Positions 1-46,639 of a DNA stretch of 46,639 nucleotides are shown here, piece after piece; positions within the stretch are counted from its first letter, which is position 1, and each line of letters opens with the position of its first letter. The notes beneath the pieces are model-generated. The model searched no databases and was not told where the DNA came from. It saw nothing but the letters and a program-made list of their open reading frames with translations. The stretch covers positions 1-46,639 of the forward strand of contig PGZR01000026.1 in assembly GCA_002841405.1 (NCBI GenBank). The letters run 5' to 3'. The stretch is from Firmicutes bacterium HGW-Firmicutes-4 (GTDB taxonomy: Bacteria; Bacillota; Clostridia; Eubacteriales; Eubacteriaceae). The translations under genes were made by a program, and so were the position numbers.

Positions 1-1
1 C

Positions 2-292
2 CGCATGAGAGATTTTTATGACATCCACAGCCTGCTTCAATTATATGGTGAAAACATGAATCCTACAGTTTTCAATCAGGCACTGATGGCAACTGCGAAC
101 AAGCGTGGGACAGAGCATTATTTAACCGATATGCTGTTGATCGTTGATGAAGTGGAAAATAGCAGTGTCATGGAAAATCTTTGGCTTGCTTATCAAAAGA
201 AATTTTCTTATGCATCGGAAATTACCTGGAAGACAATCATGGAATCCGTTCGCAATTGCATGGGGTTGATCAGAATGGAGGGCAGACATTAG
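2..292 (+). CDS. AbiEii-type nucleotidyltransferase toxin, C-terminal part (cut by window edge)
   Basis: The reading frame is open from the window edge to a TAG at 290-292 and gives about 96 residues. It is almost identical to the C-terminal half of the broken AbiEii copy at 37537-38223, including a shared MRDFYDIHSL stretch. That stretch corresponds to the TRARDLYDLYMLY region of the intact AbiEii at 7105-7950. In this family (type IV toxin-antitoxin toxins, DUF1814) the catalytic nucleotidyltransferase motifs lie in the N-terminal half, which is outside the window, so I cannot say whether this gene is intact. It sits directly before the first tRNA-derived att site and looks like the last gene of an island that begins to the left. 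Confidence 0.75.
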   Translation, partial: RMRDFYDIHSLLQLYGENMNPTVFNQALMATANKRGTEHYLTDMLLIVDEVENSSVMENLWLAYQKKFSYASEITWKTIMESVRNCMGLIRMEGRH

Positions 293-363
293 TTATTTTA
301 TGGTGCGTTCGTTTTTAAAGTCTAATAAATGAATGTGGTAATTCATGTACAAATATAAACATT

Positions 364-430
364 CGAAAAAAAGAGTAAAACGTGTCGTAAACATGTCGCA
401 TATCACATAGAAATGTCTGAAATAAGCCAT
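364..430 (+). repeat. Conserved arm upstream of att copy 1
   Basis: This stretch, together with the tRNA fragment that follows, matches 35288-35410 over 123 bases with no length difference and few substitutions. It contains two close GTCG-type direct repeats (GTGTCGTAAACATGTCGCAT) that look like arm-type integrase binding sites. A diverged version with TGTC repeats lies before att copy 3 (about 8745-8765). The identity of the binding protein is inference. Confidence 0.55.
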
Positions 431-486
431 TTACCTACTGTTTCGTAATCAGTAGGTCGGCGGTTCGATTCCGCCCGCTAGCTCCA
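431..486 (+). other. tRNA-Thr(CGT) 3' fragment, att copy 1
   Basis: The fragment holds the anticodon arm with loop TTCGTAA (anticodon CGT, Thr), the variable region, a GGCGG/CCGCC T-arm around TTCGATT, the 3' acceptor strand CGCTAGC and the CCA end. No D-arm or 5' acceptor strand (GCTAGCG expected) lies upstream, so it is not a functional tRNA gene. It is the kind of 3'-end target that tyrosine-recombinase elements use and duplicate. Three more copies occur in the same orientation. Confidence 0.8.
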
Positions 487-499
487 GTAAGATCTATCG

Positions 500-531
500 A
501 AAATGGCTATTTAAAGCCATTTTTTTTATTT
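500..531 (+). terminator. Rho-independent terminator after att copy 1
   Basis: A 9-bp stem (AAAATGGCT with AGCCATTTT) is followed at once by a run of T. It is placed as the original tRNA terminator would be. Att copies 2 and 4 also have hairpin terminators just downstream. Confidence 0.75.
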
Positions 532-535
532 TTTG

Positions 536-557
536 TTAGGGTGTCAAAAGTATTTTC
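536..557. mobile_element. Solo insertion-sequence end
   Basis: The sequence TTAGGGTGTCAAAAGTATTT is the same terminal repeat found at 17796-17816 and, inverted, at 10391-10410 and 17926-17946. At 10391 it borders an IS1182-family transposase remnant, which suggests the family. The stretch 558-800 holds a 69-codon minus-strand frame (536-745) with no recognisable similarity and no clear ribosome binding site; I treat it as IS debris rather than a gene. Confidence 0.5.
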
Positions 558-802
558 AACCTCATTGATAATTCTCTCCAACTGAGGTCTGATTTCTGGT
601 AAAATAGACACAGAATCAAATACAGCAGAGGATACATAACGATGTCATTTAAAATCCATCCTTTAGTGGCATCAAGAACCTCATTTGTTAGTTTATCCCA
701 TACATTATGTGCTAATGGATCAGCGAAAACCATTTCAGGTATCATTGAAAATAGAAATATGTTGCCTAATTTTTCCTGATTTCCAGACAGTTGCGCAAAT
801 TA

Positions 803-862
803 AGAAAAGGCCCAATCCCAACAGAACCATATAGGTTCATAGCTGGGATTGGACCTTTTCTA
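803..862 (-). terminator. Long-stem terminator after the flavoprotein gene
   Basis: A nearly perfect inverted repeat (AGAAAAGGCCCAATCCCA against TGGGATTGGACCTTTTCT) lies 30 bases past the stop of the minus-strand flavoprotein gene. Short A/T tracts flank it on both sides, so it could stop transcription in either direction. Confidence 0.7.
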
Positions 863-893
863 AAATTATACAGGATGAATAAACTACAAACTG

Positions 894-1661
894 CTAATTC
901 TTTTTTATTTGCATATTGACTTTTTTCAGTTCATCTTCTCGCCACTGTCGCATACCCTGATCCATCACGGGCATGATCTGTCCCATCATTTTGTTAATAT
1001 TCTTTTGGTATCCTTCTTTATCAAAGGCAGGATCATTTCTAAGGCAATCGCCTAATAATTTTCCAAGTTTCTTTCCTTTTTCAAAGACGCTTTGATTTTC
1101 AACATCAAAACAATTGGAATCGGATACGATCCCATTTTCACCTACCTGCATAGGGGCGGCAGAATTGCCACAGATATCTCCCTTACCACAGGTAAAGCAG
1201 GGAACAGTGCCATTAATAACGAGCTGATCGAGTAGGATGAATTTTTCCATGACCATTTCCATCATGATCTGCTGGTTGACTTGTTCAGCGGTATTTTTAT
1301 TAGCAGATGTTACCACGGTAATGGCAAACTTGCCGCTGTTCAGGCTATTGATATGCCGCATTGACCATAATCTTTCAAGCAGCGCTTTTGAAAAAGCATC
1401 AATCATGCCATAGGGTGTGTACACGCCGAAAATAACGACCTCTGCCCCTAAAATAAGATTGCTTATTTCCTCAAAATCATCTTTCTGAACACATCGATTG
1501 GTTGTAACACAGGCTTTACAAGCCAAACACGGGCGGACAACCCAATCACTTAGTTTAATAAAATCATATTCAAAACCGGTTTGATCGGCAATGGTTTTAA
1601 GCATTCGATCAGTGTTGCTATTCTTAATCGGTGATCCACTGATACATAGTATCTTTTTCAT
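894..1661 (-). CDS. Iron-sulfur flavoprotein (Isf-like, flavodoxin-fold NAD(P)H:FMN reductase)
   Basis: This 255-residue protein begins MKKILCISGSPIKNSNT, the phosphate-binding loop of the flavodoxin-like NADPH-dependent FMN reductase family. Cysteines at about 45, 48, 51 and 57 form the compact C-x2-C-x2-C-x5-C motif known from Methanosarcina Isf, which binds a 4Fe-4S cluster beside FMN. A second cysteine group (PCFTCGKGDIC) near residue 170 is less usual. I chose the ATG at 1659-1661 because AGGTTAATAT-type spacing after GGAGG supports it; the frame stays open 11 codons further. Isf proteins pass electrons from ferredoxin to oxidants such as O2, H2O2 or quinones. Its neighbours, a PNPOx-like protein and an HxlR regulator, fit a small redox-stress module. 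Confidence 0.85.
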   Translation of the reverse strand: MKKILCISGSPIKNSNTDRMLKTIADQTGFEYDFIKLSDWVVRPCLACKACVTTNRCVQKDDFEEISNLILGAEVVIFGVYTPYGMIDAFSKALLERLWSMRHINSLNSGKFAITVVTSANKNTAEQVNQQIMMEMVMEKFILLDQLVINGTVPCFTCGKGDICGNSAAPMQVGENGIVSDSNCFDVENQSVFEKGKKLGKLLGDCLRNDPAFDKEGYQKNINKMMGQIMPVMDQGMRQWREDELKKVNMQIKKN

Positions 1662-1787
1662 ATTAACCTCCAGAGTTATAGTTTGAACGCACATTATAAC
1701 AGAGATATTTTTAAATACCTATACTTCTGGGTAATATTCTACTTTTTCAGTGTCAAGATCATATCTGGAGCCGGTTAAATTGACGGC

Positions 1788-2093
1788 TTATATCAGAGCG
1801 TCCACTTTTATCGGGGTAAAAATAAGCTGCTTATCTTTGACTGTAGCTGTGCCAGTGAGACGATAACCTTCAGGACCGTCATTCATTGTGGCTCCTACAA
1901 CCCATGCGTTTATGTTAGTCTCCAAATTCTTCTGTGTTGTTTCCATTTTGTAAATTCCAAAGACCACTGCATCACCGATAACTTCACCTTTGCCTGCAAT
2001 AATTGGGTGGGGAGTGCCATCTGCACCCAGTGTGACAAGAGAGAGGAATGCTGAGCCCTCAATAACTGCTTTTATTTCCTTACTAATAACCAT
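1788..2093 (-). CDS. Pyridoxamine 5'-phosphate oxidase-like flavin-binding protein
   Basis: A 101-residue protein with the split-barrel opening of the PNPOx-like family (SAFLSLVTLGADGTPHP, then VVFGIYKMETTQKNLE). It is shorter than most members (about 120-150 residues) and ends in an ordinary stop, so it may be a minimal form. Such proteins bind FMN or F420 or act as small reductases; no specific substrate can be read here. GGAGATGGCG lies just upstream of the ATG at 2091-2093. It is divergent from the HxlR regulator at 2218, a common arrangement for HxlR targets, and may be co-transcribed with the flavoprotein downstream after a gap of 126 bases. Confidence 0.75.
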   Translation of the reverse strand: MVISKEIKAVIEGSAFLSLVTLGADGTPHPIIAGKGEVIGDAVVFGIYKMETTQKNLETNINAWVVGATMNDGPEGYRLTGTATVKDKQLIFTPIKVDALI

Positions 2094-2151
2094 TTCGCCA
2101 TCTCCTTAATATTTTTTTTAGATAGTCATATACTTTGGTTTTACTACCTGG

Positions 2152-2157
2152 TATAAT
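2152..2157 (+). promoter_or_regulatory. Extended -10 element for the hxlR gene
   Basis: TGGTATAAT gives an extended -10 (TGn) with no good -35. It is flanked on both sides by ACTAC motifs (TTACTACC and AATACTACGG), plausible half-sites for the regulator. A decayed second copy of this region occurs at 3346-3428 and keeps the same motifs. Confidence 0.5.
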
Positions 2158-2217
2158 AATACTACGGAATATTTGATATTTCAAGTACGCAGAATATTAT
2201 GAGTAGGTGAGAAAAAA

Positions 2218-2580
2218 ATGACTTTAATTGACGATCAAAATAATAGCCCTTGTAAAGACAATTGTCCGTGCATGGACTATTGTCCATTAGGAAGTGCGTT
2301 AAGTCTAATTGGCGGAAAATGGAAGATACCCATTTTATGTGCTCTTTTTCAGGACGGAACAACGAGATTTAATGAGCTGAAACGCAAGATCAGAGGGATA
2401 ACAAATACTATGTTGGCAAGTTCATTAAAAGAGCTGGAAGAAGAGGGGCTTATATCCCGGGAACAATTTATGGAAATGCCATTGCGGGTCGAATATTCTT
2501 TGACTGACGATTGTCGTGATTTGATGCCGATTCTTAATCAACTCGCACATTGGGGAGCTCAAGTACAGATAACAAAATAA
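2218..2580 (+). CDS. HxlR/MarR-like winged-helix regulator with a cysteine-rich N-terminus
   Basis: The protein has 120 residues. Residues about 22-105 carry the HxlR signature (CPLGSALSLIGGKWKIPIL, TRFNELKRKIRGIT, LTDDCRDLMPIL). HxlR proteins are dimeric winged-helix regulators, often responding to thiol stress or aldehydes through a single N-terminal cysteine. Here there are four N-terminal cysteines (12, 16, 18, 22), in the order C-x3-C-x-C-x3-C, instead of one. That could mean metal or FeS binding, or disulfide switching (inference). The ATG at 2218 follows GGTGAGAAAAAA. The gene is divergent from the PNPOx/flavoprotein pair, its likely target. Confidence 0.85.
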   Translation: MTLIDDQNNSPCKDNCPCMDYCPLGSALSLIGGKWKIPILCALFQDGTTRFNELKRKIRGITNTMLASSLKELEEEGLISREQFMEMPLRVEYSLTDDCRDLMPILNQLAHWGAQVQITK

Positions 2581-2621
2581 CCATAAGTGCATTGAAAAAA
2601 TGGTTACTACGATTCCAGATA

Positions 2622-2663
2622 AAGAAATCTCATTTTCTTGTATTTTTGAAAATGAGATTTCTT
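2622..2663. terminator. Bidirectional terminator between convergent genes
   Basis: A perfect 15-bp stem (AGAAATCTCATTTTC with GAAAATGAGATTTCT) and a 10-base loop separates the HxlR gene from the oppositely oriented DUF1638 gene. Confidence 0.75.
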
Positions 2664-2680
2664 ATCTTGGTGGGTGTATT

Positions 2681-3244
2681 TTATTTTTTGTATAAAGACA
2701 TGATTTGTGCTTTGAAATGATCAAGTGAAGTTTCATATGGTTCAATCGGTACTTGTGTATACTCAAAAAAGTCAAATTGATCTTCATCCGAAACTTCACC
2801 AATTCCAGTATCCACAAAGACTACTCTTTCATATGACCCAAAATTCTGGCGGGCATCGCAGGCATCCCATTTCAACCCATCAACAAAAATATTTCGCCAA
2901 TTCTCAAGCCATCCGCATGAAACGTAAAAACTGTTACACTCTGAATCCAGCTCTTTCATCTTATCACCAAGTAGAAGATCCGTGCAGTTTGCTTTTGGGG
3001 CTATTTTTGCCTCATATTTTTTCGCGATTTCCATCATCTTAGGATGGCAGCTCGTACCAATTAACAATCCGATTTTATCATTTCTGCTTTGAGCTTCATT
3101 TAGTTTCTCAATCAATGCTGCTTCTAATAGCTTATCATCAATATGCAAGGCTGGATCAATAAAAATGACCTCATCTTGTATTCCCAATTCTTTCATGGCA
3201 CACTTTATTTCTTCTGCCAGAATGGCACATGCAACAAAAACCAT
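2681..3244 (-). CDS. DUF1638-like protein
   Basis: This 187-residue protein starts MVFVACAILAEEIKCAM and contains LLIGTSCHPKM, KANCTDLLLGDKMKE, FYVSCGWLENW and VVFVDTGIGE. Those features recall DUF1638 proteins, which are found in methanogens and anaerobic acetogens, often near methyltransferase genes. Conserved cysteines at residues about 6, 56, 87 and 110 are consistent with a metal or corrinoid-related role, but no activity is established for the family. GGGAT precedes the ATG. I am fairly sure it is a gene and only moderately sure of the family. Confidence 0.65.
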   Translation of the reverse strand: MVFVACAILAEEIKCAMKELGIQDEVIFIDPALHIDDKLLEAALIEKLNEAQSRNDKIGLLIGTSCHPKMMEIAKKYEAKIAPKANCTDLLLGDKMKELDSECNSFYVSCGWLENWRNIFVDGLKWDACDARQNFGSYERVVFVDTGIGEVSDEDQFDFFEYTQVPIEPYETSLDHFKAQIMSLYKK

Positions 3245-3345
3245 TTTATCCCTTCTTTCATAATAGTTATTTTGTAAAAGTTCCTTTTTGGAAATTTAAT
3301 ACCGCAGTCATCAATCCTTTCGTTTAAATTTGGTAGTAATACATT

Positions 3346-3428
3346 TTTAATACCTGATACAATGATACTACCGATAAACTAACTTGACAAGTACGCAGAT
3401 AATTGTTATTAGATAAGAAAAGAATGAC
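3346..3428 (+). repeat. Second, orphaned copy of the hxlR promoter region
   Basis: The order of motifs ATACCTGATACAATGATACT, ACAAGTACGCAGA, TTATTAG and GAAAAGAATGACTT follows that at 2143-2224 upstream of hxlR, including the start codon and second codon. The coding part that should follow is gone: the frame stops after five codons. This points to a former duplication of hxlR from which the gene was deleted. Confidence 0.6.
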
Positions 3429-3436
3429 TTCACAAA

Positions 3437-4030
3437 ATGTATAAATTAGTCATGACATCTGGAAAAAGCAAAAAGACCATCTTAGCTCCTAAAGGAACCA
3501 GATATGACGATGCAAATGATTACTCGATCGTTGTAAAAGCAACCTATGAGAATACATCACTCTTATTAACAGGAGATGCAGAAGCGGTCTCAGAAAGGCA
3601 GATAGTATCAAACGGTTCAGATTTAACGGTAACTGTCCTAAAAGTCGGGTATCATGGCAGTCGAGCATCCACAGGTGACAGATTCCAGGATAAGGTCAAT
3701 CATAAGGTTGTTGTTATAAGCGTGCAAAGGGAATAACTATGGTCATACGACACAGAAAGTGATGAATAGACTTCAAGCCAGAGGTATACTGGTTTACAGA
3801 ACCTATGTGAATAGAACCATTGTCGCTACCAGCAATGGAAATGAGGTGACATTCAATACTGATCCTGGGAGTCACAATGGTATGTCCTCTGAGCCCGCCG
3901 AAGTGCAACATCTCAATCTGTATCAGTGCCAGAGCTAGTTCCGGTTGCTGCACTCAGTGAAGATCAAAGTGTAACGGTCTATGCCACGAGTACTGAAACT
4001 AAATATCAGCTACCACAGAGAGAGGGTCTA
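3437..4030 (+). pseudogene. Metallo-beta-lactamase-fold (ComEC/Rec2 C-terminal type) protein, frameshifted remnant
   Basis: The first frame (3437-3736) contains DANDYSIVVKATYENTSLLL, TGDAE and LKVGYHGSRAS, which are hallmark motifs of the MBL domain found at the C-terminus of ComEC and in secreted MBL proteins. After about 3733 the family sequence goes on in another frame (NNYGHTTQKVMNRLQARGI, then VYRT) to a stop at 3936-3938. A third frame then gives SEDQSVTVYATSTETKY, a typical tail of these proteins. At least two frameshifts and a missing N-terminus make this a pseudogene. It lies where the second hxlR used to be. Confidence 0.75.
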
Positions 4031-4033
4031 TTT

Positions 4034-4365
4034 ATGAAGGTCGGATTAATCAGATGTATGCAGACGGAAGATATGTGCCCGGCAACAACGTGTTTTAAAG
4101 TAATTAATACTAAGAAGCTGGCTTTTGAAGGAATTGAGGAAGATAACGAAGTTGCCAGAATGAATACCTGTGGTGGATGCCCAGGGAAAACGCCGTTACA
4201 AGAGCTGCTGAAATGATTAAAAGAGGTGCGGACACGATTGTTATTGCTTCATGTATCACAAAGGGCAATCCCATTAGGTTTCCGTGTCCGAATGCAGAAC
4301 AGATGATAGCTGCAATAGAAAAGAAGGCTGGAGGATCAATTAGAATCATTGATTATACACATTAA
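4034..4365 (+). pseudogene. CGGC-domain protein with one frameshift
   Basis: The ATG at 4034 opens MKVGLIRCMQTEDMCPATTC and runs to NTCGGCPGK. There the frame moves: the homologous continuation NAVTRAAEMIKRGADTIVIA is read from the overlapping frame ending at 4365. One lost base near 4190 would explain it. Joined, the two parts make a protein of about 110 residues of the CGGC family, whose members carry a CGGC motif thought to bind metal and whose function is unknown. It could be a recent pseudogene or a sequencing error in a G/A-rich run. Confidence 0.7.
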
Positions 4366-4394
4366 TTTTAATGAATAAAACCAAGGAAAGAATT

Positions 4395-4423
4395 AAAGGC
4401 CACTGAAAAAGTGGTCTTTTTCT
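4395..4423 (+). terminator. Rho-independent terminator
   Basis: GGCCAC and GTGGTC form a stem with an A-rich loop, followed by TTTTTCT. It lies 30 bases beyond the CGGC gene. Confidence 0.75.
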
Positions 4424-4530
4424 AGGTGTGAGCATAGGCGTAATCGAACGGGTGAAAGTTCCGAACATGGGTCAAGTGCATAACCATGGGCAAGGGTGTT
4501 CCCGCCGACGAGGAATCTGAATTATCCCAA
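4424..4530 (+). mobile_element. Possible group II intron 5' fragment
   Basis: The run of motifs CGAACGGGTGAAAGTTCCGA, AAGTGCATAACCATGG and GACGAGGAATCTGAA resembles the structured RNA just upstream of the reverse transcriptase in bacterial group II introns. No reverse transcriptase follows; the similarity ends near 4530. The call is from memory of such introns and is tentative. Confidence 0.4.
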
Positions 4531-5289
4531 TAATCTCTAGAAAATATCGGAATTTTCTTATATATAAAAAAGTTTCTCGGATAATAAGTACGGTTTTATT
4601 GGCTAATTTATTTTGAAATTAATTCAAGAAAAGGCAGTGATGGGCAGTGTAAACTAATTGTATCCTTTTTATTGACTTGCCGGAAAATCGATGTATAATG
4701 CAATTAAGGGACAAATTGTGGTTTGTCGCCATTTATCCATTAAGATTAAATCCCACTATATCAGTTTTGAGAGTTTACACAAAACTTGAAACATTCCCAA
4801 TTCGTAAGCAAACGATTTATTACTATTGCTTAATTCTTGGTGGTATACCATTGAAAATGACGATTTTGTGCAGTTAGTTTTTGAATTGTAGGGAATTGCA
4901 GATAAAATAACTTATCGATATGATTTCCTAACAAAAACTTCACAATACGGTAAGAAACATGGGAATTACACATACTATGTTATTTATTTACTGTATCCCG
5001 ATTAAGTATAATGTGCATACTTTTCCAGGCGCGATATTAAAATTACTCAGATAAATATCTCTGATTTGGAAATTCAATTATTATCAAGAGTAAATGTGCT
5101 GGAATAAGCTAAGTGATAAAAAGTTTAAAAATCGATAATGCTATAATGCACAATTTATGCACATCAGGAATAAATTAAACTAAATTTAGAATTGATTATA
5201 ATTAATATAATGGCTGGAAAGCCCTTTAAAATGGCGGTTTCTAAAATTACAATAGCTTTTAAGATACTAAAATAAAACCATGTAATCCA
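4531..5289. other. AT-rich stretch without a recognisable gene; one orphan promoter
   Basis: No frame here has both a ribosome binding site and recognisable protein features; a 66-codon frame at 4677-4877 starts inside the spacer of a promoter and has no binding site. The promoter itself is good: TTGACT at 4672-4677, 16 bases, TATAAT at 4694-4699. It may drive a small RNA or be the remains of a deleted gene. Confidence 0.4.
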
Positions 5290-5335
5290 ATTCGTAATCA
5301 GTAGGTCGGCGGTTCGATTCCGCCCGCTAGCTCCA
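5290..5335 (+). other. tRNA-Thr(CGT) 3' fragment, att copy 2
   Basis: This is the shortest copy. Identity to copy 1 begins at the anticodon loop (TTCGTAATCAGTAGG) and runs through the T-arm and acceptor strand to CCA. The sequence to its left (AAACCATGTAATCCAA) is unrelated to the other copies, which marks the crossover limit near the anticodon. Confidence 0.8.
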
Positions 5336-5355
5336 GTAAAAAATAATATTTAGTT

Positions 5356-5388
5356 AAAAGAATGGCTTTAATTAGCGGTTCTTTTTTT
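5356..5388 (+). terminator. Terminator after att copy 2
   Basis: An imperfect stem AGAATGGCT / AGCGGTTCT is followed by eight T. It is placed as after att copies 1 and 4. Confidence 0.65.
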
Positions 5389-5393
5389 TATTT

Positions 5394-5485
5394 TTTGATT
5401 TTAGTCTCCACCTAAAGTATGACCGACTGTGAAAAGTTAAAAAACTCTGGCTATTTCTGGCTATTTTCCCCCTGTTTTTGTCGCA
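5394..5485 (+). repeat. Left-arm repeat of an island module (copy A)
   Basis: About 90 bases match 8854-8945, which likewise lies just after an att copy. Shared landmarks are GATTTTAGT, AAAGTATGACCGACTGTGAA and a tandem CTGGCTATTT CTGGCTATTT. A diverged third copy is at 40524-40573. The tandem decamer looks like arm-type binding sites for a recombinase or excisionase (inference). The 65-codon frame at 5419-5616 that overlaps it is not a credible gene. Confidence 0.65.
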
Positions 5486-5708
5486 TTTGCGTCCTGCTTT
5501 TTGTCGCAGTTTTTTACGACTGTCTTTTGCAAGTAAGTACTTTTTGCCCTTTGATAATTAATGGATTACTAATTGTAGAAATACTGCGGTTAAATAAAAT
5601 ATGTGTATTGAAATAATAAATGTTTGCACTTCAAATTCTTGAATTAGTGTATTGTAAAATTTTCATACAGGGGTATAATTATTAAAAAAACTATGTTAGA
5701 GGTGTGTA

Positions 5709-6143
5709 ATGTCCCAAGATAAGAACAATGAAGTATATAATTATGATAAAATTTTCCAAAAGTATTCAAAAATTTTTAGAAATCCAAAATATGAAGTTTA
5801 TGATTTAGAAAAATTTATTTTTTTAATTGAAATAAAAGTTGTACATAGTGAAGAGTTAAAACCCAAAATATTTGATCCATTAGAAACTGTCTTGAACATA
5901 GTGATGGTTTTTATTATTGCATCTACAGTTTTACTATTATGTAGTCAAGACGCATTTTTTTGTGTTTTAGTGCTGGCTGTGTTTACTTATATCGCTTTAT
6001 TTTTTATGGTAAATATTTTAAGAACTAAGTCAATTAATCAAATGACAGAATATTCAAATACTAAAAAAAAGTACTTAATCATAAAGAAATGCATTGAAAA
6101 TGAAATTGTGAGACGCAAAGACAATGATATGAAAAATTCTTAG
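5709..6143 (+). CDS. Hypothetical protein with two membrane segments
   Basis: I do not recognise this 144-residue protein. It has a charged N-terminal region of about 60 residues, two hydrophobic segments (about 65-85 and 88-108, with LNIVMVFIIASTVLLL and LVLAVFTYIALFFMV), and a basic C-terminal tail predicted to face the cytoplasm. AGAGGTG upstream of the ATG supports the start, and a terminator follows the stop. Its base composition is strongly AT-rich. It opens the module that carries AbiE, so a role in island biology or defence is possible but unsupported. Confidence 0.6.
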   Translation: MSQDKNNEVYNYDKIFQKYSKIFRNPKYEVYDLEKFIFLIEIKVVHSEELKPKIFDPLETVLNIVMVFIIASTVLLLCSQDAFFCVLVLAVFTYIALFFMVNILRTKSINQMTEYSNTKKKYLIIKKCIENEIVRRKDNDMKNS

Positions 6144-6151
6144 TAAGTTAA

Positions 6152-6181
6152 AAAGATACCTTATAGGTTATCTTTTTTTAT
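6152..6181 (+). terminator. Rho-independent terminator
   Basis: AAAGATACC / GGTTATCTTT with a TTATA loop is followed by a T run, just after the two-segment membrane protein. Confidence 0.7.
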
Positions 6182-6508
6182 ACAACAAAAAAATGAATAA
6201 GTTGACGTCGTATTGACCTGATCTCCAAAAACTGAAGCAATATAAATTTTAGTCACTTTTTATAAAACATTCCATTGATGCACTATCAGATTGGAATACT
6301 CATTCCGGCAATGATTTTTGGCATTTCTGAGTTTTTTCCGTTTCTCAAGTGAGGAATTACGCTTTTCCAGCTGGCCATTTATATGGATGTTTCCAGAATT
6401 AATAATTGGTATTTCACAGGTAGAAAGAATAAGTAAAAAATTTCGATAAAACTGTACGTATGAACTTCGAAATGATAGAATGGAAGTGTGCTAGTACGGA
6501 GGTGTGTT
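6182..6508. other. Intergenic stretch before abiE; no gene seen
   Basis: No frame of note. The last 60 bases should contain the abiE promoter (AAACTGTACGTATGAAC region), but I see no clean -35/-10 pair. The AbiEi antitoxin of other systems represses its own operon through inverted repeats in this position; none is obvious here. Confidence 0.4.
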
Positions 6509-7108
6509 ATGGGACAGAAAGATCAAATTATGGATTTAGTTAGACTTAAAAATGGCCAGATTGAGACAAAAGATGTGGTTGATCAAGGGCTGCGCAAAGA
6601 GGTATTGTCGGAGCTAGTTGAGGAAGGGGCATTGATTCGGGTAAAGCGAGGTGTTTATATGCTGCCGGAAGGAACAGTGGATGAGTTACAGATCATTCAA
6701 CTCAAAATTCCGAATGGGATATTCTCTTTTGGAACCGCCCTTTATTTTAATGGTTTATCCAATCGAGTCCCGGAAATTTATCATATCAGCGTACCCCATG
6801 GTAGAAATATGACGCGTATCAAAAGGGAAAACTCAAATATTGTTTTACATTATCCTAAACAAGAATATTTTGAACTCGGAAAAAAAACGGCTCAAACTAC
6901 CTTTGGTGCATTCATTTTCATATATGATGCCGAACGCTGCATTCTGGATTTGATAAAATATCGCAAAAAAATGGACATGCAGTTATTTAATGATGCATTG
7001 AAGCTATATTTTGAAAGTGAGGAAAAGAACTTGTTAAGGTTGAGCATTTATGCCCAAAAATTGGGTATGGAAAATGCTTTGAGGGTATATACGGAGGTGT
7101 TATTATGA
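6509..7108 (+). CDS. abiEi: AbiEi family antitoxin / transcriptional repressor
   Basis: A 199-residue protein with the N-terminal winged-helix of AbiEi-type antitoxins (QIETKDVVDQGL, LVEEGALIRVKRGVYMLPEG, residues about 15-60). The AbiEi middle domain follows (SFGTALYFNGLSNRVPEIYH, VPHGRNMTRI). I start it at the ATG 6509 because ACGGAGG lies eight bases upstream; an in-frame GTG at 6488 has no such site. AbiEi neutralises AbiEii in type IV systems (no direct complex) and autoregulates. Its stop overlaps the toxin start by four bases (ATGA), so the two are translationally coupled. Confidence 0.9.
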   Translation: MGQKDQIMDLVRLKNGQIETKDVVDQGLRKEVLSELVEEGALIRVKRGVYMLPEGTVDELQIIQLKIPNGIFSFGTALYFNGLSNRVPEIYHISVPHGRNMTRIKRENSNIVLHYPKQEYFELGKKTAQTTFGAFIFIYDAERCILDLIKYRKKMDMQLFNDALKLYFESEEKNLLRLSIYAQKLGMENALRVYTEVLL

Positions 7109-7950
7109 AATCGCCGGAGCAATTAAAAGGGGCCATTCGAAAGATGGCGAAAGAAAAAGAAATTGGCGCTGGTTCTTTACTTCAGATGTTTCTGTTTGAG
7201 CGGATTCTTGAGCGACTGGCGAAGTCAAAATATCGTGATGCATTTATTTTAAAAGGTGGTCTTCTGATCGCATCAATGATTGGTGTAAATCAGCGAACAA
7301 CAATGGATATGGACGCCACAATTCGAGGTTTGCCAGTTAATGAGGAATTGCTGACAAATATTTTAGCAGAAATTTTAAGGTTAGAATCCGATGATGAAAT
7401 CGTATTTTCCCTCCATGGACTTAAATCGATTCGTGAAAAAAGTCAGTATGAGGATTATTGTGCAACAATCTTTGCGGATTATGGAAAAATTCACGCTGTT
7501 CTTAAAGTCGATATTACAACAGGTGACGCAATCACTCCCAGGGAAGTCGCCTATTCATATCCGTATTTATTAGGTGACGGGGAAGCATCAATTATGGCTT
7601 ATCCGGTTGAAACGATTTTGGCAGAAAAATACGAGACCATCTTGAAACGTAATATCTTGAACACTCGAGCAAGAGACCTGTATGACTTGTATATGCTTTA
7701 TCATCTTTATCATTCGAGAATAGAAGCAAAAACGCTGGCATTGGCGATTGAAAACACGGCAAAAATACGGAATTCTCTTGAGGAGATTCGTTCATATGAA
7801 TCAATTTATGAACTGATTAAGACAAACTTGGCACAACAGTCTCTTTGGGAAAATTATCAAAAGGAGAATGAGTTTGCCAGAAGCGTAAAGTTTGAGGATA
7901 CTCTTGATTGTGTGATGAAAATAGGGCGGAGCATCAAGATCAGCGGTTAA
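7105..7950 (+). CDS. abiEii: AbiEii family nucleotidyltransferase toxin
   Basis: A 281-residue protein with the conserved AbiEii order: FILKGGLLIASMIG (motif I, GG near residue 50), TTMDMDATIRG (the D-x-D metal-binding pair near 69-71), LKVDITTGDAIT (third acidic residue), and YPVETILAEKYETIL with TRARDLYDLYMLY. Family length is about 280-300, so it looks complete. These toxins transfer nucleotides, in studied cases to tRNA acceptor ends, and cause growth arrest or phage abortive infection. It is the intact version of the fragments at 2-292 and 37537-38223, from which it has diverged substantially. Confidence 0.9.
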   Translation: MKSPEQLKGAIRKMAKEKEIGAGSLLQMFLFERILERLAKSKYRDAFILKGGLLIASMIGVNQRTTMDMDATIRGLPVNEELLTNILAEILRLESDDEIVFSLHGLKSIREKSQYEDYCATIFADYGKIHAVLKVDITTGDAITPREVAYSYPYLLGDGEASIMAYPVETILAEKYETILKRNILNTRARDLYDLYMLYHLYHSRIEAKTLALAIENTAKIRNSLEEIRSYESIYELIKTNLAQQSLWENYQKENEFARSVKFEDTLDCVMKIGRSIKISG

Positions 7951-7976
7951 TGCGTTTTATAGTCAAATGAATTGCA

Positions 7977-8042
7977 ATGATAGCAACAGGTATTGCCTTA
8001 TCAATGGCAGCAGGAGAAATTGAGCGTGTATTAACAAAGTAA
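7977..8042 (+). other. Possible 21-codon small ORF
   Basis: The frame MIATGIALSMAAGEIERVLTK ends 14 bases before the next gene. It has protein-like composition (hydrophobic then charged helix) but no clear ribosome binding site. It may be the tail of a lost gene rather than a small protein. Confidence 0.25.
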
Positions 8043-8056
8043 TAAGGGGAGAAAAG

Positions 8057-8419
8057 ATGGAGAAATCAGTTATATTTGGTGTGCTTTTAACAATTTATAC
8101 CGTATGGCTTATTGTGGATTTAGTAAGAAGTAGAGGGAAAAGCTTATCTAAGATTATGAGACGAGCAGCTATTTTTTTCGCAGTCGCAGGATGGTTTTTG
8201 TACTTGCTATCTATTGGAGCCCCTGTTGTAGGCGCTTATAATAATAGTGCATTTAAAATTTTTATCAGCCTAGGTTTTCTTGTTATAATGGGTTTATTTG
8301 TAGCCCCACATACAAATTTAAAAAAGGGGACGCCTGAGTATGAATTGGTAAAAGGAGCATTGCTTTTGGTAGTTGCTACAATCTTAATAGGAGTAATTGG
8401 ATATAACTTTTGGTTTTGA
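8057..8419 (+). CDS. Hypothetical four-segment membrane protein
   Basis: The protein has 120 residues and four hydrophobic segments at about 5-23, 37-58, 66-85 and 97-118, with little outside the membrane. AAGGGGAGAAAAG before the ATG is a good ribosome binding site, and a terminator follows. I do not recognise the family. It is the last gene before att copy 3 and shares the module with AbiE. Confidence 0.65.
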   Translation: MEKSVIFGVLLTIYTVWLIVDLVRSRGKSLSKIMRRAAIFFAVAGWFLYLLSIGAPVVGAYNNSAFKIFISLGFLVIMGLFVAPHTNLKKGTPEYELVKGALLLVVATILIGVIGYNFWF

Positions 8420-8442
8420 GATTTATCCAATAAATGAATATT

Positions 8443-8480
8443 GATCTGCAGTAACTAAGTTGCTGCGGATCTTATTTTTA
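8443..8480 (+). terminator. Rho-independent terminator
   Basis: GATCTGCAG and CTGCGGATC form the stem, with TTATTTTTA after it, 24 bases past the membrane-protein gene. Confidence 0.75.
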
Positions 8481-8788
8481 TTAGTCGTATTAATTTACAG
8501 AGTATTAATTCAGATCGAATTATGGGTGAAGTATTATTAACAATTGCATCATATAAGGGGAACTATACCGGAGCTGTTGAGAAGGCGAACATGCGTGACG
8601 GGCGCAGCCGACTGTGGCCCAGATCAGAAATAAAATTTAGTTAGTATATGGTCGTCGAAATGGCTTAACTGTGAGATTACAATGAGTAGAATCAAATAGA
8701 ATTTAGTAGAATATTGACAAACATTTGAGAAAAGAGATAAAATGTGTCTTAAAAATGTCGTAAAAGGCCAAAAAATGGCCTTAATATG
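8481..8788. other. Intergenic stretch with a small hairpin, no gene
   Basis: No coding frame is supported. Close to att copy 3 lie TGTCTTAAAAATGTCGTAAAA, reminiscent of the arm repeats before copies 1 and 4, and a hairpin AAGGCCA/TGGCCTT at 8764-8782. Confidence 0.4.
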
Positions 8789-8848
8789 CCATTTACCTAC
8801 TGTTTCGTAATCAGTAGGTCGGGGGTTCGATTCCCCCCGCTAGCTCCA
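8789..8848 (+). other. tRNA-Thr(CGT) 3' fragment, att copy 3
   Basis: As copy 1 from CCATTTACCTACTG to CCA, but the T-arm is GGGGG/CCCCC instead of GGCGG/CCGCC. The paired change keeps the stem, so the sequence descends from a functional tRNA of a slightly different allele. Copy 4 shares this T-arm. Confidence 0.8.
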
Positions 8849-8853
8849 GTAAA

Positions 8854-8945
8854 TTTTGATTTTAGTTTCCACTCAAAAGTATGACCGACTGTGAAAAGTT
8901 GAAAAACTCTGGCTATTTCTGGCTATTTTACCCCTATTGTTTGTC
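8854..8945 (+). repeat. Left-arm repeat of an island module (copy B)
   Basis: Matches 5394-5485 with a few substitutions, including AGTATGACCGACTGTGAAAA and the tandem CTGGCTATTT decamers. It stands at the left end of the module that carries the sugar cluster. Confidence 0.65.
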
Positions 8946-8981
8946 GTACTTTTTTCTCCCTGACTCGATATAATCAGATGA

Positions 8982-9884
8982 TTATTTGCGAGCTTCAAAA
9001 TATCGAAAAAAGTATTCGCAAAATCTTTGGGCACTCAAAGAAAGGGGTGTATTTTTTTTTGTTAAGATATGGATTTGCGGTATGTTTGGACATCGATATT
9101 GTTGCACAATAATATCTTCTGAAATAGGGAGTGCTTTATTCATTCCGAGGATAAAAGGACTGACTCCTAGACCAGATTGAACACATTGCATGGTTACATT
9201 AATGTCAGTAGAACAAACGACTATGTTTGGAACAAAATTAGCTTCGGCACAATCTTTAACCACGGTATAATAATTGGTGGAGCCACATAAGACAAGTTTG
9301 GTATCTCGGAAGTCTTCAACAGTAATGAAGCTTTTTTTTGCAAGAACATGTTTTTTGGGGACATAGACAATAGAATTAAGGGTATAGAATGGAGAAACAT
9401 TAAATTGTTCACTATCAACCGATTTTACAGCAAAAAAAACATCAGCAGTACCATCAGAAAGCTGAGCTTGACAAATAGTCTCACGATGTTCACCAAAACT
9501 GAGATCAACATTGGGATATTCTTCAATAAAACGTAAAAATGGCGATAACGTTAAAAGGGGAAGACAACCAAGCTCTAATACAACGTTTACAGTGCCATGG
9601 ATTAAGCTATTATTCAAGTTTATGGAGTCGGTTACCTTTTGATATTCGCTTAAAATATTTTCTGCATGTTCCCAAAGTAGTTTTCCCTCAACCGTAGGAG
9701 TAACACCGCGATTGCTACGTCTAAATAGTTTTACACCAAGTTCACTCTCCATTCGTTTGATCATTCGACTCAATCCTTGCTGAGAAATATATAAGTTCTC
9801 AGCTGCAACAGAAACGTTATTGTCCTTACATAGTCGCACAAAGAATTCAAGGCTTTTGATATCCAAAATTAAGCTCCTATTCAA
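8982..9884 (-). CDS. LysR-family transcriptional regulator
   Basis: A 300-residue protein of normal LysR length. The N-terminal helix-turn-helix is clear (LEFFVRLCKDNNVSVAAENL, then QQGLSRMIKRMESELGVKLF). The substrate-binding domain runs from about residue 90 to the end. The gene is read away from the sugar cluster and is the only regulator in this module besides those bound to be elsewhere, so it is the natural candidate to control deoC and the genes after it. Between them lie 850 bases with IS debris, which weakens the link. The start at 9884 matches usual LysR N-termini (about 8 residues before LEFF). Confidence 0.9.
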   Translation of the reverse strand: MNRSLILDIKSLEFFVRLCKDNNVSVAAENLYISQQGLSRMIKRMESELGVKLFRRSNRGVTPTVEGKLLWEHAENILSEYQKVTDSINLNNSLIHGTVNVVLELGCLPLLTLSPFLRFIEEYPNVDLSFGEHRETICQAQLSDGTADVFFAVKSVDSEQFNVSPFYTLNSIVYVPKKHVLAKKSFITVEDFRDTKLVLCGSTNYYTVVKDCAEANFVPNIVVCSTDINVTMQCVQSGLGVSPFILGMNKALPISEDIIVQQYRCPNIPQIHILTKKNTPLSLSAQRFCEYFFRYFEARK

Positions 9885-10024
9885 AAAAGTAGTAGGGGAA
9901 AAGTAGTATTGACTTATTCAAAATGAAACGTAAATTAATATATGATTAGAATGTCAATAAAACCCGTTTTAAGTAGCTATAATCATATTAATCCCGCCCC
10001 AGTGAGGCTGTTTGGAAGAAAATA

Positions 10025-10410
10025 ATGTTTGTTTGCCCGAAGTTTAATTTTTGCAACAAAGCAACTGCTCCTTTGAGCATTCACTTTGCATTAATGGCTC
10101 CTACAGACGCAACAGTTCTTTTAAAATCAACGAGCCAACCACTGCATTTACCGGATTATTGGGTCGAGATTCTTTGGTTTCACTGCACAACACCGAAAAC
10201 CGTTCCTCGTTGATCGCCGGGAAAATAAGTTCTGAAAAGCCGTTTACCTAGGTACTCAAAGCAAATTTTTTGTCCGTTTATCCACATATAAAAAGCGATC
10301 ATCCAATGTGAGTTGTTGTTCTTAAATGTCATCGATCTATAGACTCTACTGCTTTTGATTCTGTATCAAGAGAATTATCAATGGGGTGAAAAATATTTTT
10401 GACACCCTAA
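10025..10410 (-). mobile_element. IS1182-family transposase remnant with its terminal repeat
   Basis: Read on the minus strand, 10245 to about 10125 gives FPAINEERFSVL, then SRPNNPVNAVVGSLILKEL, the N-terminal signature of IS1182-family transposases. After a stop the similarity is lost by about 10025. Upstream in the transposase direction, 10391-10410 carries the element end (TTTTTGACACCCTAA). Everything else of the IS is gone. Confidence 0.7.
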
Positions 10411-10413
10411 TCA

Positions 10414-10660
10414 TACATTCTAAAATAATCATAGCGAAATATAAAATGTCCTTATATTCCAAGAAGCAAAGGATTTTATAGTTTTATCTTATCAAATTGA
10501 GAACAGGCTGTCAATTTTGATATTTTTTTTACAATCTTTGAAATTGATTGTAATGGGTTACAATTAACTGTTGTTGTACTCGTTTTTCATAAGGTGCTAT
10601 ACTGAAATTGTGGAAAGATTAAGGGAAAAACTGATATACCTAAGCTAACTTAATTTGAAG
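10414..10660 (+). repeat. Promoter-region duplication, copy A
   Basis: About 245 bases recur at 17950-18190 with roughly 85-90 percent identity by eye. It includes palindromes, the promoter and the leader up to CCTAAGCT. Copy A leads into the aldolase gene at 10739, copy B into a decayed HAD fragment. Confidence 0.8.
10531..10603 (+). promoter_or_regulatory. Promoter with two upstream palindromes for the sugar cluster
   Basis: TTGTAC (10574-10579), an 18-base spacer and TATACT (10598-10603) form the promoter. Just upstream lie ACAATC-N9-GATTGT (10531-10551) and the overlapping TGTAATGGGTTACA (10549-10562). Both the palindromes and the promoter are kept in copy B (18070-18142), whereas the unconstrained bases between half-sites differ. 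That conservation is the evidence that they are operator sites. Confidence 0.65.
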
Positions 10661-10738
10661 ATGTTCCACATTAGGATTTGTTAAAAGGTCGAGAGGTTAT
10701 TTTACACTCTGGCTAATTTAAAATAAAAGGAGAAAAAG

Positions 10739-11458
10739 ATGTTAGTATTAAACGGTAAAGAAATTAACAGAGATTCCTTAGCAAAAATGATTGATGGTTC
10801 ATTACTTAATCCATTTGCAACAACCCAGGAGATTGATGAATTAGTAAAGACTTCCTTGGATTATAACACAAATTCTGTTTGTGTAAATCCAAACTATCTT
10901 GAAAGAGTTGCAAAACAATTAAAAGGTACCGATGTTAAGGCGTGTGTTGTTATTGACTACCCCTTTGGAACCGGATCAATTGAGGACAAAGTAAACCAGA
11001 CAAAAGTGGCCATTGAGCATGGTGTAGAAATTGTTGATTTTGTGATTGATTACGGTCATTTGAAAAGTGGCAATAAGGATCATTTATTAGAAGAAGTTAA
11101 AGCTTGTGTTGCGGCAGCAAATGGTCTTGAAACAAGATTTATCATTGAAGTATGCTATTTAACGCCTGAAGAAATAGTAGCCGCTTGCGAGTGTGTTATT
11201 GAAGGTGGCGGGGATTTTGTAAAAACTTCAACAGGTCGATTTGGCGGCCCTGATATGGAAATCATAGACCTCCTAGTAAAAACCTGTAAAGGTCGCTGTA
11301 AATTAAAAGTTGCTGGAACAGGTCAGTTCTGGACTACGAATATTGCATTAATGTGTATTGCAGCCGGTGTAGATATTATTGGCACACGTTCGGCTAAAAA
11401 AATTGTTGATGAGTCGGGTATTTTTGAAAGATTTGCTAAAAACATCGAAATTAAATAA
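10739..11458 (+). CDS. Deoxyribose-phosphate aldolase (DeoC)-like class I aldolase
   Basis: The protein has 239 residues. Residue K162 in FVKTSTGRFGGP is the Schiff-base lysine of DERA, K190 in KLKVAGTGQFW takes the place of the second active-site lysine, and D100 in EIVDFVIDYGHLKSG matches the catalytic aspartate. DERA cleaves 2-deoxyribose 5-phosphate to glyceraldehyde 3-phosphate and acetaldehyde. Several usually fixed segments differ here: VIDYPFGTGS for the common IGFPLG-type segment and VAGTGQFWT for the ASGGIR-type loop. A changed substrate is therefore possible. AAAGGAG precedes the ATG. It is the first gene behind the cluster promoter. Confidence 0.8.
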   Translation: MLVLNGKEINRDSLAKMIDGSLLNPFATTQEIDELVKTSLDYNTNSVCVNPNYLERVAKQLKGTDVKACVVIDYPFGTGSIEDKVNQTKVAIEHGVEIVDFVIDYGHLKSGNKDHLLEEVKACVAAANGLETRFIIEVCYLTPEEIVAACECVIEGGGDFVKTSTGRFGGPDMEIIDLLVKTCKGRCKLKVAGTGQFWTTNIALMCIAAGVDIIGTRSAKKIVDESGIFERFAKNIEIK

Positions 11459-11479
11459 TCATCTAGGTGGTTAAGAAAT

Positions 11480-12083
11480 GCAATTTCTCAATTTGAAATG
11501 ACAGTGACAGAAATTTCTGACTTCGATATCTACGATATTGTCACTGCAATTGCTTTTAAAGCTCCTATTGGATGAAAAGGAACTGTTTTTTATCTTGGCT
11601 GGCTGGTGTAAATTGCCCCAATTATAATGATGAAGCTCGTGGTGCGTTGGTAGGAATGACGTTAGGCACAACAAAAGCTAAGATTTTAAGAGCTGCCATG
11701 AAAGAAATCTGTTTTGAAATGAAAGAAATGCTAGTGGATTTAAAAGATGCTAGTTTTACAGAATTTAAAATACTTCGTATCACTGGTCGAGCAGCGTAAT
11801 CAAAGCTATGAAATCAAATGCAGGCTGATACTTAAGGTTGCAGAGTGGAAACAGCGGATGCACCAGAAGCGACAGCACATGGTGTAGCGAAAATTGGAGC
11901 GGTTGGCGCTGCGTATTCAGTAATCTTGATTAAGAAGAACATATGGTAGATGTGAAGGATATCTATGAACCAATTCCAGAAAATGTAGCACGGTATAATG
12001 AAGTGTACAAAATGCTTATAGCTTGCGATAAGGGATTAGGTGAAAGTGGATTTCCGGACATTTGCGAATTCCAAAATAAATAA
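11480..12083 (+). pseudogene. FGGY carbohydrate kinase, decayed C-terminal copy
   Basis: FDIYDIVTA, WLAGVNCPNYNDEARGALVG, EICFEMKEML and FTEFKILRITGRAA match residues about 330-440 of the intact kinase at 16044-17603. Homology goes on through stops and frameshifts (about 11815-12000) to the shared end CEFQNK and TAA at 12081-12083. An in-frame stop also lies near 11573. It is a remnant of a tandem copy whose N-terminal two thirds were deleted. Confidence 0.85.
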
Positions 12084-12096
12084 AATTTGAAGCATT

Positions 12097-12135
12097 AATA
12101 TTTAGGGGGAACTAATCCCCCTTAAATATTATTTT
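12097..12135 (+). terminator. Terminator after the kinase remnant
   Basis: AATATTTAGGGGG pairs with CCCCCTTAAATATT around ACTAAT, followed by ATTTT. Confidence 0.65.
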
Positions 12136-12194
12136 GAAAACGATAGAATGTGAAAACATAATATGTGTTTTTAGGATAGAAACAAGGAGGAGCT

Positions 12195-13346
12195 ATGGAA
12201 TTTTCGTTTTTTACAGCAAGTAAGATCGTTTTAAAACAAGGTGTGATCAAGGAATTAGATCAATATGTATGTAATCTAGGGACTAATTTTTTAATTGTGG
12301 TGGATAGTTTTTTTGCTAATTCGTCTATTCTAGAAAGTATTAAGAAGCAGCTTGAAAGTAATAGTAAAAAAATTGTTTTTTATAGTCAGATTCAGGGAGA
12401 ACCTACAGTAGAACAAGTCGATGAAGTCACGGAAATAGCAATAAAAAATAGTTGTGATTGTGTTATCTCTATTGGTGGTGGAAGTTGTATTGATGTTGGT
12501 AAAGCAGTTGCAGCACTCATTACGAATGGTACACCAGCACTTGATTATATGGAGGTTGTAGGAAAAGGTAAAAAAATTATAGAGATGCCAGTTCCATTTG
12601 TGGCTTGTCCAACAACAGCCGGTACTGGTAGTGAAGCAACTAAAAACGCTGTTTTAGGCTCACGTGTTTTAAACTTTAAGCGTTCAATGCGTTCTGATAC
12701 GATGATTGCTAATGTTGCACTTCTTGATCCAGAATTAACGAGAGAATGCCCTAAGAGCGTGACAGCATTTTCAGGAATTGATGCTTTAACGCATTTAATT
12801 GAAGCCTATACAACATGGAGAGCAACACCGATAAGTGATGGTTTAGCGTTAAGTGGGATTGCACTTGGTGGAAAATATTTACAAAGAGCTTATGACGATG
12901 GTAACGACATGGAAGCACGGGAGGGGATGTGTGCTGCATCACTTCTGGGTGGAATGGCATTCGCAAATTCAGGATTAGGGGCAGTCCATGGCATCGCAAT
13001 GGCCGTTGGCATTGCCTATCATGTTCCCCACGGAGAATCTTGTGGAATTATGCTTCCTCACATTATGAAAATTAACGCCGATGTTGCTCAAGAACGGATG
13101 GATATTATTGGTGAAACACTAACAGGAAAGCGTTATAATAAGCCAGGTGATGGAGCTAAAGCGGCAGTTGAATTTATTTTTGAACTTAATAAGTATATGG
13201 GAATAAAGCCCAACTATAAGCATCTGAATATAGATCCAGAAGACATTCCAACATTGGCAAAAGCTAGCTTTGGAACGAGTATGTCTAGTAACCCAAAACA
13301 GTTATCTATTGAAGAATGGATATCATTTTTTGAGACGGTGATGTAA
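12195..13346 (+). CDS. Iron-containing (group III) alcohol dehydrogenase
   Basis: A 383-residue protein, the standard length. The NAD(P)-binding loop is ISIGGGSCIDVGKA (residues 91-104). Metal ligands are D196 and H200 (GIDALTHLIEA), H265 (LGAVHGIAMA) and H279 (YHVPHGESCG), the same positions as in FucO-like enzymes. Such enzymes reduce aldehydes or oxidise diols; acetaldehyde, glycolaldehyde or lactaldehyde would fit the neighbouring DERA-like aldolase (inference). AAGGAGGAGCT is a strong ribosome binding site. A decayed paralogue lies at 14430-14699. Confidence 0.9.
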   Translation: MEFSFFTASKIVLKQGVIKELDQYVCNLGTNFLIVVDSFFANSSILESIKKQLESNSKKIVFYSQIQGEPTVEQVDEVTEIAIKNSCDCVISIGGGSCIDVGKAVAALITNGTPALDYMEVVGKGKKIIEMPVPFVACPTTAGTGSEATKNAVLGSRVLNFKRSMRSDTMIANVALLDPELTRECPKSVTAFSGIDALTHLIEAYTTWRATPISDGLALSGIALGGKYLQRAYDDGNDMEAREGMCAASLLGGMAFANSGLGAVHGIAMAVGIAYHVPHGESCGIMLPHIMKINADVAQERMDIIGETLTGKRYNKPGDGAKAAVEFIFELNKYMGIKPNYKHLNIDPEDIPTLAKASFGTSMSSNPKQLSIEEWISFFETVM

Positions 13347-13404
13347 GTATATTGTAAATGATTTTGGATTGTATTTGGTATCAAGCATGGGTTAAGGAGT
13401 TTGT

Positions 13405-14205
13405 ATGATTAAGATTATTGTGTCAGATCTTGATGGGACATTATTAAACAGCAAAAAAGAATTACCTAAACGATTTCCAGAGCTAATTAAAGCGTTAAAT
13501 TGCGAAGGAATAAGATTTGTTCCAGCAAGTGGAAGAGCAGTGCATACCCTTAAAGTTCAATTTTCCGAATATTTTCATGAGATTGGATTGATTTGTGAAA
13601 ATGGGAATGTGGTTTTAGATTGTGGTGAGATGATCTACCATGTGTCCATTGAAAAAAAAGAGCTTCAAGAATTGCTTGGGCGGATTGCAAAAGTTGATGA
13701 ATTACGTCCAGCACTATGCGGTATCCATGCAACTTATATAATGGATCGATTACCTGCTTTTGAAGCACAGGTGAGACGCTTTTTTTATAATACAGTAATC
13801 GTAGAAAATTTTGAGGAAGTGATTGAGCAGGAAGAAATCTGTAAGATATCAAGTGTTGATGGGATTAACCCTTTGACAAATGCTTGTCGAAAACTTCTTG
13901 CGATCACCGATCATTATGATCTTATTCCTTCAGGGGAAAACTGGATTGACATTGTTAAAAAAGGTGAAAACAAAGGAAAAGCTTTGCAGATTTTGATGGC
14001 AAAAATTGGGGCAAAACCTGAAGAGACAATGGCATTTGGTGACTTTCTCAACGATCTGACCCTAATGGAAGTTTGTGAACATACTTTTGCGATGAAAAAT
14101 GCTCATCCAGATTTAAAAGCAGTTGCCAAAAATATCACACAAAAATCAAATGAAGAAGAGGGGGTAATTGATACAATTATTGAGGTGCTTAACTTAAAGT
14201 TATAA
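13405..14205 (+). CDS. Cof-type HAD-superfamily phosphatase
   Basis: A 266-residue protein with HAD motif I SDLDGTLLNS (D8 and D10), motif II near PASGRA, the motif III lysine in KGENKGKAL and motif IV GDFLNDLTLM. A C2-type cap between residues about 80 and 190 is usual for Cof/YidA phosphatases, which dephosphorylate sugar phosphates or related metabolites. It follows the alcohol dehydrogenase by 58 bases with AAGGAG before the ATG, so the two are probably one operon. A 155-base piece of a second copy is at 18192-18346. Confidence 0.88.
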   Translation: MIKIIVSDLDGTLLNSKKELPKRFPELIKALNCEGIRFVPASGRAVHTLKVQFSEYFHEIGLICENGNVVLDCGEMIYHVSIEKKELQELLGRIAKVDELRPALCGIHATYIMDRLPAFEAQVRRFFYNTVIVENFEEVIEQEEICKISSVDGINPLTNACRKLLAITDHYDLIPSGENWIDIVKKGENKGKALQILMAKIGAKPEETMAFGDFLNDLTLMEVCEHTFAMKNAHPDLKAVAKNITQKSNEEEGVIDTIIEVLNLKL

Positions 14206-14239
14206 ATATCAAAAAAAACACTATTTTTGATAAATTGAG

Positions 14240-14415
14240 AACCCGACAGGGTTCAAAGGAAAATACGACCGGCGCGAGCAAAGTCTGCAATGATATAGGC
14301 GTCCATGGGATCGGTCTTATCCATATTGACAAATATTTTCGATAGTTGGCGATCGTCCTGGGATTGAGACAGTAGACAAGCAGTTTGAACGCAAAAATGC
14401 ATTTCGTTTGAAGAT
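14240..14415 (-). mobile_element. IS110-family transposase remnant
   Basis: On the minus strand 14415 to 14260 gives FKLLVYCLNPRTIANYRK and, after a frameshift, VNMDKTDPMDAYIIADFAR, the N-terminal DEDD-domain signature of IS110/IS116 transposases. The rest of the element is missing. Confidence 0.7.
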
Positions 14416-14429
14416 AAAAAAATAGCAAT

Positions 14430-14699
14430 GTGAGTATAGAGTTTGTTGAAACAGGGCGTAAAGTAGTAATTCCGCCATTACCCTTTATCGCAATGTCTGC
14501 AACATCCGAAATTGGTGCTGAAACGATTTTATTAAGGAACTCAATGCTCATATTGGAATCGCTACAGATATCAAATAATTGGGTGTTACCGAGGAACTGC
14601 AATTACAAGGGTAAGGAATGTTTTGGTAGCAGCATGAGCGAAAACCCAATACAGTTAAGTGACGAAGATTGGGGGAATCTTTTTAAACATTCAGTGTAA
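14430..14699 (+). pseudogene. Iron alcohol dehydrogenase, internally deleted copy
   Basis: The frame joins two separate parts of the dehydrogenase at 12195-13346. The first is IPPLPFIAMSATSEIGAE, matching MPVPFVACPTTAGTGSEA around residue 140. The second is FGSSMSENPIQLSDEDWGNL, matching the last 25 residues. The metal-binding region in between is lost, so the product cannot be an active dehydrogenase. Confidence 0.85.
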
Positions 14700-14857
14700 A
14701 CGGTTGCATATTCAATTAAGTGATGTAATTTATCAACCAATCCCAGGAAAGATGGAGACAATAATCATAACTATAAAAATATTACTTTTTGTTCGGTGTA
14801 TATTAAAATGGTCAGAAACCATTAAATATAAGTTTAGTCACACGAGGAGTGAATACT

Positions 14858-15952
14858 ATGAGTGAACTGAAAGACATGAAAATTATGATTTTCCCCAGTA
14901 AGTATATTCAAGGGGACGGTGCAATGAACTTGCTTCCAGAAGTGATGGAAAAGTTCGGGGACAAACCATTTATAGTCGCGACAAAATCAATGGTTGAAAC
15001 ATCAAAAAAGTTAATGGGCAACACAGGAAAAGTTGAACAGTTTGGAGGGGAGTGTAGCCGAAGCGAGATTGATCGCATCAAAACCATCGCAAAAGATTTT
15101 GGTGCCACAGCAATAGCTGCTGTAGGTGGTGGTAAGCCAATTGATGCAAGTAAAGTTATTGCGGATGAAATGAACATTCCCTTAGTCAGTTGTGCTACGA
15201 TCGCAGCTACTGATGCACCTACTTCAGGCTGTGCAGTTATATACACTGAAGAAGGTGTGTACGTAGAAGTCCTCTATCAGAAACGCAATCCCGATGTAGT
15301 GTTGATGGATACCGACATCGTACTTAAAGCACCAACACGATTCCTAATTTCAGGCATGGGCGATGCCTTGGCCACATTTTTCGAAGCGAATTCATGCGAA
15401 CATACCGGGTCCTTGAGTGAAGCCTTTGCATTACGTACCAAAACCACTATGGCTCTTACAAAACTTTGTTTGGACATACTTCTCGATTATGGTCGTCAGG
15501 CAGTGAAAGATGCACAAAATGGTATCAAATCTGAAGCAGTTGAAGCCATTATTGAGGCTAATTCTTTGCTTTCTGGCATTGGATTTGAAAGTGGCGGTCT
15601 TGGGTCGGCACACTCCGTTCACAATGGTTTAACGGTGCTGCCAGCGACACATCACCTGTATCACGGTGAAAAAGTAGCCTTTGGAACGCTTACAGGCCTT
15701 CATTTGTACGACGATCTTGGAATCATTGATGAAATTTATGATTTTTGCATCGACGTAGGTCTTCCCGTCACATTTGAAGATCTTCGCATTCCAAATGTAA
15801 CCGACGAGGAACTCAAAGAGGTTGCGGAAAGTAGTTATTTATATAACTTCATGTCCCACGAACCGGTTGAACTTTCAGTTGAGAAAGTTATTGAAGCATT
15901 AAAGAAAACGGACAAAATCGGTCGCGAAAAAAAGGCAGCCAAAGGAATGTAA
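14858..15952 (+). CDS. Glycerol dehydrogenase (GldA)-like polyol dehydrogenase
   Basis: A 364-residue protein with the GldA-family NAD-binding segment IAAVGGGKPIDASKV (residues 87-100) and CATIAATDAPTSGC. Zinc ligands are D169 (GMGDALATFFEA), H252 (GLGSAHSVHNG) and H269 (HHLYHGEKVAFG), with the same D-to-H spacing of 83 as known GldA. The family oxidises the C2 hydroxyl of glycerol, propanediol or similar polyols to the ketone. GAGGAG at 14844-14849 fixes the start at 14858 rather than an upstream in-frame codon. It probably feeds a ketose to the kinase that follows 91 bases later. Confidence 0.9.
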   Translation: MSELKDMKIMIFPSKYIQGDGAMNLLPEVMEKFGDKPFIVATKSMVETSKKLMGNTGKVEQFGGECSRSEIDRIKTIAKDFGATAIAAVGGGKPIDASKVIADEMNIPLVSCATIAATDAPTSGCAVIYTEEGVYVEVLYQKRNPDVVLMDTDIVLKAPTRFLISGMGDALATFFEANSCEHTGSLSEAFALRTKTTMALTKLCLDILLDYGRQAVKDAQNGIKSEAVEAIIEANSLLSGIGFESGGLGSAHSVHNGLTVLPATHHLYHGEKVAFGTLTGLHLYDDLGIIDEIYDFCIDVGLPVTFEDLRIPNVTDEELKEVAESSYLYNFMSHEPVELSVEKVIEALKKTDKIGREKKAAKGM

Positions 15953-16043
15953 TTAACCAAATTGTTTCAGAATATCGTTAAAAACCTCCGCACATAACTA
16001 TTAACATAAAAAAAACGCGTTCTCAAATTGAAAGGAGCACGAA

Positions 16044-17603
16044 ATGAGTAAGTATATTGCAGGTATCGATGGGGGTACCATGGGTGTTCGTTGTGTTATC
16101 GTAGATTTTAAAGGAAATGAAGTAAGCAGTGCGTATTTTGAGACTCCGACAACGTATCCAAAACCCGGATGGGTTGAGCAAAATGCAGAAGATTTTATGG
16201 ATCTGGCACTTAAATCAACTGAAGCGGCTATTTCTAAAGCTGACATCAAGGGCGAAGACATTGCGTGTGTAAGTTTTACAAACATGCGTTCAACCTTTGT
16301 ACCTGTCGATAAGGAAGGAAACTTCCTACATCCAATTTTTATATGGCAGGATCTAAGAGGCGTTGAAATGTTCCCTTGGATGGAAGAGCGCATGGCCAGA
16401 TATGACATGGACTGGGCTGATCTCTATAAAATCACCGGATTCCCAAAAGGAGCTGTATGGCCATCGTCTAAAGTATATTGGTATAAAAAACATTTCCCTG
16501 AACTCTATGAAAAAACTCATAAGATGGTAACTCCCCAAGCACTTCTTATTAAAGCTTTAGGTGCCGACGGCTGGTATGATGATGATACTGACGCTGGATG
16601 GTGGCAGATTTGTGATGCCGATACATTTGAGTATGTACCAAAATTGGCAGAAGTGTTTGAAGTTGATATAGAAAAGTACCCTAAGAATTACAAACCGACC
16701 ACCAAAGTTGGCGAAGTAACACCTGAAGTTGCAGAAAAAACCGGACTAAAGGTTGGTACTCCCTTAATTATGGGCAGTGGAGATCAGCAATGCGGCGCTA
16801 TCGGGGTTGGTAATGTAGAATCTGGGCTTGCGTCTATCTGTCTTGGTACAGCTGGCCTGGTTATTGGTTACTCTGAGGTACCAGTACGTCATCCAACGGC
16901 AGCCTGCCACGTTCTGGGACATCCCGGAACGGGAAACTGGACAATGGAAGGTCATGCAAGTGCTGCGGCCAGTGCATTTAGATGGGTCAAGAACACGTTC
17001 AGCGATGCAGAAATTCAAGAGGCTTTAAGCAAGAATGTAGATGTCTACGAGATACTCACAGCAGAAGCAGCGGATTCTCCTCCTGGAGCTAAAGGTGCAA
17101 TATTTATGCCTTGGCTGGCAGGCGAAGCCTGTCCTTATTATGATGATAATGCAAGGGCGGCATTTATTGGCATGACATTGGCGCACACGAAAGCTGACCT
17201 GTATCGCGCAGCCATGGAAGGTATTTGCTTTGAAATGAAACAAATGCTCGAAGCACTCAAAGCTGCCAACTTCAAAGAATTTAAACTCCTGCGCGTCACC
17301 GGCGGGGCTGCACGCTCTGATCTTTGGAATCAAATCCAGGCAGACATTTATGGCAGTCCTGTAGAAACTGTGAAGGTAAGTGAAGCTACTGCTCTTGGAG
17401 CGTGTATGTTGGGTGCTGTCGGTGTCGGTATCTATAAGGATATTCACGAAGCCGCTGCCAATATGGTACAAGTCGATAAACGTTTTGAACCCATACCCGA
17501 AAATGTTGAAACCTACAAAGAAGTCTTTAAAATATTTGAATTAGGATTTAACGCATTGAGGAAAGAAACATTCCCGGCAATTGTTACATTCCAGAATAAG
17601 TAG
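16044..17603 (+). CDS. FGGY-family carbohydrate kinase
   Basis: A 519-residue protein of normal family length. Residues 5-11 (IAGIDGGT) are the first ATP loop; the catalytic base is D247 in MGSGDQQCGAIG; CLGTAGLVIG and RVTGGAARSDLWNQIQAD are the second phosphate and adenosine loops. The substrate region SFTNMRSTFVPVD with IFIWQDLRG resembles xylulo-, ribulo- and erythritol-kinase types, but sugar choice cannot be read from it. AAAGGAGC precedes the ATG. It would phosphorylate the polyol or the ketose made by the GldA-like enzyme. A decayed C-terminal copy is at 11480-12083, and two hairpins follow the gene. Confidence 0.9.
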   Translation: MSKYIAGIDGGTMGVRCVIVDFKGNEVSSAYFETPTTYPKPGWVEQNAEDFMDLALKSTEAAISKADIKGEDIACVSFTNMRSTFVPVDKEGNFLHPIFIWQDLRGVEMFPWMEERMARYDMDWADLYKITGFPKGAVWPSSKVYWYKKHFPELYEKTHKMVTPQALLIKALGADGWYDDDTDAGWWQICDADTFEYVPKLAEVFEVDIEKYPKNYKPTTKVGEVTPEVAEKTGLKVGTPLIMGSGDQQCGAIGVGNVESGLASICLGTAGLVIGYSEVPVRHPTAACHVLGHPGTGNWTMEGHASAAASAFRWVKNTFSDAEIQEALSKNVDVYEILTAEAADSPPGAKGAIFMPWLAGEACPYYDDNARAAFIGMTLAHTKADLYRAAMEGICFEMKQMLEALKAANFKEFKLLRVTGGAARSDLWNQIQADIYGSPVETVKVSEATALGACMLGAVGVGIYKDIHEAAANMVQVDKRFEPIPENVETYKEVFKIFELGFNALRKETFPAIVTFQNK

Positions 17604-17668
17604 TAGCGATAAAAAAGCATGAAAATGTTATGAGTGATTTTCTTCTCTCAAAAGCAAAGTTAAACATG

Positions 17669-17692
17669 GGAGGGCATTTGCCCTCCTTATTA
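17669..17692 (+). terminator. Hairpin after the kinase gene
   Basis: GGAGGGCA/TGCCCTCC forms a tight stem followed by TTATTAA. It is a weak tail by itself; a better terminator follows at 17732. Confidence 0.6.
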
Positions 17693-17731
17693 AATATAGA
17701 GTTTCCTCGAAAACTCTAGAGATATGACTTA

Positions 17732-17764
17732 CCAGCGGTTTGAGTGATTGCTGGTTTTTTCTTT
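17732..17764 (+). terminator. Rho-independent terminator
   Basis: CCAGC and GCTGG pair around a 13-base loop and are followed by TTTTTTCTTTT. Confidence 0.65.
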
Positions 17765-17795
17765 TCAGCCAGATTTTTTGGTGCTCAATATATGA

Positions 17796-17946
17796 TTAGG
17801 GTGTCAAAAGTATTTTTCGCCCCATTAATGGTTGAGGTGTCAAAACTCAAAATGAGCAATTTGGCATACAATATATTTATTTTATAACGCAGTTCTTTTC
17901 GACATATTGTATGTAAATCCGGCCAAAATTACTTTTGACACTCTAA
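17796..17946. mobile_element. Mini-element bounded by IS1182-type ends
   Basis: Left end TTAGGGTGTCAAAAGTATTT and right end AAATTACTTTTGACACTCTA are inverted repeats, and outer bases (ATATATGATT against AATCATATATT) extend the match. The 110 bases between contain no coding frame. It looks like a deletion derivative or MITE of the IS left at 10025-10410. Confidence 0.6.
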
Positions 17947-17949
17947 CAA

Positions 17950-18190
17950 ATCATATATTTTAAAATAATCATCGCGAAATATAAATGTCTATATATTGCA
18001 AGAAGCAAAGAATTTTATCTTTCTATCTTATCAAATTGAGACCAGTCTGTCATTTTTTGATATTATTTTACAATCTTTAAAACTGATTGTAATGGGTTAC
18101 AATTGACTGTTGTTGTACTCGGTTTTAATAAGGTGCTATACTGAAATTGTGGAAAGGTTAAGGGAAAATATTATTTACCTAAGCTGCTTA
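17950..18190 (+). repeat. Promoter-region duplication, copy B
   Basis: Copy of 10414-10660. It retains ACAATC-N9-GATTGT (18070-18090), TGTAATGGGTTACA (18088-18101), TTGTAC (18113-18118), an 18-base spacer and TATACT (18137-18142). The aldolase gene that should follow is absent; copy B runs into the HAD fragment. Confidence 0.8.
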
Positions 18191-18191
18191 A

Positions 18192-18346
18192 ATGGATCGG
18201 TTACCTGCTTTTGAAGCATAGGTTAGACGCTTTTTTTATAATAAAGTAATCGTAGAAAATTTTGAGGAAGTGATTGAGCAGGAAAAAATCTGTAAGATAT
18301 TAAGTATTGATGGGATTAGCCCGTTGACAAATGCTTGCCCGAAATC
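18192..18346 (+). pseudogene. HAD phosphatase fragment
   Basis: ATGGATCGGTTACCTGCTTT and the next 135 bases match 13740-13893 inside the intact HAD gene at about 93 percent by eye, with an early TAG. Nothing of motif I or IV is left. Confidence 0.85.
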
Positions 18347-18546
18347 GAAGCAATATGGTCTTAAATAATGGTAATTGCGCTGATATTCGAACATCTTTTA
18401 GCCAATGGTGTTGCTGTTAACCTATCCTGGAAAGAAGATCTTGAACAAATGAACATTGTAATAAAAATCGGGATGTGGTATTGAGGTTGATCAACTAATA
18501 GTCAGGATCCTACCCTTTTTTTCCGCACAATAGTAGATAAAATAAA
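18347..18546. other. Unassigned stretch between HAD fragment and promoter
   Basis: A short frame (18368-18484, MVIALIFEHLLANGVAVN at its start) has protein-like composition but no ribosome binding site and no recognised relative. It is probably another decayed piece. Confidence 0.3.
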
Positions 18547-18614
18547 TTGACAAAATGTTAAACCATGCTACACTGCATGTAAGTACTGGTCATGACTAAT
18601 GCTTACATGCAGTG
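18547..18614 (+). promoter_or_regulatory. Promoter with overlapping 13-bp operator for the transketolase genes
   Basis: TTGACA (18547-18552), 16 bases and TACACT (18569-18574) make a near-consensus promoter. A perfect 13-bp inverted repeat, CACTGCATGTAAG and CTTACATGCAGTG (18571-18583 and 18602-18614), begins inside the -10 and covers the start site. There is no T run, so it is not a terminator. A repressor bound here would block RNA polymerase. The leader to the first transketolase gene is about 240 bases. Confidence 0.7.
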
Positions 18615-18821
18615 AGTTATTAGACTAGGACATTAAAAAATTCATTTCAAAGAGAAGTTGTCTCGGCTATTACAGGCATTAGGTAATTGCGAATAGCAGC
18701 ATACAAAAGATTGCTTATGTCGGTCGGACGGTTCTATGAACTATTTGCGTATTCATTACAAAAATATTTGTTGTTTTTTGGGTTTCGTATTATTTATACA
18801 TAAATATTTAAGGAGAGTTCA

Positions 18822-19667
18822 ATGCAATCAAAAACCATCGAAAGAAAAGCATTTGATATTCGGAAACACATTGTTCATACGGTAATTAATAATGGTGATG
18901 GTCATGCTGGGCCATCATTGTCTTGCACAGATATCCTGGCGACCTTGTATTTTGATATTATGGATGTCAAAGTTGATGAACCCAATTGGTCCTGCCGTGA
19001 TCGGTTTATTCTCAGTGCGGGTCACAAATGTCTGGCACTTTATGGAACACTCATTGAAAAGGGATTTGAAAAAGCTGATGTATTGGAAACATACAATAAG
19101 TTAGGATCAAAAGTACCAGGTCATCCAGACATGAAGAAATTCAATGGCGTTGATTTTAGTTCCGGTGCGTTGGGACACGGTTTGCCAATTGGCGCGGGGA
19201 TGGCTCTTAATGCAAAAATTAAAGGCGAAAAGCATCGTGTTTTTGTTCTGATGGGGGATGGCGAACAGGGAGAGGGATCCAATTGGGAAACGGCAATGTT
19301 TGCAAGTCATCACGGCCTGGATAACCTAATTGGCATCATTGATCGAAACGGTCTTCAAATTAATGGTACTACTCGCGAGGTATTAGACACCCACGATTTG
19401 AGAGAAAAATATGCTGCCTTTGGATGGTCAGTTAAAGTTGTCGATGGACATAATATTGAGGAGCTTCTAAATACGTTCCAATCGATACCTTTTCATAAAG
19501 GGAAACCGAGTCTGGTGATTGCTAATACAATCAAAAGCAAAGGGATGCCTTTTGCCGAAGGAAATGTTAAGTATCACCACTGGAATCCTGGTAAAGAATC
19601 GCAGGAATCAAAAGATGCACTGGACGCACTTGAACGATATGCAAATGATAAAGGATGGATAAAATGA
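18822..19667 (+). CDS. Transketolase, N-terminal (pyrophosphate-binding) subunit, copy 1
   Basis: A 281-residue split-transketolase A subunit. The thiamine diphosphate motif is GDG at 145-147, then EQGEGSNWE, ending at N176-G177 (IIDRNGLQI). The active-site histidines are in GDGHAG (H28), SAGHKC (H68) and PGHPD (H101). It forms a dimer of heterodimers with the B subunit that starts four bases before its stop (ATGA). The reaction moves a C2 ketol unit between ketose and aldose phosphates. GGAGAGTTCA precedes the ATG. Confidence 0.92.
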   Translation: MQSKTIERKAFDIRKHIVHTVINNGDGHAGPSLSCTDILATLYFDIMDVKVDEPNWSCRDRFILSAGHKCLALYGTLIEKGFEKADVLETYNKLGSKVPGHPDMKKFNGVDFSSGALGHGLPIGAGMALNAKIKGEKHRVFVLMGDGEQGEGSNWETAMFASHHGLDNLIGIIDRNGLQINGTTREVLDTHDLREKYAAFGWSVKVVDGHNIEELLNTFQSIPFHKGKPSLVIANTIKSKGMPFAEGNVKYHHWNPGKESQESKDALDALERYANDKGWIK

Positions 19668-20611
19668 CAGTTAAACAGCGAAATCCACGGGATGTATTTG
19701 GGGAAGTATTGTTAGAACTGGGTAGAGAGAATGAAAGTATTGTGGCTGTGTCTTGTGATTCTGGAGCAGGTTCGGGTATGGATCCCTTTAAGCAGACGTT
19801 GCCAAATCAATACTTAGAGGTCGGTATCAATGAACAGAATGCAATTGGTGTTTGTGCCGGATTAGCTGAAGGTGGTTCTATTCCGGTTGTATCAGCTATT
19901 GCACCGTTCATCTCAATGCGTGCTTTTGAGCAGGTGCGTAACGACTTAGGTTATACTAATATGAACGTAAAAGTAATTGGCTCTAGCAGCGGCTTGTCAC
20001 ATTCAGCGCTGGGATCAACACATCAAGCGATTGAAGATTTGTCACTGATGAGAGTCATACCGAACATGGTGGTCTTAAATCCCGGTGATTGTTATGAAGT
20101 GGAAATGTCATTGCGGGAAGCAATTAAACACAAGGGGCCAGTTTATATCAGAATGCCGCGTCACCCTATGGCTGAGCCTTTAGAAGTTTCGCAACGCAAT
20201 TTTAAATTGGGAAAAGGTGAAGTGTTAATGAACACAGGAAATGAGATTGTAATTGCAGTTTCTGGAACATTGACGGTTGATGGTCTAATGACGGGGAAAA
20301 TCCTGGATGAAATGGGATATAGGGTAAAGGTTCTAAATTTTACAACAGTAAAACCATTGGATACAGAGATTCTTTATGAAGCTTATAATGATGCGAAGTA
20401 TTTATTTACTTTAGAAGAACACTCAGAAGTCGGCGGTTTTGGCAGTGCCGTACTGGAAGTATTGGGTCCAGTTAAACAGGGAGGTCCGATTCATATTGTA
20501 GGTATTGCCGAGGGCTCCATTAATACCGGCCCCTATCGGGAATTATTGGAAGCCTACGGTCTTACCTGGGAAAAGGTCGTAGACCGGATTTTAAATGTGA
20601 TTCAAAAATGA
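19664..20611 (+). CDS. Transketolase, C-terminal (pyrimidine-binding) subunit, copy 1
   Basis: This 315-residue B subunit carries the cofactor-activating glutamate E57 in VGINEQNAIG and the pyrimidine and C-terminal domains (VRNDLGYTNMNVKVIGSSSG, SHSALGSTHQAIEDL, EEHSEVGGFGSAV). I take the ATG at 19664, which overlaps the A-subunit stop by four bases and follows AAAGGATGG; a start three codons earlier is less likely. The pair is closest in style to copy 3 (25892-27777), both having SAGHKC and EQ motifs, while copy 2 differs. Confidence 0.92.
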   Translation: MTVKQRNPRDVFGEVLLELGRENESIVAVSCDSGAGSGMDPFKQTLPNQYLEVGINEQNAIGVCAGLAEGGSIPVVSAIAPFISMRAFEQVRNDLGYTNMNVKVIGSSSGLSHSALGSTHQAIEDLSLMRVIPNMVVLNPGDCYEVEMSLREAIKHKGPVYIRMPRHPMAEPLEVSQRNFKLGKGEVLMNTGNEIVIAVSGTLTVDGLMTGKILDEMGYRVKVLNFTTVKPLDTEILYEAYNDAKYLFTLEEHSEVGGFGSAVLEVLGPVKQGGPIHIVGIAEGSINTGPYRELLEAYGLTWEKVVDRILNVIQK

Positions 20612-20638
20612 TATAAAATAGATTTAGAGGAGAAAAAA

Positions 20639-21955
20639 ATGAAGATTGTCGGTTGTACCTTGAATACCTTATTAAATGATGATGTCTCTCTGATTGAGGA
20701 GCAGAAGAGAGATGTTAATCGTATCCTTGATTTCGATTTGCCATTAGGAGAATATGATTTTTTAAAGAAACATGTAAAAAAAATTGGTGTAACCAAGGAA
20801 TTCAGTAATGTTATTTCGACATTTAAAACGCCGGAAAAGGAAACTCCTGAAGGATTTCGGGTAGAATATCGGCTGGAATCCAATGATATCCTGAGAGCTG
20901 ATTTGGTACGAGATATTTCTTATGATAAAAATGGCAAAAAACGACCAACTAATGTGCTTTTTTCAGCTGACTCTGCCAACCCATATGAGTTAAAACCGAT
21001 CAGTAAAATGATAGCTAATCTGACTTGTAATCCCGGTATTATATACGACTTGTTTATAAACAATCCGAAGGCTAATATTGGCAATCAATTTAAAACCCGA
21101 GATGAAGTAATGGAAGAAATCGGGCGGATCTTGGGACCGGGAGCTGACATCAGTGTTGAATTGAATGATCCGTTTGGCAAGTCTGATGCTGAGCTTTTGG
21201 AAGAAGCCGAAAAATTCAAGGAAATGCTTTCCGAATATCGTGTGGTTATTAAGGTTCCGCACACCGGACCGGTTACTAATGCAAACGTTTCAGAACTTCT
21301 TTCAGGAAATAAAAAACTTGGTAAGTCTTTCGCTGATGTAACAACTGAAGGTGCTTTCCGAGGACATAATCTGGCATTGATGCTCCAAGAACATGGCTTT
21401 AGAGTGAACTTTACGTTAATGTTTGAACCATACCAGACGGCGTTAGCATTACAGGCAAAACCATATTTTGTAAACAGCTTCATTCGTCATCGTTTAATGC
21501 AATCAGAAAGCATGAACCTGAACTTAAAGCAATATAATGCAACTGGCGATTCGAAATTCATAAAGAATATCCAGGATATGTTTTTAGAAAAAGATTATCT
21601 TAATATGGATCAGGCTCAAATGGAATTGATGATGGTTAAGAAAATGGCTGAAGACATGTTAAAATATCGTCATTTTAGTAATGCCGAAGGCTCAGATGGA
21701 TTAGATAGTGTACGACATAATTTAAGACTTTTTAAAAACACAAATTTGGATGACACAAGACTTATTATCTGTAGTATGGAAGGTGAATTAAATTATCCGG
21801 ACATTGATAAATTGTTGGTGGAAAAAGAATTTGTAGACCTTGTTCATCGCGTTGTTGTTACGGCAGAGCCAAAGTACCTGGCAAGGTTTACTTCCTGCAA
21901 TCAGGTAGTATCTTATCAACGTCGATTTATGAATGCCGCCAATGGACAAAAATGA
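20639..21955 (+). CDS. Extended transaldolase-like class I aldolase
   Basis: In this 438-residue protein a transaldolase/F6P-aldolase barrel can be traced from about residue 106. LFSADSANPYEL corresponds to the FIDTAN strand (D111). LTCNPGIIYD corresponds to TTNPSLI (N131). VVIKVPHTGPV gives the Schiff-base K205. VNFTLMFEPYQTALALQA with SFIRHR matches the VTLIFSxxQA...SPFVGR region. Some 105 residues before and 140 after the core are extra, whereas bacterial TalC or FSA has about 215-220 residues and TalB about 315. The normal role is C3 (dihydroxyacetone) transfer or cleavage; the extensions suggest another partner or substrate. GGAG is 7 bases before the ATG, and the gene lies 28 bases behind transketolase 1. 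Confidence 0.75.
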   Translation: MKIVGCTLNTLLNDDVSLIEEQKRDVNRILDFDLPLGEYDFLKKHVKKIGVTKEFSNVISTFKTPEKETPEGFRVEYRLESNDILRADLVRDISYDKNGKKRPTNVLFSADSANPYELKPISKMIANLTCNPGIIYDLFINNPKANIGNQFKTRDEVMEEIGRILGPGADISVELNDPFGKSDAELLEEAEKFKEMLSEYRVVIKVPHTGPVTNANVSELLSGNKKLGKSFADVTTEGAFRGHNLALMLQEHGFRVNFTLMFEPYQTALALQAKPYFVNSFIRHRLMQSESMNLNLKQYNATGDSKFIKNIQDMFLEKDYLNMDQAQMELMMVKKMAEDMLKYRHFSNAEGSDGLDSVRHNLRLFKNTNLDDTRLIICSMEGELNYPDIDKLLVEKEFVDLVHRVVVTAEPKYLARFTSCNQVVSYQRRFMNAANGQK

Positions 21956-22076
21956 TAGAAGTTATAAGAGATGACTTACTTTTCCAATAGATTATGTTAT
22001 ACGCGTCTTAGGTGGTCATGATCCATTAGGATTATGTATGATGTTGTGATAATTTATTTGAAAAGAGGTGATGATT

Positions 22077-22742
22077 ATGAGTTATGTGAATATGGAAGCA
22101 ATTCTTGGTGATGCAAGAAAGAATCATTATGCAGTTGGGGCGTTTAATATTGTAAATTACCTTACTGCGAAGGATGTTGTTGAAGCGGTGGAGGAACTTG
22201 GACAACCGATTATTATTCAAACATCGGAAAAAATGTAAAAGCTTTTGAGATCAAAGAGATGAAGGAGTCACACCGTAGGAATTTATTTCCAATACAGCTG
22301 CTTTAGGAATGAAAGTGATCGTATTTGTTGATCATGATGCTCTACAGCCTGATCAAATCGAAATAAATGCTGTGATGGTGGACCCCGTTCTTTATGCTAA
22401 GAAAAATGGGATGAAATTAATTCCAGGAATTGAATTTTCATGTGAAATACAGGTCGAAGATGTCCACATTGTTGTGTTTTTGTGAGATTATACCAATCCT
22501 AAAATAATCCCAATGTATCAGAAGATTGTCAAAAGCAAAATATTTTCCTATCAAAAGCTATTAGATATCCGGGCCAATAGTAGGTATGATATAACTTTGG
22601 ACGAGGTGTTGAATTATGACGATATTCCAAGAAAATCCGAGGTCGTAGAGAACAAAACATTTTTAACCTCATGGCTGAAAAAGGTTATACAAAAGCCTGA
22701 AGTGATGCAAAATTATTGATCAGAAACAACCCTGATTTCAGT
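22077..22742 (+). pseudogene. Aldolase-PHP fusion gene, decayed copy
   Basis: The start (MSYVNMEAILGDARKNHYAV, GAFNIVNYLTAK) matches the intact fusion at 27830-29617, then stops at 22236-22238. After a large internal deletion the PHP part resumes: VDHDALQPDQIEINAVM, IPGIEFSCEIQVEDVHIVV, IVKSKIFSYQKLLDI, and RNNPDFSLN, through several frames and stops. AAAGAGGTGATG before the ATG is a preserved ribosome binding site. Its position after transketolase 1 and transaldolase mirrors that of the intact fusion after transketolase 3. Confidence 0.88.
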
Positions 22743-23146
22743 TTGAATGGAATTATGTTAGATTCTTGTCCAGATATAATTGAAACGATTAAGTATATTA
22801 TTGATCGGTATGGTTTTGATCAGAGAGAATGCATTTATTCGGAACTGTATTGGTGGGGGAGCAAGAAACGTCATCATAAAACCCTTGGTGAGGACAAAGA
22901 AACCCTCATTGATCAAGAAATATTACTGCTAATTTTTATATGATTTTCACGTATTATAACAGCAGGAAGACCCAAGCGGTTCTCATCGGGGATTCCAAAA
23001 CCGATTATCTAACAGTAACAAATGCAGGCATTGATGTTTACGGTGTTACGTTTGGATATGGTGACCCAGAGGTCGCAAGATCATTAAATCTAACCTATTT
23101 TTTTGATCGTATGAAAGAACTTAAAAAAGCCATGGCAAAGTGTTAA
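22743..23146 (+). pseudogene. Phosphoglycolate-phosphatase-like HAD remnant
   Basis: NGIMLDSCPDIIETIKYIID corresponds to the DGTLVDSxPDI start of Gph-type phosphatases, with the catalytic DxD lost. A frameshifted middle follows (KTLGEDKETLIDQ), then VLIGDSKTDYLTVTNAGIDV and YGVTFGYG (motifs III/IV, C-terminus). It joins the PHP remnant without a gap, so both were trimmed by one deletion. No intact copy is in the window. Confidence 0.75.
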
Positions 23147-23207
23147 GATCATTACGGTGCTGCCCTAAGACACCACCGAAGCTGAAATCAGATCTGGTTG
23201 TCGTTAG

Positions 23208-23238
23208 GCAGCAGCCTAAATTAGGCGGCATTTTTTTC
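23208..23238 (+). terminator. Probable terminator
   Basis: GCCTAAATTAGGC is self-complementary, extended by CAG/CGGC, and followed by ATTTTTTT. Confidence 0.6.
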
Positions 23239-23618
23239 CGCTACACCCTATATGAAATGCCATTAAGAGATGATTAACCGGCGAAGTGTGAATCTTTTAG
23301 TGGCATTTTCCTTTCTCTCAATTTCTTATAATCATTATATCCGTCAATCTCTGGACAGGCGAGCCCATCTACTTTAGGGCTTGGGGGTAGCGCTAACAGT
23401 AACAAAAAAAATAGTTTAAGCTTGATGAAATAAAAATACAAAAAATATTTGGATGCTTAGTACAATTGTGCTTATGCGAGAGAATCAGAATTGCTTTAAA
23501 AATTCAGTGTGTTCAAATATTTACAGGAATCGCAATAATCGGTATCATTTATTCAGAAGAATTGACAAATGCACGTGAAAAAAATTCTGGAGTTATTACA
23601 ACAAAGAAAGGAAATTTT
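23239..23618. other. Leader and intergenic stretch before transketolase 2
   Basis: No gene is visible. A hairpin GCCC/GGGC with GGGGGTAGCGCTAAC follows at about 23360-23400, and TACAAT at 23461-23466 is a possible -10 without a good -35. A frame continuous with the transketolase reaches back to 23466 but lacks a ribosome binding site there. Confidence 0.4.
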
Positions 23619-24467
23619 ATGAAGAAAATAAAAAGTATTGAAGTTTTGGCAGCAAAAATAAGAAGATGGATTATTGAAGAAGTTTATTCAGCTAAAAGTG
23701 GACATCCAGGAGGATCATTATCCTGCGCAGATTTTCTTGCCTGTGTTTATGAAAAATATTTAAATTTTGATAGCAACCATCCTGAAATGATTGATCGAGA
23801 CAGAGTAGTATTATCAAAAGGTCATTGTGCACCGGCACTTTATGCAGTTTTAGCACTTAAAGATTACTTTCCACTAAATGATTTGAAAACGTTTAGAAAA
23901 ATTGATAGTTACCTGCAAGGACATCCATGCATGAAGAGTATTCCTGGGGTTGATATGTCGACAGGATCGCTGGGACAGGGTATTTCAGCGGCTGTTGGAA
24001 TGGCATTGGCTTCGAGAGCGGAAAAATATGATAATTGGATTTATGTAATCCTCGGAGATGGAGAACTCCAAGAAGGTCAGGTTTGGGAGGCTGTAATGTG
24101 TGCAGCACATTATGGTTTAAATCGATTGGTAGCTTTCGTAGATTTGAACGGATTGCAAATTGATGGGAATACCGCTACGGTGATGAATGTCGGTGATGTT
24201 GCCAAAAAATTTAAGGCCTTTGATTGGAATGTGCTAAGTCTTGATGGGAATAATGTGAGCGAATTAGACATGGCACTTGATACTATTCATAGGGCTAAAA
24301 CCGATAAACCGACGGTAATTGTAGGCAATACAATTAAAGGAAAAGGTGTTTCGTTTATGCAAGGTCAATATCAGTGGCATGGAAGTACGCCTAATCAGGA
24401 ACAATATGAAACAGCCGTTTCGGAACTGGATGCAAAAATTAATGAATTGGAGAAATGTCATGAGTAA
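23619..24467 (+). CDS. Transketolase, N-terminal subunit, copy 2
   Basis: A 282-residue protein. The thiamine diphosphate motif is GDG at 146-148 with N177 in FVDLNGLQID; SAKSGHPGGSLSCAD, LSKGHCAPALY and LQGHPCMKSIPG carry the active-site histidines. The classical SGHPGGSL and KGHC wording makes this the copy closest to ordinary transketolases; copies 1 and 3 have SAGHKC. I start at the ATG 23619, eight bases after AAAGGAAA. The B subunit starts inside its last codons. Confidence 0.92.
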   Translation: MKKIKSIEVLAAKIRRWIIEEVYSAKSGHPGGSLSCADFLACVYEKYLNFDSNHPEMIDRDRVVLSKGHCAPALYAVLALKDYFPLNDLKTFRKIDSYLQGHPCMKSIPGVDMSTGSLGQGISAAVGMALASRAEKYDNWIYVILGDGELQEGQVWEAVMCAAHYGLNRLVAFVDLNGLQIDGNTATVMNVGDVAKKFKAFDWNVLSLDGNNVSELDMALDTIHRAKTDKPTVIVGNTIKGKGVSFMQGQYQWHGSTPNQEQYETAVSELDAKINELEKCHE

Positions 24468-25398
24468 TCAGGTAAAGATCGCAACTCTAGAAGCATATGG
24501 CAAAGCACTGGCTGAACTGGGAAAAGATTATGGATTTTATGTTTTAGATGCAGATTTGACGAAATCCACAATGACCCGTTTTTTTAAAGAAGATTTTCCG
24601 GAACGGCATTTTAATATGGGAATTGCAGAAGGTAATATGATGTCAGTAGCAGCAGGTATTGCTACATTGGGGAAACCTTGTTTTGCGAGTACATTTGCTG
24701 TTTTTGCAGCAGGGCGGGGTTGTGAGCAAATCAGAAACTCAATTTGTTACCCTAACCTTAATGTGAAAATAGGTGCTACCCACGCTGGTATTTCAGTCGG
24801 TGAAGATGGCGCATCTCATCAGGCCGTCGAGGATTTGGGAATTATGCGATCAATTCCGAATATGCATATTATTCAACCATGTGATGCGGTTTCAACGAAA
24901 ATGGCTGTAAAAACAGCATTAGAAAATGATGGTCCATTTTATCTAAGATTAGGACGGTTGACTGTAGAGCCGGTGTATGAAGAGGGGAATTGTAATTTTC
25001 TGTTAGGTAAAGGAATCAGGTTAAGGGAGGGCACGGATTTAACCATTATAACTTCTGGGTTGATGGTTCAAGAAGTATTAAAAGCTTCTGAGATATTAAA
25101 ATCCGAAGGCGTGCACTGTCGAGTGATTGACATGCACACGATCAAACCAATAGATGCGGAAATTATTATTAAAGCAGCTAGGGATACCGGAAGAATAGTA
25201 ACCGTAGAAGAAAGCAATATTTTATGTGGTTTAGGCAGTGCAGTTGCAGAAGTTGTCAGTCAGCAGTTTCCTTGTCCGATCAAAATGATTGGTATTAAAG
25301 ATTGCTTTGGAAGATCAGGAAAACCCTTAGAATTACTGGATTATTATGGGCTTACTGCTGAAAAAATTACCTCAGAAATCAAGAGCTTTATAGAATAA
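24460..25398 (+). CDS. Transketolase, C-terminal subunit, copy 2
   Basis: A 312-residue subunit. The catalytic glutamate is E57 in NMGIAEGNMMSVAAG, with HAGISVGEDGASHQAVEDLG typical of true transketolase or DXS-like B subunits. The ATG at 24460 overlaps the A subunit by eight bases, TTGGAG being the binding site; an open frame reaches back to 24346 inside the A gene but is not used. A 47-base gap leads to the isomerase gene. Confidence 0.92.
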   Translation: MSNQVKIATLEAYGKALAELGKDYGFYVLDADLTKSTMTRFFKEDFPERHFNMGIAEGNMMSVAAGIATLGKPCFASTFAVFAAGRGCEQIRNSICYPNLNVKIGATHAGISVGEDGASHQAVEDLGIMRSIPNMHIIQPCDAVSTKMAVKTALENDGPFYLRLGRLTVEPVYEEGNCNFLLGKGIRLREGTDLTIITSGLMVQEVLKASEILKSEGVHCRVIDMHTIKPIDAEIIIKAARDTGRIVTVEESNILCGLGSAVAEVVSQQFPCPIKMIGIKDCFGRSGKPLELLDYYGLTAEKITSEIKSFIE

Positions 25399-25445
25399 AA
25401 GAGAAGATTTTATAAGAATGAAAATTTAGAAACAAGGAGATAAAA

Positions 25446-25892
25446 ATGAAGATAGCAATAGGATGTGACCCGAATGCGGAAGAATATAAAGCGGTATTAA
25501 TTCCATTTATAAAAGAATTAGGATATGAATGTACTGATTTTGGAAGTGAAGACCCAGTTTATGCAAACGTTTCATTCGCTGTAGCAGAAGCAGTTGCAAA
25601 AAAAGACTATGATCGCGGAATTTTGATTTGTGGAACAGGTGTTGGTGTATCTATAGCGGCCAATAAAGTCAAGGGAGCTTATGCAGCTTTAGTTAACAAT
25701 ATATATCAGGCGCAACGTGCACAATTGAGTAATAATGCTAATATCATCACTCTTGGCGCTCAGGTTACTGGTATTGAACTGGGTAAGTGTTTCGTAAAAG
25801 AGTACTTGAGTTTGTCGTTTGATCCAAACTCAAGATCTGCTAATAAGGTCGAGTGTATCAGCGATTATGAACGAGGAAAGAGGAAGGAATAA
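25446..25892 (+). CDS. RpiB/LacB-family sugar-phosphate isomerase of the tetrose-phosphate (EryI-like) type
   Basis: A 148-residue protein with the family core DRGILICGTGVGVSIAANK (C62 as the catalytic cysteine). Canonical RpiB has GCDHAG near the start and SRxHNNAN; here these are GCDPNAEEYK and AQLSNNANIITLGA. The segments DPVYANVSFAVAEAV, ERA/QRAQLSNNA and SFDPNSRSANKVE are, as I recall, shared with EryI/DerI/LerI, which isomerise erythrose/erythrulose 4-phosphates. Gene order supports a role in feeding transketolase. It overlaps the next A subunit by one base (TAATG). The specific substrate is inference. Confidence 0.8.
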   Translation: MKIAIGCDPNAEEYKAVLIPFIKELGYECTDFGSEDPVYANVSFAVAEAVAKKDYDRGILICGTGVGVSIAANKVKGAYAALVNNIYQAQRAQLSNNANIITLGAQVTGIELGKCFVKEYLSLSFDPNSRSANKVECISDYERGKRKE

Positions 25893-26839
25893 TGAAGTCA
25901 ATCTCCCAAGTGCAAGGATGTCGTTCTGAGAAAGATATTGCCGGTTCCAATTTTAAGATTAAATCGGATCAATTTGGATACGGGCTACCTAACATGACAG
26001 AGCTTGAAATCAAAGCGACAAAATGTCGACTTAATGTCATTCGGATGCTTCAATCCAGCGGACATGGTCACATAGGAGGGGCATTTTCCGCTATCGACAT
26101 CGTTTCTGCTTTGTATTTTTATAAAATGAGAGTAGATCCAAAAGATCCTCAAATGGAAAACCGCGACAGATTTATTTTGTCAGCAGGACATAAATGCATG
26201 GCTCAGTATGGTGTATTGGCTGAAAAAGGCTATTTTGATAAATCAATACTTGATACATATGGAAAACTGCATTCCATGATACCTGGGCATCCGGATATGC
26301 ATAAGTTACCTGGAATTGAAGCCAATACAGGAGCCTTGGGTCATGGAATGGCAATTGCAGCGGGAATGGCTATGGCGTTGAAATTGAATAAGTTGAATTC
26401 AAAAGTTTATGTCATGCTGGGTGACGGAGAATTAGCTGAAGGATCGAATTGGGAAGCAGTTGCTGCAGCTTCAAAATTCGGACTGGATAAACTGGTTGTA
26501 TTTATTGATAATAATGAACTTCAGATCAGTGGGAAAGTTGTAGATGTGATGGATATGCGGCCGGTTGACAAGAAATTTAGAGCTTTTGGCTGGGAAGTAC
26601 TGAACATTAATGGCAATAATATTTTTGATATTGTAAGTGCATTGGATTATAGTGATAGAACAAACGGAAAACCGCTGATGATTCTTTGTAAAACCACTAA
26701 ATCGAAAGGGCTTCCAATGGGTGAAAATGACCCTGAATTTCATTTCTGGAAGCCTTCAAAAGAAGACTTGGAAAAGGCTGGACGCATGTTAAGTAAACGA
26801 ATTGAAAGTCTGCAAGCAGGACTTGAGGAGGTAGTTTGA
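25892..26839 (+). CDS. Transketolase, N-terminal subunit, copy 3
   Basis: A 315-residue protein with an N-terminal extension of about 35 residues before the conserved MTELEIKATKCRLNVIRML. The TDP motif is GDG at 177-179 and ends at FIDNNELQISG; histidines lie in SSGHGHIGGA, SAGHKCMAQY and PGHPDMHKLPG. The start that overlaps the isomerase stop has GAGGAAGGA before it and fits coupled translation; the internal Met35 would give the usual length and has no clear site. NNEL replaces the NGLQ of the other two copies, a change next to the metal-binding asparagine. Confidence 0.9.
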   Translation: MKSISQVQGCRSEKDIAGSNFKIKSDQFGYGLPNMTELEIKATKCRLNVIRMLQSSGHGHIGGAFSAIDIVSALYFYKMRVDPKDPQMENRDRFILSAGHKCMAQYGVLAEKGYFDKSILDTYGKLHSMIPGHPDMHKLPGIEANTGALGHGMAIAAGMAMALKLNKLNSKVYVMLGDGELAEGSNWEAVAAASKFGLDKLVVFIDNNELQISGKVVDVMDMRPVDKKFRAFGWEVLNINGNNIFDIVSALDYSDRTNGKPLMILCKTTKSKGLPMGENDPEFHFWKPSKEDLEKAGRMLSKRIESLQAGLEEVV

Positions 26840-27777
26840 TGCTGGGAGAAAAACTGGATCCAAGGAAAGTTTTTGGGAAAGCAGTAACAGACTTAGCAGC
26901 GATAAACCAGTCGATAGTTGTATTTTCGGCAGATAGTGGTAAAAGTTCTGGTTTTGGTGAATTTTCGAGGGAGTACTCTGATCGGTATTTTGAATGTGGC
27001 ATCATGGAACAAGGTATTATCGGAATGGCCTCAGGAATGGCAACCGTTGGTAAAATTCCTGTTTTTTGTGCAATAGCTCCTTTTGTTACGGCCAGACCTT
27101 ATGAAATGTTTCGAAATGACCTTGGCTATATGCACCAAAATGTAAAAGTTGTCGGTAGAAATTGTGGGATTACCTATTCTGATCTTGGTGCTACTCATCA
27201 GAGTCTGGATGATTTTGGGTTAATTCGTTTAATTCCTAATGTAGTGATATTGGCACCTCAAGATCCAACGGAAATAAAAATGGCGGTTAAGGCTATGATT
27301 GATTATGCTGGTCCCGTCTATATGCGAATTGGTAATCCTAAAATTCCTGTTCTCTTTGAAGAAATCCCTTTTGAAATAGGAAAGGGAAGATTAATTCAGG
27401 ACGGAGACGATCTAACAATAATTTCAACCGGTTCGATGACAGCAACGGTCATTGAGGCGTCAAAGATTTTAGAAAAAAATGGCTATTCGGTCAGAGTAAT
27501 TGGATTACCAACCGTTTATCCGCTTGATGAAGAATTAATCCGAAGTTCAGCTGAAAAAACAAAACGTGTGATGACCATCGAGGAACATTATTGTGACGGT
27601 GGAATGGGAACGATGGTGTGTGAGTTGTTGAGTGACACGAAAAATGTAACTGTCAATCGTCTTGGAATTCCCAAGGAATATGGGACAACTGGGGAATATG
27701 CTGACTTGTTGGCTTATTATCACCTGGATCTTGAGGGGGTTGTACAGTCTGCTATTCGTTTTATTTTAGAAGGTTAG
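26839..27777 (+). CDS. Transketolase, C-terminal subunit, copy 3
   Basis: A 312-residue protein. E57 in CGIMEQGIIGMASG is the cofactor-activating glutamate; FRNDLGYMHQNVKVVGRNCG and ATHQSLDDFGLIRLIPN follow copy 1 rather than copy 2. GAGGAGG at 26825-26831 and the TGATG overlap with the A subunit set the ATG at 26839. Confidence 0.92.
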   Translation: MLGEKLDPRKVFGKAVTDLAAINQSIVVFSADSGKSSGFGEFSREYSDRYFECGIMEQGIIGMASGMATVGKIPVFCAIAPFVTARPYEMFRNDLGYMHQNVKVVGRNCGITYSDLGATHQSLDDFGLIRLIPNVVILAPQDPTEIKMAVKAMIDYAGPVYMRIGNPKIPVLFEEIPFEIGKGRLIQDGDDLTIISTGSMTATVIEASKILEKNGYSVRVIGLPTVYPLDEELIRSSAEKTKRVMTIEEHYCDGGMGTMVCELLSDTKNVTVNRLGIPKEYGTTGEYADLLAYYHLDLEGVVQSAIRFILEG

Positions 27778-27829
27778 ACTGTTCATTATGGAGAGATTCG
27801 GCAGTAAAATGATTGAGGAGAGGTTTAAA

Positions 27830-29617
27830 GTGAGTTATGTTAATATGAAGAGCATCCTTACGGATGCAAGAAAAAATCGTTATGCGGTTGGAGCCTTCAA
27901 TATTGTTAATTATTTGACTGCAAAAGCGGCCATTGAAGGGGCAGAAGAACTGAAACAGAACATTATTATTCAAACTTCGGTTAAAACAGTGAAGTCCTTC
28001 GGCGCAGCAGAAATGATGAGTTGGTTAAAACCGATCGCTGAAAATGCAAGTGTCAAAGTAGCTATTCATTTGGATCATTCGACTGACGTTGAATTTACCA
28101 AATTATGTATTGATGCCGGATGGTCTTCAGTCATGTATGATGGATCGAAATTGCCGCTTTCGGAGAATATTGCAAATACAAAAGAAATTGTGGACTACGC
28201 CCAAAAATTTGATGTAACGGTTGAAGGGGAGTTGGGAGCTATTGTTGGCGTTGAAGATGATGTTTATGTCAAAGAAGGCGAAGGGGCACATGCCCGACTA
28301 GAAGATTGCAAAGTGTTTTTAAGTGAAACCAAGGTAGATGCATTTGCCCCAGCCATTGGAACTGCTCACGGTGTTTATGAAGGCGAAATAAATATCGATT
28401 ACGACCTTTTTGAAACGATTAATAACAGCTCCCCCTGTCCGCTGGTATTACATGGAGGAACAGGGCTGACTGATGGCATGTTTTATAGTCTGATTGATCT
28501 CGGAGCGGCTAAAGTCAATATTTCGACTGCTATAAAAATTGCCTATTGCAGCGGAATGAAAGATTTTGTAGAACAGAATCCCAAACAGAATGATCCTTTG
28601 AAACTGGATGCGTATGTAAAAGAGCAGGTCAAAAAAGTCGTTCAGGAACACATACGGTTTTTTAGTCTAACTGATCGAAAACGTCCGAATTATGAGGTTG
28701 ATCTTCATTGTCATACTACGAACTCTGATGGAAGCGATGACGCGAAAGAATTGATTGACAAAGCGTCAAGGTTGGGAATGCGTGTCATTGCGATAACTGA
28801 TCATGATGTTCTTCCATTGGAAAAAATTGAAGTAAATGGTTCGATGATTAGGATACAGGCATATGCAAAAACAAAAGGTGTGAAAGTTATTCAAGGAATC
28901 GAATTTTCATGTGAGACCGAGGTGGAAGATGTGCATCTCATTGTTTTAGGCTGCGACTACGACAACGAGAAAATTCGTGACATGAATAAAAAAATTGTTA
29001 AGAGCAAGATCCATTCTTATCGAGAATTGACGGAGGTTTTAACAGAAAAAGGTTATCCGATTTTATGGGATGAAGTTATAAACTATGGAGGAATTCAAAG
29101 AAAACCTGAAAATGTTCAAAAGAAAAATATTTTCAATCTTATGGCCGAAAAAGGTTATTTCGAGAGTTGGAGCGAAGCAAAATTAATGTGCAGAAATAAT
29201 CCGGAGTACAGAGTAAAAAGGCAAAAACCGAAGGCGGTTGATATTATAAAAATTGCACATGCAGCAGGAGGAATTTGTATTCTTGCACATCCTTACTTGA
29301 TTAATGAAACAGTAGAAATCGATGGAGAAAGAATTAGTAGAGATGAATTTATTGAATCATTAATTAAAGCTAATTTAGATGGTATTGAAGCGTCCTATAC
29401 TTATGACAAAACTACCTATCATGGTAAGTTGACAAAAAATGAAATCATTAAGAAAATCAGGGAAATTTATACAGATGAAGTTAATATTATTTCAGGTGGA
29501 TCTGATTATCACGCAGATTATAAAAAAACCACCAATAATGTTCGGGAAATTGGAGAATGTGGTATCAACTATGATTATTTTAAAAATAATGTCCAACTAT
29601 CTTCAATTGCTAAATAG
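27830..29617 (+). CDS. Class II fructose-bisphosphate-type aldolase fused to a PHP phosphoesterase
   Basis: A 595-residue fusion. Residues 1-285 are a class II aldolase: H80-LDHS with catalytic D82 and zinc ligand H83, GELG near 133, zinc ligands H180 (GTAHGVY) and H208 (LHGGTG), and NISTA. Residues about 288-595 are a PHP domain: DLHCHTTNSDG (291-301), ITDHD, GIEFSCE, AHP and GSDYHAD supply the trinuclear metal site. I prefer the GTG at 27830, after GAGGAGAGG, since the decayed copy starts with ATG at the same codon; an ATG at 27788 adds 14 residues. Fusion suggests aldol condensation followed by dephosphorylation, for example to fructose 6-phosphate (inference). It ends the operon. Confidence 0.88.
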   Translation: MSYVNMKSILTDARKNRYAVGAFNIVNYLTAKAAIEGAEELKQNIIIQTSVKTVKSFGAAEMMSWLKPIAENASVKVAIHLDHSTDVEFTKLCIDAGWSSVMYDGSKLPLSENIANTKEIVDYAQKFDVTVEGELGAIVGVEDDVYVKEGEGAHARLEDCKVFLSETKVDAFAPAIGTAHGVYEGEINIDYDLFETINNSSPCPLVLHGGTGLTDGMFYSLIDLGAAKVNISTAIKIAYCSGMKDFVEQNPKQNDPLKLDAYVKEQVKKVVQEHIRFFSLTDRKRPNYEVDLHCHTTNSDGSDDAKELIDKASRLGMRVIAITDHDVLPLEKIEVNGSMIRIQAYAKTKGVKVIQGIEFSCETEVEDVHLIVLGCDYDNEKIRDMNKKIVKSKIHSYRELTEVLTEKGYPILWDEVINYGGIQRKPENVQKKNIFNLMAEKGYFESWSEAKLMCRNNPEYRVKRQKPKAVDIIKIAHAAGGICILAHPYLINETVEIDGERISRDEFIESLIKANLDGIEASYTYDKTTYHGKLTKNEIIKKIREIYTDEVNIISGGSDYHADYKKTTNNVREIGECGINYDYFKNNVQLSSIAK

Positions 29618-29639
29618 TGATTACATGCTAGTGTGTGTC

Positions 29640-29915
29640 TGAAAAGTAGAAAAGCTGATCATTTTGGTAAGAATCAGATCGTCACAATAAAAACAAAGGC
29701 ATAAATGAAGACGCCAACTTGTCATATAGTGTAGTAATTCTTAGAAAACTTTATTCTATTGAATGAAAAAGCGTTCAACTGTATGGTGTTCTTCATAAAG
29801 CCACCAGTTATAATCTTATGGATCTTTTGTATTTGATTTCGGCTGAATTGTATAGACAGCTTCTTGTGAAGTGATCTAATTTTCTGATATTTTTTCCGTA
29901 AGTTTTATCGGCCAG
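29640..29915 (-). mobile_element. IS5-family transposase C-terminal remnant
   Basis: Minus-strand reading in mixed frames gives ADKTYGKN, WWLYEEHHTVERFFI and TTLYDKLASSFMPLF, the C-terminal pattern of IS5-group transposases (RYDKLASSF). Several stops and shifts are present. Confidence 0.65.
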
Positions 29916-29969
29916 GATATTGGTTCATTTGATATCAAAGTTCGATAATAGACCGATCGTGACGGTATT

Positions 29970-31234
29970 TTTGTTAAAGTTACCGCCAGAAAGTTCAAAG
30001 TAAGCCGGATTTCTGAGCCGTGAACGATGCAAGGGGAGTGATTCTGGCCCCAATCTTTTCTCCGCCCGGTCCACTTTTGGGTGATATCCATGGTTGCCTG
30101 ATACAGCATTTTAAAGAGACTGTCATCCGTTGGGAATACGGTTTTGCTTTTCGTCACTTTTCGGAGCTGTCGGTTGAATCCCTCAATGGAATTGGTTGTA
30201 TAAATGAGGGTTCGAACTTCCTGCGGATATTTGAAATAGGTTGCGAGTTTCGACCAGTTGTTTCGCCAGGAATCCGGAATTTTAGGATATTATTTTGCCC
30301 CATTTTTCCTCAAATGTAGCCAGTTCGCTCAAAGCAGCATCTTCAGTTGGCGCCGTATAAACCCGTTTCAGATCGGCCATGAGTGACCGGATATTTTTAT
30401 AGGAAACAAACCGGGTGGTATTTCTGATCTGGTGGATGATGCATTGCTGAATTTCCGTTTTGGGAAAGACGGCTTCGATCGCATTTGAAAATCCGGTCAA
30501 CCCATCCACACAGGCAATCAGAATATCTTCGACACCACGATTTCTTAATCCAAACATGACTGAAAGCCAGAATTTGGCACTTTCATATTCCTCAATCCAT
30601 AAACTCAGCACATCCCGGCACCCGTCCATGTTGATCCCGATGGCGATATAAACGGCTTTCTTGATAATCTGGCCTTCGCTTCGCACATGGAAATGAATCG
30701 CATCCATAAAAACGACGGCGTAGATTTCTTCCAATGGCCGATTCTGCCATTCTTTGGCAATCGGCAGAATTCTATCCGTTACCCGGCTGATGATACTATC
30801 GGACATCTCGATCCCATAGAGATTTTAATGTGCGTCTCAATATCGTCGGTGGTCATACCTTTGGCATACATGGAAATGATTTTTGCTTCAATGTCCTGAG
30901 TCAGGGTGTTTTTGTGTTTCGGCATCAATTGGGGTTCAAACTCCCCATTCCGGTCTCTGGGAACATCAATTTCCATATCACCCAGACTGGTATGGACTGT
31001 TTTCTTCGAATAGCCGTTCCGGCTGTTCCCGGTTTCCTTGTTTCGATAATCATAGCGGGTATAACCCAGTTCGTCATCCAATTCAGCAGTGAGACCGCCT
31101 TCCAGCACTTGGCGCATCATTTCCTTCATCAGTTCTTGGATATCATTTGGATCTTTGATGGGATTTTCGCTTAGAAAACTTTCCACTAATTTCCGACGAT
31201 TCTTTTCTTCGTTACTTTCGTTTCTTCTTGCCAT
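29970..31234 (-). pseudogene. IS256-family transposase, frameshifted
   Basis: Three pieces of one transposase are read from 31234 leftward. The first is MARRNESNEEKNRRKLVESF to HIK (to about 30826). The second is MSDSIISRVTDRILPIAKEW through VVFMDAIHFHVRSEG, DGLTGFSNAIEAVFP and CIIHQIRNTTRFV (30806 to about 30290). The third is RTLIYTTNSIEGFNRQLRK, with MDITQKWTGRRKDWGQNH, in a third frame. The DDE residues are present but two or more frameshifts break the gene. It runs into the IS5 remnant. A second, deleted IS256 copy is at 39070-39324. Confidence 0.9.
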
Positions 31235-31377
31235 AATAAAAACATCCTGGCTAATGTATTTATTCTACATCAACCACGAGGTTTACACAATTTTTGAAAC
31301 GGTCTCAGATAAATCGCAGAAAGCTATGGTTTGATGCGCTTTGACGGATTTTATTATGTTTTTGTGAATAATACGGG

Positions 31378-31989
31378 TTAAATTTCTACAATTCTATCAC
31401 ATATCACATTACTATCCTGTATATCATGAGTAACAAGTATAGTCGTTATTCCAACCTTGTTTAAAATGGTTTTAATTTCCACCCTAATCTTTTCTTTAAT
31501 TTCTGAATCAAGTGAACTAAACGGCTCGTCCAATAAGAGTATTTTAGGATCTATTACCAAGGATCTTGCAATTGCAACTCTTTGTTTTTGTCCACCACTT
31601 AGTTCGTGTGGAAATCTATCAAGATATTTATCGATTTCAAGCATCTTGACAACATTTTTAAGCTTTTTTTGTCTTTCATTTTTGGGTAAATGTTTTATTC
31701 CAAATAGGATATTATTCTTTACGCTTAAATGGGGAAAAAGTCCAAAGCTTTGAAACACATACCCAACATTTCTATTAAACGTAGGTGTATCCGTAACGTC
31801 TTTTCCATCAATAATGATTTTGCCACTCATAGTTTTTTCAAGACCTGCAATAAGCCTTAAAATTGTACTTTTTCCAGTTCCGCTATTACCTTTGATCCCA
31901 ATACATTCTCCCTTTTTAACATCAAGGTGAAAATTATTTATAATTAAATTTTGATCATAACCAAAGCTTATATTATCTACCTTTAGCAT
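31378..31989 (-). CDS. ABC transporter ATP-binding protein (iron-type, FbpC-like)
   Basis: A 203-residue ATPase with Walker A GNSGTGKST (residues 35-43), the Q-loop VGYVFQSFGLFPHLS, signature LSGGQKQRVAIARSL, Walker B ILLLDEPFSSLD and the H-loop VTHD. It is short: FbpC-type proteins have about 340 residues and a C-terminal regulatory TOBE domain, which is lacking. It overlaps the permease stop by 17 bases. It energises import by the permease and lipoprotein encoded upstream. The ligand is inferred from them. Confidence 0.88.
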   Translation of the reverse strand: MLKVDNISFGYDQNLIINNFHLDVKKGECIGIKGNSGTGKSTILRLIAGLEKTMSGKIIIDGKDVTDTPTFNRNVGYVFQSFGLFPHLSVKNNILFGIKHLPKNERQKKLKNVVKMLEIDKYLDRFPHELSGGQKQRVAIARSLVIDPKILLLDEPFSSLDSEIKEKIRVEIKTILNKVGITTILVTHDIQDSNVICDRIVEI

Positions 31990-33565
31990 TTTTAAACATC
32001 CTCTCTAAAATTAAAATACTGATTATACTAAACATCACAATTACTATGCTTGGGACAGCAGCAACGTCCAACATTTCATTTCCAGCATATCGATACACTT
32101 CTGTGGAAAGTGTATTGAAATTAAAGGGTCTAAGGCTATATGTCAAAGTTAGATCTTTTATTAAATCAATAAAAATCAGGATAATGACGAATCTAACTGA
32201 TTTGAGTAGAAAAAAGAAATCGACCAAGAAAAATGTTTTTGTAGCATTTTTTCCAAGCACGTAGGACGACTCAAATATGCTTTTATCAATCTTCTCGTAT
32301 GATTGTTCGAACTGGCTATAAGCAATAGATAAAAACTTAAAAGTGAGTGCAATAATTAGTGCGAGTCTTGTACCTGTAAATAAGTATTCTGTAAAGCCTA
32401 AATATTGCAAATATGGCATTATAACGTTATCGATGTTAACTAAAAAAGAGTAAATTCCAAGTCCTAAAACAACGGATGGTATTGCATACCCCAACATACT
32501 TATTGACGATATACGTCTTTTGTTTTTTGCAGTAAAAAATTTAAGCATACTAGTAAGGAACATAGCAAGGACAATAATTATAAATATTGTTATTAATGTA
32601 GTGGTTAACGTGTTGATGCTAACACTTAGAATGTCCTTTTTAATAAAATACTCCCTATTTTTAATAGCACCTTCAACGATGTTTTTAAATGGTAACAAAA
32701 ATCCTAAAGATATAACAAGGGTATAAAACGCATAGATGAACTTCTTTTGTACTTTAGACGCTTTTTTTAGTTTGTTTGGCTTATGAATAGTTGCATTGTT
32801 TTTTCCTTTTCCTCTTGATATCCTTTCAAGATATATTATAAAAAATAATATAAAAAGTAACGATAAAGATAGTTTAAATGCAGTATCTTTTTCAGCGATC
32901 AAGAGCCAAGAATCATTGATTGCTTTAGAGAGTGTAGGAACGCCGTAATATTCTGCAACTGCGAAGTCGGATAAGCTTTCATATATTACAAATAAGCTAG
33001 ACGATACAATAACAGGTCGTGACAAGGGCAAGATGACTTTAAAAAACGTTTTTAGAGGTGATATTTGCAAAGTTTCACTTACCTCGATATATTCAGCCAT
33101 GTTGTTTTTAAGGTAAGACCTTGATGCCAAATATACATAAGGATAAAGAAAAGCTGTATATATAAACACTACCCCGTTCATAGTGAACTCATTTTTAAGT
33201 ATTGTTTCTAGAACAGAAAACGTATGAAAAATATCGGTGTATGTATACGCTCCAACGTAAACAGGAATGCTAAGGGGCAAAATGAACAGTAAATTTATAA
33301 TCCACTTATTTTTAAAGTTGTAAAAAGTAATAAAATAAGCGCCTAAAAAACCTATAATGGAAGCAAGTAAGCCTACCTTTAATATTAGTTGTAATGTGTT
33401 TTGTATGTATATTAAAAGGATGCCTTTATCCAAAATTAAATTAAGATAATTAGAATTTTGTGTTAGGGTGTTTTTAAAAATATACAAAAGAGGCATCAAA
33501 AGAATTAATAAAAAAATATATACAACATATTTTAGTATTTTAATATCGTTTATGCTTTTCTTCAT
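31973..33565 (-). CDS. ABC transporter double-length permease (ferric iron type)
   Basis: In this 530-residue protein two homologous permease halves are fused, as in FbpB/SfuB/FutB. There are about twelve hydrophobic segments, and each half has an EAA-type loop (SETLQISPLKTFFKVILPLS near residue 165 and SSYVLGKNATKTFFLVDFFF near 440). GGAGACCCGC precedes the ATG. Strongly AT-rich coding separates it from the genes on both sides. Confidence 0.88.
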   Translation of the reverse strand: MKKSINDIKILKYVVYIFLLILLMPLLYIFKNTLTQNSNYLNLILDKGILLIYIQNTLQLILKVGLLASIIGFLGAYFITFYNFKNKWIINLLFILPLSIPVYVGAYTYTDIFHTFSVLETILKNEFTMNGVVFIYTAFLYPYVYLASRSYLKNNMAEYIEVSETLQISPLKTFFKVILPLSRPVIVSSSLFVIYESLSDFAVAEYYGVPTLSKAINDSWLLIAEKDTAFKLSLSLLFILFFIIYLERISRGKGKNNATIHKPNKLKKASKVQKKFIYAFYTLVISLGFLLPFKNIVEGAIKNREYFIKKDILSVSINTLTTTLITIFIIIVLAMFLTSMLKFFTAKNKRRISSISMLGYAIPSVVLGLGIYSFLVNIDNVIMPYLQYLGFTEYLFTGTRLALIIALTFKFLSIAYSQFEQSYEKIDKSIFESSYVLGKNATKTFFLVDFFFLLKSVRFVIILIFIDLIKDLTLTYSLRPFNFNTLSTEVYRYAGNEMLDVAAVPSIVIVMFSIISILILERMFKNAKGR

Positions 33566-33605
33566 GCGGGTCTCCTTCAGATAATTAGATTTAAAAGATG
33601 AAATT

Positions 33606-33639
33606 AAAGGACAAAAAGAAGTGATTCTTTTTGTCCTTT
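33606..33639 (-). promoter_or_regulatory. Hairpin between binding-protein and permease genes
   Basis: A perfect 13-bp stem (AAAGGACAAAAAG with CTTTTTGTCCTTT) and 8-base loop lies between the lipoprotein stop and the permease start. On the minus strand it is followed by only a short T-rich run. Such hairpins often act as partial terminators or 3' stabilisers that give more binding protein than permease. Confidence 0.6.
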
Positions 33640-33708
33640 ATGTCAATAAGCTTATTTATGTCACTATTCTTATCATTATGTAGAATTATATGATTTAAAA
33701 TCATGTAT

Positions 33709-34824
33709 CTATTTTTTTGGAGAATCCCAATTAGCTGCCGTCATAATTTCATATGCCTTAGCATTATTATCACCAAGAACACTTAAATTTATATCCTGTT
33801 CTTTAAGTTCTGTAATACCTTGGTTATCTAACCAAGATTGCAATAAATCTGAAGTCTTAGCGTCTTTATTAACTGGAAACTCGTAGTTTGTTGCAGAAAA
33901 TATTTCTTGTTGTTCTGCTTCTGATAGAAATTCAATTAGTTTAATAGCGTTCTCTTTATTAGAGGCATTTTTTATAACACCAACACCACTAATATTAACA
34001 TGTACGCCACTCTCATTTTCGCCTTGGTTCGGGAAGTAAATATTAACCATATCAGAAACACCATAGTATTCAGAAGTTTTATCAGTTTCATTTGCAATTT
34101 GCCCATAATAATATGAGTTTGCAATTGCAATATCGCCTATACCGTCCTTAATAGCTACAGCTTGGTCTCTGTCATTACCTTCTGGGTTTTTTGCCATTTG
34201 TGTTTTTAATTTCGCTACCCATTCAACAGTTTTTTCTTCTCCCATAGTTTTAATGAAAGATGCAACTAATGATTGGTTATAAATGTTGGATGAGCTTCTG
34301 ACGAGTACCTTATCTTTCCATCTTTCGTCATTTACTAAAGAAGAGTATGTAAGAGTTTTTAGTTCATCGTTTGTTACTCTGTCTTTAGAATAAAGAAGAA
34401 CTCTAGCTCTTTTAGTTAGTCCAAACCAATAATCATCGACATCTCTGTATTTTTCAGGAATGTTATTGTTAAGAGTTTGGCTTGAGATAGGTTGTAAAAT
34501 ATCTTCAGATTTTGCATTTGCTAAGTTACCTGCATCAGAAGTTATAAAAACATCAGCTTGTACATTTTCACCTTGTTCCTTTATCTTTTCAATACTTACT
34601 AAAGCTTTATCAGAAACAATATTAACTTTAATTCCTGTTTCTTTAGTAAACTTTGAATACAGTTCCTCATCGGTATCATAATGCCGAGTTGTATATATAT
34701 TCACTTCACCAGCATCTTCTGTCGATTTTTGTACTTCGCTAACTGATTGACAACCGGTTAATACAGTTAGTACAGTTAATACAATTGCCATAACTGCAAT
34801 TAAGGAAACGAATCTTTTTTTCAT
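33709..34824 (-). CDS. Ferric-iron-type substrate-binding lipoprotein (FbpA/FutA-like)
   Basis: The 371-residue protein has a lipoprotein signal (MKKRF, hydrophobic stretch, LTGC with C25). The mature part opens VNIYTTRHYDTDEELYSKF, the FutA/FbpA pattern, and has SYYYGQ near residue 225, the paired tyrosines that bind Fe(III) in the family. AGGTTATTT-type spacing after GGAGG supports the start. It is first in a three-gene operon with permease and ATPase. Upstream palindromes suggest metal-dependent repression. Confidence 0.88.
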   Translation of the reverse strand: MKKRFVSLIAVMAIVLTVLTVLTGCQSVSEVQKSTEDAGEVNIYTTRHYDTDEELYSKFTKETGIKVNIVSDKALVSIEKIKEQGENVQADVFITSDAGNLANAKSEDILQPISSQTLNNNIPEKYRDVDDYWFGLTKRARVLLYSKDRVTNDELKTLTYSSLVNDERWKDKVLVRSSSNIYNQSLVASFIKTMGEEKTVEWVAKLKTQMAKNPEGNDRDQAVAIKDGIGDIAIANSYYYGQIANETDKTSEYYGVSDMVNIYFPNQGENESGVHVNISGVGVIKNASNKENAIKLIEFLSEAEQQEIFSATNYEFPVNKDAKTSDLLQSWLDNQGITELKEQDINLSVLGDNNAKAYEIMTAANWDSPKK

Positions 34825-34900
34825 AAATAACCTCCATTATTTACCGTTTCTTAATTAGCACATAATATTTATCTTGCTATTAGAAACACATCTTTTATTT

Positions 34901-34974
34901 GTTAGAATGAGCTAACTATAACCCCTAAATAAAACCTAAATTTCTTTAGGTTATTCAAGTTAGAAATAACTAAC
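34901..34974 (-). promoter_or_regulatory. Operator sites of the iron transporter operon
   Basis: Two inverted repeats of identical design, GTTAG-N6-CTAAC, are at 34901-34916 and 34959-34974. Between them is AACCTAAATTTCTTTAGGTT (34933-34952), an 8-bp palindrome. The half-sites TTAG and CTAA resemble DtxR/IdeR or MntR boxes. The second site begins right after the -10 of the minus-strand promoter. The regulator is not in the window. Confidence 0.6.
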
Positions 34975-34980
34975 AAATTG

Positions 34981-35009
34981 AGTTTAACATTTTTTAGTTA
35001 GCTTGTCAA
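34981..35009 (-). promoter_or_regulatory. Promoter of the iron transporter operon
   Basis: On the minus strand TTGACA (35009-35004), a 17-base spacer and TAAACT (34986-34981) fit a sigma-A promoter. The spacer contains another GCTAACTAA half-site pair. Confidence 0.75.
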
Positions 35010-35084
35010 CAGTGCTAATGAATTATTAAGAGTTATTTATGAATGACTTATGATAATGTCCTAGTGGACCACTTTTAAAATAAA

Positions 35085-35285
35085 AATTTGGGGGTGCGGA
35101 CAAAAACTTAGACTTTAAGAAAGGATTTTGTTATCTAATCGTATGAAAAATGAAGAGTTGCATTGAGCTTTATATTAAACATGATTTAAAGGTAGACCCG
35201 GTTGTCAAAGAACTTGGTTATCCATCGAAACGTGTTTTATATAAATGGTAAAAGGAATATCATGAGTTAGCAGGTATTCCCTGCA
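35085..35285 (+). mobile_element. IS3-family orfA remnant with left end
   Basis: From about 35140 the sequence CIELYIKHDLKVDPVVKELG and YPSKRVLYKWYKEYHELAG (with frameshift and a stop) matches the helix-turn-helix protein OrfA of IS3/IS150-group elements. GGGGGTGCGGACAAAAACTT before it resembles an element end. OrfB is missing here; a separate orfB remnant lies at 38375-38896 on the other strand. Confidence 0.65.
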
Positions 35286-35287
35286 AT

Positions 35288-35350
35288 CGAAAAAAAGAGT
35301 AAAACGTGTCGTAAACATGTCGCATATCATATAGAAAAGCCTGAAATAAG
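35288..35350 (+). repeat. Conserved arm upstream of att copy 4
   Basis: Matches 364-430 without indels, including GTGTCGTAAACATGTCGCAT. Together with the tRNA fragment the repeat is 123 bases. Confidence 0.6.
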
Positions 35351-35410
35351 CCATTTACCTGCTGTTTCGTAATCAGTAGGCTGGGGGTTCGATTCCCCCC
35401 GCTAGCTCCA
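35351..35410 (+). other. tRNA-Thr(CGT) 3' fragment, att copy 4
   Basis: From CCATTTACCTGCTG to CCA, with the GGGGG/CCCCC T-arm of copy 3 and two more changes (ACCTGCTG, AGGCTGG). The D-arm and 5' acceptor strand are absent. It marks the right limit of the sugar and iron module. The sequence beyond the CCA (TGATCAAG) differs from that after the other copies. Confidence 0.8.
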
Positions 35411-35431
35411 TGATCAAGTAATTATTTATTG

Positions 35432-35463
35432 AAGAACGGCTTTATATAGACGTTCTTTTTTAT
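35432..35463 (+). terminator. Terminator after att copy 4
   Basis: AAGAACG and CGTTCTT pair around a 12-base loop and are followed by TTTTTTA. Confidence 0.7.
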
Positions 35464-35592
35464 TTCCCTGCGTACTTTTCTTCATGGAACTCTATCTCTT
35501 TAGCCTCCTTTATCTTCAATGTCATTTTTTATATCATTTATATTTTGTTCGGTTGCTCATTATTCAATCGCTCTCGTTTTATCTCCCTATTT

Positions 35593-36231
35593 CTATTTCA
35601 GATATTCAACGAACCAATTGGCAGCCATTTCAGCAACCCTTTCCAACGTGCCTGGTTCTTCGAAAAGATGGGTAGCTCCGGGAATAATTTCAAGTTGCTT
35701 AAGTCCGATTATCTTGCGATAGGACTTTTGGTTTAATTCGATGACAATATTATCATTTCCCCCAACAATAAAGAGTGTTGGGGATTTTACACTTTGAAGA
35801 TAAGGCCATGCCAGATCAGGCCGGCCGCTCCTGGAAACAATAGCATTTACCTGATCTCCCAGTATTGCCGCCGCTTGCAATGCTGCCGCAGCGCCTGTAC
35901 TGGCTCCAAAATATCCGATTGTAAGGTTTTTTGTTTCTTCCTGCTGCTGTAACCATTTTGTCGTCACAAGTATCCGGTTTGCCAGTAAATCGATATTAAA
36001 ACGCATTTTATACTTCATGTCTTCTTCAACCGTCAGCAAATCCAGCAGCAAAGTCCCAAGACCATGGATTCTGAGCACCTTTGCCACATAATTATTCCGG
36101 GGACTGTTTCTGCTGCTGCCGCTTCCATGAGCAAATAGCACTACGCCTGTTGCGCTTTCTGGAATTTTCAATGAGCCGATTAACTTTATCTGTCCGTCAG
36201 GGATATGTACGGTCTTATCGATGCTTTTCAT
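35593..36231 (-). CDS. Dienelactone-hydrolase-type alpha/beta hydrolase
   Basis: A 212-residue protein. VVLFAHGSGSSRNSPRN gives the oxyanion region, GYFGASTGAAAAL the nucleophile elbow (serine in GASTG), VGGNDNIV the acidic residue and GATHLFEEPG the histidine. Proteins of this type are often fused to or encoded with phosphoribosyltransferase-like proteins, as here: its start overlaps the stop of that gene (ATGA at 36228-36231). The substrate is unknown. Confidence 0.85.
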   Translation of the reverse strand: MKSIDKTVHIPDGQIKLIGSLKIPESATGVVLFAHGSGSSRNSPRNNYVAKVLRIHGLGTLLLDLLTVEEDMKYKMRFNIDLLANRILVTTKWLQQQEETKNLTIGYFGASTGAAAALQAAAILGDQVNAIVSRSGRPDLAWPYLQSVKSPTLFIVGGNDNIVIELNQKSYRKIIGLKQLEIIPGATHLFEEPGTLERVAEMAANWFVEYLK

Positions 36232-36875
36232 GCTGATTCGTCCTTGTTTTCAAAGGCGTTAAGGATCGAAATGACTTCACTGTCTTCTACCTGTGTAAAA
36301 TCTTCATAATATGCGCCAACCGCTCCCCGATAATTTGCGTCTATATCAAGCGATACTAACTCATCCACCATAGGATTCAACTTTTGGGCGGTATCATATG
36401 GCGTTACCGGAATCGCAATAACCAGTCGTTTGGGGTTGCGTTTTTTTATCTCATCAATGGCCGCTATCATTGTAAGTCCTGTGGCAATGCCATCGTCTGC
36501 TATGATTACTGTTTTTCCTTCAACCGAATACAGTGCTCTTCCCCCTAGAAATATTTCCCTGCGCCTTTTGATCTCGTTACGCACTTTTTTTATTTCCCCG
36601 GCCAGCCATTCCGGATCGATATTCTTAACTTCAGCTGAATTGCAAATAGGATCGCCATCCTCAGTTATCGCACAAATAGCGTACTCACTGTTCAAGGGAT
36701 GGCCTATTTTTTTTGTTGAAAGAATATCCAGTGGAGCATCTAGCATCTTTGCGATTTCAACCCCCAGAATCACACCGCCTCTGGGTAATGCCAACACGAT
36801 AACATCCTCGCGCTTATATTTTTCCAGAGCATTCGCCAGTTTGATTCCCGCATCTTTTCTGTTTTTAAACAACAT
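36228..36875 (-). CDS. Phosphoribosyltransferase-like protein
   Basis: A 215-residue type I PRTase fold with the PRPP-loop VIIADDGIATGLTMIAAI near residue 125 and ALPRGGVILGVEIAKML near 30. TKKIGHPLNSEYAICAI is typical of the subfamily paired with dienelactone hydrolases. The biological substrate is not established for this group. The ATG at 36875 is preceded by TAAGGAGGACAAAC. It forms a two-gene operon with the hydrolase. Confidence 0.88.
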   Translation of the reverse strand: MLFKNRKDAGIKLANALEKYKREDVIVLALPRGGVILGVEIAKMLDAPLDILSTKKIGHPLNSEYAICAITEDGDPICNSAEVKNIDPEWLAGEIKKVRNEIKRRREIFLGGRALYSVEGKTVIIADDGIATGLTMIAAIDEIKKRNPKRLVIAIPVTPYDTAQKLNPMVDELVSLDIDANYRGAVGAYYEDFTQVEDSEVISILNAFENKDESA

Positions 36876-37290
36876 GTTTGTCCTCCTTAAATTTCTATTA
36901 ATTATCCAATACCATCTCTGAATAGATCTCTTGGGATCACCTAAACATCTGCTTTATTTTTCACTTCTACCCCATCAAAATATATTCAATCACTTTATTC
37001 CGTATTATTCATAAACCTTGATATTTTTGAAAATGCGTCATACAAAGACTATTTTCAGGTTGATGCACCCTAAAAATACGAAACCTTGCAAGTAAATCAG
37101 ACTTTTGAGCGACGCACTCTAGCAATCAAATATCGGCTTATAGGGTAGACGAATCCCTGGGATTTAAAAAAATAAAACGCTAAATAAAAGTATTAATCTT
37201 CCAGCTATGCTGGGGAGAGTAGGGTAAACGGAAGTGTGACGTATGTTGTAAAACTGGATAGGCTACAATTAATTGGACAATAAAATTGTG
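36876..37290. other. Intergenic stretch without a gene
   Basis: I see no coding frame, promoter or strong hairpin beyond short AT-rich inverted repeats. It separates the PRTase promoter region from IS21 debris. Confidence 0.4.
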
Positions 37291-37295
37291 AGCAG

Positions 37296-37536
37296 TTATG
37301 AAGGGGTTATAATAAAAAAATAGGTCGAAAAATCCTCGTTTAATCGATGGGGTTTCGTCAAACTTGCCGGTATCATAAAAACCATCTTTTTTCTTTTCTC
37401 GGATACGATAGCTGTTGCCTTTGATATTGATAGTTGTGGAATGGTGTAATAGACGATCCAGTATGGCCGTAGCAACAACGTTATTCTCGAATACTTCACC
37501 CCAACTGCCATAAGATTTGTTGGAGGTGAGAATATC
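37296..37536 (-). mobile_element. IS21-family istB remnant (C-terminal)
   Basis: On the minus strand LTSNKSYGSWGEVFENNVVA and TAILDRLLHHSTTINIKGNS, then YRIREKKK, match the C-terminal part of the IstB ATPase. The reading starts exactly where AbiEii similarity ends (about 37536), so an IS21 insertion or deletion removed the 5' end of that gene. Confidence 0.8.
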
Positions 37537-38223
37537 TGAATATAAAGATCAATTCATTTTGAAGGGAGGGAATTCTAGTAACGGCGATGATCGGGTTAAA
37601 CGCAAGATCGACCATGGATTTAGATGCCACGGTAAAAGGAATCAATGTGAATGCAGAAGACGTTGAGCAGATCGTTGCTTCGATTGCCTCGGTTCCCTTG
37701 GACGATGGTGTAGAGTATCCGCGAATCCGGGTTAGTATCGAGACAAAATTTGACGGCGTGATCACACCGCTTAAGGTTGATATTTCCACAGGTGATGTCA
37801 TTACTCCCAAAGAAGTGCGTTATCAATTAAAGTTGATGTTGGAAGAACGTGTAATTGATTGGGGCTTACAACCTGGAGACGATTTTGGTCAAAAAGTTGG
37901 AAACCATTATTTCCCGTAATACTGCCAATACCCGCATGAGAGATTTTTATGACATCCACAGCCTGCTTCAATTATATGGTGAAAACATGAATCCTACAGT
38001 TTTCAATCAGGCACTGATTGCAACTGCGAACAAGCGTGGGACAGAGCATTATTTAACCGATATGCTGTTAATCGTTGATGAAGTGGAAAATAGCAGTGTC
38101 ATGGAAAATCTTTGGCGGGCTTATCAAAAGAAATTTTCTTATGCATCGGAAATTACCTGGAAGACAATTATGGAATCCTTCCGCAATTGCATGGGGTTGA
38201 TCAGAATGGAGGGTAGACATTAG
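37537..38223 (+). pseudogene. AbiEii toxin, truncated and frameshifted
   Basis: SEYKDQFILKGG at 37537 matches SKYRDAFILKGG of the intact AbiEii. A one-base insertion near 37570 is followed by MIGLNARSTMDLDATVKG and LKVDISTGDVITPKEV. A second shift near 37870-37895 leads into LETILVKKLETIISRN and the C-terminus, which is nearly identical to 2-292. The first 45 or so residues are lost to the IS21 remnant, and no AbiEi remains. Confidence 0.88.
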
Positions 38224-38374
38224 TTATTTTATGGTGCGTTCGATTTTAAGGTCTAATAAATGAAAGTGGTATGTTTTTTGCAAGTTCTTTATGCAGAAAG
38301 GGGGGGCGGACGTTTTGTTGGACCGATTAAGTGACCGACCCCAGACTTTTTCTATAGTTTAATGGGCTCATTCC

Positions 38375-38896
38375 TCAGAGTGATAGCTTAATCCGTTTTT
38401 CACCGTACCACCGAATGTACGTATCAAGTTGTTCGATGAATTGATCTATCTTTATGCCAGTCCATGAGTAGCTATAAAACATTTCGTTTTTTAGCCTGCC
38501 AAAGAAGCCTTCGCATGCTGAATTATCCGGCGAGCATCCTTTCTTTGACATTGGCCTTGTGAGCTCAGCTTTTTCAATACGTTTAAGCCTGCCTGGCCAG
38601 CGGTAGTGACAACCACGATCAGAATGAACTACGGGTTTTTCGTCTTCTATAAGCTGGGAAATAGCTTCATCAAGCATTGCACTTACAAGTTCTGCATTTG
38701 GTGATGTACCGATGGTCCAGCTTACCGGAAGACCATCAAAGCAATCAATGATTGGTGATAAATAGATTTTTCCGGCTGGGATATGAAATTCGGTTATATC
38801 TGTCAGCCATTTATTGTTGGGCTTATCTGCCTTGAAATCGCGGTTTATGATATTTTCAGCTGCGGGGGTGATTTCACCTTTATGGGAGTGTTTCAA
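38375..38896 (-). pseudogene. IS3-family (IS150-like) orfB transposase, truncated
   Basis: A 173-residue frame with the DDE catalytic core: NKWLTDITEFHIP (first D), PVVHSDRGCHYRWPG (second D), and SPDNSACEGFFGRLKNE (E). The N-terminal HTH/linker part is missing and the C-terminus ends early. Orientation is opposite to the orfA remnant at 35085, so they may come from two insertions. Confidence 0.85.
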
Positions 38897-38937
38897 GCTT
38901 TGTGTTTTCGAAAATTGAAATAGAATATAGAATAAAT

Positions 38938-38977
38938 GAAGGGGTAAGGGCTTTAGAATAGGCTCTTGCCCCTTAAA
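38938..38977. terminator. Strong hairpin
   Basis: AAGGGGTAAGGGC and GCTCTTGCCCCTT pair with one or two mismatches around TTTAGAATAG, followed by AAATG. No gene adjoins it on the left in the right orientation. Confidence 0.5.
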
Positions 38978-39069
38978 TGTATTATAGACTCAATTGATTG
39001 CATGTCAATTAAAAGTAAGACAAATCTCACTCTGAAATATTTGTATTGAATGAACTCATGTTAATCCAA

Positions 39070-39324
39070 CCATTCAGCAATGAATCGCATCCATAAATAC
39101 AATTGCGTACTTTTTAGCCTATGGGCGATTTTGCCATTCTTTGGCATGGGCAGAATCCTATCCGTCATTTTTGAAATCATCGTTGGTGAAGCATCCACAC
39201 CGTAAACATGCTGCAGATCTTTCAGCATATCCTGGACATCTCCTGCATCTTTCGGTTGATATGTTGCCAGCTAGCTGCTTAATAAGTTCTTGTCGTTTTT
39301 TGGTCAGCTTTCGTTGTCTTGTCA
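39070..39324 (-). mobile_element. IS256-family remnant with internal deletion
   Basis: The N-terminal MTRQRKLTKKRQELIKQLAG at 39324 is joined after about 170 bases to AKEWQNRP and IVFMDAIHC, which match residues near the first catalytic D of the IS256 copy at 29970-31234. It is a solo deletion derivative. Confidence 0.7.
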
Positions 39325-39468
39325 TAATAAAAATCCTCCCAGATTAATTTTATTTTACCATTAATCTGGAAGGTCATTCTACTCTGACACAAAATTATTT
39401 ACAGTCTCGCTCAATATACCAACGACCCGAGCAGTCGTGGATTCGTAACCCCTCAGGGCAGAGCTTTT

Positions 39469-40215
39469 TTAAACCTTTATAAACTCTTCACAGTTTAAAA
39501 ATAATTTTGTTTTTGGTATTTCAGACTCATATCTTTTCAAATCGCTTTTGGCTATTTTGATATAATTGTAGATATCATCATTTTCAAAAGGCAGATGATA
39601 AATAAGCAATTGTTTGGGATTGACGATATTGATTAATGCTCTTCCCATGCGGTTGTTTAAGAACATCCAGTTAACAATGAGGATATCAATTCTTTGACTG
39701 GCAAGTATCGTTTCCAATTCAGAGCAGCGAAAATCCGAATCACCCATCACTAGAATGTTATGCTCTAAAAGATTGATCTGATATACATAATGGGCAACAT
39801 CATGATATTCTTTGCCATCATGCATGGTTTTAAAGGCAGTCATCTTTAATCCATTTTCTTCAAGGATAACTTTTTCTGTCCATAATTCCATATCTAAATA
39901 AGTTATATTCCCTTTTGTATTTTCCAAGCTACTACCATCTTTAGGTAGGACAAGCATTTGAGGTGCATTCAATAAACAATAATCAGTTAATTTATTCTTA
40001 CTTAAATGATCTTTGTGACAGTGCGTAAAAAGGAGATAATCAATATCTTCATAAATGCCTTTTCCCTCGAGAATATGATTCAGAACCGTTGCAGCAGGTA
40101 CCGGACTGAAACCAAATGGTTTAAAAAAATGGATCCCATCGATCAGAATTTTTTTTTCTGCACCACAAATTAGTATACCGGCATTGGCAATATAAGTAAT
40201 TGTTATTTCATTCAC
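39469..40215 (-). CDS. MBL-fold metallo-hydrolase
   Basis: A 248-residue protein. FTHCHKDHLSKNK is the HxHxDH metal motif, GDSDF supplies a bridging aspartate and YHLPFEND the C-terminal histidine; ITYIANAGILI opens the first beta strand. I start at GTG 40215, nine bases after GAGGAG, rather than five codons upstream. The family includes UlaG-like and generic hydrolases; the true substrate is unknown. It stands alone, flanked by IS debris and the third arm-like repeat. Confidence 0.8.
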   Translation of the reverse strand: MNEITITYIANAGILICGAEKKILIDGIHFFKPFGFSPVPAATVLNHILEGKGIYEDIDYLLFTHCHKDHLSKNKLTDYCLLNAPQMLVLPKDGSSLENTKGNITYLDMELWTEKVILEENGLKMTAFKTMHDGKEYHDVAHYVYQINLLEHNILVMGDSDFRCSELETILASQRIDILIVNWMFLNNRMGRALINIVNPKQLLIYHLPFENDDIYNYIKIAKSDLKRYESEIPKTKLFLNCEEFIKV

Positions 40216-40523
40216 TAATATTCTCCTCACAAGTAAATCTTCTTTTAGAAAGACGGATAGAAATTGTACTCATTTGTACCACCCCCAAATGAATTTCGTT
40301 GTGTAATCCATTGTATTGTAAATTAGTGCATTTTGCAATACGGTTAGAAGTTCGCCTGGAATAGGAACTAATCGACAATATTGCAGTTTTAGCAGAGCCC
40401 ATATCCCAAGCTTCCGAAAATCTGTCTGACAAACACCGTAGACCGAACAAATGCATACGTTGGAGTATGTTTCTGCTGATCAACTGATGGTAAGCCTTCA
40501 ATCCCCTCTGGATTCGGTTGATC

Positions 40524-40573
40524 GTGACCGACTGTTAAAATTAAAAAATCTTGCTATTTCCGGCTGTTTTTTA
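40524..40573 (+). repeat. Diverged copy of the island left-arm repeat
   Basis: GTGACCGACTGTTAAAATTA and TTGCTATTTCCGGCTGTTTT parallel the arms at 5394-5485 and 8854-8945, without an adjacent tRNA fragment. It may mark an old island end near the ordinary chromosome. A hairpin with T run (AGCC/GGCT, 40620-40650) follows. The rest of 40216-40790 shows no supported gene; a 97-codon minus frame at 40208-40501 has no recognisable domain. Confidence 0.5.
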
Positions 40574-40796
40574 GTGAGGCGGTATTCTCCATCTCGTTAA
40601 CTCTAATAAGAATCACATGAGCCAGCTGAATCGGCTTTCTTTTTTTTATTGAAAAACGCAACCCATTAGAAAACGTTTAGACTTAATAATGGCGGGTATA
40701 TAAGTTAACATAATGTATTTCTGATTGGAATCCCAATTGAAGTCTGTTTCTGAAAATGGGAAACTGTTTAAAAAATAACAGTAAAGGAGGTTCCTA

Positions 40797-40985
40797 ATGA
40801 AAGCAAAAGTTGATCGGGATATTTGTGTAGGATGCGGTTTGTGCGAATCTGTTTGTCCGAAGGTGTTTGAAATGGACAATGACAGTATCGCTGAAGTGAT
40901 TGCTAAAGTAATTACTACAGAAAATGAAGCGTGTGCATTAGAAGCTCAAGATGAGTGCCCAGTTAGTGCGATAATCGTCGATTAG
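40797..40985 (+). CDS. Single-cluster 4Fe-4S ferredoxin
   Basis: The 62-residue protein has C10, C13, C16 in CVGCGLCESVCP and C54 in DECPVSAI as cluster ligands; C20 and C46 could form the disulfide known from Thermotoga and Desulfovibrio ferredoxins. AAAGGAGGTTCCTA before the ATG is a strong binding site. It is monocistronic and is probably a general electron carrier, for example for the 2-hydroxyacyl-CoA dehydratase activator (inference). Confidence 0.92.
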   Translation: MKAKVDRDICVGCGLCESVCPKVFEMDNDSIAEVIAKVITTENEACALEAQDECPVSAIIVD

Positions 40986-41317
40986 AATCGACGGTTTTGG
41001 AAACAGCATGAAAAAAGTGTTTGTTAAAAAAGAAAGTCCTGAGATAGTTTATTAAGCAATGACTTGGAATCTTACCAGAGACAATATTTTTACTCAGTAA
41101 GCGCCGTTTTATTACGAGCCGCTCTTAATTTAACTACATAATGTCACTTTTATTTCAAAGTTTTCTTAAGTGATTTCGATTGTTCTGACATTCCGCCATT
41201 GGCAATGGTCTTAACTCTTGACAAGCTTAAAACTGCTGAATAGGCAAACCTTGGAATCTTTGGGAAGAATTATGAGCAGATCACAGCGGGGCTTCTGTTG
41301 CTTTTTTCTTAAATAAT
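40986..41317. other. Intergenic stretch without a gene
   Basis: AT-rich, no frame with a binding site. I see no clear terminator for the ferredoxin gene in the first 100 bases. Confidence 0.4.
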
Positions 41318-41346
41318 TTGATATTAATTCAATTCTTTGGTATAAT
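41318..41346 (+). promoter_or_regulatory. Promoter of the L25/Ctc gene
   Basis: TTGATA, a 17-base spacer and TATAAT form a near-consensus sigma-A promoter, with a leader of about 110 bases. Confidence 0.75.
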
Positions 41347-41466
41347 ATAAGAAAAGATAGTTGAAAATATTGAGAATAATAATTTGTCAGGGTTTTAGTT
41401 GAAATTTACCAAATAAAACAACATTAACATTATTATATGAGTGTTTATCATTAAAGGAGAAATAAT

Positions 41467-42093
41467 ATGAACCAAAAAGTAACAATTGCAATTGAAAAAA
41501 GAGAAAAGATGAGTGGCAGTGCCGGAAAAAAACTAAGAAAAATAGGTTATGTTCCTGGTGCGATCAATCGAAAAGGGCTGGAATCTGTTTCTGTAAAAAT
41601 AAATAAAGATGAATTAGTAAAAAATATCCATAAATATGGGAAGAACTACTTATATACGCTCGATCTTGAAGGGCAGGAATCATATGCTGCAATGATAAAA
41701 GAGATTCAGCATGCACCAATTAAAGGTGAAATATTGAATGTCGTTTTTCAGGAGGTATCCATTACCGAACCGATTAAGTTTGATCTTAATATTAAAATAA
41801 TCGGTAAAGAAGCAATTGAATTAAGAGAACTTAATTTTGTTCAGCAAATGGACAAGATAGTTGTGACCGGGTTACCACAGGATATACCTGATTATCTCGA
41901 AATCGATGTAACAGATCTTAACTTGAATGACAAGATATGTGTTGGTGATATTAATTATCCCAAAGGCATTGAAACGGAAATAGAAGCGGATAAAATAGTT
42001 TTGGTGATAAATGAAATGAGATTAGAGGATACGATCATTGAAGATGGATCCGATGATAAAAGCTCAGAAGCTGTGACAGAAGAAACACTGTAA
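41467..42093 (+). CDS. rplY: 50S ribosomal protein L25 / general stress protein Ctc
   Basis: A 208-residue protein of the TL5/Ctc type. The N-terminal 90 residues are the 5S rRNA-binding L25 domain (KKLRKIGYVPGAI, GKNYLYTLDLEGQE, AAMIKEIQHAPIKGEILNVV), followed by the C-terminal beta domain (about 95-185) and an acidic tail. AAAGGAGAAATAAT precedes the ATG. The protein binds 5S rRNA and helps the ribosome under stress. It is the first clearly housekeeping gene of the window and suggests the island has ended. Confidence 0.92.
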   Translation: MNQKVTIAIEKREKMSGSAGKKLRKIGYVPGAINRKGLESVSVKINKDELVKNIHKYGKNYLYTLDLEGQESYAAMIKEIQHAPIKGEILNVVFQEVSITEPIKFDLNIKIIGKEAIELRELNFVQQMDKIVVTGLPQDIPDYLEIDVTDLNLNDKICVGDINYPKGIETEIEADKIVLVINEMRLEDTIIEDGSDDKSSEAVTEETL

Positions 42094-42198
42094 AGTATAA
42101 TAATTAGGCGTGTAGACCACATTATCAAGGAGTAAGCTTTGCAAAATATCCTTGGTAACATTTTCAGATTTCGAAAATGGGTGGTAGGCATAAAAAGT

Positions 42199-42240
42199 GA
42201 AATTGCCCCTGGAATCTTACAAGATACCAGGGGCAATTTC
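42199..42240. terminator. Strong hairpin between convergent genes
   Basis: A perfect 14-bp stem (GAAATTGCCCCTGG with CCAGGGGCAATTTC) and 14-base loop lies between rplY and the oppositely oriented GntR gene, flanked by short AT tracts, so it could serve both. Confidence 0.65.
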
Positions 42241-42311
42241 AGTATAATTTCTGAGCGGTTGCGTAATTTAGTAGGAACCATTATTGGAAAAATACTTTTA
42301 CGTGAGTATGG

Positions 42312-42995
42312 TCAGGGGCGGATAAAATATTCCGGGTTTGCAGTTGTGAAAACATCACGTAAATTCGTGACCGTGTCCAGATGTTGATGGAGAGCATTTC
42401 GTCCGGCAAGCGGGCTTCGTTTTTTGATTGCCTCAAAAATGGATTGATGATCATGAATGATTTCTTCATATCGTTTTTCATCACGTAGTTCAAAATTTTT
42501 CCAGCGTTTGACATGAACGTACTCTTCCTTCAGAAGATCCAGAACATTGCTTTTTCCGATGGCATTGAGCAGATTACGATGAAAGGCAGTATCTGTAGTA
42601 TTAAAATCATCAACCGTTATTTCATGGCTGATGATTTTTTTTTGCGTAATAAGGTTTTCTTCCAATTGGCTGATAAGTTCAGTTGTATCCGGAAGACTCA
42701 TAATCCGACATAGCGCTTCCTGCTCCACGGCCTCCCGAACATAGAGAATATCTTCCACCCGTTTCATGTCAATTAAGCTGACATAGGTACCCCGTTGGGG
42801 ATAAACGGTAATAAGATTCAGTGCTTTCAGTTGGGTGATGGCATTGCGGATAATATGTCGTGAGACGCCATAGGTCTCGCAGAGATCATTTTCGCTGATG
42901 CGAACACCGGGCATATAAACAAGGGTTTCAATTTTATGAAATAAATCCTGGTAGACTTCTTCGGTTGTTAAAAAATTTCGATTGACAAGATGCAT
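42312..42995 (-). CDS. GntR-family (FadR subfamily) regulator
   Basis: This 227-residue protein has the N-terminal winged helix (RISENDLCETYGVSRHIIRN, residues 33-52; YPQRGTYVSLI) and the all-helical FCD effector domain (about 75-210; DFNTTDTAFHRNLLNAIGKS carries metal-ligand residues D and H). FadR-type regulators bind acids or acyl-CoA. It is divergent from the CoA-transferase operon with 314 bases between them and is probably its regulator. AAGGAGGACAAC before the ATG is a strong binding site. Confidence 0.9.
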   Translation of the reverse strand: MHLVNRNFLTTEEVYQDLFHKIETLVYMPGVRISENDLCETYGVSRHIIRNAITQLKALNLITVYPQRGTYVSLIDMKRVEDILYVREAVEQEALCRIMSLPDTTELISQLEENLITQKKIISHEITVDDFNTTDTAFHRNLLNAIGKSNVLDLLKEEYVHVKRWKNFELRDEKRYEEIIHDHQSIFEAIKKRSPLAGRNALHQHLDTVTNLRDVFTTANPEYFIRP

Positions 42996-43056
42996 TAAGT
43001 TGTCCTCCTTCAGATTTGATCATCGAAAAGTAAATAGTGAACCTTTTTAAAAGTTT

Positions 43057-43085
43057 ATTATAATATTTACAAGGCTGATTTGCAA
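43057..43085 (-). promoter_or_regulatory. Promoter of the GntR gene
   Basis: On the minus strand TTGCAA (43085-43080), 17 bases and TATAAT (43062-43057). Confidence 0.65.
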
Positions 43086-43153
43086 TAATATTCTGAAATC
43101 TATGCGAATTCAGGAGATTTACATTTGGATGGCACGAACATTTCATAACAACG

Positions 43154-43264
43154 TTTACATTAATGAAAGATATTTTAGAATAATGTTCGAATATTTACAA
43201 ATTAAATGTTTACATAAGATTAAATGTATGCTAGAATTATCTCAAATTTGACTTGTCGACAAGT
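43154..43264 (+). promoter_or_regulatory. Promoters and GntR-type operator of the dehydratase operon
   Basis: The nearest promoter is TTTACA (43209-43214), 17 bases, TAGAAT (43232-43237). A similar pair lies upstream at 43154-43159 and 43176-43181. Downstream of the first is ACTTGTCGACAAGT (43251-43264), a perfect 14-base palindrome containing the T-x-GT...AC-x-A core of FadR-type sites. It lies just after the expected start site, where a bound repressor would block elongation. Confidence 0.65.
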
Positions 43265-43309
43265 ATACAAGAGTACAAGAAGACAAGAATACGATACAAG
43301 GAGAAGATT

Positions 43310-44512
43310 ATGTCACTTAAACTATTAGAAGGTGTAAAGGTCTTAGAATTGGCTACGTTCATTGCTGCACCAGCGGCAACAAGGGCAATGGCCGATTGGG
43401 GTGCTCAGGTTATTAAAATTGAATCCATCGGAGGAGATCCAATCCGTTATGTTGGACCAGGGAATAAAATGCCTTTGGATCAGGATGAAAGTCTGGCTTT
43501 CGATTTTGAAAACGCCAACAAACAGGGCATCGCCTTGAATCTTAAAAGCCCAAAGGGGATGGAGATTTTCATGAAGCTCCTTGACGAAGCGGATATTTTC
43601 GTCACCAACCTGAGAACTCAGGCATTGGTAAAACTTGGTATTGACTACGAAACTCTTTCCAGCAAAAAGCCGGAACTGGTCTTTGGACAGGTTCTTGGTT
43701 ATGGTGCTAAAGGTCCATTAAAAGACAAACCAGGATTTGACTTCACGGCCTTTGCAGCCCGCGGCGGATACAGCGGAACCTTGTATGAAAAAGGCACTTC
43801 GCCAGTCAATATTGTCCCTGGCTTTGGGGACCATGCCTGTGGGATGTACTTAGGAAACGGTTTGCTGGCAGCCTACATTCATGCAATGAAAACAGGTAAA
43901 GGCGAAAAAGTAACCGTCAGCTTATACCATGCTGCTGTTTACGGATTAGCCATTATGATTCATTCAGCCCAGTATGGCAATAAGTATCCAATAAGTCGTG
44001 AAGACATGCTAAATCCGTTGCAATCGACTTTCATCACCAAAGATGAAGTTTGGGTTCAGTTGGCACTGCCGGATTACAACCGCACCATTGGAAAATTCAG
44101 CGAAGTTATCGGTCAACCGGAACTGGCGAAAGATGAACGATTTGATACCCTGGCTCACGTGTCACAAAATCCTCAGGAACTGAACCGGATCATTTTTGCC
44201 GCAATCAAAGAAAAAACCCTGGCAGAGTGCACAAAAATGTTTGATGAAGCAGATCTTTGTTTTGAAATCTGTCAGACCTGGGATCAGGTTGTCGAAGATC
44301 CTCAAGCTTGGGAAAGTGATATTTTTGCCAAACTTGATTATCCTTCCGGACCAAAAGCGATGACGAGAACACCAGTTATGTTTGAAAATGCTGGCTTACC
44401 GGATTATAAAAAAGGCCCAACCTATGGCGGCAATACCGACGAAATCTTAAGCAGTATCGGTTTTACCGCTGAAGATATTGAGGCAATGAAAGGAAATGGT
44501 GAAATACAATAA
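43310..44512 (+). CDS. Family III (CaiB/BaiF) CoA-transferase, HadA/FldA-like
   Basis: A 400-residue protein. GVKVLELATFIAAPAATRAM near the start and D174 in PGFGDHACGMY (the aspartate that carries the acyl group) identify family III. In C. difficile hadAIBC and C. sporogenes fldAIBC this enzyme activates 2-hydroxy acids to CoA thioesters. I start at the ATG 43310 after ACAAGGAGAAG; the frame is open to 43253 through the operator. The next gene begins at its stop codon. Confidence 0.9.
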   Translation: MSLKLLEGVKVLELATFIAAPAATRAMADWGAQVIKIESIGGDPIRYVGPGNKMPLDQDESLAFDFENANKQGIALNLKSPKGMEIFMKLLDEADIFVTNLRTQALVKLGIDYETLSSKKPELVFGQVLGYGAKGPLKDKPGFDFTAFAARGGYSGTLYEKGTSPVNIVPGFGDHACGMYLGNGLLAAYIHAMKTGKGEKVTVSLYHAAVYGLAIMIHSAQYGNKYPISREDMLNPLQSTFITKDEVWVQLALPDYNRTIGKFSEVIGQPELAKDERFDTLAHVSQNPQELNRIIFAAIKEKTLAECTKMFDEADLCFEICQTWDQVVEDPQAWESDIFAKLDYPSGPKAMTRTPVMFENAGLPDYKKGPTYGGNTDEILSSIGFTAEDIEAMKGNGEIQ

Positions 44513-45306
44513 TACGGACACTGGGAATTGATATCGGGTCAACCACCTCGAAATGCGTTTTGCTGGAAGATGGGGAACGCATTATCGGAACGGAGCTTCT
44601 AGTTGCCGGCATTGGGACAGTTGGTGCTGAAAAAATCATGGAAACGGTCCTCAAAAAGGCTGATCTAAGCTGCGATGATATTGACTTTGTGATGGCAACC
44701 GGATACGGACGTCGAAATTTTGATCCGGCTCACGGTGAGTTAAGTGAGCTGAGCTGCCATGCCAAAGGGGTGCTTTTTACAAACCCCCAGGTTCGCACAA
44801 TCATTGATATCGGCGGTCAGGATGCCAAAGTGCTGCGGATCAACGACGAAGGGATACTGGAGAACTTCATGATGAATGATAAATGCGCCGCCGGAACCGG
44901 AAGGTTTTTGGATGTTATGGCACACATTCTCCAGATGCCCGTCAATGAATTAGAAAAAAGAGCTGAACTATCGGGAAATCCAGCTAAAATATCCAGTACC
45001 TGTACCGTTTTTGCAGAATCTGAGGTTATTTCTCAGTTAGCGACCGGAGAAACGGTGGAAAACGTCATCGCCGGTATTTGTAACTCGGTAGCAAGCCGGG
45101 TTGCCGGGCTGGCAAAGCGCATTGGCATTAAAGAAGAAGTCTTTATGAGTGGTGGCGTCGCCCAAAACGGCGGGGTCAGACAAGCATTAGAAAAAGAATT
45201 GAAGGTTCCCATCAAGTGGTCAGAAACTTCACAGATGATGGGCGCTTTAGGGGCTGCAATCAGTGCCTATGAACAAGTAAAAAAGAGAGGTGTTTTAAAT
45301 GAGTAA
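44512..45306 (+). CDS. Activator ATPase of 2-hydroxyacyl-CoA dehydratase (HadI/FldI/HgdC-like)
   Basis: A 264-residue protein of the ASKHA fold. LGIDIGSTTSKCVLLE is the phosphate-1 loop, IIDIGGQDAK the second, and C125 (NDKCAAGTGRF) and C164 (SSTCTVFAESEV) match the Cys ligands of the 4Fe-4S cluster shared by the homodimer (C127 and C166 in HgdC). It drives ATP-dependent electron transfer to the dehydratase. No ATG, GTG or TTG lies between the upstream stop (TGA at 44499) and the motif; the first usual start (TTG 44560) would remove the loop. The likely start is ATA at 44512, overlapping the CoA-transferase TAA. It overlaps the next gene by eight bases. Confidence 0.85.
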   Translation: MRTLGIDIGSTTSKCVLLEDGERIIGTELLVAGIGTVGAEKIMETVLKKADLSCDDIDFVMATGYGRRNFDPAHGELSELSCHAKGVLFTNPQVRTIIDIGGQDAKVLRINDEGILENFMMNDKCAAGTGRFLDVMAHILQMPVNELEKRAELSGNPAKISSTCTVFAESEVISQLATGETVENVIAGICNSVASRVAGLAKRIGIKEEVFMSGGVAQNGGVRQALEKELKVPIKWSETSQMMGALGAAISAYEQVKKRGVLNE

Positions 45307-46531
45307 TGAAGTAAAGAAAAAAAGTCCACCAGATCCTAATTCGGCCAAGTTTAAATTAGGGAAAATTGCTACAGATGCCTATGTTGATGCTCAAGCAGCC
45401 AAAGATCGTGGCGAAATGATCGGCTGGTGTTCATCCAATTTCCCGGTAGAAATTCCTGAGACCTTAGGGTTGGCAGTTTGTTATCCCGAAAACCAGGCAG
45501 CCGGAATCGCTGCTCGTGGCGGCGGCGAACGTTTATGTAATATCAGTGAAGATGATGGCTATTCCAATGATATCTGTGCCTATGCCAGAATCAATTTGGC
45601 CTATGCCAAAATAAAAGATACGCCCGAACAAAATATGCCGCAACCAGACTTCTTGCTATGCTGTAACAATATCTGTAACTGCATGATCAAATGGTATGAA
45701 AACCTGGCGAAAAACCTAAATATTCCAATGATCATCATCGACATTCCGTTTAACCCGGATTATGAAGTTTCTGATGCTCAGGTCGCATATGTCAAAGCGC
45801 AGTTCTTGGAAGCGATTAAACAACTGGAAGAACTGACCGGAAAAAAATGGACCGAAGAAAAATTCCAGGAAGTTATGGAATATTCCGGCCGAACCAGTCG
45901 AGCCTGGTTGGCGGCAACATCTGAAGCGAAACATACGCCTTCACCGTTTAATGGTTTTGATCTGTTAAACCACATGGCAGTGATGGTAACCGCCCGCGGT
46001 AAAAAAGAAGCGGCGGAAGCCATGGAAGTTCTTCATAAAGAGTATCTGGAAAATGTTGAAACCGGCAACAGTACCTTCCGAGCGGAAGAAAAACATCGGA
46101 TTATGTTCGAAGGAATCGCTTGCTGGCCGTATCTGCGGGCAACATCGACAGGGTTGAAAAGCCGTGGCATCAATATGGTCACAACCATTTATGCCGATGC
46201 TTTTGGTTTTATCTATGACGATTTTGATGGCATGGTCAAAGCTTATTGTAATGTACCAAATGCGATGAACCTGGAACATGCCCGGGATAAACGGGTAAAA
46301 CTGATCAAAGACAATCATGTTGAAGGTTTATTGGTTCATACCAATCGCTCATGTAAATTATGGAGCGGATTTATGGCTGAAATGAGTCGACAGATTTCAG
46401 AAGAATGCGAAATTCCTCATGTCGCATTTGACGGCGATCAGGCGGATCCGCGAAATTTCTCGGAAGCGCAATATGAAACCAGAGTCCAAGGTTTAACCGA
46501 AATTATGGAATCAAAAAAAGGAGGCTGCTAA
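45299..46531 (+). CDS. 2-Hydroxyacyl-CoA dehydratase, first subunit (HadB/FldB/HgdA-type)
   Basis: A 410-residue protein of the D-component family (HGD-D). KDRGEMIGWCSSNFPVEIPE opens the conserved region with a cluster cysteine; LLCCNNICNCMIKWYENLAK supplies more; HTNRSCKLWSGFMAEM and VAFDGDQADPRNFSE close it. With its partner subunit it holds 4Fe-4S clusters and removes water from (R)-2-hydroxyacyl-CoA by a ketyl radical mechanism. The acyl chain (2-hydroxyisocaproyl, phenyllactyl, lactyl or other) cannot be told here. The ATG overlaps the activator, and the gene lies in the usual place after it. Confidence 0.92.
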   Translation: MSNEVKKKSPPDPNSAKFKLGKIATDAYVDAQAAKDRGEMIGWCSSNFPVEIPETLGLAVCYPENQAAGIAARGGGERLCNISEDDGYSNDICAYARINLAYAKIKDTPEQNMPQPDFLLCCNNICNCMIKWYENLAKNLNIPMIIIDIPFNPDYEVSDAQVAYVKAQFLEAIKQLEELTGKKWTEEKFQEVMEYSGRTSRAWLAATSEAKHTPSPFNGFDLLNHMAVMVTARGKKEAAEAMEVLHKEYLENVETGNSTFRAEEKHRIMFEGIACWPYLRATSTGLKSRGINMVTTIYADAFGFIYDDFDGMVKAYCNVPNAMNLEHARDKRVKLIKDNHVEGLLVHTNRSCKLWSGFMAEMSRQISEECEIPHVAFDGDQADPRNFSEAQYETRVQGLTEIMESKKGGC

Positions 46532-46532
46532 G

Positions 46533-46639
46533 ATGTCGGTTTTAAAAGAAAGTTTACAAGCATTTCATAAAATTGCATCCTCACCAAAGGAACAATTAAA
46601 AAAATACCTCGCTCAGGATAAAAAAGTTGTCCTTTGTGC
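46533..46639 (+). CDS. 2-Hydroxyacyl-CoA dehydratase, second subunit, N-terminus only (cut by window edge)
   Basis: The ATG at 46533 follows AAAAGGAGGCTGCTAAG and stands two bases after the preceding stop. The visible 35 residues (MSVLKESLQAFHKIASSP, LAQDKKVVLC) fit the start of HadC/FldC-type subunits, which reach their first cysteine about here. The order A, I, B, C is complete with it. Confidence 0.8.
   Translation, partial: MSVLKESLQAFHKIASSPKEQLKKYLAQDKKVVLC

Follow-up and report, generated by a model that had tools for sequence, protein, structure and literature searches.

Tandem tRNA-Thr(CGT) 3' fragments in Acetobacterium bound mostly integrase-less modules and very probably arose by repeated insertion at one tRNA gene

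The closest known case to the locus described here is that of the ssrA islands of Dehalococcoides, which lie in tandem behind one RNA gene and have its 3' end as direct repeats (PMC3146451; McMurdie et al. 2011). In the parts of that report drawn on here, the integration genes adjoin the left att and are encoded on the reverse strand, the cargo is one of niche metabolism, and 16 islands with an integration module are set beside 15 without one, the latter being suggested to be cis-mobilizable (PMC3146451). CIMEs of Streptococcus have neither integration nor transfer genes, have kept attL and attR, and form tandems with ICEs, IMEs or prophages (PMC5704250). An additive flexible genomic island of the Methylophilaceae is likewise marked by a tRNA gene's final 20 bp, copies of which recur in it (PMC10872708), and tycheposons, which are cargo elements of 4 to 200 kbp in marine and freshwater bacteria, are likewise bounded by tRNA and carry a tyrosine recombinase (PMC10872708, PMC11389934). 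Judging by titles and abstract openings, the literature on Acetobacterium islands, mobile elements, ICEs or acetogen tRNA-Thr islands holds no account of the tRNA-Thr(CGT) locus. Acetobacterium is a genus of interest for gas fermentation.

The window, i.e., the whole stretch of DNA analysed (46,639 nucleotides), is an entire 46.6-kb contig from a draft Acetobacterium genome and very probably covers the distal end of a row of elements in tandem at tRNA-Thr(CGT), built by repeated insertion, in which the integrase-less modules are probably CIMEs. Four 3' halves of tRNA-Thr(CGT) without 5' halves, each on the + strand, were found in it, as an earlier note on this DNA had reported, and span TTCGTAAT to CCA at 442-486, 5291-5335, 8804-8848 and 35366-35410. 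A pseudo anticodon-stem half (CCTACTG or CCTGCTG) precedes fragments 1, 3, and 4 and is absent before fragment 2, which accounts for the fragment length of 46 to 60 bases given in that note. The hairpin terminators claimed for three of the four fragments were recovered, each with its run of T (-13.1, -11.9, and -9.7 kcal/mol), the fragment at 8804 being the exception. Neither a tRNA (by ARAGORN) nor an Rfam family was detected in the window. The genome as a whole gave 8 fragment matches with E values of 1.7e-36 to 4.5e-14, which exclude chance; the 4 further fragments outside the window were spread over 3 contigs. The intact tRNA-Thr(CGT) was not found in this assembly (86% complete), in which the contig with the left flank ends ~700 bases before the expected tRNA. 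The window was indeed integrase-less, since none of the genome's 8 PF00589 (tyrosine recombinase) or 4 PF00239 (serine recombinase) matches lay on the contig, and the genome's own integrases were at most 38.7% identical to integrase types i to iii. No transfer genes were present among the 30 of 52 window open reading frames scanned with Pfam.

The window opens on the right end of an upstream module (1..441, +), cut by the contig edge, with the 3' end of an AbiEii gene (2-289) and the arm-like repeats of a type-iii right end (TGTCGTAA at 383-390, TGTCGCAT at 394-401, then gccatttaCCTACTG). Fragment 1 (442..486, +; T-stem haplotype GGCGG/CCGCC) is followed by module m0 (487..5290; 4.8 kb), which has an untyped left end, a terminator at 499-524, a type-iv right end and genes for an FMN reductase (894-1694, -), a PNPOx-like protein (1788-2093, -), an HxlR regulator (2218-2580, +), and a DUF1638 protein (2681-3244, -). 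Behind fragment 2 (5291..5335, +; GGCGG/CCGCC) and its hairpin terminator lies m1 (5336..8803; 3.5 kb), in which a type-iii left block (5336 to about 5520) and a type-iii right end (TGTCTTAA at 8745-8752, TGTCGTAA at 8756-8763) enclose genes for AbiEi (6488-7108, +) and AbiEii (7105-7950, +). Fragment 3 (8804..8848, +; GGGGG/CCCCC) has no hairpin downstream, and the type-iii left block of m2 (8849..35365; 26.5 kb) lacks one. Carried by m2 are a LysR regulator, a DeoC-like aldolase, two Fe-alcohol dehydrogenases, and a class II aldolase; an FGGY kinase, split transketolases (one piece called by a Pfam scan, the others judged by eye), a transaldolase-like protein, and RpiB; a piece of a Mutator-type transposase; and an ABC transporter with its binding protein (31378-34824, -), before a type-iii right end with repeats at 35307-35314 and 35318-35325. 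None of these three modules has an integrase, the modules between successive fragments measure 4,812, 3,476, and 26,525 bases, and the gene content of the pieces between them is unrelated, which agrees with the different cargo per piece described earlier.

Fragment 4 (35366..35410, +; GGGGG/CCCCC) and its hairpin terminator precede the truncated module m3 (35411..38272), with genes for an alpha/beta hydrolase (35593-36231, -) and a phosphoribosyltransferase (36228-36875, -) and AbiEii remnants (37587-38223). Its right end and att were lost at about 38272; the module G011_m1, 97% identical to it over 2122 bp, finishes in an intact type-iii end. A transposase piece with an rve domain (38375-38896, -) lies beyond m3. 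The stretch 40605..40650 (+; CTAATAAGAATCACATGAG...) resembles the sequence behind other att copies and, on this weak basis in sequence reading, is taken for a probable decayed att that lost its tRNA part. The chromosomal right flank of the array begins near 40.6 kb (40682..46639, +) and holds a bL25 gene (41467-42093), beside which are genes for a class III CoA-transferase and for the activator and a subunit of a 2-hydroxyacyl-CoA dehydratase. This flank adjoins an att directly in G002 (89% identity), and in G010 it shares a contig with the array and lies downstream of it; the same holds for only its bL25 part in G011, and in G009 its sole long match sits elsewhere, at 2036426.

The tRNA-Thr(CGT) locus is a genus-wide hotspot of tandem accretion. 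In a comparison with one genome per species, at least one fragment match was obtained in all 19 Acetobacterium genomes and at least two in 17, and 16 of the 18 sister genomes had an intact tRNA-Thr(CGT) gene; together with the window's own genome, this amounted to 48 fragments and 16 intact genes, with no stretch having both strands. The intact gene, which the earlier note had predicted, stands at the front of such arrays in sister genomes, with fragments in tandem behind it, as expected from the repeated site-specific insertion at one tRNA gene proposed there. Five fragments stand behind the intact gene, and on its strand, in the single-contig genomes G009 (across 131 kb) and G011 (across 30 kb), and the structure is shared by four single-contig genomes (G009, G010, G011, and G014) and four isolates (A. 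bakii, A. fimetarium, A. paludosum, and A. tundrae). This recurrence makes an artefact in the assembly or binning of a metagenome bin highly improbable and refutes it for the phenomenon, even though the window's own genome (225 contigs, 86% complete) has contig breaks near att copies and might invite such an explanation; the order of fragments in the window contig itself rests on the draft assembly. Ordinary segmental duplication, or copies of tRNA pieces borne by transposons, was rejected as an extremely improbable origin. Transposase pieces are present, and window positions 1-300 recur at 37932-38231 (97% identity), but this 300-bp repeat is the end of an AbiEii gene that is common near other module right ends, similarity is otherwise confined to the ends of modules with unrelated cargo, and the fragments are in tandem, on one strand, behind one intact tRNA in single-contig genomes.

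In the mechanism that we propose, an incoming circle would carry the right-end repeats with CCTACTG, the TTCGTAAT stretch common to all, its own copy of the 3' half of the tRNA, the terminator, and the left-end repeats. Crossing over within the anticodon arm would rebuild an intact tRNA with the 3' half and terminator of the element, while the 3' half previously in place would be displaced to the distal end of the element, and repeated insertion would then produce the order intact tRNA, module, fragment, module, fragment. AbiE genes, present at 10 of 48 right ends, may stabilise the modules. No excised circle or attP was seen in the sequences examined.

The modules have ends, but not cargo, in common. 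As in CIMEs, attL and attR are both present, with tRNA 3' halves at either border, and left and right end types agreed in 24 of 26 typed modules (shuffled end types, mean 9.7 and maximum 20 in 100,000), an agreement that the shuffle overstates since the end-type patterns were written after the data had been seen and the typed modules include some that barely differ from one another. Two modules were hybrids, and 5 of the 31 complete modules were untyped at one or both ends. Type-iii ends, with TGTC(G/C)(T/C)A repeats resembling integrase arm sites, occurred on one 71-kb conjugative element of A. woodii that has an integrase and on 12 integrase-less modules, 2 of which are in the window; besides TGTCG-ended modules there are TTGGGGACA-ended and TTTGCCCC-ended ones. 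Arm-like repeats at type-iii ends numbered 38 in 13 modules versus 0.55 expected (maximum of 5 in 2,000 draws), with none left in the left block, by the strict pattern, in 4 of the 13. The left block was conserved for ~160 bases and faded ahead of the integrase stop at base 187. Right-end repeat columns were no more conserved than their surroundings when 26 distinct ends were compared column by column without gaps (core flank 0.85, spacer 0.60, repeats 0.59 and 0.54), which is due in part to a one-base offset of the TGTCC ends, and the argument from the repeats is thus one of motif enrichment alone.

A full-length integrase adjoining the left att was found in 7 of the 31 complete modules, its PF00589 gene being antisense and starting 104 to 228 bases behind the att. 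One other module had a truncated integrase and one had another recombinase pair near its right end; the remaining 22, like CIMEs, had no integration genes detectable with PF00589 over whole genomes. A hidden recombinase in these modules was rejected, as PF00239 also had no match within the arrays in a search of 11 genomes, which did not include G004 and G007; with this result and a tRNA-Thr(CGT) target, these are not ssrA islands of the Dehalococcoides type. The integrases at tRNA-Thr(CGT) belong to three distantly related tyrosine integrase families at one tRNA-Thr, unlike the serine recombinase DsiB and tmRNA target of Dehalococcoides, and, going by the parts of the reports drawn on here, arm-like repeats paired at either end and modules nearly identical from species to species set Acetobacterium apart from Dehalococcoides, and a majority of complete modules without an integrase and up to five fragments per tRNA set it apart from Streptococcus CIMEs. 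Excision or transfer of some Streptococcus tandems has been assayed (PMC5704250); the present account of Acetobacterium is one of sequence comparison.

Integrase-bearing elements inside the arrays included G009 m0, G009 m4, G010 m0, and G004 m0. G009 m0 is an ICE by content (left-att integrase, Relaxase, T4SS-DNA_transf, T2SSE, P-loop_TraG, AAA_31 [ParA-type], and ParB_N), and G004 m0 is a prophage by content (TerL, Phage_portal, and integrase), in which we take a 1163-aa protein with an M23 peptidase domain for the tape-measure protein. In G011, none of the 4 PF00589 matches was behind an att, and the modules of that genome may thus be stranded.

Some integrase-less modules were 98.9 to 100% identical across species whose core DNA is 72 to 81% identical. 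Window m0 was 99.1% identical over 4371 bp to its counterparts in A. fimetarium and A. bakii and 99.9% identical over 3542 bp to that in G005, and integrase-less forms were shared between G000 and G005 (13,950 bp, 99.99%) and between A. bakii and A. fimetarium (8,629 bp, 100%). Cross-contamination of the two assemblies, raised by the latter value, was judged unlikely: in A. bakii C29, what precedes the att has no match in the A. fimetarium stretches, and the last 27 bases of it match other A. bakii module ends. We therefore think that this sharing is real; C77 of A. bakii on its own is no proof. The pattern that the earlier note had named as refuting its reading, with every module always present and the tRNA ends unrearranged, was not borne out: left neighbours changed between species and were of three kinds for m0, two for C40 m0, and four for the hydrolase module.

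These data bear on whether the array is a fossil, its integrase-less modules being decayed remnants whose site-specific movement has ended and whose sharing reflects homologous recombination or a transfer preceding integrase loss, which we consider unlikely. Decay is visible in the terminator lost at 8849, the right end lost at 38272, a fused module in A. fimetarium, integrase remnants in 2 modules, and a broken T-stem in 6 of 48 fragments, and the lack of extra conservation at right-end repeats points the same way; but the near-identical integrase-less forms in distant species would require integrase loss to predate transfer, the left borders of m0 and C40 m0 change at TTCGTAAT, and the end repeats are far above chance. 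Integrase-less modules keep the same ends as modules with cognate integrases, which are found in the genus behind the same tRNA, but the mobile cassettes of the earlier note are not a valid description of all modules, because of lost terminators, lost repeats, and fusions.

The integrase-less modules are probably CIMEs that have accumulated at one tRNA and are still being exchanged, probably by the integrases of cognate elements, which would move them either in trans or by composite excision; as far as sequence comparison goes, movement in trans and movement as composite islands would fit the data equally. Travel only in cis, as passengers of a neighbouring integrase-bearing element excising jointly, is a real possibility, although we lean somewhat away from it. 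Such elements lie in the same arrays, CIME-ICE tandem transfer is known (PMC5704250), and neighbours were kept in some cases, C40 m0 preceding the start of the same next module (m1) in G000, G005, and G018 and A. bakii C77 and A. fimetarium m1 having the same preceding module. The differing left neighbours, and the absence, within the stretches compared, of an integrase-bearing element accompanying the shared modules in both genomes, argue against it and are not decisive.

The arrays are a seat of gene gain in these acetate-making bacteria, with a cargo of glycyl-radical enzymes, molybdenum hydroxylases, a sugar pathway, Gabija, IetAS, and AbiE. As modules with and without an integrase have equal ends at one tRNA, in culturable bacteria that are not known to be pathogens, they are also a test bed for whether an island that lacks an integrase is a dead remnant or, instead, a satellite set in motion in trans. 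Very tentatively, there might be a genus-wide helper-satellite system, in which paired end repeats (TGTCG, TGTCC, and others) would tell which helper integrase picks up a cassette and type-iii ICEs would spread catabolic and defence cassettes among species in trans; the locus would then be a shared cargo rack of the genus.

No DNA match to a module end was obtained in plasmid and phage collections. The type-iii integrase matched 392 plasmid records, all with <60% identity (26 to 30% among the eight matches listed). Contig C79 of G005 starts and stops inside one module, which a free circle or a tandem copy would explain equally.

The earlier note's four tRNA-Thr(CGT) 3' halves in the window, which is the entire contig C205 of a 3.73-Mb draft in 225 contigs, were real, lay on one strand and had no 5' halves. 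Four further fragments were found in the same genome on contigs C40 (two), C111 and C34. No tRNA genes were detected on any of the four fragment-bearing contigs (19 tRNAs were found in the assembly in total), and the assembly, which is 86% complete, yielded no intact tRNA-Thr(CGT); a DNA search gave the eight fragments only. The intact gene probably sits in an assembly gap, because contig C89, which bears the conserved sequence to the left of the locus, stops approximately 700 bases short of the tRNA position. The HGW-Firmicutes-3 bin has contigs that match the window over 7,270 bp and C111 over 8,000 bp, in both cases at 100% identity; it therefore represents the same population and adds no independent evidence.

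Among 61 genomes searched, matches to the tRNA-Thr(CGT) site were present in all 19 Acetobacterium genomes including our own (at least two in 17), and contigs of A. paludosum, A. bakii, A. fimetarium and A. tundrae bore the same sites. Stretches around the sites were taken from all 18 sister genomes, and the intact gene, which the earlier note had proposed to look for upstream of the window, was present in those of 16 (not G015 and G018). When no more than 9 mismatches were allowed and the final CCA was required, 48 fragments (8 in our own genome) and 16 intact genes were counted, never on both strands within one stretch; weaker sites falling below this rule also occur, for example in G010 at 3450226 and in G015. 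The A. woodii genome (G009) has the intact gene at 1272411 and, behind it, fragments at 1343469, 1353451, 1387005, 1394934 and 1403117; in G011, five fragments come after the intact gene within 31 kb.

The fragments delimit 31 complete modules, which range from 3 to 71 kb. A full-length tyrosine integrase adjoins the left att and reads towards it in 7 of these, and three types could be distinguished (25 to 37% identity over aligned parts): type i (461 amino acids; modules in G007, G008, G010 and G014), type ii (395 to 399 amino acids; G004 and A. woodii m4) and type iii (360 amino acids; A. woodii m0), with further examples of each in open-ended modules. Type ii is carried by a prophage in G004 (terminase, portal) and type iii by a 71-kb ICE in A. 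woodii (relaxase, coupling protein, secretion ATPases, ParAB). No match to the tyrosine integrase profile PF00589 was obtained in 22 of the 31 complete modules. The type i gene is truncated in A. fimetarium (G016) m2, a different recombinase pair lies close to the right end of G011 m3, and type-iii remnants persist in G008 C23 m0 and A. woodii m3. With att at both borders and no integration genes in most modules, the locus is a tandem-accretion hotspot of mostly CIME-like (cis-mobilizable) modules; no transfer gene was seen among the 30 of 52 window ORFs compared with Pfam.

Similarity among modules is found at their ends, and the cargo varies. Eight of the 10 left ends folded formed a hairpin with a T run behind it, a structure that would terminate the tRNA transcript; it was absent from the window's third left end and the G002 chromosomal flank. 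Direct repeats, recognised by eye among the end sequences listed, are found at the left and the right end of a single module, and their sequence depends on the type: TTGGGGACA, TTGGTGTTTA or TTGGCGTCC in type i, TTTGCCCCTTAT in type ii, TGTC(G/C)(T/C)A in type iii and TGCACATCAGRAATAAA in type iv, for which no integrase was seen. With patterns composed after inspecting the data, left and right end types matched in 24 of the 26 complete modules typed at both ends (two hybrids), and 5 of the 31 had no type at one or both ends. Shuffled end types gave a mean of 9.7 agreements and never reached 24 in 100,000 shuffles, a statistic made too favourable by near copies among the modules.

An integrase is present in only 1 of the 13 modules with type-iii ends at both sides. 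In these 13, the type-iii repeat was observed 38 times (0.55 expected); it was missing from the left end of four, and right-end repeat columns were no more conserved than their surroundings. Similarity in the type-iii left block extends over approximately 160 bases and has tapered off by the integrase stop (base 187 of A. woodii m0). Lambda-type integrases are the model for arm sites, and we infer that the end repeats may serve as such sites. Of the 48 right ends, 10 have AbiEii no more than 1 kb away, all type iii: those of G011 m1 and m2, G013 m0, window m1 and G016 m0, and those of the upstream modules C205_up, C40_up, G002_C12_up, G018_C524_up and G008_C33_up. Type ii right ends (e.g., G009:C1:1403117) match the tRNA only from CAGTAGG on, without TTCGTAAT, so the crossover made by the type ii integrase is probably located more to the 3' side than that of types i and iii. 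Three type-iii right ends (L101 at 9774, L104 at 3062 and L068 at 5577) run to CAGTAGG, lack the tRNA end thereafter and continue in a mutually similar stretch with ggtacgg..cgc; these are att copies that have been truncated, perhaps by a different mobile element.

Comparison with sister genomes, as the earlier note had suggested, revealed the same modules behind different left neighbours. Window m0 was 99.9% identical to its G005 copy over 3,542 bp (diverging 90 bases before the G005 contig end) and 99.1% identical to those of A. fimetarium and A. bakii over 4,371 bp; it lies directly behind the intact tRNA in G005 and A. fimetarium, behind a different fragment in A. bakii and behind an AbiE-ended module in the window. 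C40 m0 and m0 of G005 contig C79 were 99.99% identical over 13,950 bp, with TGTCG in one preceding right end and TGTCC in the other. Copies of the hydrolase/phosphoribosyltransferase module (window 35411) were 96 to 97% identical, with four different left neighbours in G000 (our own genome), G010, G011 and G018. Conserved neighbourhoods also occur: in three genomes (G000, G005 and G018) C40 m1 comes next after C40 m0, and the left neighbour of A. bakii C77 recurs in A. fimetarium. In core DNA, rpoB identity was 79% between G005 and A. fimetarium and 81% between A. bakii and A. fimetarium (no rpoB match was obtained in the assembly of the window's species), and at one locus only, a 6-kb chromosomal piece of the window's species was 72% identical to G005 and approximately 80% identical, in best pieces, to A. 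fimetarium and A. bakii. Near-identical modules against far more divergent core DNA argue that some integrase-less modules have moved recently, several with sharp left att borders.

G005:C79 (L079) starts (1-767) and ends (17470-18027) inside one and the same module, of which approximately 2.1 kb was not found in the bin; the contig may be a tandem repeat or an excised circle. In A. fimetarium C33 m0, the start of window m0 runs directly into the end part of window m1, with the att and the intervening 1.4 kb (window 4858-6280) missing, through either module fusion or insertion.

Two main T-stem haplotypes, GGCGG/CCGCC and GGGGG/CCCCC, occur among the fragments (two of each in the window), and the T-stem still pairs in 42 of 48. 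Integration would exchange the tRNA 3' half, so that a fragment's haplotype is expected to accompany the module to its right; the haplotype goes along with m0 in four genomes.

The window's modules carry genes for redox functions and regulators, AbiE, an ABC transporter and a sugar pathway that includes several transketolase pieces. Module m2 (8849-35365) contains several split pairs of transketolase genes, together with sugar-gene pieces in duplicate; repeats inside the module lie at 10444/17983 and 13740/18191. Elsewhere, C40 carries glycyl-radical enzymes and a radical-SAM activase, and in A. bakii the cargo includes molybdenum hydroxylases as well as an E1-beta-type dehydrogenase. Gabija occurs in A. 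fimetarium, IetAS in an integrase-bearing module of A. woodii, and PDC-S06 in A. paludosum.

The nearest precedent is that of the Dehalococcoides ssrA islands, for which the published account describes the same accretion logic via a serine recombinase (PMC3146451), in contrast to the tyrosine integrases of Acetobacterium. To that account the present locus adds the mixing of unrelated tyrosine integrases at a single tRNA, the retention of paired end repeats by modules that lack an integrase, and the near-identity of modules across species.

Outside the genus, contig C64 (L139) of G039, from another family, carries an intact tRNA-Thr(CGT) at 4502-4577 followed by fragments at 13296 and 18166 with a common right end of approximately 70 bp and similar terminators, which makes it a second array behind this tRNA gene. 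The contig IMGVR_UViG_3300038334_000164 (L132) from the IMG/VR viral collection has a tRNA-Thr(CGT) fragment at 9540-9584, followed by sequence resembling the G002 right flank, and is another integrated element at this locus; by eye, its DinB-like gene resembles one near the A. woodii ICE end.
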